Positions 1-34,946 of a DNA stretch of 34,946 nt are shown one piece after another (the stretch's first letter is position 1; every line of letters starts with the position of its first letter). The stretch lies in the NCBI GenBank assembly GCA_019187225.1, contig JABAQQ010000051.1:1-34946 (forward strand). The letters are read 5' to 3'. Both the position numbers and the translations under genes were made by a program. This DNA is from Saprospiraceae bacterium. GTDB lineage: Bacteria > Bacteroidota > Bacteroidia > Chitinophagales > Saprospiraceae. The notes under the pieces are model-generated. The model was not told the origin of the DNA, searched no databases, and saw only the letters and a program-made list of their open reading frames with translations.

Positions 1-2
1 AC

Positions 3-1475
3 TCTCAAACCGGAATGACCAATAACAATGAAGTGCGGAGCAATTCGGTGACCGGCGTTTCGACTTCATCCATGCAATGTTGTTTTCACTCCCTGAATCT
101 GGAAGGTACTGAATTTTGCGAAAATACGGTTGACTACTCCATTCGGGGGCTTCACTTTGTGGGACAAAACGATATTATTCTACGCGAAAACCTTGTAAAT
201 CATCATGATTACGGTGTTTGGGTTGAGGGAAACGACGCGAGAATTGGCGTCCAGCACGGCAGGGGGAACACATGGTCAAATGACCCCAATGACTGTGTCA
301 TTGATGCGGCTCGGGTTTCGACGGTTAATGGCACTACTCCCAACCCTATGAACTCCAGGTTTCTCGTGCCGGAATCGAATGCCTTGCCTTTTTTACCGCC
401 GAACAATAAAATTTTTCCGACACCGAATCCTCCCGTGGATTGGTTTATATATAATGTAAACGTACCGCTTGACTATTGTGAGGAAGCCTTTGAAGGAGGC
501 CCTGTTAAAACAACACCTTACGAAAGAGAAGCCATTCTAAGCACTTCGGTTTTGACAGGAGTGCCGCTCTGGGATTTGAAAAGAAAAACATATGCCAAAT
601 TATTGCTGCACCCTGATCTGAAACCAGGCAGTTCAGCGGAAGAAACCTGGTTCAACAGTTTGACCAGCTCCAGTATTGCCTCCTTCGGGCAAGTGGAACA
701 AATGATAGTGAATAGTTTGAGTCTTTCAACGACTGCTCAGCAGGATTTTGACAATTACCGCGAAGCGATTTTCCAATCGTGGACTGATCTTGATGCGTTG
801 GATGCACCTATTGATTTCTCTGACCCGAACAACTTAACTGGCACTTACTTTGCCAACCGGGCCGACCAGCTCGAAGATATCGCCCAAAACGCCGAATCCG
901 CATCGGCGCTCGAAAGTATCCGCGACCAGCAAACGAGCCAAAATTTGCAAAATGCGCTGAATTTTAACACAAACATCGCGGCCAGCCAAACCTACGAAAC
1001 GGCCAGAAAAACGCTGAACGACATCCGAATCCGCCACTTGTTGCGCGAACCGATGACACAGACGCGTTATCAGCAAATACTGGCGCTGGCACAACAAGAT
1101 GTGGGAACGGCGGGCAGCGCTACAGATGAAGTAGTGCCTTATATCGCTCCTTGTGACCGACGTCAATTCAAAGACACGGACGAATCGGGCGAGCGAAGCG
1201 ATGAAACCCGCAATGTGACGGCAGGAGCGTCAGAGATGCTCCGCATCGCCCCCAATCCCACCAATGAGCTGACAGAAGTGAGCGTGCCGAAGGATTTCAT
1301 CGGCTCACTGAAGCTTATAGATGCCTCTGGCAAAAAAATTCGCACTCTTTCTATTGAAGGCGAAAATATGCTCGAACTGGATTTGTCTCATCAAATTCCC
1401 GGCCTCTATTGGATTGCCTTGTCGGATTCAAACGGCCGCATTGTGGCCTCCTCCATAATCTCCGTGATGCACTGA
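3..1475 (+). CDS. T9SS-sorted, beta-helix-like secreted protein, C-terminal part (5'-partial)
   Basis: The frame is open to the left edge of the window, so the start lies outside; the ATG at 15 is only the first internal methionine. The first ~90 residues have short repeating segments of the kind seen in right-handed parallel beta-helices (for example RENLVNHHDYGVWVEGN). The middle (~residues 170-380) is Ser/Gln/Ala/Asn-rich and helical in character, with no domain I recognise. The last ~75 residues form a T9SS type A sorting domain: an APNPTNE motif, then strands ending in LDLSHQIPGLYWIALSDSNG. Such proteins cross the outer membrane by T9SS and are then released or surface-anchored. The substrate cannot be read from the sequence. 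A hairpin follows the stop codon. Confidence is high for the sorting domain, low for any specific role. Confidence 0.85.
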   Translation, partial: SQTGMTNNNEVRSNSVTGVSTSSMQCCFHSLNLEGTEFCENTVDYSIRGLHFVGQNDIILRENLVNHHDYGVWVEGNDARIGVQHGRGNTWSNDPNDCVIDAARVSTVNGTTPNPMNSRFLVPESNALPFLPPNNKIFPTPNPPVDWFIYNVNVPLDYCEEAFEGGPVKTTPYEREAILSTSVLTGVPLWDLKRKTYAKLLLHPDLKPGSSAEETWFNSLTSSSIASFGQVEQMIVNSLSLSTTAQQDFDNYREAIFQSWTDLDALDAPIDFSDPNNLTGTYFANRADQLEDIAQNAESASALESIRDQQTSQNLQNALNFNTNIAASQTYETARKTLNDIRIRHLLREPMTQTRYQQILALAQQDVGTAGSATDEVVPYIAPCDRRQFKDTDESGERSDETRNVTAGASEMLRIAPNPTNELTEVSVPKDFIGSLKLIDASGKKIRTLSIEGENMLELDLSHQIPGLYWIALSDSNGRIVASSIISVMH

Positions 1476-1492
1476 TTTTTCTTTTCTCACCC

Positions 1493-1537
1493 AAGCCTCT
1501 GACAGCTGCACCAGTTGTCAGAGGCTTCCTGATTTTT
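1493..1537 (+). terminator. Hairpin terminator after the first T9SS gene
   Basis: Perfect 12-bp arms (1493-1504 and 1516-1527, AAGCCTCTGACA and its complement) enclose an 11-nt loop and are followed within 4-10 nt by a run of five T. It ends about 6 nt before the next ATG, so it may also shape the 5' leader of the downstream gene. Confidence 0.7.
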
Positions 1538-1542
1538 CCCTC

Positions 1543-3051
1543 ATGAAAAGTGTTTTTATACTTGTCTTCTCTCTTGCTTTCTTTTTCAACCCCGTTTTTT
1601 CTCAACAAAAACTTGATTACGTCTGGCCCTTAGGGTATGGACCGGAGACTCACCCGCCTTCCGGCATTGTACAAGGCGGCATTCTCATGGATTTCAACGA
1701 CAACCCTCCTTCACTTTCTTTACACTCATTTATTTCCGAAAGTCAAAAAGCCGGCATTTGTGGTGACTCGACTGGTCAGCTCCTTGCCTACACAGACGGT
1801 TGCAACATCTACAACCGGGAACACACCATCATGCTGAACGGCGATTCGCTGAATCCGGGTAAAGTATTTGATGAGTTTTGCAGTTCATTTCCATCTTATC
1901 CCCTCTATCAGGGTTGTTTGTTTTTACCAAAGCCGGGCGGTAGTGACACTTTTTATCTCCTACACTTGCGCGATGATGATTGGCTGTGGAACCCTATGGA
2001 TTTGATGTACTCCATCATAGATGCCAAGGGCGATACTGGTAAGGGAGAAGTCATCACGAAAAATCAGGTTGTTTTCAGCGACTCCATCTGGCTGGGCAAC
2101 TACATTTCCGCTACGCGCCACGCCAACGGGCAGGATTGGTGGGTGGTAGTGCCGCAGCGCGTCAGACCCGGGTTTCACGTTAGCCTTTTGACCTCACAAG
2201 GGATGGAGTACAAAGGCTTGCAAATCTTTGGCGATTCCACTTATCAGGTTTTCGGTGGGCAGACCGCCTTTTCGCCGGATGGCAGTAAATACTTCAGACA
2301 TTGGCCGGAAGGTCTGCTCGTGCTCGGTTTCGACCGATGTACAGGCACTTTCTCCAATCTTTTGTACATTGATTATTCGGATTTCCCTGCAGGGGGTGGA
2401 GTGGCCGTGTCGCGCAGCGGACGGTTTTTGTATGTGTCGAAAGGCTACAGAGTTTATCAATACGACCTATCAGCAGCAGACATCGTCGCCAGTAAAATTA
2501 CTGTCGCTGAATACGATGGTTTTGTGTCGCCATTCCCCACTTATTTTTCTCAAGCCATGCTTGCACCCAATGGTAAAATCTATGTTACGGCAGGAACCAG
2601 CAACAATGTGTTGCACGTGATTCATAACCCCGATTCATTGGGTTTAGCTTGCAATGTGGAGCAACATGGCGTACAACTCCCAGCAATAACAGATTTTCTC
2701 ATACCCAATTACGCCAACTACCGCCTCTACGACCTGCCCGGCAGCCCCTGCGACACACTGGGCATCAATACACCCGTGGCGGCGAAAGAGCCGGGATTGG
2801 GAGCAATAAAAATGATGAGCATCACCCCCAACCCTGCAAGCGATCTGCTGACCCTGCGACTAACACCGGAAGAAAACGGCCTCGTCACAGTGACTGATTT
2901 GACAGGAAAAATCTTGCTGACGGCAACAAAACGAGCAGGATACGAGGTGATTGAATTCAACACGTCCAGCCTGCTTTCCGGTATTTATTTCGTTTCGTTT
3001 CAATCCGACTCAGGTCTTTCGATCACACGGAAGTTGGTCGTGCAGCATTGA
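1543..3051 (+). CDS. Secreted beta-propeller-like protein with T9SS sorting domain
   Basis: 502 residues. A clear signal peptide (MKSVFILVFSLAFFFNPVFSQ) is followed by a region rich in blade-like segments such as GQTAFSPDGSKYFRHW, GGGVAVSRSGRFLYVSKG and SQAMLAPNGKIYVT. These spaced phrases are typical of WD40/PD40-like propellers in Bacteroidota surface proteins. The C-terminus is a T9SS type A domain (ITPNPASDLLTLRLTP, ending SLLSGIYFVSFQSDSGLSITRKLVVQH). No catalytic motif is visible, so a binding or scaffold role is only an inference. The ATG at 1543 is chosen because it gives the signal peptide directly. Its stop lies 21 bp from the convergent stop of lpxH. Confidence 0.85.
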   Translation: MKSVFILVFSLAFFFNPVFSQQKLDYVWPLGYGPETHPPSGIVQGGILMDFNDNPPSLSLHSFISESQKAGICGDSTGQLLAYTDGCNIYNREHTIMLNGDSLNPGKVFDEFCSSFPSYPLYQGCLFLPKPGGSDTFYLLHLRDDDWLWNPMDLMYSIIDAKGDTGKGEVITKNQVVFSDSIWLGNYISATRHANGQDWWVVVPQRVRPGFHVSLLTSQGMEYKGLQIFGDSTYQVFGGQTAFSPDGSKYFRHWPEGLLVLGFDRCTGTFSNLLYIDYSDFPAGGGVAVSRSGRFLYVSKGYRVYQYDLSAADIVASKITVAEYDGFVSPFPTYFSQAMLAPNGKIYVTAGTSNNVLHVIHNPDSLGLACNVEQHGVQLPAITDFLIPNYANYRLYDLPGSPCDTLGINTPVAAKEPGLGAIKMMSITPNPASDLLTLRLTPEENGLVTVTDLTGKILLTATKRAGYEVIEFNTSSLLSGIYFVSFQSDSGLSITRKLVVQH

Positions 3052-3072
3052 TTGGAGTGTAAAGCAATTTTT

Positions 3073-3849
3073 TTACAACCAATTCGAGACTACTCTACCC
3101 TCTTTTTCAAAAAATCGGATTTCCATCTGCTCGCCATCGAACACGGCGTAAGAGTTGTGGTGCATCCAATCTCCGAGGTTCAGGTAGCGACTGCGCCCGT
3201 TACCGAGCCGCCAGTCCACCGGCAAGTGGCGGTGTCCGAAAATGAAATAATCGGGCTCGACACCCCGTTCGATCTTGCGATTGCAATATTGAAGCAACCA
3301 TTCCTTGTCTTCGCCCAGCCAGTTGCGTTCAGCGGGGGGCGTGGCCTGACGGCTTTTTTGAGAGGAAAAATTGGCAAGTCGTGTCCCGAAGTCGGGATGA
3401 AACCAACTAAAAAGCCATTGCGACACGGGGTTGGTGAAAACTTTTTTCATCCGTTTATACCCTTTGTCATTGGGCCCGAGGCCGTCGCCGTGTCCGATGA
3501 AAAACGTTTTGCCGTGAATTTCCCGCTGAACCGGTTTTCTGAAAACGGGTATGCCGAACTCCTGCTCGAAGTAGCCGAACATCCACAGATCGTGGTTGCC
3601 GGTAAAAACATAAATGGGCAAACCGCCGTCGCGCAATTCGGCCAGTTTGCCGAACAGCCGGCTGAAACCCTTGGGGATCACCGTTTTATATTCGAACCAA
3701 AACTCGAACAAATCGCCGACTAAGTAAATCGCTTCGGCTTCGGTAGCGACCATATCGAGCCAACGCACCACCTGGCGCTCGCGTTCTGCGCTCGTGAGGC
3801 GGGCATCTGCGCCGAGGTGGAAATCGGAAGCGAAGAAGGTTTTTTTCAC
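3073..3849 (-). CDS. lpxH: UDP-2,3-diacylglucosamine diphosphatase (LpxH-type)
   Basis: 258-residue calcineurin-like metallophosphoesterase that would hydrolyse UDP-2,3-diacylglucosamine to lipid X and UMP in lipid A synthesis, at the inner face of the cytoplasmic membrane. The metal ligands are in family order: D9 and H11 in SDFHLG, D46 in GDLFEFW, GNHD at 84-87, GHGD at 119-122, and GHRH at about 205. Length matches the Bacteroidota LpxH group. The start is GTG (complement of CAC at 3847-3849) because the protein must begin just before the SDFHLG strand. Immediately upstream of that GTG lies the 7-bp repeat array, so no conventional ribosome binding site is present. It is divergent from hldD, another lipopolysaccharide gene. 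A related Bacteroidota metallophosphoesterase of unassigned substrate is the main alternative. Confidence 0.85.
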   Translation of the reverse strand: MKKTFFASDFHLGADARLTSAERERQVVRWLDMVATEAEAIYLVGDLFEFWFEYKTVIPKGFSRLFGKLAELRDGGLPIYVFTGNHDLWMFGYFEQEFGIPVFRKPVQREIHGKTFFIGHGDGLGPNDKGYKRMKKVFTNPVSQWLFSWFHPDFGTRLANFSSQKSRQATPPAERNWLGEDKEWLLQYCNRKIERGVEPDYFIFGHRHLPVDWRLGNGRSRYLNLGDWMHHNSYAVFDGEQMEIRFFEKEGRVVSNWL

Positions 3850-3953
3850 GGTGGACGGTGGACGGTGGACGATGGACGATGGACGGTGGACGGTGGACGA
3901 TGGACGGTGGACGGTGGACGGTGGACGGTAGACGGTGGACGGTGGACGGTTTG
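3850..3953. repeat. Heptamer tandem array, 14 units of GGTGGAC/GATGGAC
   Basis: Fourteen uninterrupted 7-bp units run from 3850 to 3947 (GGTGGAC, GATGGAC or GGTAGAC), followed by a decayed unit GGTTTGAC. The array starts at the base next to the lpxH GTG start and fills most of the divergent lpxH-hldD intergenic region. It has only one orientation, unlike the other arrays in the window. There are no spacers between units, so it is not CRISPR-like. Confidence 0.97.
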
Positions 3954-3967
3954 ACGGCGCAAAGATG

Positions 3968-3975
3968 TACTTTTG
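3968..3975 (+). promoter_or_regulatory. Probable -7 box for hldD
   Basis: TACTTTTG matches the Bacteroidota -7 consensus TAnnTTTG and lies 30 bp before the hldD ATG. No TTG is found at the expected 17-23 nt upstream, because that stretch is the end of the heptamer array; the only nearby TTG is 14 nt away. Confidence 0.45.
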
Positions 3976-4005
3976 CCCTCGTTTCTCACACTCTCACACT
4001 TTCAC

Positions 4006-5010
4006 ATGATCGTAGTCACCGGCGCGGCAGGATTCATCGGCTCCTGCCTGATAAAACGACTCAATGACGCGGGCTATGCCGACGTACTGGCAGTGGACGA
4101 TTTTTCCCGCCCCGACAAAAACCGCAATCTCGAAGGCAAAAAATTGTGGGGGCAGGTGCACCGCAACAACTTCGTTCGCTGGCTTGAACGCAATCACGCC
4201 GACGTGGACGCCGTATTACACCTCGGCGCACGCACCGACACCACGGAGACGAACGTGCAGATTTTCAATGAATTGAATCTCGAATACTCCAAAGCGCTGT
4301 GGATGATCTGCACAGGTTTTCAAATCCCTTTTTTTTACGCCAGCAGCGCTGCCACGTACGGTTTGGGCGAGATCGGTTACTCGGACGACCATACAGTCAT
4401 TCCGCAATTAAAGCCTCTGAACCCCTACGGTCAATCGAAGCAGGATTTCGATGTCTGGGTGCTTGAAATGGTAGAGGGTAGAGGGTCGAAGGCAGAGGGT
4501 ACTCGCTCCACCCTCCACCCCCCAGCATGGGCCGGCTTCAAATTTTTCAACGTTTACGGCCCCAACGAATACCACAAAGGCCGCATGGCGTCGGTCATTT
4601 TTCACACAGCGCGACAAATCAAGGCAACCGGCGGCATGAAACTATTCCGTTCGCACCGCCCCGATTTTAAGGATGGCGAACAAAGCCGCGATTTTATTTA
4701 CGTCAAGGATGTGACGGATGTCCTGTTGTTTTTCCTGGAAGAAAGACCTCCGAATGCGATTTACAACCTCGGCACTGGCAAGGCCCGAACCTTCCTCGAC
4801 CTGGCGACCGGCACTTTCCGCGCCCTGCACCTGGAACCGAACATCTCCTTCATAGATACCCCCGCCGATATCCGCGACACCTATCAGTATTTCACGCAGG
4901 CGGAAATGGACAAACTCCGCGCTGCCGGCTACCGGGAGCCGTTTTACGGGCTGGAAGAAGGAATAGAAGACTATGTACAGCGGTATCTGAAAGACGAGAC
5001 CATTTTTTAA
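4006..5010 (+). CDS. hldD: ADP-L-glycero-D-manno-heptose 6-epimerase
   Basis: 334-residue short-chain dehydrogenase/epimerase that converts ADP-D-glycero- to ADP-L-glycero-D-manno-heptose for the lipopolysaccharide core. The Rossmann motif TGAAGFIGS is at residues 5-13, the catalytic Tyr141/Lys145 pair is in NPYGQSK, and the HldD signature FNVYGPNEYHKGRMASV follows. The ATG at 4006 is used because the protein then begins directly with the first beta strand. Residues 155-174 form a loop about 12 residues longer than in E. coli HldD; it is encoded by a 7-bp repeat array (separate entry) that keeps the frame. The last two A of the stop codon are also the first bases of the downstream octamer array. 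Divergent from lpxH, consistent with outer-membrane biogenesis. Confidence 0.92.
   Translation: MIVVTGAAGFIGSCLIKRLNDAGYADVLAVDDFSRPDKNRNLEGKKLWGQVHRNNFVRWLERNHADVDAVLHLGARTDTTETNVQIFNELNLEYSKALWMICTGFQIPFFYASSAATYGLGEIGYSDDHTVIPQLKPLNPYGQSKQDFDVWVLEMVEGRGSKAEGTRSTLHPPAWAGFKFFNVYGPNEYHKGRMASVIFHTARQIKATGGMKLFRSHRPDFKDGEQSRDFIYVKDVTDVLLFFLEERPPNAIYNLGTGKARTFLDLATGTFRALHLEPNISFIDTPADIRDTYQYFTQAEMDKLRAAGYREPFYGLEEGIEDYVQRYLKDETIF
4470..4525. repeat. Heptamer array inserted in frame within hldD
   Basis: Units GTAGAGG, GTAGAGG, GTCGAAG, GCAGAGG, GTACTCG are followed by the inverse-sense CTCCACC, CTCCACC, CCCC. Arms at 4470-4483 and 4506-4519 are complementary at 12 of 14 positions with a 22-nt loop. 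It adds a Gly/Ser/Arg/Pro-rich surface loop between the catalytic helix and the GFKFFNVYG strand of the epimerase. Confidence 0.8.
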
Positions 5011-5082
5011 AGGTTGGCGGGTTGGCGGGTTAACGGGTTGGCGGGTTAACGGGTTAACGGGTTGACGGGTTGGCGGGTTGGG
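5009..5082. repeat. Octamer array, left arm (GGGTTGGC/GGGTTAAC)
   Basis: About nine units of an 8-bp word (GGGTTGGC, GGGTTAAC, GGGTTGAC) run head to tail directly from the hldD stop codon. The outermost bases are AAAGGTTGGCGGGTTG. The same word occurs in opposite orientation after the next gene, giving an inverted pair. Confidence 0.95.
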
Positions 5083-5156
5083 AGGAACCTGAGTCATCTC
5101 AGCGATAAGGATAATCAAAGAACTGAAATTGAATTTTTTAACCAAATGGTACAAAC

Positions 5157-5621
5157 ATGAAATTTAGAAGATTTGAAGAAATTGAGGCTTGGCAGATTGC
5201 GCGGGAAATGTGCAAACTTGTAAAGCGATTTACCGATAAAGAAAAGTTTAGCCGCGATTGGGATTTAAAGAATCAAATCAAATCATCTTCGGGCTCAGCG
5301 ATGGATTGTATTACCGAAGGCCATGAGCGGGGTAACAACAGCGAGTTTGTTTATTTCTTGGGAATTGCAAAAGGCTCAAGTGGCGAAGTGCGCTCCCAAG
5401 CCTATCGTGCACTGGATTGGGATTATATCACAGAAGAAGAGCGGATTCAGTTGGACAACTTGGATTGGCGGACAGGTGCTGCTATTCAAGGATTAATTGA
5501 TTACCTGAATACGGGACCATTAAAAGGAAGAGGACAGCGATATTCAAAGTCTAAAAAATCAAAGTACCAACCTGTTAATTTTTCCGACCCTAATTTTCCT
5601 GACTCCCCCCCTCCATTCTAA
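5157..5621 (+). CDS. Four-helix bundle protein (S23/IVP, bAvd-like family)
   Basis: 154 residues matching the family found as intervening-sequence proteins in 23S rRNA genes and, in related form, as Avd of diversity-generating retroelements. The N-terminal FRRFEEIEAWQIAREMCKLV, the SSSGSAMDCITEGHERG turn and the EFVYFLGIAKGSSGEVRSQAYRAL helix are the usual hallmarks. The C-terminal ~35 residues are basic and Ser/Lys-rich, then Pro-rich. Family members are small homo-oligomeric, nucleic-acid-associated proteins with no proven enzymatic activity. There is no rRNA and no reverse transcriptase in this window, so neither known context applies. The gene is enclosed by inverted octamer arrays, and its stop codon overlaps the right array. 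It is also visibly more A+T-rich than hldD and the oxidoreductase beside it, which fits acquisition. Confidence 0.88.
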   Translation: MKFRRFEEIEAWQIAREMCKLVKRFTDKEKFSRDWDLKNQIKSSSGSAMDCITEGHERGNNSEFVYFLGIAKGSSGEVRSQAYRALDWDYITEEERIQLDNLDWRTGAAIQGLIDYLNTGPLKGRGQRYSKSKKSKYQPVNFSDPNFPDSPPPF

Positions 5622-5690
5622 CCCGCAAACCCGTCAACCCGCAAACCCGCAAACCCGTCAACCCGTTAACCCGTCAACCCGCCAACCTTT
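5620..5690. repeat. Octamer array, right arm (inverse of the left arm)
   Basis: Units read AACCCGCA, AACCCGTC, AACCCGTT on the plus strand, the complement of the left-arm words, ending in GCCAACCTTT. It begins within the stop codon of the four-helix-bundle gene and ends 6 bp before the following ATG, so it also forms most of the leader of the next gene. Confidence 0.95.
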
Positions 5691-5696
5691 CGCAGC

Positions 5697-6683
5697 ATGC
5701 GCACTTACAACTGGGGTATCATCGGCGCGAGCAAGATCGCCCGGAAATTCGCCGACGACCTGAAACGCCTGTCCAATGCCCGGCTCCACGCCGTGGCTTC
5801 CACTTCTGCCGACCGCGCCGCCGCTTTCGCTGCCGAGTACGGGGCGGCGCATTCTTTCGGGCGCTACGAGGACATGGTGCATTGTCCGGACCTGGACATC
5901 GTATACGTCGCTACACCGCACGTTTTGCACTGCGAAAATACTTTGTTCTGCCTCGAGCACGGTATTCCCGTATTGTGCGAAAAACCTTTCGCCATGAACA
6001 GCGCCGAAGCGCACCGGATGGTGGCGGCAGCGCGGAAAAACCGCGTATTCCTCATGGAAGCCCTCTGGACGCGCTTTATTCCGGCTGTCAGCCAGGTCTT
6101 CGAATTGATCGAAGCCGGCGAGATCGGCATGGTGCATACCGTCAAATCCGATTTCGGCTTCAGAATGCCATTCGACCCTTCACATCGCATTTTCAACAAA
6201 GCCCTCGGTGGCGGTTCGCTGCTCGACATCGGGATCTATCCCGCATTGCTGTCCTTGTTGACTTTCGGGAAACCCGACGCCAAAGACATCCTCGCTGCAG
6301 CTACTTTTACGCAAACAGGCGTGGATGAAAGCTGCGCTTTCAGCTTCCGATATCCCGGCAACAGGCTGGCAATCGGCCACAGCACCGTGGCCGCAACCAC
6401 GCCGGTAGAGGCCTGGCTTTTTGGTACGGAAGGCACGATCTACCTGCATCCGCGCTGGCACCACACCGAACGCCTCACCGTGTCGCGTTACGAAGGTCGT
6501 GGGGAAATCAAACACGACCTGCAGTTTCCATACGAAGGCTGGGGTTATGCCTTCGAGGCAGCCCATGTGATGCAATGTCTTGAAAATGAGATGTTGGAAA
6601 GCGACAAACTCCCGCTCGATTTGACGCTCAACCTGGTGGAGACCCTGGATGACATACGGGCGAAAGTGGGGTTGGAGTATTGA
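5697..6683 (+). CDS. Gfo/Idh/MocA family NAD(P)-dependent oxidoreductase
   Basis: 328 residues with an N-terminal Rossmann fold (WGIIGASKIARKFADDL), the family motif CEKPFA near residue 98, and the C-terminal alpha/beta domain including ALGGGSLLDIGIYPALL. The overall pattern (EALWTRFIPA, SDFGFR, GGGSLLDIGIYP) resembles dimeric dihydrodiol dehydrogenase/D-xylose dehydrogenase-like members. They oxidise or reduce sugars and cyclic diols in the cytoplasm. The exact substrate cannot be assigned. It starts 6 bp after the octamer array, so its translation signals lie in repeat sequence. Its stop codon TGA is the first three bases of another octamer run (TGAGTGTT). Confidence 0.88.
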   Translation: MRTYNWGIIGASKIARKFADDLKRLSNARLHAVASTSADRAAAFAAEYGAAHSFGRYEDMVHCPDLDIVYVATPHVLHCENTLFCLEHGIPVLCEKPFAMNSAEAHRMVAAARKNRVFLMEALWTRFIPAVSQVFELIEAGEIGMVHTVKSDFGFRMPFDPSHRIFNKALGGGSLLDIGIYPALLSLLTFGKPDAKDILAAATFTQTGVDESCAFSFRYPGNRLAIGHSTVAATTPVEAWLFGTEGTIYLHPRWHHTERLTVSRYEGRGEIKHDLQFPYEGWGYAFEAAHVMQCLENEMLESDKLPLDLTLNLVETLDDIRAKVGLEY

Positions 6684-6710
6684 GTGTTTGAGTGTTTGAG
6701 TGTTTGAGTG
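6681..6710 (+). repeat. Short octamer run TGAGTGTT, 3.75 units
   Basis: Three complete TGAGTGTT units and a TGAGTG remnant begin at the stop codon of the oxidoreductase gene. No inverse-sense partner is seen nearby. This is the smallest of the word arrays in the window. Confidence 0.9.
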
Positions 6711-6762
6711 GGGAGAGGCGGAGAATATTTTTTCTGCAACTTCTTTGCCGGGCATTTGTTTC

Positions 6763-6778
6763 ATCGCATATTTGCGAT
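6763..6778 (+). promoter_or_regulatory. ArsR-type operator upstream of the regulator gene
   Basis: ATCGCA-TATT-TGCGAT is a perfect 6-4-6 inverted repeat 15 bp before the ArsR-family ATG, of the size expected for one winged-helix dimer. The embedded ATATTTG resembles a -7 box, so repressor binding would block the promoter (autoregulation, inferred). Confidence 0.6.
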
Positions 6779-6793
6779 ATAAAATCATCCAGC

Positions 6794-7132
6794 ATGGCTG
6801 TCAATAAAAAACAGGAATTTTCAGCGGAAGAAGTGGCTTTATCAGAATTCGCCAAAGCCTTGTCGCACCCCGCCCGGGTGGCCATACTGCGCACGCTGGC
6901 GGAAAAACAAATGTGCATCTGTGGCGAAATCGTGGAGGTGCTGCCCTTGGCGCAGGCCACCGTTTCCCAGCATCTGAAAGAACTCAAGAACGCCGGCCTT
7001 ATTACCGGCGAAATCGAAGGCGTCCGTTCCTGTTATTGTATCCACTGGGACAACCTGGAAGCAATGGCCGCCCGTTTCGAGCAGTTCGCCGCATCGCTGC
7101 GCGCGCTGAAACCCGTCGAAAATTGTTGCTGA
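6794..7132 (+). CDS. ArsR-family metal/metalloid-responsive repressor
   Basis: 112 residues with the winged-helix core: [24 protein letters not shown], then [31 protein letters not shown], then the wing [14 protein letters not shown]. Two Cys in the MCICGE motif at the start of helix alpha-3 and a C-terminal NCC match the thiol set used by arsenite-type sensors. The ATG at 6794 is chosen because it follows the palindromic operator and gives a family-length protein. No arsenite pump, arsenate reductase or methyltransferase lies beside it; the next gene is a secreted peptidase 249 bp away. The regulon is therefore unclear, and autoregulation is the only link the sequence supports. Confidence 0.88.
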
Positions 7133-7381
7133 GATAGCAGGCGGCGGAAGGCATATGAGCAGCCCCCTTTTGAACCGGGGCATGGGAACAATTTACCCAC
7201 AACAGGCGGCGTAATGCCTGATTCGCATGCGTATTGTTTTCCTTTCATTGATCGCCCCTCTCACCTTTTTTTAAAAATCCGGGATTTTATACGACAGAAA
7301 TCCGAACTTTACCAACTCTTAGAACCGCTTCAATTGTTCCGGAACTGATTATCGCAACATTACAAACTCAACAACTTTTTT

Positions 7382-8350
7382 ATGAAAAAAATCCTCCTGC
7401 TCGCCCTGCTCATGGCGGCGACCGCCCAACTATTCTCCCAAAGCGCCAAGATCAAAACACCTCAAAAAAATACATCCGCCGGCGCCGCCCAATTGAAACT
7501 GAATCAGTCGCCGGTAGCTGTACCGCCAGCCAAAAATCCATTCGGCTTGCCGGGCGTCAAATATCAAACGCTTCCAGCGCTTGTTCCGCAAAACAGCGCC
7601 ACCGCTCCAAATATACGCGTCACCCGCGACAAAAACGGCATGCCGATTTTATTTGAAGGAAAAACCGGGGCATCCGGCAATACTTCCGATCTGAAAACGG
7701 ACGCGCTCGCATACCTGGCAAGCCTGCAACCGGCTGGCATCACGGCCCCTTCTTCCGAATTTATCGCAAAACGGGTGGAAACCGACGAAGCGGGCAACAG
7801 CCACGTCCGTCTCGAACAAATATACCAGGGAGTGCCGGTGTTTGGCGGTGAAGTGATCGCCCACGCCCGCAGCGGCGCATTCGACCTGCTCAACGGACGC
7901 TACTACCCCACTCCTCAACTGGCATCCATAACGCCCGCCCTCGACGCCAGCCGCGCCATTGACCGCGTGAAAATGGCCATCGGTCCGGAGAACCTCCAAA
8001 CCGACTGGACGCCCGAACAAAAACAACTATTGAAGATCGAACCTTTCAAAGCCGAACTGGTGATCTATCATCACGATTTTCAATTAGACAACGAACGCCT
8101 CGCCTGGCACGTGGAAGCCCGGCCCAATCTGATGAAGCGGGTCGTTTATTTCGTGGATGCCCTTTCCGGGGAAGTGATCCATCACTACGATTTTACCTGT
8201 AAAATTGACGGAGGCAGGCATACAGTATGCAGTGGGCATTTGGCAGTTGGCAGTGAACAGTGGGCAGTGAGCCCACTGCCCACTGTTCACTGCCAACTGC
8301 CAAATGCCCACTGCATACCCTCCTCCCCCCGTCACCGGCAACGGCACTGA
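7382..8350 (+). CDS. M4 metallopeptidase, N-terminal fragment (signal, FTP and PepSY pro-region); frame broken
   Basis: Encodes a signal peptide (MKKILLLALLMAATAQLFSQ), an FTP-type propeptide and a PepSY-like segment. The latter ends in RVVYFVDALSGEVIHHYDF, the standard end of a thermolysin-type pro-region. From codon 282 on, the frame reads through the 94-bp palindrome and stops at 8350 after ~41 residues of nonsense. The catalytic domain continues in another frame. Deleting exactly 8225-8318 would fuse codon 281 to the downstream frame and give a 1031-residue protein. As it stands this fragment could be secreted but cannot cleave anything. Alternatives are a pseudogene, a phase-variable on/off state, a translational bypass, or an assembly artefact at a hairpin. 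Confidence 0.8.
   Translation: MKKILLLALLMAATAQLFSQSAKIKTPQKNTSAGAAQLKLNQSPVAVPPAKNPFGLPGVKYQTLPALVPQNSATAPNIRVTRDKNGMPILFEGKTGASGNTSDLKTDALAYLASLQPAGITAPSSEFIAKRVETDEAGNSHVRLEQIYQGVPVFGGEVIAHARSGAFDLLNGRYYPTPQLASITPALDASRAIDRVKMAIGPENLQTDWTPEQKQLLKIEPFKAELVIYHHDFQLDNERLAWHVEARPNLMKRVVYFVDALSGEVIHHYDFTCKIDGGRHTVCSGHLAVGSEQWAVSPLPTVHCQLPNAHCIPSSPRHRQRH
8225..8318. repeat. Perfect 94-bp palindrome of heptamers inside the M4 peptidase gene
   Basis: Two 45-bp arms (8225-8269 and 8274-8318) are exactly complementary around the 4-nt loop AGCC. Each arm is built of 7-bp words: CAGTGGG, CATTTGG, CAGTTGG, CAGTGAA, CAGTGGG. It sits exactly between the coding parts for the pro-region and the catalytic domain. 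Its length is 1 modulo 3, which accounts for the frame break. No target-site duplication is evident. Confidence 0.97.
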
Positions 8351-10571
8351 CCTTCTGGGGCAAAGCCGCAGCTTCGGGGCCTGGCAGGAAGGCAGCGCTT
8401 TCTTGTTGGAGGACGTCACCAAACCGATGTACAACAGCACGGCCTCCAACATGCCGGGCGATCCCGTCGGCGTGATCGTTACCTTGGATGCCTTGAATAC
8501 AACTCCTGAAGGTCAGAATTTCGACTACACGGTTTTTACCTCCAATGGCCTCAATTTCAGCAATTCCGCCAATAGTAATGGTGCCAAGGCGGTCAGCGCC
8601 CATTGGAACAGCATCAAGAGCTACGATTATTTTCAAAATACGCACAACCGCAAGTCTATTGACGGGGAAGGCGGCAATATCCTTGCTTTTATCAATGTTT
8701 CCGAAGACAACGTCGGCACTTCCATGGAAAACGCCTATTGGAACGGCGCAGCCATGTGGTATGGCAACGGCGGTTCAACTTTCAAGCCTCTGGCGCGCGG
8801 CCTCGACGTGGGCGGCCATGAAATGACGCACGGTGTGATAGAAAAAACCGCCAACCTCGTTTATCAGAATGAAAGCGGTGCGCTCAACGAATCGTTTGCC
8901 GACGTCTTCGGCGCCATGATTGACCGCGACGACTGGCTCATCGGCGAAGACGTGATGCAACCGGGTACGAATGCCGCCCTGCGCAGCATGCAGGACCCGC
9001 ACAACGGCGTGTCGTCGAACAGCCCCTGGTGGCAACCCAGAACCGTGAGTGAACAATACACCGGCAGCCAGGACAACGGCGGCGTACACATCAACAGCGG
9101 CATTCCCAACTGGGCTTACTATCTGTTCGCTTCCAATGCCAACGTCACGAAAGACAAAGCCGAAAAAGTGTATTACAAGGCATTGAAAGATTATTTGGTG
9201 AAATCGAGCCAGTTCGTAGACCTCCGCATCGCCGTATTGCAGGCCGCCAACGACCTGTATCCGGCAGGAAATACCGTCGCCAATGCAGCCGCTTCCGCCT
9301 TCGACCAGGTAGGTATTCTCGGCAGCAGCCCCGGTGGCAATTACCTCGGTAACCTCACAACAAACCCCGGTACCGACTACGTGCTGTGTGTCAGCAATGA
9401 TTTTCAGAACCTCGAATTGCGCAACGGCAGCGGTTCGCTTGTTAAAGTCCTGTACACGGGAGGTGTGATCAGCCGCCCCAGCGTGACCGACAACGGCGGT
9501 CAGATCGTTTTTGTCAACGCCGCGAAAGAGGCCATCTATATTGACATGGTGTATACCACCCCCATTCAGTCAACGGCCAACGTATTGATCAACAATATTC
9601 CCCTGCGCAACGTCGCCATCTCGAAAGACGGCGCATTCGTTGCAGCCCTGACGGATGCCGCAGACAACTTTATCTACGTACTGGATCTTTTCAACGGCGA
9701 ACAGGAAGCATTCGGATTGTACAATCCCACCTACACTACGGGGCAGGTGACCGGTGAAGTGCAATACGCCGACATTCTCGAATTCGACTATTCCGGCGAA
9801 TACATCATGTACGACGCTTTCAACGAACTCACCAATTCGCAAGGCGCCGACATCAGTTACTGGGACATCGGCTTTTTGAAATTCTGGGAAAACGTCGGAT
9901 TCGCTGATCCTTCCAACGCTTTTATTTCCAAACTTTTCAGCGGCCTGCCGGAAAAAGCGACCGTGGGCAATCCGACATTCTCCAAAAACTCGCCCTACAT
10001 CATCGCCTTCGACTTCTACGACGGCATCAGTGACCAGAACGATATTCTGGGAGCGAACGTAGAGACCGGCGATGTCGGAACAGTCCTGGAAAACAACGGC
10101 GCTTACAGCTGGCCGAGTTACAACCGCTTAGACAACGCACTGATCTATGAAGGGCCGAACTCGGCGGGCGTCACCAACATCTATAAACGCCCCCTTGCCG
10201 CCGATAAAATCAACCAGGCGGGCAACGAAGCCTTGTTCATTGGCGACCGCCAGCTGGGCGTATGGTATGCCAACGGCAACCGCAGCCTCGCCGTGAGCGC
10301 CGGCGAACCCGCCGCTGCGCCGTTCAGCATCGCTGTGACACCCAATCCCGTGACCGACGCAGCACGCCTGAACATCGAATCCAAAACCGCAGTGTCTGCC
10401 CGGATCAGCATGGTCAATATGCTCGGTTCGGTGGTGCAAAACCGGGAGGTTCAGTTGTCGGAAGGGGCCAATCAGTTTGATTTGGAGATGAAACACTTAC
10501 CTCCAGGCGCTTACGTCATTCGCCTTTCAGGTAGCAACAGCAGCGCAGCGTTGAAGGTAGTGAAGCAATGA
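8304..10571 (+). CDS. M4 (thermolysin-like) metallopeptidase, catalytic part with T9SS sorting domain
   Basis: 755 residues; the first ATG in this frame lies inside the right arm of the palindrome and is probably not a natural start. The zinc site is HEMTH (coding bases 8817-8831), and the third ligand is the Glu of GALNESFADVFG. The later NGGVHINSGIPNWAYYLF is the conserved substrate-site segment. After the peptidase domain (to about residue 350) come ~300 residues with propeller-like phrases (SKDGAFVAALTD, EFDYSGEYIMYD, SWPSYNRLDNALIYEG). A T9SS type A domain follows (AVTPNPVTDAARLNIES, ending LPPGAYVIRLSGSNSSAALKVVKQ). It would act outside the cell in protein degradation. Without the pro-region and signal peptide it could not be exported or fold normally. 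Confidence 0.85.
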   Translation: MPTAYPPPPVTGNGTDLLGQSRSFGAWQEGSAFLLEDVTKPMYNSTASNMPGDPVGVIVTLDALNTTPEGQNFDYTVFTSNGLNFSNSANSNGAKAVSAHWNSIKSYDYFQNTHNRKSIDGEGGNILAFINVSEDNVGTSMENAYWNGAAMWYGNGGSTFKPLARGLDVGGHEMTHGVIEKTANLVYQNESGALNESFADVFGAMIDRDDWLIGEDVMQPGTNAALRSMQDPHNGVSSNSPWWQPRTVSEQYTGSQDNGGVHINSGIPNWAYYLFASNANVTKDKAEKVYYKALKDYLVKSSQFVDLRIAVLQAANDLYPAGNTVANAAASAFDQVGILGSSPGGNYLGNLTTNPGTDYVLCVSNDFQNLELRNGSGSLVKVLYTGGVISRPSVTDNGGQIVFVNAAKEAIYIDMVYTTPIQSTANVLINNIPLRNVAISKDGAFVAALTDAADNFIYVLDLFNGEQEAFGLYNPTYTTGQVTGEVQYADILEFDYSGEYIMYDAFNELTNSQGADISYWDIGFLKFWENVGFADPSNAFISKLFSGLPEKATVGNPTFSKNSPYIIAFDFYDGISDQNDILGANVETGDVGTVLENNGAYSWPSYNRLDNALIYEGPNSAGVTNIYKRPLAADKINQAGNEALFIGDRQLGVWYANGNRSLAVSAGEPAAAPFSIAVTPNPVTDAARLNIESKTAVSARISMVNMLGSVVQNREVQLSEGANQFDLEMKHLPPGAYVIRLSGSNSSAALKVVKQ

Positions 10572-10587
10572 AAACGGCGCCGGCGAA

Positions 10588-10626
10588 GAGATGCCATCGG
10601 CCGAAGTATGAGGCTGGCGACATCTC
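10588..10626. repeat. Imperfect hairpin, first of a pair
   Basis: GAGATGCCATCGGCC pairs imperfectly with GGCTGGCGACATCTC around the loop GAAGTATGA. It shares the core TGCCATCG with the second hairpin 75 bp downstream, which suggests copies of one element. Confidence 0.5.
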
Positions 10627-10663
10627 AGAACAGCTCCATAACCCAATTTGAAATGTGCCCTTT

Positions 10664-10708
10664 GGAAGGAGGTGCCATCGCTCCTGCTCCGCGATGACAC
10701 TTCCTTCC
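10664..10708. repeat. 18-bp-arm hairpin, second of a pair
   Basis: Arms GGAAGGAGGTGCCATCGC (10664-10681) and the near-complement at 10691-10708 agree at 16 of 18 positions around a 9-nt loop. No T run follows, so it is not a typical intrinsic terminator. It may be a REP-like element or an RNA-stabilising hairpin after the peptidase gene. Confidence 0.65.
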
Positions 10709-10972
10709 AAACCACACTGGAAAAATCCCTTTTCTAAGCCGGAGAAGCACCAAGGCATTGGCATAAATTTGGCGATGTAGCAGACATTCCAACTATTTTT
10801 TGGGAGAATCAAAGACACCTTAAAGATCAACTACGTGAAAAAATGGTTCAGATAGCGCGCACTCATGGGCGATAAAAACAAATATGCTCTGTGTTAAACT
10901 GTTAAAATCGCAACCTGCCCGACACTCCTTCCCTTTTTTGCGCTCTTAACAACACCCCGCACTATTTTTGCT

Positions 10973-10980
10973 AACGCTTT
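10973..10980 (+). promoter_or_regulatory. Probable -7 box for the SdrD/HYR-like cargo gene
   Basis: TATTTTTG fits TAnnTTTG; it lies 161 bp before the ATG at 11142, implying a long 5' leader. No TTG is seen at the expected distance, so support is the -7 box alone. Confidence 0.3.
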
Positions 10981-11141
10981 GATCGTGCGCCTGCCGGACA
11001 TTCCGCCCTCCATTACAATCGCGTTCTGCGATTTTTTACCCGGCTCCGCATTTTCTTCAATTTGCCGATCTCCCCCCTGTTGCGCGCTCCGGCAAAACCG
11101 GGATGCATTTTAATATTTTACCGAAAATTCGATTTAGCACA

Positions 11142-12905
11142 ATGAAACAACGAACGCTCTCCGCTCTTGCTGCCCCTGCCTTCAGCCTTCTCTTCATGAT
11201 CTTCATGAGCTCCCTGTCACTCCGCGCAACCGGCTCGATATCCGGTTTTGTGTGGGACGACCTCAACACCAACGGCATTCAGGACGCCGGCGAACCCGGT
11301 CGCGACAGCGCGTGGGTGTTGCTCTTCGACCTCGGTGGCAATGAAATCGCCAGTACCTTAACCGACGCCAACGGCAATTATTCATTCGACAGCGTGGTCG
11401 CAGGCGACTACGTGCTGCGCTTCGCCAACCCGGGCGGCATCTGGCAAACTTTGCAGGACCAGGGCGGCGACGACACCAAAGACAGCGATGCCGACCCGCT
11501 GGGTTATACCGCCCAGTTCAGCTTAGCCGACGGACAGTCGCTCGATTTCGACGCAGGATTTACAACTGTGCCGCAAGGATGTTTCACTCCCGTCACCATC
11601 ACCGTTTCGGCCATCGAATGCAACGACAACGGAACCCCCGACCCCGATGACGACACCTTTACCTTTGCCATCACCGCCACGGGCGGTACCGGACCCTGGG
11701 GTTGGGATTTGTTGCCCGACCTGATGATGATCCCTTACGGCACGCCTTATACTTTCGGCCCGTTCCAGATCGTCAACGGCGCCGTCACGCTGACCATCAA
11801 CGACCACGACAATCCGGCGTGTACGGCTACCGTAACGGTAAATCCGCCTGCTCCCTGCTCTTCGCCCCTGCCTCCCTCGGGCGACACGCTTACGCTGAAC
11901 TGCCCGCCTGATATAACCGCTACCGCCACCGACAGCACCGGCGCGATGGTCGTCTTCAGCCCGCCCACCGCCACCACCACCTGCCCCGGCGGCGCGACGG
12001 TTACCCAAATTCAGGGCCCCGCCAGCGGCAGCACGTTCCCGGTGGGTACAACGGATGTTTGTTTTGCCGCTGCCGACACTTGCGGCAACGCCGACACCTG
12101 CTGCTTCAAAGTTGTCGTCAGCCCGGCGCCTCCCACCCCCGGCAATTGCGACGAAAAGATCATCGGTTGCATCAAATACGAATTGCTCGACATCACGCTC
12201 GACTCCGATCAGAACCGCACCTACCGCATCCGCGTGACGAACAATTGCACGAATCCGATGATCTACACCGCGTTCCAACTGCCCGACGGCGTGGTGGCGC
12301 TGGATCCCGCCGATAATTCGATCTACACTGCCCCCAGCGGCAGGGAGTACGCCGTGCGCAATCCGAATTTTTCGCCCTTCTATTCCATCCGGTTCAAATC
12401 GCAGGCCGACAGTATTTCCGGCGGCGAATCTGATATTTTCTCTTTCACCCTACCGGCCCAATCCAATCCGCTTTTCATCCATGTGATCACCCGGGTTTAT
12501 CCGAAGGTATTTTACGAAACCCACCTCAATACGTTCGATTGTGTGCCGATCAGCGCGCCCAAAATCCCCAACATGGCACAACAGGATGCCGCTGAAACGC
12601 TGGCTCCGGAAGAAACGCCGGATACAGCACCTTCTGCCAAACAGTCGCCGGACGCTCCGCTCAAAGTATATCCCAATCCTTCAGGAGGCACGCTCGCTGC
12701 CGACCTGTCGCCCTGGAAGGGTCAGTCCCTGAAAGTGTCCCTGCTGAACGGCCAGGGTCAGGTGATGAACACATGGGCAACCGACGCGAGCGAGCAACCA
12801 TTTCCGGTTGATCTTAACGGCAATATGCCGAACGGGCTTTTCTTCATCGAGGTCGTCCCCGCCTCGGGCACAAGGAAAATACAACAGGTGATCTTGCAGC
12901 GTTGA
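11142..12905 (+). CDS. Secreted T9SS protein with SdrD B-like and HYR domains
   Basis: 587 residues from the ATG at 11142, which gives a signal peptide (MKQRTLSALAAPAFSLLFMIFMSS). Next is an SdrD B-like domain (~residues 30-130) with the calcium-type loop WDDLNTNGIQDAGEPG and GNYSFDSVVAGDYVLRF. A Pro/Thr/Asp-rich stretch follows. Then comes a HYR module (LNCPPDITATATDSTGA, FPVGTTDVCFAAADTCGN). A conserved-looking domain of ~110 residues with Cys pairs follows it, and the C-terminus is a T9SS type A domain (LKVYPNPSGGTLAADLSP, NGLFFIEVVPASG). SdrD-B and HYR modules are structural spacer and adhesion folds, so a surface adhesion or matrix role is plausible but not shown. It is monocistronic, with a strong terminator after the stop. 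Confidence 0.87.
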   Translation: MKQRTLSALAAPAFSLLFMIFMSSLSLRATGSISGFVWDDLNTNGIQDAGEPGRDSAWVLLFDLGGNEIASTLTDANGNYSFDSVVAGDYVLRFANPGGIWQTLQDQGGDDTKDSDADPLGYTAQFSLADGQSLDFDAGFTTVPQGCFTPVTITVSAIECNDNGTPDPDDDTFTFAITATGGTGPWGWDLLPDLMMIPYGTPYTFGPFQIVNGAVTLTINDHDNPACTATVTVNPPAPCSSPLPPSGDTLTLNCPPDITATATDSTGAMVVFSPPTATTTCPGGATVTQIQGPASGSTFPVGTTDVCFAAADTCGNADTCCFKVVVSPAPPTPGNCDEKIIGCIKYELLDITLDSDQNRTYRIRVTNNCTNPMIYTAFQLPDGVVALDPADNSIYTAPSGREYAVRNPNFSPFYSIRFKSQADSISGGESDIFSFTLPAQSNPLFIHVITRVYPKVFYETHLNTFDCVPISAPKIPNMAQQDAAETLAPEETPDTAPSAKQSPDAPLKVYPNPSGGTLAADLSPWKGQSLKVSLLNGQGQVMNTWATDASEQPFPVDLNGNMPNGLFFIEVVPASGTRKIQQVILQR

Positions 12906-12934
12906 CGCTTTTAGTGAAACGCGCAAAATGAGAC

Positions 12935-12972
12935 GAGCCGGCCCGCTTTTCAGCGAGCCGGCTCGCGTTTTT
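12935..12972 (+). terminator. Intrinsic terminator of the SdrD/HYR-like gene
   Basis: GC-rich arms 12935-12947 and 12952-12964 (GAGCCGGCCCGCT against its complement, one mismatch) surround a 4-nt loop and are followed by GCGTTTTT. Confidence 0.85.
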
Positions 12973-13012
12973 CAGAAGTATTGGCCTGGGATCGTTTTCC
13001 CGAAATTTTTGC

Positions 13013-13042
13013 AAAAAAAAGGCCGCGCTTACGGCACGGCCT
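13013..13042 (-). terminator. Intrinsic terminator of the minus-strand exported protein gene
   Basis: On the minus strand GGCCGTGC-CGTAA-GCGCGGCC (one mismatch) is followed directly by a T tract of at least seven. It lies ~30 bp after the stop of the gene ending at 13071. Confidence 0.85.
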
Positions 13043-13070
13043 CACTCGTGGAGTTTTCTCAGAGTACGAA

Positions 13071-13601
13071 TCAATCAATAGCTGCGATATTGATATTATC
13101 ATCAGGCAAAGGACGTGCCGAATGTGTGTATCTGACTTTCAATATTGTCAGGGCGTCTGCATCGTCCACATGCAAATTGTCGCCAAGCACAAACCGGTAG
13201 GTTCCCGACCTGGTAAAAACGGGTTTATTTTCAAGAATGCCATAGGTATAGGGGTCGGCTTTGAATTTGGCGGTATTGATCTTCAGGGTTTTCATCGTTT
13301 CGAACCGTTCGCTGCTCACAAACGGCTTCAATTTGCCCACGCCGTCTTCTTTCGGAAAAACGACATAAAAAAACCGGCCCCCGGGATCAATCACTCCAAG
13401 ATACCGCGGATGCGGCGTTGAAAACCGGAGTTGCAATACCTCGCCTTTGTACAGCGCAGCATTGTTCGTCCACATTTTGGGCGCTGCCGATTCAACAGCG
13501 GGTCGTTCGGATGGTACCAAAGGGTTCCGGGACATTTTGTCGAGGCTCATCGCTCCTGAGAAGAGCAAGCCTGCGGTGGGGAGCACAAGGATTAGCTTCA
13601 T
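13071..13601 (-). CDS. Exported protein of unknown function
   Basis: About 176 residues if translation begins at the methionine of MKLILVLPTAGLLFSGAMS, which gives a signal peptide; the open frame extends 37 codons further upstream to 13712 but without signal-like character. The mature part is a small beta-rich domain (ALYKGEVLQLRFSTPHPRYLGVIDPGGRFFYVVFP ... SGTYRFVLGDNLHVDDADALTILKVRYTH). The pattern GEVLQLRFSTP...YLGVIDP...FYVVFP resembles domains that present a soluble factor at the periplasmic side, but I do not recognise the family. There is no lipobox Cys. It stands alone between a terminator and the divergent efflux-adaptor gene; a periplasmic location is inferred. Confidence 0.65.
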   Translation of the reverse strand: MKLILVLPTAGLLFSGAMSLDKMSRNPLVPSERPAVESAAPKMWTNNAALYKGEVLQLRFSTPHPRYLGVIDPGGRFFYVVFPKEDGVGKLKPFVSSERFETMKTLKINTAKFKADPYTYGILENKPVFTRSGTYRFVLGDNLHVDDADALTILKVRYTHSARPLPDDNINIAAID

Positions 13602-13897
13602 AAAAATCAGTTTGTAAGATGAAAGATAGGCTTTACGGAGCTGCGGCGGCTTTTTAAAAATTTGCCCAATCCGGCTTATGGCGATATTTTCAATTTTAGT
13701 TAAAAATATCATGCCAAACTTGCTAACGGGCGAAAGGTTTTTTCAATTGCCCGAAAGCGGATAAAAAATGACCTTTTTTCCCGAAATTCATCTGTCTTTT
13801 TCATCCATTTATCCAACTATTTTCTCTGCGAAAGCAGCTCTTTCATAATCTTGCAGCGTTCATCGTCAAGATTTTTCAGAAAAAAAGCATCGCGAAA

Positions 13898-15370
13898 ATG
13901 GCAACTACACCGCCCAAACGGAAAAAGACCCTCCTGTATGTTCTGATCGGATTGTTCGCTTTACTCATCATCGCCGCCGTCATTAAGGCCCGCTCCAAGC
14001 CTAAAGGCGAAGATGTGACCGTGGAAACAGTCCAGCGCCGCACCATCCGCGAAACGGTGAGTGCCAGCGGAAAAATTTTCCCGGAAACCGAAGTCAAAAT
14101 GAGTTCGGATGTATCCGGCGAGATCACAGAATTATACGTCCAGGAAGGCGATTCGGTCACTGCCGGGCAGATTCTGGCCAAAATACGCCCCGACGAGTAC
14201 CAAAGCGCCGTCGAGCAGGGGCAAGCCTCCCTGAACACCGCCCGCTCGCAGCGCGAGATATCCACCGCCAATGTAAAGACCAGCACAGCGCAGATCGACC
14301 AATTCAAAGCCGACGTGCAAAGAACGAAGGCACAACTCGATGCAGCCCGCAATACGCACCAGCGCAATGAAAAACTATACAAAGACGGCGTGATCTCGAC
14401 TGCCGATTTTGAAACGTCACTCAGCAATCTGAAGGCCGCAGAAAGCTCCATGACGGCTGCAGAAGCCAGTCTGAAGACCGCTGAAAACAATCTCGCCAAC
14501 GCCCGTGAAAACGTTCGGGTGTCCGACTTCGGTATCACCAGCGCCAATGCCCGCCTCAAAGAACTCAGAACGAGTTTGCAAAAAACCATCATCACCGCGC
14601 CGGTGAACGGCATTGTGAGCAAACTCAACGTGGAAAAGGGCGAACGTGTGGTCGGTACGCTGCAGATGGCCGGCACGGAGATGATGCGCATCGCCAACCT
14701 CAGTTCTATGGAAGTGCAGGTGGATGTGAGTGAGAACGACATCCTCAAAGTAAGCGTCAACGACGAGGCCGATATCGAGGTGGATGCTTATCTGGGTCGC
14801 AAATTCAAAGGAAAAGTCACCGAAATTGCCAACAGCGCCAGCAACGTCAGCACCGCCGCCGTGAGCCTCAACACCGACCAGGTGACCAATTTCGTCGTGA
14901 AAATCCGCGTAGACCCGGCTTCTTATGCCGATCTGATGGGCAAAGGCAAGCTGCACCCCTTCCGCCCGGGCATGTCCGCTTCCGTGGATATTTACACCAA
15001 CACTGCCGACAGCACGCTCAGCATCCCGCTCATCGCTGTCACCACACGCGAAGATGAAAAGGATAAGGATGAAATGGAAAATGAAAAAAAGGCCGAAGCC
15101 AAAGAAGTCAGCCAAAAGAACGACGACAAGATCAAGGAAATCGTTTTTGTAGTGGCAGGCGATACAGTCGGCATTCGCGAAGTGAAAACCGGTATCCAGG
15201 ACAACGATTATATTGAAATACTCACCGGATTGCAGGAGGGTGAGACGGTCGTTACAGGCCCTTATTCCGCCATTGCCCGCAAACTCAAAGGCGGCAGCCG
15301 GATCGTCGTTACCGATAAAAAGAAAGGGGAAAACAAGGATAAAAAGGGTGTGAGCGTGGAGGTGGATTGA
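13898..15370 (+). CDS. Efflux transporter periplasmic adaptor subunit (HlyD/MacA-type)
   Basis: 490 residues. One N-terminal membrane anchor (~residues 12-30) is followed by a lipoyl half-motif (KMSSDVSGEITELYVQEGDSVTAGQILAKI), a long alpha-helical hairpin (~residues 105-215, rich in Ala/Gln/Asn/Lys), and the second lipoyl half (APVNGIVSKLNVEKGERVVGT). A beta-barrel domain follows (MEVQVDVSENDILKVSVNDEADIEVDAYLGRKFKGKV). This is the order of membrane-fusion proteins that bridge an inner-membrane pump and a TolC-like channel. A very acidic/lysine-rich insertion (~residues 387-415) and a lysine-rich tail are unusual. No permease, ABC ATPase or outer-membrane factor gene is next to it, so its partners are elsewhere. 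A weak -7 box (TAATCTTG, 13846-13853) lies 44 bp upstream. Confidence 0.9.
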   Translation: MATTPPKRKKTLLYVLIGLFALLIIAAVIKARSKPKGEDVTVETVQRRTIRETVSASGKIFPETEVKMSSDVSGEITELYVQEGDSVTAGQILAKIRPDEYQSAVEQGQASLNTARSQREISTANVKTSTAQIDQFKADVQRTKAQLDAARNTHQRNEKLYKDGVISTADFETSLSNLKAAESSMTAAEASLKTAENNLANARENVRVSDFGITSANARLKELRTSLQKTIITAPVNGIVSKLNVEKGERVVGTLQMAGTEMMRIANLSSMEVQVDVSENDILKVSVNDEADIEVDAYLGRKFKGKVTEIANSASNVSTAAVSLNTDQVTNFVVKIRVDPASYADLMGKGKLHPFRPGMSASVDIYTNTADSTLSIPLIAVTTREDEKDKDEMENEKKAEAKEVSQKNDDKIKEIVFVVAGDTVGIREVKTGIQDNDYIEILTGLQEGETVVTGPYSAIARKLKGGSRIVVTDKKKGENKDKKGVSVEVD

Positions 15371-15373
15371 GGG

Positions 15374-15577
15374 ACTTTTGACTGTTGGACGTTGACGTTA
15401 GACGTTGGACGTTAGACGTTGGACGTTAGACCTTGTACATTTGACTTAATGGTCGGTTATCCTCGTCTGAACTCCAAAGTCCAATGTCTAACGTCGAATG
15501 TCCAACGTCCTTTGTCCAACAGTCCAAAGTCCAATGTCTAACGTCGAATGTCCAACGTCCAACAGTCCAAAGTCCCA
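15374..15577. repeat. Inverted heptamer arrays with a 38-bp exact direct repeat
   Basis: The left part (15374-15432) is made of TTGGACG/TTAGACG words; the right part (15472-15577) holds the inverse-sense words GTCCAAT, GTCTAAC, GTCGAAT, GTCCAAC. A ~40-bp unrelated spacer lies between them. Within the right part a 38-bp segment occurs exactly twice (15473-15510 and 15523-15560, period 50). The transcript could fold into a long hairpin behind the efflux-adaptor gene. Confidence 0.93.
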
Positions 15578-15588
15578 AAATTGAATCT

Positions 15589-15596
15589 TACTTTTG
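15589..15596 (+). promoter_or_regulatory. Probable -7 box for the small membrane protein gene
   Basis: TACTTTTG, a full match to TAnnTTTG, lies 44 bp before the ATG at 15641 and directly after the heptamer arrays. Any -33 element would have to lie within the repeat. Confidence 0.45.
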
Positions 15597-15640
15597 CGGG
15601 CGTCTCATAGGCAAAGGCTAAGGAGACCGCCACCATTTTT

Positions 15641-16126
15641 ATGGAAAATCAAGATGCTTTCCCTCCAGATACGACGACACTGCCTCCCAACGGACATCCG
15701 AAAACGGTGATGCTGTCCACGAATTCCACCTTGTTCTGGCGCGTATTCATCCCGGTATTCGGCACGGTGTTCCTCAGTGGGTTTCTGCTCGCTTTCTGGT
15801 TGGTGGACGAAGATGACTTGTCTCTGCCGTTCTCTATGTTATGGCCGCGCCTGCTGTTGCTGGCAATAGTGATTGGCTGGTTGTGGTTCCTGCAGCGCAC
15901 CCTGTGGCGTTTAAAACGCGTGGATGCCGACGATACCCATATTTACGTTACCAACTACTGGACAACAGTGCGTTACCCCTGGCACGATATAGAGCGCATC
16001 GAAGAGAAAAAACGGTTCAACCGCCGTGTCGTCAATTTCTGGTTGCGCGCGCCGGGGAAGTTCGGACAGGTGATCTCTTTCCTGCCGGGTTCTTTTTTCG
16101 ATGAATGGATGAAGAGTCGGTTTTAA
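15641..16126 (+). CDS. Small two-TM membrane protein with PH-like C-terminal domain
   Basis: 161 residues. Two hydrophobic segments (~residues 32-52 and 66-84) are followed by a cytosolic beta-rich domain: LWRLKRVDADDTHIYVTNYWTTVRYPWHDIERIEEKK. A fold of this type (strand, strand, short helix near the membrane) resembles bacterial PH-like (bPH) domains of small membrane proteins. No enzymatic motif is present. It converges on the lipoprotein gene, their stops only 5 bp apart. A duplicated TTTAAAGTC straddles this 3' junction. Function unknown. Confidence 0.75.
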   Translation: MENQDAFPPDTTTLPPNGHPKTVMLSTNSTLFWRVFIPVFGTVFLSGFLLAFWLVDEDDLSLPFSMLWPRLLLLAIVIGWLWFLQRTLWRLKRVDADDTHIYVTNYWTTVRYPWHDIERIEEKKRFNRRVVNFWLRAPGKFGQVISFLPGSFFDEWMKSRF

Positions 16127-16131
16127 AGTCT

Positions 16132-16749
16132 TTAAAGTCCCCGCAACTGCGCTGTGAAAGTACCGTCGCGGATATCAAGTGTGGAGCCGTTGGCCATTTT
16201 CAAAGTACCGCCGAAAGTGCCCTCCACTACATTGCCGCTGCGGGAAGTCACGGTCAGATGGACGGCATCCTGAGTGCCTTCGAAAGACAAAGCGCCGGTG
16301 CTGTAGGCCGGATCGTCGGTCGGTTGGACTAAGACTCCATTGAAATCGTTGAGAACAATGTGTGCATTGGCAACATTTACCGGCAATGCGCCGGATTTCA
16401 GGTCAATGTTGCCGGACAACGACAATCGGAATGCCGGTCTGCCGGCATCGTCCTGCCGTATAATGGTAACGTTGTTTCCGGTGGAATAGGTCGTCCAATC
16501 GGTTTCATAATCATCGGCGATGCCGTTGCCGCAACCGTTGCCTGCACAGCCGCTGTTGGTTCCATAACCCGTTTCCTGCCGGACGGAACTGAGTTCGAAG
16601 GTTTTGTCACCGGCAGTGAAGCGAAGCACAGTTTTGACGTAAGGTTGGGAATTCGTCGGAAGATTTTCCGAAAGAGAAGTTTCTTTTTGACAACCGAAAA
16701 ATACGGCGCCCGAAAAGGAGAGGAAAAGTAAGATTTGGCCGTTTTTCAT
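16132..16749 (-). CDS. Lipoprotein of unknown function
   Basis: 205 residues. The N-terminus MKNGQILLFLSFSGAVFFGCQK is a lipoprotein signal with Cys about residue 20. The mature domain has a cysteine pair (NSGCAGNGCGNG) and a beta-rich C-terminus (VNVANAHIVLNDFNG ... VEGTFGGTLKMANGSTLDIRDGTFTAQL). This last part resembles small Bacteroidota lipoproteins that report added or changed ions/ligands, but no family name is certain. Attachment to the outer or inner membrane cannot be decided. A near-match -7 box (TACTTTCG on the minus strand, 16771-16778) lies about 22 bp upstream of the start. Confidence 0.75.
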   Translation of the reverse strand: MKNGQILLFLSFSGAVFFGCQKETSLSENLPTNSQPYVKTVLRFTAGDKTFELSSVRQETGYGTNSGCAGNGCGNGIADDYETDWTTYSTGNNVTIIRQDDAGRPAFRLSLSGNIDLKSGALPVNVANAHIVLNDFNGVLVQPTDDPAYSTGALSFEGTQDAVHLTVTSRSGNVVEGTFGGTLKMANGSTLDIRDGTFTAQLRGL

Positions 16750-16821
16750 ACCTGTTTATTTTTTGTTCGGCGAAAGTAATCCCTTCGCCAAACAAACCTG
16801 ATACCTAAATTGGATAAAATT

Positions 16822-17271
16822 ATGCAAATGCAAACTTTCCTCCATTTTTTCCAGCGCGACATAGACAAACTCATCGCCGAAATCGAATCTTTTCCGTCGG
16901 AGGAAAGCCTCTGGCTGACTGGCGGCGACGTAAAAAACCCGGCAGGGACGCTGGGCCTGCACATGGCCGGCAACCTGCAACATTTTTTCGGCGCCGTGAT
17001 GGGCGGCACAGGTTACGTGCGCAACCGCGACCTGGAATTTTCGGCGCGGGGAGTGCCGAAGCGGGAGATCGTTGCCGGATTGGAAACGGCCCGCAAGGTC
17101 GTATCGGATGTGCTGGGAAATATGAAAGACGCGCAATTGGAGGAGGTTTTTCCAAGCGGTCATTTCGGGGAAAACCGCTCCACCCTCCACGCCCTGTTGC
17201 ACTTGTTGTTGCACCTGAGTTACCACCTCGGCCAGGTGAATTATTTGCGGCGACTGGTGACGGCGCCCTGA
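16822..17271 (+). CDS. DinB-like (DUF1572) four-helix metal-binding protein
   Basis: 149 residues from the ATG at 16822; an in-frame TTG at 16810 is a less likely start. The DinB/YfiT-type fold is shown by the first helix MQTFLHFFQRDIDKLIAEIESF, a histidine late in helix 2 (LHMAGNLQHFFGAVM) and the closing pair in HLLLHLSYHLGQVNYLRRL. The three histidines would bind a divalent metal. In this superfamily, members act as thiol-dependent transferases or have unknown roles; the specific reaction here is not inferable. It converges on mscS with 5 bp between the stops. Confidence 0.8.
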   Translation: MQMQTFLHFFQRDIDKLIAEIESFPSEESLWLTGGDVKNPAGTLGLHMAGNLQHFFGAVMGGTGYVRNRDLEFSARGVPKREIVAGLETARKVVSDVLGNMKDAQLEEVFPSGHFGENRSTLHALLHLLLHLSYHLGQVNYLRRLVTAP

Positions 17272-17276
17272 AGCGT

Positions 17277-18146
17277 CTATTCTTCTTCTGCCGGCGGGGA
17301 AGAAGGTGTTTCCACCGACCCGGATGCATCCTTCCCGGCGGACAGTTCCTGAATGCCGTGCTTTCTGAACTTTTCACGCAGGGCAAACCGCAGATCGCTG
17401 CGCACATTTTCCACTTCAAATTTGCGGTGCGTCCAGAACTGCATTTCAAAAACCATATCGGTTTTGGAGAATTCGGTCAGGCGCGCCTGAGGCGGCCTCA
17501 TCGGATCATCGGTCACCACATCGGGGTGTTCTTCGGCGCAGTCGAGCAGCAATTGGCGGACGAGTTTTTCGTCGGTGTCGAAGTTGACCGTGACGGCCAC
17601 TGAAAAACGGGAAGGTGCTCTGTCCTGGTGACTCCAGTTGACCACGCGTTCCACGATGAATTTATGATTGGGAACGATCATGGTGAGACCGTCGCGGGTC
17701 AGCACTTTGGAAGTGCGCAGGTTGATCTGTTCCACTTTGCCCACCGTACCATCTACCTGGATGACGTCGCCCACTTCGATCGTGCCTTCGAACAACAGAA
17801 AAACGCCGGAAGCGATGTCGCGGAATATCTGCTGCAAACCGAGGCCGATGCCTACCAGGAACGCTGCCGAACCGGCCAGCAACACCGAAATATCCAGACC
17901 CACCACGCGGAATATACCCATTGTCGCCAACACCCATGCAATGTACTGAACGATGAGATACAGCGAATGCCGCCGCCCCCGGTCGCCCATCATGCTTTTC
18001 AGTCCTTTATAGATGATGCGCCGCGCCACCCGGAGTGCTATCCATACGAACAGCCAAATCAGCACTACACCCAACACGTTGGAAACCGTGAGTTCGTAAT
18101 TGCCAATGTGAAAGAGTTGGTATTCCAAAATGGCGCGGAGGTTCAT
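17277..18146 (-). CDS. MscS-family small-conductance mechanosensitive channel
   Basis: 289 residues. Three hydrophobic segments (~residues 20-42, 62-82, 86-115) end in the pore helix FLVGIGLGLQQIFRDIASGVFLLFEG, the best conserved part of MscS. The beta domain (GDVIQVDGTVGKVEQINLRTSKVLTRDGLTMIVPNHKFI) and the alpha/beta vestibule (RFSVAVTVNFDTD) follow. The family gates open on membrane tension to release solutes during hypo-osmotic shock. The C-terminus has a short acidic Pro/Glu tail. It lies 19 bp downstream of the reductase gene on the same strand and may be co-transcribed, without a clear functional link. Confidence 0.93.
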   Translation of the reverse strand: MNLRAILEYQLFHIGNYELTVSNVLGVVLIWLFVWIALRVARRIIYKGLKSMMGDRGRRHSLYLIVQYIAWVLATMGIFRVVGLDISVLLAGSAAFLVGIGLGLQQIFRDIASGVFLLFEGTIEVGDVIQVDGTVGKVEQINLRTSKVLTRDGLTMIVPNHKFIVERVVNWSHQDRAPSRFSVAVTVNFDTDEKLVRQLLLDCAEEHPDVVTDDPMRPPQARLTEFSKTDMVFEMQFWTHRKFEVENVRSDLRFALREKFRKHGIQELSAGKDASGSVETPSSPPAEEE

Positions 18147-18165
18147 CGTTGAATCGGTTTTGGTG

Positions 18166-19281
18166 TTACATATCGTATGTGAGTTCTACCACGTCCGTCT
18201 CCGGGTGCGACTGACAAGTGAGGATATACCCGGACTTCACCTCTTCGTCATCGAGCGCATAGCAGGCCTCCATACGCACTTTTCCATTGATCAGCTTTGC
18301 CATGCAGGTGGAACAGGCGCCTGCGGTGCAGGAATACGGCGGGTCGTATTTTTCCTTTACCAGAACATCGAGTATTGTCGCGCCGGGCGGCACGGTCAGT
18401 TCGATTTTCTGGCCTTTCAGATGCACGATGACGCGCTTGCCTTCACCGGTGCCGGCCGGAGCGGAAAACTCTCCGGGAATGTGATTGGCATTGACGAAAT
18501 GTTCCGTGTGAATCTGTTTCGATTCGATCCCGCGGCCAAGCAAGGCTGCCTTTACCGTTTCGGTCATGTCGCCGGGGCCGCAAATAAAGTAGAAGCAATC
18601 GCTCTCCGGGCCGCGTGCCAGGTTTTCGTCGAGGAATTCATGGGCCGCCTTTTGGGTGATGCGCCCCGTTTTACCCTGCCAGTTGGTCGTCGTTTTTTTG
18701 AACATCCCGAACAAGCCGCCTCCCACGCTTTCTTTTTTGGGTTGGCTGAGGATATACTCCACGTGCAACTGACCGGCGTAGCGCTCCGAAAGGCGGTCGA
18801 GTTCATTCCGGAAAATAATGCTTTCTTCGTTGCGGCTTCCGTAGAGCAGGAAAACTGAACTCATCGGCTCGGATTCAAGCGTGGTTTTCAGGATGGACAT
18901 CAACGGCGTGATACCGCTGCCCGCCCCGAACACGTAATAAGTGCGGCGTTTTTCCGGGTCGAGCGGCGTGAAAAAGCGGCCGTCGGGTGCAGCGATGTCC
19001 AGCGTGTCGCCGGGTTTGAGCGAGTCGTGCAGAAAAGCGGAAACCTGGCCACCGCGCACTTTTTTGACCGTCACCGCCAGGCGGCCCTGTTCCAGGGGAC
19101 TGGATGACATAGAATAGGAACGCCGCAATTCGTGATCGTTTATGTGGATGCGGACGGTGATGTGTTGTCCCTGTTTGTAGGCAAATGTTTCGCGCAGTTG
19201 TTCGGGGATGTCCAGTTCAATGGTGACCGTATCGGAGGTTTCGGGTGTGATCTGTTTTATCCTGAGTGCGTAAAATTCCAT
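18166..19281 (-). CDS. Fused ferredoxin reductase with C-terminal 2Fe-2S domain (PaaE/XylA-like)
   Basis: 371 residues in the order FAD-binding barrel, NAD(P)-binding domain, plant-type 2Fe-2S ferredoxin. RRSYSMSSSP (~residues 54-63) binds flavin, GAGSGITPLMSILKTTL binds the nucleotide, and CTAGACSTC with a later Cys in ILTCQSHP supplies the four cluster ligands. It moves electrons from NAD(P)H through FAD and 2Fe-2S to an oxygenase. The next, divergent gene is an AlkB-type hydroxylase, arranged like XylM/XylA-type pairs, so AlkB is the probable acceptor; no paaABCD genes are present. A -7 box on the minus strand (19320-19327) fits its promoter. Cytosolic. Confidence 0.9.
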   Translation of the reverse strand: MEFYALRIKQITPETSDTVTIELDIPEQLRETFAYKQGQHITVRIHINDHELRRSYSMSSSPLEQGRLAVTVKKVRGGQVSAFLHDSLKPGDTLDIAAPDGRFFTPLDPEKRRTYYVFGAGSGITPLMSILKTTLESEPMSSVFLLYGSRNEESIIFRNELDRLSERYAGQLHVEYILSQPKKESVGGGLFGMFKKTTTNWQGKTGRITQKAAHEFLDENLARGPESDCFYFICGPGDMTETVKAALLGRGIESKQIHTEHFVNANHIPGEFSAPAGTGEGKRVIVHLKGQKIELTVPPGATILDVLVKEKYDPPYSCTAGACSTCMAKLINGKVRMEACYALDDEEVKSGYILTCQSHPETDVVELTYDM

Positions 19282-19319
19282 TTTTCTTCAAATACTGGCA
19301 GAATGATAGAAAGGGTGGG

Positions 19320-19362
19320 CAAAAGTACGGCGGCAAAACAATACGGTTTTTGATTAGTTTTG
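19320..19362. promoter_or_regulatory. Back-to-back promoters of the reductase and alkB genes
   Basis: CAAAAGTA at 19320-19327 reads TACTTTTG on the minus strand, and TAGTTTTG at 19355-19362 reads on the plus strand. Both match TAnnTTTG, and they lie 39 and 27 bp from the respective ATGs. No clear TTG at the -33 distance is present for either. Sharing one 107-bp region suggests coordinated expression. Confidence 0.55.
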
Positions 19363-19388
19363 CTGAATCAAATTCTTTGGCACTTAAA

Positions 19389-20429
19389 ATGAAGGACTTG
19401 AAATATTTCGCTGCCTATCTTCTGCCGTTGAGCGCCGCGCTCGCGCTGGTTTTTCAGGGAATATGGGCCTGGACGACGGTCGCACTGGCATTTGTTGTCA
19501 TTCCGCTGGCCGAATTGTTCCTGCCCCAATCTGACGCCAACGTGCCGCCGGAGGAAGAGGTGCAGCGCTCCGGTTTGCGCCTGTTCGACTGGTTACTTTA
19601 CCTGAATGCGCCGTTGCTGTTCGGCATCGTCGGTTGGTATTTGTTTGTCGTTTCCCATCAGTCGCTTAGCCTGACGGAATTATTCGGCCTTACCCTGAGC
19701 GCAGGTCTGATCGTAGGCGCCAATGGCATCAACGTCGCCCATGAACTCGGTCACCGCAGCAAAGTTGCCGAGCAAGCGCTCGCCAAGTGGATGCTGCTGC
19801 CTGCATTGTATCAGCACTTTTTCATCGAACACAACAGGGGGCATCATAAGAATGTGGCGACGGATCAGGACCCTGCATCGGCGCGGTTGGGGGAAAATGT
19901 GTACGCTTTCTGGTGGCGCTCCGTCACAGGGAGCTGGCGCAGTGCCTGGGAGTTCGAGCGCGGAAGTTTAGAGAAAGAAGGCAAACCCGTATGGAGTTGG
20001 GCGAATGAGATGTTGCGTTTCTGCCTGTATCAAACCTTGTGGCTGGCAGGTGTGACGGCCGTTTTCGGGTGGAAAGGCCTGGCAGGAGCGGTGGCCGTTG
20101 GTGTTGCAGGATTTTTATTGCTCGAAACGATCAATTACATCGAACATTACGGCCTTCGCCGCCGCCTATTGCCTTCCGGACGCCCTGAACCCGTATCACC
20201 CGAGCATTCCTGGAACAGCGACCACGAACTGGGGCGCATTTTCCTGTACGAACTGACCCGCCACAGCGACCACCACTACAAATCCACGCGCAAATATCAG
20301 ATACTCCGGCACATGGACGAAAGCCCGCAATTGCCGTTCGGCTACCCCGCGAGCATGGTGCTGGCATTGATGCCGCCGGTGTGGTTCGGGGTGATGAATC
20401 CGAGGGTCGAGCGCATGAACAAGTGCTAA
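19389..20429 (+). CDS. alkB: AlkB-type membrane-bound non-haem di-iron hydroxylase (alkane 1-monooxygenase)
   Basis: 346 residues from ATG 19389, chosen because it begins the hydrophobic region and follows a -7 box. Several membrane spans precede and separate the diagnostic histidine boxes: HELGHR, then EHNRGHHKNVATDQDPASA, NYIEHYG, and HSDHHYKSTRKYQILRH. These are the ligands of the di-iron centre of alkane hydroxylases, which oxidise terminal C-H bonds using O2 and electrons. No rubredoxin gene is adjacent; instead the divergent gene encodes a reductase fused to a 2Fe-2S ferredoxin. The substrate may be a medium-chain alkane or a related hydrophobic compound. It ends in a 4-bp overlap with the convergent M1 peptidase gene. 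Confidence 0.92.
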   Translation: MKDLKYFAAYLLPLSAALALVFQGIWAWTTVALAFVVIPLAELFLPQSDANVPPEEEVQRSGLRLFDWLLYLNAPLLFGIVGWYLFVVSHQSLSLTELFGLTLSAGLIVGANGINVAHELGHRSKVAEQALAKWMLLPALYQHFFIEHNRGHHKNVATDQDPASARLGENVYAFWWRSVTGSWRSAWEFERGSLEKEGKPVWSWANEMLRFCLYQTLWLAGVTAVFGWKGLAGAVAVGVAGFLLLETINYIEHYGLRRRLLPSGRPEPVSPEHSWNSDHELGRIFLYELTRHSDHHYKSTRKYQILRHMDESPQLPFGYPASMVLALMPPVWFGVMNPRVERMNKC

Positions 20430-22072
20430 GATGTCTTCAACACGCTCACATAAAAGTTTTCATCCACTTCGAGATCGTCCTTTTTCCCCAGTTGCGTGGG
20501 GCTGCTTTTCCACTCCGTCGTGGGGAAAATGAACGTGTATTTCCCCTTGGAGAGCGCCACTTTCACCGGCATATCAAAACCTTCCACGCAGTTTGTCCAA
20601 CGGTACTCCATTTTGCCTTTTTTGGTGCGGTATTCCAATACCGGAATGGCCGTATTGCGCAAATATTGATCGAAGACCTTTTGCAGTTGTTTACCCGATT
20701 TTTCGATGATATAGGCCTCCACCTGGGCGCCGTCCACCGTTTGGTGATAAAAATCGCGGTTCAAACCCCGCAGGATAGAACGCCATTTGGCATCGTCGTC
20801 CACGATCTGGCGGATGGTGTGGAGCATGTTCCCACCTTTGTAATACATATCGCCGGAGCCCTCGTTGTTCACGCCGTACACACCGACAATAGGCCTTCTG
20901 TTCTCGATGTTCTTCCGGCAGCCGCGCACGTATTCGGCGCCCGCCTCCTTGCCGAACATGTATTCCGTGTACAGACCTTCGCTGTAATTGGTAAAGCTCT
21001 CGTGCACCCACATGTCTGCGATGTCGCGGTAGGTGATGTTGTTGGCAAACCACTCGTGACCCGATTCGTGGATGATGATAAAATCCCACTTTTTACCCCA
21101 ACCTGTACCCGATAGGTCCATGCCGAGGTAGCCGTTGATATAGCGATTGCCGTAAGTAACCGAACTTTGGTGTTCCATGCCGAGATACGGCACTTCTACC
21201 AATTTATAGCCGTCTTCGTAAAACGGGTACGGACCAAACCAGTATTCGAACGCCCGGAGCATGGGTTTCACCTGCTGGAACTGTTTTTTCGCTTTTTCTA
21301 AGTTCTGGGGCAAAACATAATAGTCCAGCGTCAGCACTCCTTTTTCGCCCTGAAAAGTGTCGGCAAAATGGGTGTAGTCAGCGATGTTTGCGTTGATCCC
21401 GTAGTTGTTGATGGGATTCGAGACGAACCACTCGAAGGTGCGGGTGCCGTCGGCGTGGTCGGTTGTGCTGCGCAGCCTGCCATTGGACACATCCATCAGG
21501 TCATTCGGCACGGTAACGGCAATGGCCTGGGAATCGGGCTCGTCGTACATATGGTCTTTGCAGGGCCACCATACGCTGGCGCCTAAGCCCTGGCAGGAAG
21601 TCGCCACGAAAGGTTTTCCCTTGTCGTCTTTGTCCCAACTGAACCCGCCGTCCCAGGGGGCGTTCTGCGCTTCGCGCGGCTTGCCCGAATACCAAACGGT
21701 CAGGGATTGTTGCGAACCGGTCGGCTGCTCTTTTTTCAGGTAAATAAAATAGGCGTTTTTGCCTTGCCGGACCACGTCGAGCACCTGGCCGTCTTGTTCC
21801 GCCCGTTCGAGCGCGAGCGGCGGCTGCAGATCAACTTGCAGCACCTTGTCGGATCGCAGCACTTTGTAGCGGATCTCGTTGCTGCCTGCGATGCTCTTCT
21901 CCGCCGGGTTCACTTTGATTTTCAGGTTGTAAAAAGTCAGGTCCCACCAGGCGCGCTGGGGCGTGATGCTGCCACGCAGGGTGTCGTCTTTGGTGAATAC
22001 GGGGGGTTGGGCGGCGGCGAAACAGGAGAAAAGAAGGAAGAGAAAGCAGCAGAGATTTTTGGCAGAGGACAT
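20426..22072 (-). CDS. Secreted M1-family metallopeptidase
   Basis: 548 residues from the ATG at 22072 (a TTG three codons upstream is less likely). A signal peptide (MSSAKNLCCFLFLLFSCFAAAQ) precedes a beta-sandwich with the M1 pattern (WWDLTFYNLKIKVNPAEKSIAGSNEIRY). The substrate loop is GMEHQ, and the zinc site HESGHEWF is followed 18 residues later by the third-ligand Glu in WVHESFTNYSEGLY. It lacks the large C-terminal helical domain of full-length aminopeptidase N. Probably periplasmic or secreted, cleaving N-terminal residues; no T9SS domain is seen. Stop codons of this gene and alkB overlap. Confidence 0.92.
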   Translation of the reverse strand: MSSAKNLCCFLFLLFSCFAAAQPPVFTKDDTLRGSITPQRAWWDLTFYNLKIKVNPAEKSIAGSNEIRYKVLRSDKVLQVDLQPPLALERAEQDGQVLDVVRQGKNAYFIYLKKEQPTGSQQSLTVWYSGKPREAQNAPWDGGFSWDKDDKGKPFVATSCQGLGASVWWPCKDHMYDEPDSQAIAVTVPNDLMDVSNGRLRSTTDHADGTRTFEWFVSNPINNYGINANIADYTHFADTFQGEKGVLTLDYYVLPQNLEKAKKQFQQVKPMLRAFEYWFGPYPFYEDGYKLVEVPYLGMEHQSSVTYGNRYINGYLGMDLSGTGWGKKWDFIIIHESGHEWFANNITYRDIADMWVHESFTNYSEGLYTEYMFGKEAGAEYVRGCRKNIENRRPIVGVYGVNNEGSGDMYYKGGNMLHTIRQIVDDDAKWRSILRGLNRDFYHQTVDGAQVEAYIIEKSGKQLQKVFDQYLRNTAIPVLEYRTKKGKMEYRWTNCVEGFDMPVKVALSKGKYTFIFPTTEWKSSPTQLGKKDDLEVDENFYVSVLKTS

Positions 22073-22215
22073 GCGGTTCAACTTGAAAATTTGAATTTGG
22101 ATTGCTTACAAAGGTATTCAGGCATGCTACTCTTACTCGCTTTTTTATACAAAAAACGTGTTTCAGGGGTGAAATCGGTATTTTAATTGCTCCGTAGTGG
22201 TGTCAGTAATGTATC

Positions 22216-22446
22216 ATGAGTCATGCGAATCAGGGACAAAAGCCTGTCAACGACGAACTCGCGAAGCAAAAGGTCAGCCTCTCGCTCGCGCAAAAATCCG
22301 AATGGCTCGGCCACTTCGAGCAGGAGCGCCGGCAGGCCCAACGTCTTCTTGAAGAAATAAAAACGGCGGACCGGCAGATAGACGAGATGGTTTACGACCT
22401 ATATGGGTTGACGGAGGAGGAGCGGGCGCTGGTGCGGGGGGCATAG
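22216..22446 (+). CDS. Small protein resembling the C-terminal tail of a type IIG/Eco57I-like restriction-modification enzyme
   Basis: 76 residues. Its second half (AQRLLEEIKTADRQIDEMVYDLYGLTEEERALV) closely resembles the end of large adenine-DNA methyltransferases of the type IIG/BREX PglX class, where IDxxVYxLYGLTxEE is characteristic. Nothing of the methylase motifs (NPPY) is present here or upstream, so it is either a decayed remnant or a free-standing small helical protein. The first half is charged and coiled-coil-like. The ATG at 22216 is preceded by sequence without a clear ribosome binding site. Not part of an operon: the flanking genes are on the minus strand. Confidence 0.55.
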   Translation: MSHANQGQKPVNDELAKQKVSLSLAQKSEWLGHFEQERRQAQRLLEEIKTADRQIDEMVYDLYGLTEEERALVRGA

Positions 22447-22515
22447 TGGTGGTTATGGGCGGAAATGATCGAACCGATTTTCAGGTTGGGGAACAATCCT
22501 GTGTTGTACACTTGC

Positions 22516-23670
22516 TTATACATCCATCCAGGCCTGGACGGTATAATTCGTGCGTTTTTGGCTTTCAAGACCTCCGTAAATCAGGGTTTTGGCGTTGATT
22601 TTTTCCCCGGATATAGATGCAAAATAATCCAGGCCGGTGAAAAGTCGCGTATTGAGGGTTTGAGTAGATTTTATTTCAAAAATATCAAGCGACAGACCGT
22701 CATTTGTTAAAAGGTCAACCTCATTCCCATTGGAATCACGCCAGAACCAAAATTCCCGGAACAGGTATTGATGGTGATTGCGTTTGGTAAAGTCGGCAAT
22801 GACCATGTTTTCGAAAACGTTACCTGCAAGGTCAAACATCTCCAAATCTTCCGTTTTGCGTATGCCGAGTAAAAAACAGGCAAGCCCGGTATCGTAAAAA
22901 TACAGCTTGGGGGTTTTGACGATGCGTTTGTTGTAGTTTTTATGATAAGGCTGCAAAAGAAACAATATGTAGCTGCTTTCGAGGATGGAAAGCCAGGCTT
23001 TCGCAGTGGGCTGCGAAATGTCACAATCCCGGGCGAGGTTGGCCAGATTGAGCAGTTGTCCTGTCCGACCCGCGCACAGGCTCAGAAATTGCCGGAATGC
23101 GCGCATGTCCCGGATATTGGAAAGTTCTGCTACGTCGCGGTTGAGGTAGGTTTCGATGTAATTGTGGTAGAAAACAGGCGGTTCAATCCGCCGGCTGAAC
23201 AAGGCAGGGTAGGCGCCCTGCCAGGCTAACTGCGTCCAATGCTGCGGTATCAACCCGCTGTGTCGCAATTCGGAGAAATCCAGAGGAAGCAACCGGAATA
23301 AAGCTACCCTGCCGGCCAGGCTTTGAGTGATCCGGCTCAGCAACTGGAAATTTTGCGAGCCTGACAGAATAAACTGCCCCATCTGCCCGCTTTGATCCAC
23401 GGCGGTTTGCAGGTAGGAAAAAAGGCCCGGCGTGCGCTGTACTTCGTCAAAAATGATCCTGGAAGGATACCTGTTCAAGAAACCCACGGGATCGCTTTCG
23501 GCAAAACTGCGTATGTTCTCATTTTCTAAGGATACGTAGGTGTAGCCCGCAAAAAGATGCTTCAACAAGGTCGTCTTGCCCGACTGCCGGGGACCGGTTA
23601 TCGCCAGAATCGGGTATTTGTCCAACTGCTTTTTCAAAGCTTGTTCCAATTGCCTGGGAAAAAATTCCAT
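22516..23670 (-). CDS. ATP-binding protein with DUF4143 domain (AAA_14)
   Basis: 384 residues. An N-terminal P-loop domain has Walker A GPRQSGKTT (residues 26-34) and Walker B RIIFDEVQRTPGLF (~71-84). The LSGSQNFQLL sensor follows. The C-terminal half is DUF4143 with the nuclease-like pattern FREFWFWRDSNGNEVDLL ... DIFEIKSTQT, which resembles a PD-(D/E)xK-type core. Such proteins are widespread, often isolated and variable between strains; their physiological role is not established. The upstream region contains a palindrome and three direct repeats 22 bp apart, possible autoregulatory sites. Distant from other defence genes except the RM-like remnant on its 3' side. Confidence 0.9.
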   Translation of the reverse strand: MEFFPRQLEQALKKQLDKYPILAITGPRQSGKTTLLKHLFAGYTYVSLENENIRSFAESDPVGFLNRYPSRIIFDEVQRTPGLFSYLQTAVDQSGQMGQFILSGSQNFQLLSRITQSLAGRVALFRLLPLDFSELRHSGLIPQHWTQLAWQGAYPALFSRRIEPPVFYHNYIETYLNRDVAELSNIRDMRAFRQFLSLCAGRTGQLLNLANLARDCDISQPTAKAWLSILESSYILFLLQPYHKNYNKRIVKTPKLYFYDTGLACFLLGIRKTEDLEMFDLAGNVFENMVIADFTKRNHHQYLFREFWFWRDSNGNEVDLLTNDGLSLDIFEIKSTQTLNTRLFTGLDYFASISGEKINAKTLIYGGLESQKRTNYTVQAWMDV

Positions 23671-23694
23671 AAGATAGTTTGAGGCAAATATAAG

Positions 23695-23759
23695 TGCAAT
23701 TTTGAAATTGCATAAGATTTATTTTTAAATTACATAAACCTTATTTTGAAATTGCATAA
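23695..23759. promoter_or_regulatory. Iteron-like direct repeats and palindrome upstream of the DUF4143 ATPase
   Basis: TTTGAAATTGCATAA occurs at 23701-23715 and 23745-23759, and as TTTTAAATTACATAA at 23723-23737, each exactly 22 bp apart. The first copy also completes the perfect inverted repeat TGCAATTT-TG-AAATTGCA (23695-23712). The 22-bp spacing puts the sites on one face of the DNA, as for a multimeric binding protein. It sits between the divergent ATPase and recJ genes. Confidence 0.65.
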
Positions 23760-23831
23760 ACTTGATAAGCATAGAGCATACAAATTGGGCAAAACCCCAT
23801 ACTTTAGCCCTCGAAACATCCCCATCCGCGC

Positions 23832-25538
23832 ATGAAATCACCCCGCTGGCAACTCATTCCCACCGACGAAGCCGCCGTGCAGGCGTTGCGCCGTGTGTTG
23901 GGGATTGACCCTTTGTTCTGCCGGCTTCTCGTGCAACGCGGGGTGACGACCTTCGACGAAGCCCGCGCTTTTTTCCGCCCCAGCCTCGACGATCTGCACA
24001 ATCCCTTTCTGATGAAAGATATGGACGCGGCAGTGGCACGGCTCGACGATGCCCTGCGGCGCAAAGAGCGTATCCTGCTGTACGGCGACTACGATGTGGA
24101 CGGCACCACGAGTGTGGCGCTGATGTACGCCTTTCTTTCCGGTTTTTACCGCAATCTCGACTATTACCTGCCCGACCGCGAAAAAGAGGGCTACGGGGTG
24201 AGCCTCGCCAGCGTGGAATACGCCCGCGAAACCGGCGCCACATTAGTGATCGCCATGGACTGCGGCATCAAGGCCCAGGAAGCGATAGCGCGGGCGAAAG
24301 GTTACGGCATTGATTATATCGTCTGCGACCACCACCTGCCCGAAGGCGAACTGCCCGGCGCGGTGGCCAACCTCGATCCCAAACGCGCCGATTGCCCCTA
24401 TCCTTTTAAGGAACTCAGTGGTTGCGGCATCGCTTTCAAACTCGCCCAGGCGTTGGCAATGCAACACAACACGCCGCCTGAAGAACTCGACGACCTGCTC
24501 GATCTCGTGGCCGTCAGCACCGCCTGCGACATTGTGCCAATGACGGGCGAGAACCGCATCCTCGCGCGATTCGGTCTGCACCGGCTCAACCACGCGCCCC
24601 GTACCGGCCTGTGGGCCCTGATGCAACGGATCAACCGGCCTTTCCCCCTCGATGTCGCGGACCTGGTGTTCGGGCTGGGCCCGCTCATCAATGCCGCCGG
24701 GCGGCTCGGCGACGCCCGCGAGGCAGTCCGCCTAATGCTCTCCGCCGACCGCAACAGCGCACTCGATTACGCCGGCGCACTCGTTCGCCGCAATAAGGAG
24801 CGCCGCGAAGTGGATTACGCCATGGCCGACGAAGCGCGCCGCCGCTTCACCGGAACGCCCGGCTGGGAGGCGCGTAAAAGCATTGTGTTGTTCGACCCCA
24901 ACTGGCACAAAGGCATCATTGGTATTGCCGCCAGCCGCATGACCGAAGCTTTTCACAAGCCGTCGGTTATTCTGACCAAAAGCAATGACCGCGCCGTCGG
25001 TTCGGCGCGTTCGGTGCCGGGATTCGACCTGTATGCCGCCCTCCGGGACTGCGAAGACCTGTTTTTTTCTTACGGCGGCCACGCCCATGCCGCCGGAATG
25101 CAAATGCCGGTGGATAATGTGGAGGCTTTCGCCGAGCGTTTTGAAAACATTGCCAATCAACACATTACTCCTGAAAATGAGCATCCGGTGCTGGACATAT
25201 GCGCCGGGATACGCCTTGACGACATCACACCGAAATTCTGGCAGATGCTGCGTCAATTCGAGCCTTTCGGCCCGCACAACCGCAATCCGGTTTTTTGGGC
25301 GGAAGGCGTAGTGGATACCGGTCATAGCCGCCGTTTGGACAACAACCATGTGCGGCTTTCCCTGCGCCATACCAACAGCGCCATGGCGTTCAAAGGCATC
25401 GGCTTCGGTTTGGCGGATGTGTTTGAAAAAGTGAAAGACCGCCCGTTCGATGTGGCGTTCAACCTGAAAGCCGAGCAATGGCGGGGTGAGGCAAAGCTGT
25501 CGCTGCACGTAAAGGATTTCAGGAGGAGCGAAGGATAA
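23832..25538 (+). CDS. recJ: Single-stranded-DNA-specific 5'-3' exonuclease RecJ
   Basis: 568 residues, normal for RecJ. DHH-family phosphoesterase motifs are in order: DYDVDGTTS (residues 86-94), AMDCGIKA, the DHH of YIVCDHHLP, and NLDPKRADCPY. The DHHA1 part has GSARSVPGFDLY and YGGHAHAAGMQM, and the OB-fold region follows (FEPFGPHNRNPVFW). It degrades single-stranded DNA from the 5' end in mismatch and recombination repair, with two bound Mn/Mg ions. A near -7 box, TACTTTAG (23800-23807), lies 24 bp upstream of the ATG. It converges on the next gene, with a hairpin between. Confidence 0.95.
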   Translation: MKSPRWQLIPTDEAAVQALRRVLGIDPLFCRLLVQRGVTTFDEARAFFRPSLDDLHNPFLMKDMDAAVARLDDALRRKERILLYGDYDVDGTTSVALMYAFLSGFYRNLDYYLPDREKEGYGVSLASVEYARETGATLVIAMDCGIKAQEAIARAKGYGIDYIVCDHHLPEGELPGAVANLDPKRADCPYPFKELSGCGIAFKLAQALAMQHNTPPEELDDLLDLVAVSTACDIVPMTGENRILARFGLHRLNHAPRTGLWALMQRINRPFPLDVADLVFGLGPLINAAGRLGDAREAVRLMLSADRNSALDYAGALVRRNKERREVDYAMADEARRRFTGTPGWEARKSIVLFDPNWHKGIIGIAASRMTEAFHKPSVILTKSNDRAVGSARSVPGFDLYAALRDCEDLFFSYGGHAHAAGMQMPVDNVEAFAERFENIANQHITPENEHPVLDICAGIRLDDITPKFWQMLRQFEPFGPHNRNPVFWAEGVVDTGHSRRLDNNHVRLSLRHTNSAMAFKGIGFGLADVFEKVKDRPFDVAFNLKAEQWRGEAKLSLHVKDFRRSEG

Positions 25539-25542
25539 ATTG

Positions 25543-25585
25543 CCCGGTGTTTTTGTGCACACACATTTAGGCCGGGCGGTATTTT
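25543..25585. terminator. Shared hairpin between recJ and the convergent gene
   Basis: GCCCGG (25543-25548) and CCGGGC (25573-25578) pair around a 24-nt loop that contains the palindrome GTGCAC; TATTTTTC follows. It lies 4 bp after the recJ stop and 8 bp before the stop of the minus-strand gene, so it may serve both. Confidence 0.55.
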
Positions 25586-26326
25586 TCAGGAGGACAAACG
25601 CTCCGCATCTACCTTTTTCATTTCAGCGAGATCGAGCAAGCCGGATTTCCCTTCCGCTTTCATCAATTGCACCAACTGGCAGCAATGCTCGAAAAATACC
25701 TGCGTTTCGTCGGCGTTCAGCGCCTTTCCCGGTTTGTAGGCAATGAGATAGTAGTTGCTGCCCTCGAGGTGCACCGGTGGGCGCTCCGTCAGAAAGCGCT
25801 GCAACTCGGGGCTGAATTTTTCCCGGATCAAAGCTTCGATCTCGCCCGTCAGCCAAAAGCGATTGGAAAAATCGGGGTGTTCGGGAAAATTGATATCTTT
25901 TTTTGCGCCCATTACACCCAGCAATTTTTGCCACCAGTTTTCAGGACGCAGGCGAAAGTCGGGCAACTGAAAATTTTTATCGTTGGCGAAAAAAACCGTT
26001 TGGCGCACTTCGCGGTGGGTGTTGCCTGCATGCACTACGTAGGAATAATCGAACAACCAGACGTCCGTCCCGTCTACCTGGCTGCGCATTACATTGGTCA
26101 CATGACCTCCGCGCCCCCAACGAAAGCCGCGCTCGCGCTTGAAAAGATCGAACGCCTTAAGTTGATTGCTCAATCCAAAAAGGTCCTTTTCATAGAATGG
26201 CAAGCCCATTGTCTCTGCTAGTTGCTGCAGCTCGTTGCGACGTTGCGCTTTGCGTTGTTGCTTGAACCAGAAAATGCCGGCTGCAAATGCAGCCATGGCG
26301 GTAATTACAAGGATCGGGAAGAACAT
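25586..26326 (-). CDS. Single-TM protein of unknown function
   Basis: 246 residues. One N-terminal membrane segment (MFFPILVITAMAAFAAGIFWF) is followed by a basic stretch and a soluble domain with no family I can name. The soluble part contains YEKDLFGLSNQLKAFDLFKRERGFRWGRGGHVTNVM and a beta-strand run (DGTDVWLFDYSYVVHAG). The phrases LFKRERGFRWG and WLFDYSYV are like a DUF in membrane-anchored Bacteroidota proteins that resemble DUF3137, but the match is uncertain. It lies 28 bp downstream of mvaA on the same strand, with its own possible -7 box. Confidence 0.7.
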   Translation of the reverse strand: MFFPILVITAMAAFAAGIFWFKQQRKAQRRNELQQLAETMGLPFYEKDLFGLSNQLKAFDLFKRERGFRWGRGGHVTNVMRSQVDGTDVWLFDYSYVVHAGNTHREVRQTVFFANDKNFQLPDFRLRPENWWQKLLGVMGAKKDINFPEHPDFSNRFWLTGEIEALIREKFSPELQRFLTERPPVHLEGSNYYLIAYKPGKALNADETQVFFEHCCQLVQLMKAEGKSGLLDLAEMKKVDAERLSS

Positions 26327-26345
26327 GATGGCCTGAATTTCAGGA

Positions 26346-26353
26346 CAAATATA
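26346..26353 (-). promoter_or_regulatory. Possible -7 box for the single-TM protein gene
   Basis: TATATTTG on the minus strand lies 20 bp before the ATG at 26326, partly within the gap behind the mvaA stop. No -33 TTG at proper distance was found. Confidence 0.35.
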
Positions 26354-26354
26354 T

Positions 26355-27707
26355 TCAATGCATCAATGCAGCGCCGGGAGAATTCGCTCTTTGGGCATCC
26401 AGAAACGCCCGTACACCGCTGAAACTCACCGTTTGGTTTTGAAAATGATATTGTGCCGCCGCGGCTTCTTCTTCCGAGGCGCAAAGATGGTTGAGGATAT
26501 TGGTCAGGTGCATTTTCATGTGTCCCTGTTGTATGCCGGTAGTAATAAGCGAACGTACGGCGGCGAAGTTCTGGGCCAGGCCGACCGCCGCCACGATACA
26601 CATCAATTCTGAAGCGGAGGGGTAGCTGAGGATTTCGAGCGAGCATTTGGCAAGGGGGTGCAGGGCAGTGAGTCCGCCCACGGTACCGAGTGCCAGCGGA
26701 ATTTGCAGTTCGAAGCGAAAAACGCCGCCATCAACCGTACAGTGGCTGAGGCTGCGGTATTGTCCGTCGCGACATGCATAAGTATGTCCGCAGGCCTCTA
26801 TGGCGCGAAAGTCATTGCCTGTAGCCAGCACAACCGCATCTATTCCGTTGAAAATGCCTTTGTTGTGCGTGGTGGCGCGGTAAGGGTCAATCTCAGCGAT
26901 GCGAACGGCTGCGGCAAAGCGGTCGGCCAATTGCGCCGCGTCCATACCCTGGCTGCGGGCGAGTTCGTCGAAGGAAGCGATGGGGGCTTCCACCCAGGCG
27001 CGCACTAGACATTCGGGCGTGTAGTTCGACAGAATGGACATCACGACCTCCACGTCGCGCTCGGCATCGGGCAAGCCGGGATAATCGGTGAAGAAATTTT
27101 CCAGGGCGTCCGCCAGGCGTTCAAGTACCGAATTGATAAAATTGGCGCCCATGCTGTCGCAGGTCTCAAAGGAAGCGCGGAGCTGGAAATAACAGGGTTC
27201 GAGCGCCGTAAAATCGAGCAAACGGATGTCGCGGATGCCGCCTCCGCGCTTGCGCATGTTGGTCGTCAGATCGTCGCATGAGGAAAGCAGGAAGGCGCGC
27301 AGATCGGGAAAAAGAGACTGCAATTTTTCGGGCGATCCCGTCCAGCGAAAATGTACCTGGCCGAGTTTCACCGTGCCGGCGACTTCAGCGTGAAAACCTC
27401 CCCGGTCGAGCCAGAACTTGGCGGCGCTCGATGCCGCTGCCACCACACTGCTTTCTTCGATGACCATCGGCACGGCATATATTCTGCCATTGATCAGGAA
27501 ATTGGGCGCGATGCTGTACGGAAGCACATAGTTGGCGATGGCGTTCTCCGTGAATCCGTCAATGACCTTTTGGGTTTGTTCATCAGGGTGTTGCCAATCG
27601 GAGAGCATCCGTTTCGCCACCAGCGCATCGCCAGCGAAATTTTCAGCCAACCACTTGATCTTCTGCTGCTTGTTGAGTTTTGAAAAGCCGTTTATCGTTT
27701 TCGACAT
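26355..27707 (-). CDS. mvaA: Hydroxymethylglutaryl-CoA reductase, class II (degradative type)
   Basis: 450 residues from the ATG at 27707 (MSKTINGFSKLNKQQKIKWL); an upstream in-frame methionine would translate the octamer array and is rejected. Class II HMG-CoA reductase is recognised from VIEESSVVAAAS (catalytic Glu), TTHNKGIFNGIDAVVLATGNDFRAIEA (Lys and Asp) and GIQQGHMKMH (His). NFINGR/VLPYSIAPNFLIN matches the same family. The enzyme interconverts HMG-CoA and mevalonate. Next to fni, it is more likely used in isoprenoid synthesis than in mevalonate breakdown. It lies ~100 bp downstream of fni, separated by an octamer array whose nearest unit is 8 bp from the start codon. Confidence 0.92.
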   Translation of the reverse strand: MSKTINGFSKLNKQQKIKWLAENFAGDALVAKRMLSDWQHPDEQTQKVIDGFTENAIANYVLPYSIAPNFLINGRIYAVPMVIEESSVVAAASSAAKFWLDRGGFHAEVAGTVKLGQVHFRWTGSPEKLQSLFPDLRAFLLSSCDDLTTNMRKRGGGIRDIRLLDFTALEPCYFQLRASFETCDSMGANFINSVLERLADALENFFTDYPGLPDAERDVEVVMSILSNYTPECLVRAWVEAPIASFDELARSQGMDAAQLADRFAAAVRIAEIDPYRATTHNKGIFNGIDAVVLATGNDFRAIEACGHTYACRDGQYRSLSHCTVDGGVFRFELQIPLALGTVGGLTALHPLAKCSLEILSYPSASELMCIVAAVGLAQNFAAVRSLITTGIQQGHMKMHLTNILNHLCASEEEAAAAQYHFQNQTVSFSGVRAFLDAQRANSPGAALMH

Positions 27708-27715
27708 ACTATCAT

Positions 27716-27801
27716 GTTTGAGGGTTTGAGGGTTTGAGGGTTTCAAAATTTGGGGTTGGCGGCAACCCTGAAATCTTGAAATCCTGAAAACTCGAAACCT
27801 C
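27716..27801. repeat. Octamer array with fold-back part between fni and mvaA
   Basis: Three GTTTGAGG units (27716-27739) are followed by an imperfect inverted repeat 27738-27784: GGGTTG (27753-27758) and CAACCC (27763-27768) close a GCGG loop, and TTTCAAAATTT/GAAATCTTGAAAT extend the stem. CTGAAAA/CTCGAAA words continue to about 27800. It forms the leader of mvaA on the minus strand. Confidence 0.8.
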
Positions 27802-27810
27802 GCCCCCCCG

Positions 27811-28878
27811 CTATTTTACTCTTAGAAAAGCCTGCGCCAGTTCCAGCCCCCGCACCTGTGCCTCTACAAAAGAGCGGAGATCGGCGTATTCACCGCGGGC
27901 ATATTTTAAAAATCCGGACGCCTGGCCGTATACTGCAGGCAGTGAGGATTTGCTGAGCAAAAAATATCCGTCGAGAAAATCCCGGATACCGCCTGAAATG
28001 ATCAGGTGCCGCACCCGGCAACGATCGCCCAATTCCGTTTTCAGCGCATTCACAAAACCCAGCATTTCGACGGCGGAATGACCGACGGCGGCAATTTTTT
28101 CAAAGATCAATTGTTTGACGGGGTCGCTGCGCAGGAGCTCGAGTTTGGCGAAATTGGTGCCGCCGGCGGCGGCGAATTCGATGGCTTCGATGGGCAGTTG
28201 CATCAGCGCGCGCAGGCTTTCCGGACCGAAACCCTGCCCCACTTCCTTGACAATTATTTTAATATCGAGCGTTTGTAACAATTCCTGGATAACTTCTACA
28301 GGAGGGCGTTTGAAGATGTCTCCTTCGGGCTGCATGGCTTCCTGCAAGGGATTCACATGAACGATGAGACCGTCGGCGCGGAGTTTTTGCAGCAATTCGG
28401 GAATGCGGCCGCTTTCTTTTTTCTCCAGCAGTTGCTCGATCTGCGCGACGCCGAGGTTGGCATAGAGGGGTAGATCGGGCCCGATGGTATTGCGGACGTC
28501 GAAATCGGCGAGGAATTCATTGCCGTAGAGCAGCTGGCGGCAGGAGCCGAGGCCCATGCCGAAGCCAAACTCGGCGCAGGCGCGCGCGAGGTTGTGGTTG
28601 ATGACGTTCGCCAGCGCTGTACCGCCGGTCATACTCGATACCCATAATGGCGCGCGCAATTCTTTTCCTAAAAATGGGAAGGGAGGCTGTGAGCCGGGCG
28701 GGGGATGGGGGCTGAGGAGTGGCTCATAGTAAAAACGGCCATCCAGTTCAGCCGATTCCACCCGGCTTTTAAAAGCAAGTTCAATGTGATCCTGTTTCCG
28801 GGAAACAGCGGTGGGATCGTCGTCGGACAAGCCGATGAGTACAGCCGGATGCAATTTTGTCGGGTCGTCTGATGCCAT
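27811..28878 (-). CDS. fni: Isopentenyl-diphosphate delta-isomerase, type 2 (FMN)
   Basis: 355 residues from the ATG at 28878, chosen because a -33/-7 promoter pair lies just upstream (28899-28926) and the family begins near RKQDHIELAF. Type 2 signatures are SSMTGGT, the HVNPLQEAMQPEGD stretch (Gln/Glu of the Mg site), KEVGQGFG, EFAAAGGTNFAKLE and the FMN phosphate site ISGGIRDF. It interconverts isopentenyl and dimethylallyl diphosphate using reduced FMN and Mg. Followed by mvaA on the same strand, probably one transcript. The upstream open frame to 28980 would remove the promoter and is not used. Confidence 0.92.
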   Translation of the reverse strand: MASDDPTKLHPAVLIGLSDDDPTAVSRKQDHIELAFKSRVESAELDGRFYYEPLLSPHPPPGSQPPFPFLGKELRAPLWVSSMTGGTALANVINHNLARACAEFGFGMGLGSCRQLLYGNEFLADFDVRNTIGPDLPLYANLGVAQIEQLLEKKESGRIPELLQKLRADGLIVHVNPLQEAMQPEGDIFKRPPVEVIQELLQTLDIKIIVKEVGQGFGPESLRALMQLPIEAIEFAAAGGTNFAKLELLRSDPVKQLIFEKIAAVGHSAVEMLGFVNALKTELGDRCRVRHLIISGGIRDFLDGYFLLSKSSLPAVYGQASGFLKYARGEYADLRSFVEAQVRGLELAQAFLRVK

Positions 28879-28898
28879 TCGGGTGTGCAGTCCTAAAG

Positions 28899-28926
28899 CA
28901 AAGATAAGACTTTCAGCACGACGCAA
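28899..28926 (-). promoter_or_regulatory. Promoter of fni (TTG-N17-TATCTTTG)
   Basis: On the minus strand TTG at 28926-28924, a 17-nt spacer and TATCTTTG at 28906-28899 match the Flavobacterium-type consensus TTG-N17-23-TAnnTTTG. The start codon lies 20 bp downstream. This is the best-supported promoter in the window. Confidence 0.65.
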
Positions 28927-28977
28927 GAAACAAAGCTGGCTGGCAAAGGTTTTTGAAGGATTTTTAAATGAAAGGCA

Positions 28978-29012
28978 CATGAGTCATACCGAATTTTTCA
29001 GAATGACTCATG
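28978..29012. promoter_or_regulatory. Perfect 10-bp-arm palindrome upstream of fni
   Basis: CATGAGTCAT (28978-28987) and ATGACTCATG (29003-29012) are exact complements around a 15-nt gap that itself holds GAA-TTT-TTC. It lies about 50 bp upstream of the fni promoter and about 100 bp after the stop of the next minus-strand gene. It could be an operator or a terminator of that gene; there is no T run on either strand. Confidence 0.5.
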
Positions 29013-29114
29013 TCGTTGAAAATGAGTGGATTGAGATACTCCCGGCTTCAGCCTTCCCGACTTCCCATCTCCCGAACATATTTATCTCCAAATACCCAAA
29101 CATCTCAGGCTCCT

Positions 29115-29768
29115 TTACCGCACGATCTTAAAGGAAAAATGACCGTTGCCGGTAGCGGCCCAGGTGCGCACCCAGATGGGCAGCAACATTTCCGTGCCGC
29201 GCGCCGTCGTGATATCGCCCAGATCGATCACGTCATTCCAGCCCCAGGGTGTCAGAAAATTACCGACCACCATTTGTTTGGCGTCAGCGTCGTTGCCGCT
29301 GACGAACATGGTCCCCCGGTCGTTCGGCGATGATTTGCCGGCATTGACCATGACTTCGCAGTTGACGATGTTGAGGGTTTTTACCACTTTGGCATCGGGG
29401 AAGGTGTGCTGGATTTGTTCGCCCAACGAATCGGTATTGCATATAAAGAGAGAAGGTGGCATACCTTTTGAAAAGTCGAGCGGGTTGCTGATGTCCACCA
29501 GCACTTTGCCGGCGAGGTTGACGGCGCCGGCAGCCCGCAATGCATCGAGGGTGCCGTCGCCTTTGGTGCAAACGAAAATAACTTTGCCGAAAGCCGCGGC
29601 ATCCGAAAAGGAGCCTTCGGAGGCATTGGCGCCGTTGGCCGTTACCCATGCGACGGCCTTTTCATTGCCTTTCGTGCGGCTGCCCATTTTGACGGAATGT
29701 CCGAGCCGGATAAGTGCTGAACCGATGGTGTGGCCGACCATGCCGGTTCCGAGGACTGCTATGTTCAT
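29115..29768 (-). CDS. NADP oxidoreductase, coenzyme F420-dependent family-type
   Basis: 217 residues from the ATG at 29768; the frame extends 19 codons upstream but the Rossmann strand MNIAVLGTGMVGHTIGSALIRLGHSVKMGSRT must begin the protein. The dinucleotide motif GTGMVG and the phrase VLVDISNPLDFSKGMPPS are those of the NPR/F420-dependent NADP reductase family. The GTMFVSGNDADAK segment is part of the same domain. In bacteria without F420 these proteins reduce or bind NADP with other partners, so the true substrate is open. It has no obvious operon partner; a heptamer array separates it from the AraC-type fragment upstream. Confidence 0.85.
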   Translation of the reverse strand: MNIAVLGTGMVGHTIGSALIRLGHSVKMGSRTKGNEKAVAWVTANGANASEGSFSDAAAFGKVIFVCTKGDGTLDALRAAGAVNLAGKVLVDISNPLDFSKGMPPSLFICNTDSLGEQIQHTFPDAKVVKTLNIVNCEVMVNAGKSSPNDRGTMFVSGNDADAKQMVVGNFLTPWGWNDVIDLGDITTARGTEMLLPIWVRTWAATGNGHFSFKIVR

Positions 29769-29833
29769 ATTTGAAAGAATTTGGTTGAAATAAATGGTAA
29801 ATTTTTGATTTAAGTATGTGGACAAAACAGATT

Positions 29834-29908
29834 GACATTGGACGTTGGACTATCAGACCTTGGAAACCTATCATTTAGTCTGATGTCCAAAGTCTAAAAT
29901 CAAATGTC
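29834..29908. repeat. Small inverted heptamer array
   Basis: Left words GACATTG, GACGTTG, GACTATC (29834-29858) face right words GTCCAAA, GTCTAAA, ATCAAAT, GTC (29878-29908) across a ~19-bp gap. Pairing is imperfect. It lies between the NADP oxidoreductase start and the AraC-type fragment. Confidence 0.7.
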
Positions 29909-29993
29909 CGGCTATTTATCAGAATTGACATTGCAAAGTTGATGACCCGGCCAGGGCTAAACAGTACACAATTCAAAGGCAGGAATAGAAATT

Positions 29994-30446
29994 TCAAATC
30001 TGACTGCGAAAATCTCCCGGCGTCCGGCCAGTGTGTTTCTTGAAAAACCTGGAAAAATAGTTGGGTGTCTCGAAATCCAGCTGATATTCTATTTCTTTGA
30101 CGGTCAGACCGGAATGCAGCAACAAGGACTTGGCTTCCGTCAGGAGTCGTTCTTGTAAAAGTTCTCCCGCGGTTTTCCCAAGCGTCTCCTTGGTTGTAGC
30201 GCTGAGATGGTTGGGATGTACCCGAAGTGCATCGGCAAACTCCTGAACGGTTTTCAGCCGGTTGGCAGAGCGCCGAAAGTTCTCCTCCAAAAGTTCCTGA
30301 AATTGCCGCACGAGGGCTACTCCGGCCGGCTGCGGGTCGGGCGGATGTTTTCCTTCCAGCATGCGGGCCTTGAAAAAACGCCGGTAATGCAGCAGGGCGG
30401 CATGGAGGTAAACTCGTAGAGAGGACGGGTGGTTACACCATGACAA
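29994..30446 (-). pseudogene. AraC-family regulator, N-terminally truncated
   Basis: 150 residues at most. The C-terminal ~100 contain both helix-turn-helix motifs of AraC/XylS: TVQEFADALRVHPNHLSATTKETLGKTAGELLQERLLTEAK and LTVKEIEYQLDFETPNYFSRFFKKHTGRTPGDFR. The upstream end (SLRVYLHAALLHYRRFFKARML) is the linker found in ~290-residue family members, whose cupin sensing domain should precede it. The frame opens at a TTG right after a stop codon, and no sensing domain is found upstream. It is likely a remnant, or a short constitutive DNA binder from an internal start. The two flanking genes are not obvious targets. Confidence 0.75.
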
Positions 30447-30505
30447 AAGGGTTTAAATTTATGATTTGTCATTTTAACGGCTCTATGCCGGAAAATAAAA
30501 TTCCG

Positions 30506-30513
30506 TAGTTTTG
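30506..30513 (+). promoter_or_regulatory. Possible -7 box for hppA
   Basis: TAGTTTTG matches TAnnTTTG and lies 87 bp before the hppA ATG; no clear TTG at the -33 position. Confidence 0.35.
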
Positions 30514-30600
30514 CCGCCGTTTTTCGGGCGAAATAGTCCGTTTGCGGTGATTTTCAATTCGTTACACCAACTTTTATTTCACTAAAATAAGACTTACCGG

Positions 30601-33081
30601 ATGAGTTCTCTGGTTTACGCACTACCGTTTTTCGGTTTTATCGGGCTTGTTTACATGTTTATCCTGCAAAATTGGGTGACCAAACAGGATGCCGGCGACG
30701 AGAAAATGCAGGGTATCGCAAAAAACATTGCCGACGGTGCAATGGCATTTTTGAAGGCGGAATATCGCATTCTCGCAATTTATGTAGTTGTCGCTACCGC
30801 GCTGCTCGTATGGCTCAGCACGCTTGTGACGACCAGCCACTGGCTGATCGGCGTTGCCTTTATCATAGGCGCTTTGTTTTCCGTATTGGCCGGCTATTCC
30901 GGTATGCGCATCGCCACACAGGCCAACGTGCGCACCACACAGGCCGCCCGCACCAGCCTGGCCAAAGCGCTGAACGTCTCGTTCAAAGGCGGATCGGTCA
31001 TGGGTCTTGGCGTTGCAGGCCTGGCCGTATTGGGCCTGAGCCTTCTTTTTTCCCTGTTTTACAATTTCTTTATGGGTGGCGAATACGGCGCTGCCGGCAC
31101 GGGCTACTCCGCCATGTCGCGGGTGCTGGAAGTGCTGGCTGGCTTTTCGCTCGGCGCTGAATCCATCGCCTTGTTCGCGCGTGTTGGCGGCGGTATCTAT
31201 ACCAAAGCCGCCGACGTGGGCGCCGACCTCGTGGGTAAAGTGGAAGCCGGTATCCCGGAAGACGACCCGCGCAACCCGGCTACCATCGCCGACAACGTGG
31301 GCGACAATGTGGGCGACGTGGCGGGCATGGGCGCCGACCTGTTCGGCTCCTATGTGGCTACCGTGCTGGCTGCGATGGTGCTTGGCAACTCGGTGTTGCG
31401 CTATACCGACGCTTCCAACGACGGCTTCGGTGGCATCGGCCCCATTCTGCTGCCGATCATGATCGCCGGTTTGGGCATCATTTTCTCCATCATCGGCATG
31501 CTGCTCGTGCGCGTCAAAGACGATGCGGAAGCGAGTGCCGGCATGGTGCAAAGCGCCCTCAACCGCGGCAACTGGGTGAGCATCATCATCACGGGCATCG
31601 CCTGTTTCCCCGTGATCAAATGGATGCTTCCCGAAAACCTCGGCATGTATTTCTTCGGTTCCGGCGTCAAAATGGTGCCCAGTATCAACGTCTTTTTCGC
31701 CGTGGTGGTCGGCCTTGTCGTCGGCGCCCTGATCTCGGCGATCACTGAATATTACACGGGTTTGGGCAAAAAACCGGTGCTGAACATCGTTAAACAATCG
31801 GCAACGGGCCACGCGACGAACGTCATTTCGGGTCTTGCAACGGGCATGATGTCTACCTGGATGCCCATCGTGATGTTCGCAGGTGCCATCTGGGGCGCTT
31901 ACACGCTGGCCGGATTTTATGGCGTTGCGATCGCAGCCTCGGCCATGATGGCCACCACCGCCATGCAATTGGCCATCGACGCATTCGGCCCGATCGCCGA
32001 CAATGCCGGCGGCATCGCCGAAATGAGCGAGTTACCCAAAGAAGTACGCAGCCGCACCGACGTGCTCGACTCGGTGGGCAACACGACGGCGGCCATCGGC
32101 AAAGGTTTCGCCATCGCTTCGGCGGCTTTGACCGCCCTCGGACTTTTTGCCGCTTATGTTGATTTCACCGGCATTCAGGGCATCAATATTTTCAAAGCCG
32201 ATGTACTGGCTGCCTTGTTTGTCGGCGGTATGATCCCGGTAGTGTTTTCCGCTTTTGCCATGCAAAGCGTGGGAAGGGCCGCGATGGATATGGTGAACGA
32301 AGTGCGCCGCCAGTTCCGCGAGATACCCGGCCTGCTCGAAGGTACGGGCAAGGCGGACTACCAGCGTTGTGTGGAAATATCTACCAAAGCAGCCCTTCGC
32401 GAAATGATCCCTCCCGGCGCCATCGCCCTTATTACCCCGGTCCTGGTGGGCTTTTTAATGGGGCCCGAAGCGTTGGGCGGCTATATGGCAGGCGTGACGG
32501 TAAGCGGTGTGATGTGGGCGATTTTCCAATCCAATGCCGGCGGCGCGTGGGACAATGCGAAAAAATCTTTCGAAAAAGGCGTGGAAATCAATGGCCAAAC
32601 CTATTACAAAGGCTCCGACCCGCACAAAGCGGCGGTGACGGGCGATACGGTCGGCGACCCGTTCAAGGATACTTCCGGCCCCTCGATGAATATTCTCATT
32701 AAATTGTCGTGCCTGGTTGGTCTGGCCATCGCTCCCATTCTGGGATCGCACGTCGAGGTTCAACCCGCCATGCCGCAAGGCATCAATATGCCATCGCTGC
32801 AGCGGAACGACTATCAACAGCAAATGCAAACGCAGCAACCCATGCTTGCCCCTGGCATGCAAGGCGGGCAGGTACCGGGGAATATGCAACAACAGCCTGG
32901 CACTTCACCCTCCGGTATCGGGACTTCACCTTCGGGTATCGGCACTTCGCCCTCCGGCATCGGCACTTCACCCGCCGGGGATGCACCCCAGGGAAGAACA
33001 GCGCCGGCTCAGCAAGCGCCTCCGACGGGCCTGCAAACATCGCCAACCAGCCCGCAGCCGGACCCTCAGAAGAAACAATAA
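30601..33081 (+). CDS. hppA: Membrane-bound K+-dependent, ion-pumping pyrophosphatase with repeat-rich tail
   Basis: 826 residues, about 110 more than usual. Hydrophobic spans fit the 16-helix fold. The pyrophosphate site is the Asp-rich [14 protein letters not shown] (~202-215) and [37 protein letters not shown] follows. The [10 protein letters not shown] motif (residues 493-502) has Ala and Gly at the two positions that distinguish K+-dependent from K+-independent enzymes. It couples PPi hydrolysis to H+ or Na+ export; the ion cannot be decided by eye. The tail from ~residue 717 is Gln/Pro/Met-rich, contains a TSPSGIG repeat, and would lie outside the membrane. It is monocistronic, with a possible -7 box upstream and a GC-rich hairpin behind. 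Confidence 0.95.
32902..32982 (+). repeat. 21-bp coding repeat (TSPSGIG) in the hppA tail
   Basis: Three 21-bp units encode TSPSGIG (32902, 32923, 32944) and a fourth diverges to TSPAGDA (from 32965). Third-codon positions differ between units while residues are kept, so the peptide repeat appears selected. Confidence 0.9.
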
Positions 33082-33113
33082 TGAATTGACTTGGAGGAGT
33101 CTCCATAAAAAAG

Positions 33114-33143
33114 CGCCCCGGTTCGATGATTCGAGCCGGGGCG
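33114..33143. terminator. GC-rich hairpin after hppA
   Basis: CGCCCCGGTTCGA and TCGAGCCGGGGCG (33114-33126, 33131-33143) pair with one mismatch. The T run is on the minus-strand side (six A precede the stem on the plus strand), so it is a complete intrinsic terminator for transcription from the right, and a weaker one for hppA. Confidence 0.7.
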
Positions 33144-33425
33144 TTGTGCATTTAAAACCAGCCGTTAAAAAGTAACGGCGCAATTATCGGCCACGTTAAA
33201 ATCTTCGCAGCCGCCGTTTGCCTGCAAAAGTTAAACGCGAGAGCCGGTAAGGCGAAAAGGATTTTTTTTATGTGTAAAAAAATTGAATCGGTGAAAGAAT
33301 AAAAGGAGATGATGGCATACCGGTCATCGCGAAGCGCAGCCTGACCGGCGCTGTTGCGACAAAGATGAGGCGAAGTAACACATTAAAAATACTGCGAATA
33401 TTATCGGTTTTCCCGGATGAAAATG
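33144..33425. other. Intergenic region with one short hairpin
   Basis: No gene is supported. The only structure noted is CCGGTCA (33320-33326) paired with TGACCGG (33342-33348), enclosing GCGAAGCGC. The rest is A-rich, without array words. Confidence 0.5.
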
Positions 33426-33459
33426 AAAAACCCTTTCTCCGTGGCGACCGGAAAAAGGG
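33426..33459 (-). terminator. Terminator of the fibronectin-III T9SS protein gene
   Basis: On the minus strand a stem CCCTTTTTCCGG / CCGTGGAGAAAGGG-like, imperfect (about 10 of 12 pairs), is followed by TTTTTC. It lies ~40 bp after the stop at 33498. Confidence 0.65.
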
Positions 33460-33497
33460 CTTGGATGCGCGGCGCGTTTTGGGATGTCCTCTCCCTT

Positions 33498-34634
33498 TTA
33501 TTCGTGTTTTACTAAGGCAAATACCTTCCGGTTTTGGCCTGTTATGGTGTGCAGGAAATACACGCCGTCGGGCAGGTCCGCTCCGTCCACCGTCATTTCG
33601 TAATCGCCGGCAGGTTGCAGCGCCGTTTTTTCCACGGCCTTTACCTGCCTGCCTACGGCATCGTAAAGGCTGATCTCGACGGGGCCGGACTCGGGAAGCG
33701 TATAGCGGAAGGTGGTGGATGTAGTGAAGGGGTTGGGGCTGACCTGGATTATTGCAGCATTTTCCAGTGATTGCGCCGTCCCTTCCGATGGAAAGCCGGC
33801 TGGACTGTCACTTGAAGATCGCCCTGTAGAACACTCGTTACAAGATTGGAAGCCGTAAGTGCCATGAAATTTTAGAGTCAGAGTAGCTTCTGTTCCAAGC
33901 CCAACCAGATCGCTGACAGTAAATACCTTATGACTAATGCCATTTGTCGTCATATAACAATCCACAACGGTATTTGGTACCGTTTCATGGAAATAAACAT
34001 CAGGGTTATCAGAAGTTTCTCCAACCACGGCGTTTGTCCCATTGTAAGCAATTGCAAAGTCGACCGTATTATCGTAATAATCTTTCACACGTCCGATAAA
34101 GGCATGTGTAAAAGGTTCATATTGATTTTCGGAAATGGCTGCACAAACTTGAATCTCTAAGTTGAAACTAGTTTGCTCCGGTTCTCCCAGCTTACAAATT
34201 GTGTCTAATTCCACGACATAATCAATAATAATTTTCGGAACCCACTGATAAGCAGCGACATAGCCGCCTTCGAATTGCGGATTTGCCGGACAATAAGTAG
34301 CGCTTACCTTGAACAGACACAGGTTGCCGCTTGTAAGATTGTTATATGTTAGGGTATTATTTGAAGTATAGTACGTTGGTAAAGCGAAGCCCCCGGTAAC
34401 GTCGTACCCTTCTACTTTGAAAAGCATGTTAACGGCTTCTTGCTCCCACATCAACGAAATGCTGCTTGGTGTTGCATTGGTAACAGTCAGCCAGCCCGGC
34501 GGCGGCGCGATACAGTTTGTCGCTTCGTTAGCGACAGGGGAGTGATCATAGTCATAAGAGCGAGCAGAAGAAATTTCCGGCATTACAAATGCCTGGAGAA
34601 ACAACAAAAGACAAAAAAGCAGTCGTTTTTTCAT
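33498..34634 (-). CDS. Secreted protein with fibronectin type III and T9SS sorting domains
   Basis: 378 residues. Signal peptide MKKRLLFCLLLFLQAFVMPEISSA. A fibronectin III-like domain (~residues 45-120) begins PPPGWLTVTNATPSSISLMW and contains NTLTYNNLTSGNLCLFKVSATYC. The middle (~120-285) is a domain I cannot name, with several Cys. A Ser-rich linker precedes the type A sorting domain (QVSPNPFTTSTTFRYTLPESG, ending PDGVYFLHTITGQNRKVFALVKHE). Extracellular or surface-attached; role unknown. The middle is more A+T-rich than the sorting domain, consistent with domain shuffling. The final gene of the window. Confidence 0.87.
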   Translation of the reverse strand: MKKRLLFCLLLFLQAFVMPEISSARSYDYDHSPVANEATNCIAPPPGWLTVTNATPSSISLMWEQEAVNMLFKVEGYDVTGGFALPTYYTSNNTLTYNNLTSGNLCLFKVSATYCPANPQFEGGYVAAYQWVPKIIIDYVVELDTICKLGEPEQTSFNLEIQVCAAISENQYEPFTHAFIGRVKDYYDNTVDFAIAYNGTNAVVGETSDNPDVYFHETVPNTVVDCYMTTNGISHKVFTVSDLVGLGTEATLTLKFHGTYGFQSCNECSTGRSSSDSPAGFPSEGTAQSLENAAIIQVSPNPFTTSTTFRYTLPESGPVEISLYDAVGRQVKAVEKTALQPAGDYEMTVDGADLPDGVYFLHTITGQNRKVFALVKHE

Positions 34635-34946
34635 GTGTTTACTTTTTAAATAACCTGGTTGAAAGTGCCCGCAATATTTCCATATAAGCGTCGTAATTTT
34701 ACCTACGTTTTTTTTCGTTTTTCCCAGCTTGGGCCGATACTTCGTTTAAAATTTTTCTTTGCCGATTGCCGTAATTGCGTGGTAAGTAAGAACGCCGGCC
34801 AGATGAATCTTTAATTTTTACTTAGAAAGGGTACACATTTTTCCGGGAAAAAACCGGTCTTAGTTCTTTGAAATGTCGGAAAAGAAAAATGGAGGGGAAA
34901 TTTGTGTTTCTCACGCATAAATCCCCCCTTCCATGCGCCGAAGCGC
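34635..34946. other. Right-end intergenic region, possible stable-RNA leader
   Basis: No gene is supported. TTAGTTCTTTGAAATG at 34860-34875 resembles the boxA-like element seen upstream of Bacteroidota rRNA operons. It is preceded by CCGG-GAAAAAA-CCGG and followed by an imperfect stem (34891-34932). Whether an rRNA operon follows lies outside the window. Confidence 0.35.

What the first reader, a model, noticed from the sequence alone, without database searches (positions are those of the whole stretch)
3850..29908. A shared design of locus-private 7/8-bp word arrays, mostly in inverted pairs
At 3850, 4470, 5009/5620, 6681, 8225, 15374, 27716 and 29834 a 7- or 8-bp word is tandemly repeated with small changes. 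At 4470, 5009/5620, 8225, 15374, 27716 and 29834 the word returns in reverse orientation, so the DNA or RNA could fold. The words differ (GGTGGAC, GGGTTAAC, CAGTGGG, TTGGACG, GTTTGAGG), so this is not one repeat copied unchanged. The arrays touch coding ends: the lpxH start, the hldD stop, the oxidoreductase start and stop, and the mvaA leader. Such arrays resemble the short tandem heptamer repeats reported for cyanobacteria, but I know of no description with this fold-back design. A common generator, such as templated slippage or an element, is an inference.
Basis: partly seen in the sequence, partly recalled or inferred. Interest (0 to 1): 0.8.

Follow-up and report, generated by a model that had tools for sequence, protein, structure and literature searches.

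The report
Hairpin repeats around a jumping gene
Many of the short repeated words that fold back on themselves look like the arms, or gene-less leftovers, of a small mobile element carrying one gene (a 'four-helix bundle' protein, also found in ribosomal RNA inserts), which may explain puzzling short repeats in unrelated bacteria.

Summary
The arrays are real, but the window is a corner of the story. The pair 5012-5081/5620-5687 flanks a PF05635 (IVP, S23, four-helix-bundle) gene. The genome has 11 PF05635 matches; 10 sit between a short-word array and its reverse complement, the 11th is at a contig end. In the genus 44 of 48 tested IVP loci have such flanks, against 0 of 75 control genes and 8 of 3000 random stretches. 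The design recurs, more weakly, across Bacteroidota and on cyanobacterial and two other plasmids. Homologous plasmids show filled and empty sites at about 90-98% identity, and one site occurs full, empty and as an ORF-less remnant. One relative holds two 96%-identical array-gene-array units. Words are shared by close IVP relatives, gene-less arrays match the host's own IVP words more often than other genomes' words, and array density rises with IVP number, with exceptions. About a third of gene-less arrays here match an own IVP word. Words are not locus-private. Fold-back heptamers were already reported in Xanthomonas; I found no paper linking them to IVP genes. The moving enzyme is unknown.

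The parts
5012..5081 (+). left (G-rich) arm of the complete IVP element, 8-bp word GGTTGGCG/GGTTAACG, one base after the hldD-like stop codon
   Evidence: TRF; sequence; inverted partner score 101
5157..5621 (+). IVP gene (PF05635 23S_rRNA_IVP; TIGR02436 four helix bundle protein), 154 aa
   Evidence: Pfam E 5.1e-21, 75.3 bits, over cut-off; TIGR02436 66 bits; profile of relatives matches PDB 2gsc and 2rld
5620..5687 (+). right (C-rich) arm, reverse complement of the left arm, ending 9 bp before the next ORF start
   Evidence: TRF; fold z -13.7 over 5005-5695
3848..3950 (+). one-armed array, about 15 copies of ACGGTGG, at the start of the phosphoesterase (lpxH-like) gene; same word as IVP locus L002
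   Evidence: match to L002 arms 76 (background 99% point 10); gap between BLAST matches 155 bp here, 77 bp in G007/G009
4470..4524 (+). weak array GGTAGAG/CTCCACC inside the epimerase ORF; fold no better than chance; not a clean insertion relative to G007/G009 (6-8 nt length difference over 1 kb)
   Evidence: weak match 13 to L002 arms
6680..6710 (+). one-armed array TTGAGTGT overlapping the oxidoreductase stop codon; word shared with IVP locus L007
   Evidence: match 28 to L007 arms
8225..8318 (+). ORF-less hairpin (CAGTGGG/CAGTTGG words), 45-bp stem, in the linker between FTP propeptide and M4 peptidase; the reading frame differs on its two sides
   Evidence: fold z -16.2, 45 pairs; match 23 to L006 arms; Pfam; most listed relatives have one open frame of about 1050-1160 aa, some shorter
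15372..15575 (+). ORF-less fold-back array (GGACGTT / TCCAACG) starting one base after the HlyD-like stop codon
   Evidence: fold z -10.1; match 30 and 29 to L005 arms; absent after the HlyD stop in G007/G009
27716..27797 (+). ORF-less fold-back array GTTTGAGG / TGAAATCT-type by the HMG-CoA reductase start
   Evidence: fold z -5.4; weak match 16 to L007 arms for 27716-27757, none for 27769-27797
29834..29905 (+). short degenerate fold-back array of TTGGACG words
   Evidence: sequence; fold z -4.5 over 29830-29910; weak match 14 to L005 arms

Best explanation
The arrays are the arms, and in good part the gene-less derivatives, of a dispersed family of small mobile elements. A complete element is a tandem array of a short word (6-10 bp in most, G-rich when read towards the loop), one IVP/S23 four-helix-bundle gene, and the reverse complement of that array. 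It inserts as a unit at gene junctions, often right after a stop codon, so neighbouring genes stay intact. Loss of the gene leaves ORF-less hairpins and one-armed arrays. Close IVP relatives share a word family, so IVP is probably the factor that recognises the word. Shown by sequence: flanking arrays, co-travel of arms and gene, empty sites, remnants, word-gene correlation. Inferred: that most gene-less arrays have this origin (about a third in this genome are tied to an own IVP by word); that the transcript folds into a long stem cut by RNase III, as shown for a 23S rRNA intervening sequence (PMC4990558); that IVP oligomers bind the words or their hairpin; that array length changes by slippage. 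Unknown: which enzyme makes the new copy. No catalytic gene was seen in the element. A reverse transcriptase seems not required, since IVP-rich genomes without a detected RVT_1 gene exist.
For: 10 of 11 own IVP matches lie between inverted arrays, IR scores 45-205. IR >=36 in 44/48 genus IVP loci, 0/75 control genes, 8/3000 random stretches. Lag-7 self-match 0.366/0.347 against 0.254 further away, 110 loci. On plasmids (16 of 34 records fetched) lag-7 0.438/0.428, IR >=28 in 12/16 (8.3% of mismatched pairs), >=36 in 9/16 (3.7%). Copies 96.4% identical over 499 bp, arm to arm, at two places in G012 with unrelated flanks. Empty sites: closest relatives at the window locus; homologous plasmids. 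Decayed copy and ORF-less remnant at sites that elsewhere hold a full element. Word similarity rises with IVP protein identity (Mantel r 0.29, highest of 500 permutations 0.13). Gene-less arrays: 8.3 per own-IVP word against 1.9 for other genomes' words, p 0.003; own rank 1, 3, 2, 2, 1, 1 of 19. In the window 3848, 6680, 8225 and 15372 match own IVP arms well above background. Array density against IVP count rho 0.65, p 0.016, 13 genomes. 46 of 49 inverted pairs have a G-rich left arm.
Against: Only 35% of 208 gene-less arrays in G000 match any own IVP arm, and 12%, 5%, 29%, 83% and 36% in G009, G005, G006, G012 and G014; the rest are unassigned. In G009, G005 and G006 one or two other genomes' words matched better per arm than the host's own. 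The window IVP's own word and those of L001 and L009 had 0 gene-less matches. G007 has 7 IVP matches but 3.3 arrays per 100 kb in 60 kb. Strong inverted flanks are a minority outside the genus: 1/10 in other genera of the order, 34/108 in the phylum-wide set, where the own downstream flank was the best partner in only 25/108. The word-protein correlation is not significant within genomes (rho 0.15, p 0.15, n 95) and weak among order-level pairs (rho 0.06, p 0.02). Nearest plasmid flanks of L399, L400 and L410 are direct, not inverted, words in the stretches printed. No consistent target-site duplication. Binding was not tested.
Confidence: 0.79

Rival explanations
1. Arrays come first. Short words amplify by slippage and fold back for other reasons, and IVP genes, like other small mobile elements, then home into the loops of existing hairpins.
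For: Arrays far outnumber IVP genes (218 TRF arrays in 893 kb of G000, against 11 IVP matches in 7.18 Mb). Most gene-less arrays match no own IVP word. Other insert-like sequences also sit in loops. GxxExxY genes have similar flanks. IVP-poor genomes may simply lack targets.
Against: Empty sites carry no array. The two G012 copies share the order of word variants in their arms, so arms moved with the gene. One plasmid site occurs as full element, empty site and remnant.
Confidence: 0.17
2. The arrays are host regulatory sequences: terminators, stabilising hairpins or translational control sites, kept for function. IVP genes are neighbours by accident.
For: Position right after stop codons, strong folding of several, and earlier proposals for heptamers in Beggiatoaceae (PMC4679880).
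Against: Absent or different at the same junctions in close relatives. 48 of 122 arrays lie mostly inside called ORFs. One hairpin sits in a peptidase linker with a frame change. 44/48 association with IVP genes.
Confidence: 0.03
3. Chance or assembly artefact.
For: Repeats break assemblies; several relatives' IVP loci lie at contig ends.
Against: 0.28 arrays expected, 12 seen. The same design is in complete circular plasmids and in relatives assembled into 7 and 9 contigs (G009, G007).
Confidence: 0.01

Closest known systems
23S rRNA intervening sequences (IVS) with S23p/IVP ORF
   Same: Same protein family in the loop of a stem made by terminal inverted repeats. The Coxiella IVS even has three tandem heptamers upstream of the ORF, varying in number between strains, with an RNase III site at the start of the first repeat (PMC4990558, abstract and passages seen).
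   Different: The copies tested here lie outside rRNA (0 Rfam hits in 20 loci). Arms are word arrays, words differ between copies, and gene-less copies are many.
REPIN-RAYT systems (features recalled)
   Same: Dispersed extragenic hairpins with a few cognate genes flanked by the same repeat; works like a gene plus non-autonomous satellites.
   Different: The gene is a four-helix-bundle protein, not a Y1 tyrosine transposase; the repeat is a variable tandem word array, not a fixed palindrome.
Cyanobacterial STRR (recalled), Xanthomonas GGGAATC and Beggiatoaceae TAACTGA heptamer repeats
   Same: 7-bp tandem arrays, mostly intergenic, near ORF ends; in Xanthomonas often convergent pairs (PMC4692102).
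   Different: The two papers do not mention IVP/S23 in their main text (0 hits for '23S' and 'four helix' in both, and for 'S23' in PMC4679880). Whether those arrays belong to IVP elements was tested here only at cyanobacterial plasmid IVP loci.
DGR accessory protein Avd
   Same: PF05635 resembles Avd (PMC10053308, passages seen).
   Different: No RT in the window element; IVP-rich genomes without a detected RT exist.

Membership tests
23S rRNA IVS | S23p/IVP ORF | tested here: met
   PF05635 over cut-off, TIGR02436
23S rRNA IVS | terminal inverted repeats forming a stem around the ORF | tested here: met
23S rRNA IVS | location inside a 23S rRNA gene | tested here: not met
   window copy lies between protein genes; 0 Rfam matches in 20 IVP loci including all 11 of G000
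23S rRNA IVS | excision by RNase III | not testable with these tools
   only a fold is predicted
REPIN-RAYT | Y1 (TnpA-REP) transposase as the cognate gene | tested here: not met
   element ORF matches PF05635 only; G027 has 6 IVP matches and 0 Y1_Tnp
REPIN-RAYT | dispersed satellites sharing the master's repeat | tested here: inconclusive
   own words are favoured, but only 5-83% of gene-less arrays match an own IVP arm, 35% in G000
Short tandem heptamer repeats (STRR type) | tandem arrays of about 7-bp units between genes | tested here: met
   period 7 is the commonest class, 104 of 202 arrays in C1+C3; but 48 of 122 arrays are mostly inside called ORFs
Classical MITE / DNA transposon | fixed terminal inverted repeats and target-site duplication | tested here: inconclusive
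   ends are inverted but variable word arrays; no consistent duplication at the aligned plasmid junctions
DGR | RT with TR/VR near an Avd-like gene | tested here: inconclusive
   no RT of G000 lies in the window contig, so not met for the window copy; two other G000 IVPs lie within 6 kb of an RT; TR/VR repeats were not searched

The most novel reading that the evidence does not exclude
IVP elements are a pan-bacterial class of mobile DNA whose identity lies in a protein-matched word rather than a fixed end sequence. The IVP protein recognises, and helps copy or lengthen, its own word array in trans, so one gene seeds many gene-less hairpins. The heptamer repeats of cyanobacteria, Xanthomonas and Beggiatoaceae, and the 23S rRNA intervening sequences, would then all be products of this one family.
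Probability: 0.33. Interest if true: 0.95.

Novelty: new variant of a known kind. Interest (0 to 1): 0.86.

Why it matters
Short heptamer arrays in bacteria have been reported for years without a carrier, and the S23/IVP protein has no known function according to PMC4990558 (passage). Tying the two together gives each a testable explanation, names empty and filled sites on cyanobacterial plasmids, and suggests a mobile-element design in which the terminal word varies with the protein. It also warns that arrays read as regulatory sites may be element remnants.

Tried and rejected
Locus-private words: rejected; words recur genome-wide. Reverse transcriptase as a required mover: not supported; G005, G006, G010, G016, G027, G032, G033 and G034 have >=5 IVP matches and no RVT_1 match, though their assemblies are 82-98% complete. 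Y1_Tnp and GxxExxY as requirements: each is missing in one IVP-rich genome (G027, G034). rRNA location: no Rfam hit in 20 loci. Phage carriage: no match for one query in the phage collection. Loops of 167-334 bp: mostly insert-like sequence; no IVP was recognised there by eye and no profile search was run. A broad alignment could not seed a collection scan; a narrower one was used, so L121-L200 over-represent one IVP subfamily. Mismatched-pair rates for the control genes are inflated, probably by orthologues on opposite strands, and were not used. IVP loci are not exhaustive: searches listed many more matches than the loci fetched, and best-scoring ones dominate; 62 IVP genes from 60 loci; 108 of 110; 166 of 172; 48 genus and 10 other-order loci after dropping short flanks, proteins under 90 aa or N runs; 9 of 34 GxxExxY loci dropped for short contigs; plasmids: 16 of 34 records fetched. 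The array samples of G000 (C1, C3) and G009 (C1) are contigs that hold IVP genes; other genomes were sampled near hldD, HlyD and M4 genes. IVP counts are numbers of matches and include fragments; G011 was entered as 1 and 2. In one search the random control was confined to non-coding DNA while 48 of 122 arrays are mostly inside called ORFs. 'Satellite' is my label. IS256-like ends, STRR history and REPIN features are recalled.
Full report
Setting. The window is a whole 34,946-base contig of a 7.18-Mb, 73-contig genome, G000. Named homologues of its IVP relatives are mostly Bacteroidota, which suggests that phylum; the genome itself is unnamed.

Observation. TRF finds the arrays at or near the stated coordinates, except 29834, which is below its score limit. 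Twelve arrays of period 6-10 reach score 36, against a mean of 0.28 in 40 simulated windows. Folding supports strong hairpins at 5005-5695, 8225-8318 and 15368-15600, moderate ones at 27710-27800 and 29830-29910, and nothing unusual at 4470. In 753 kb of the genome (C1 1-400k and C3) there are 202 arrays, 104 of period 7; 60 have an inverted partner within 1 kb and 17 a direct one. Of 49 inverted pairs in the G000, G009 and window samples, 46 have a G-rich left arm, 1 a C-rich one and 2 are neutral. Words recur across the genome, so they are not private to a locus.

The key. The inverted pair 5012-5081/5620-5687 encloses ORF 5157-5621, which is PF05635 (23S_rRNA_IVP) and TIGR02436, four helix bundle protein; a profile of relatives matches PDB 2gsc and 2rld. 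G000 has 11 PF05635 matches. Ten lie between a word array and its reverse complement (IR scores 45-205), with a different word at most loci; the eleventh is cut by a contig end.

Association. With 300-bp flanks, an inverted-repeat score of 36 or more is reached by 44 of 48 IVP loci of the genus, 0 of 75 hldD, M4 and HlyD control genes and 8 of 3000 random 400-bp stretches; other genera of the order give 1 of 10. In 108 loci, mostly of Bacteroidota, 34 reach 36 against 1.5% of mismatched pairs, but the own downstream flank is the best partner in only 25, because many loci share similar words. Self-match at lag 7 is 0.366 upstream and 0.347 downstream against 0.254 further away, over 110 loci. 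A tblastn search found relatives on 34 plasmid records; I fetched 16 (14 cyanobacteria, one Gemmatimonadota, one Azospirillum). There lag 7 gives 0.438 and 0.428; 12 of 16 reach 28 and 9 of 16 reach 36, against 8.3% and 3.7% of mismatched pairs; three have direct words nearest the gene. In these plasmids IVP genes sit, among other places, between nrdB and nrdA, between cas6 and cas4 (twice) and between cas10 and a cmr3-type gene.

Mobility. G012 holds two copies 96.4% identical over 499 bp, from arm to arm, with unrelated flanks. At the window locus the closest relatives G007 and G009 have the same neighbours, no IVP and no array; two other relatives have different fold-back arrays right after the hldD stop codon. 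On homologous plasmids, Trichormus ATCC 29413 and Scytonema NIES-4073 carry the element directly after a stop codon where Nostoc linckia NIES-25 and Tolypothrix PCC 7712 are empty; a plasmid of Nostoc C052 has a decayed copy there. At a second site Nostoc C052 and N. edaphicum are filled, C057 is empty (with about 30 bp of different spacer) and ATCC 53789 has an ORF-less array remnant. At a third gene series two different IVP elements sit at two neighbouring junctions on different plasmids, one at an overlapping stop and start codon, and C052 plasmid B is empty at both. At a fourth, an Aulosira plasmid is filled and a Fremyella plasmid empty; the Aulosira and Trichormus elements are 83% alike over about 416 bp although their flanks differ. 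No consistent target duplication was found.

Word and gene. Over 12,585 locus pairs without shared flanks, mean word similarity is about 0.06 below 40% protein identity and 0.24 at 60-80% (Mantel r 0.29, permutation maximum 0.13); same-genome pairs alone are not significant (rho 0.15, p 0.15, n 95) and order-level pairs give rho 0.06. Gene-less arrays in 788 kb of G000 match own IVP words 8.3 times per word against 1.9 for words of other genomes (p 0.003), but three own words, including the window's, have none. In six genomes the own words rank 1, 3, 2, 2, 1 and 1 of 19 per arm; the fraction of gene-less arrays matching any own arm is 35% in G000 and 5-83% elsewhere. In the window, 3848, 6680, 8225 and 15372 match arms of L002, L007, L006 and L005 with scores 76, 28, 23 and 30 against a background 99% point of 10; 4470, 27716 and 29834 match weakly (13-16). 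Array density correlates with IVP number in 13 genomes (rho 0.65, p 0.016), with G007 as a clear exception. Arrays abut stop codons: 45 of 122 within 12 bp against 13.0 expected.

Mechanism. Shown: unit insertion at gene junctions, decay, and a link of word and gene. Inferred: that most gene-less arrays are remnants; that the stem transcript is cut by RNase III, as for an rRNA intervening sequence; that IVP binds the word; that slippage alters array length. The enzyme is unknown. RVT_1 was not found in eight IVP-rich genomes, and Y1_Tnp and GxxExxY in one each.

Literature, from a held library only. Rehm 2015 (PMC4692102; section 10 and passages read) describes fold-back heptamer pairs in Xanthomonas. 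MacGregor 2015 (PMC4679880; abstract, section 12 and passages) describes TAACTGA arrays. PMC4990558 (abstract and passages) describes the Coxiella IVS with a stem and heptamers. PMC10053308 (passages) notes that PF05635 resembles Avd. Nine searches showed no paper, in the listings seen, that ties IVP genes outside rRNA to inverted word arrays. Listings were capped, and most subscription papers are not in this library.

Verdict. The finding is real and wider than its reader thought. It is best explained by IVP elements and their remnants, with the origin of the many unassigned arrays still open.

Noticed in passing
G000 loci L321-L325; relatives L369-L397: GxxExxY (PF13366 PDDEXK_3) genes also sit between inverted short-word repeats: 17 of 25 loci with full flanks reach IR 36 (2.5% of mismatched pairs), with words such as CGCAGATTT and a weak lag-9 peak. 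A second gene class with a similar design.
   Followed up: partly
G000:C1 202945-203461, 226450-226801, 259865-260189, 317344-317790; C3 203015-203426, 326308-326592: Loops of 167-334 bp hold insert-like sequences with their own inverted ends (GGACTGTTCAAAA..., IS256-like by recall) or GGGGCAGCGCCCCG palindromes: elements nested inside hairpin loops.
   Followed up: no
G000:C7 137905/140649 and C21 35761/41535: Two of three reverse transcriptase matches lie within 6 kb of IVP genes; near the C21 one is an nSTAND1-FGE-sulfatase gene, a possible DGR target.
   Followed up: partly
G000:C3 164421-165854 and 165960-166304: Arrays of 22/23-bp repeats lie directly beside a Y1 transposase match, looking like a RAYT with its repeats.
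   Followed up: no
window 8225-8318: The hairpin sits in the linker of an M4 peptidase; the frame changes across it here, while relative G193 (L264) has similar degenerate words in one open frame in the same linker.
   Followed up: partly
L399, L404, L407 (cyanobacterial plasmids): IVP genes sit inside CRISPR-Cas operons at cas6/cas4 (twice, with different words) and at a cas10/cmr3-type junction.
   Followed up: partly
window 23699-23763 and 32899-32978: Separate 22-bp and 21-bp tandem repeats with no inverted partner found.
   Followed up: no
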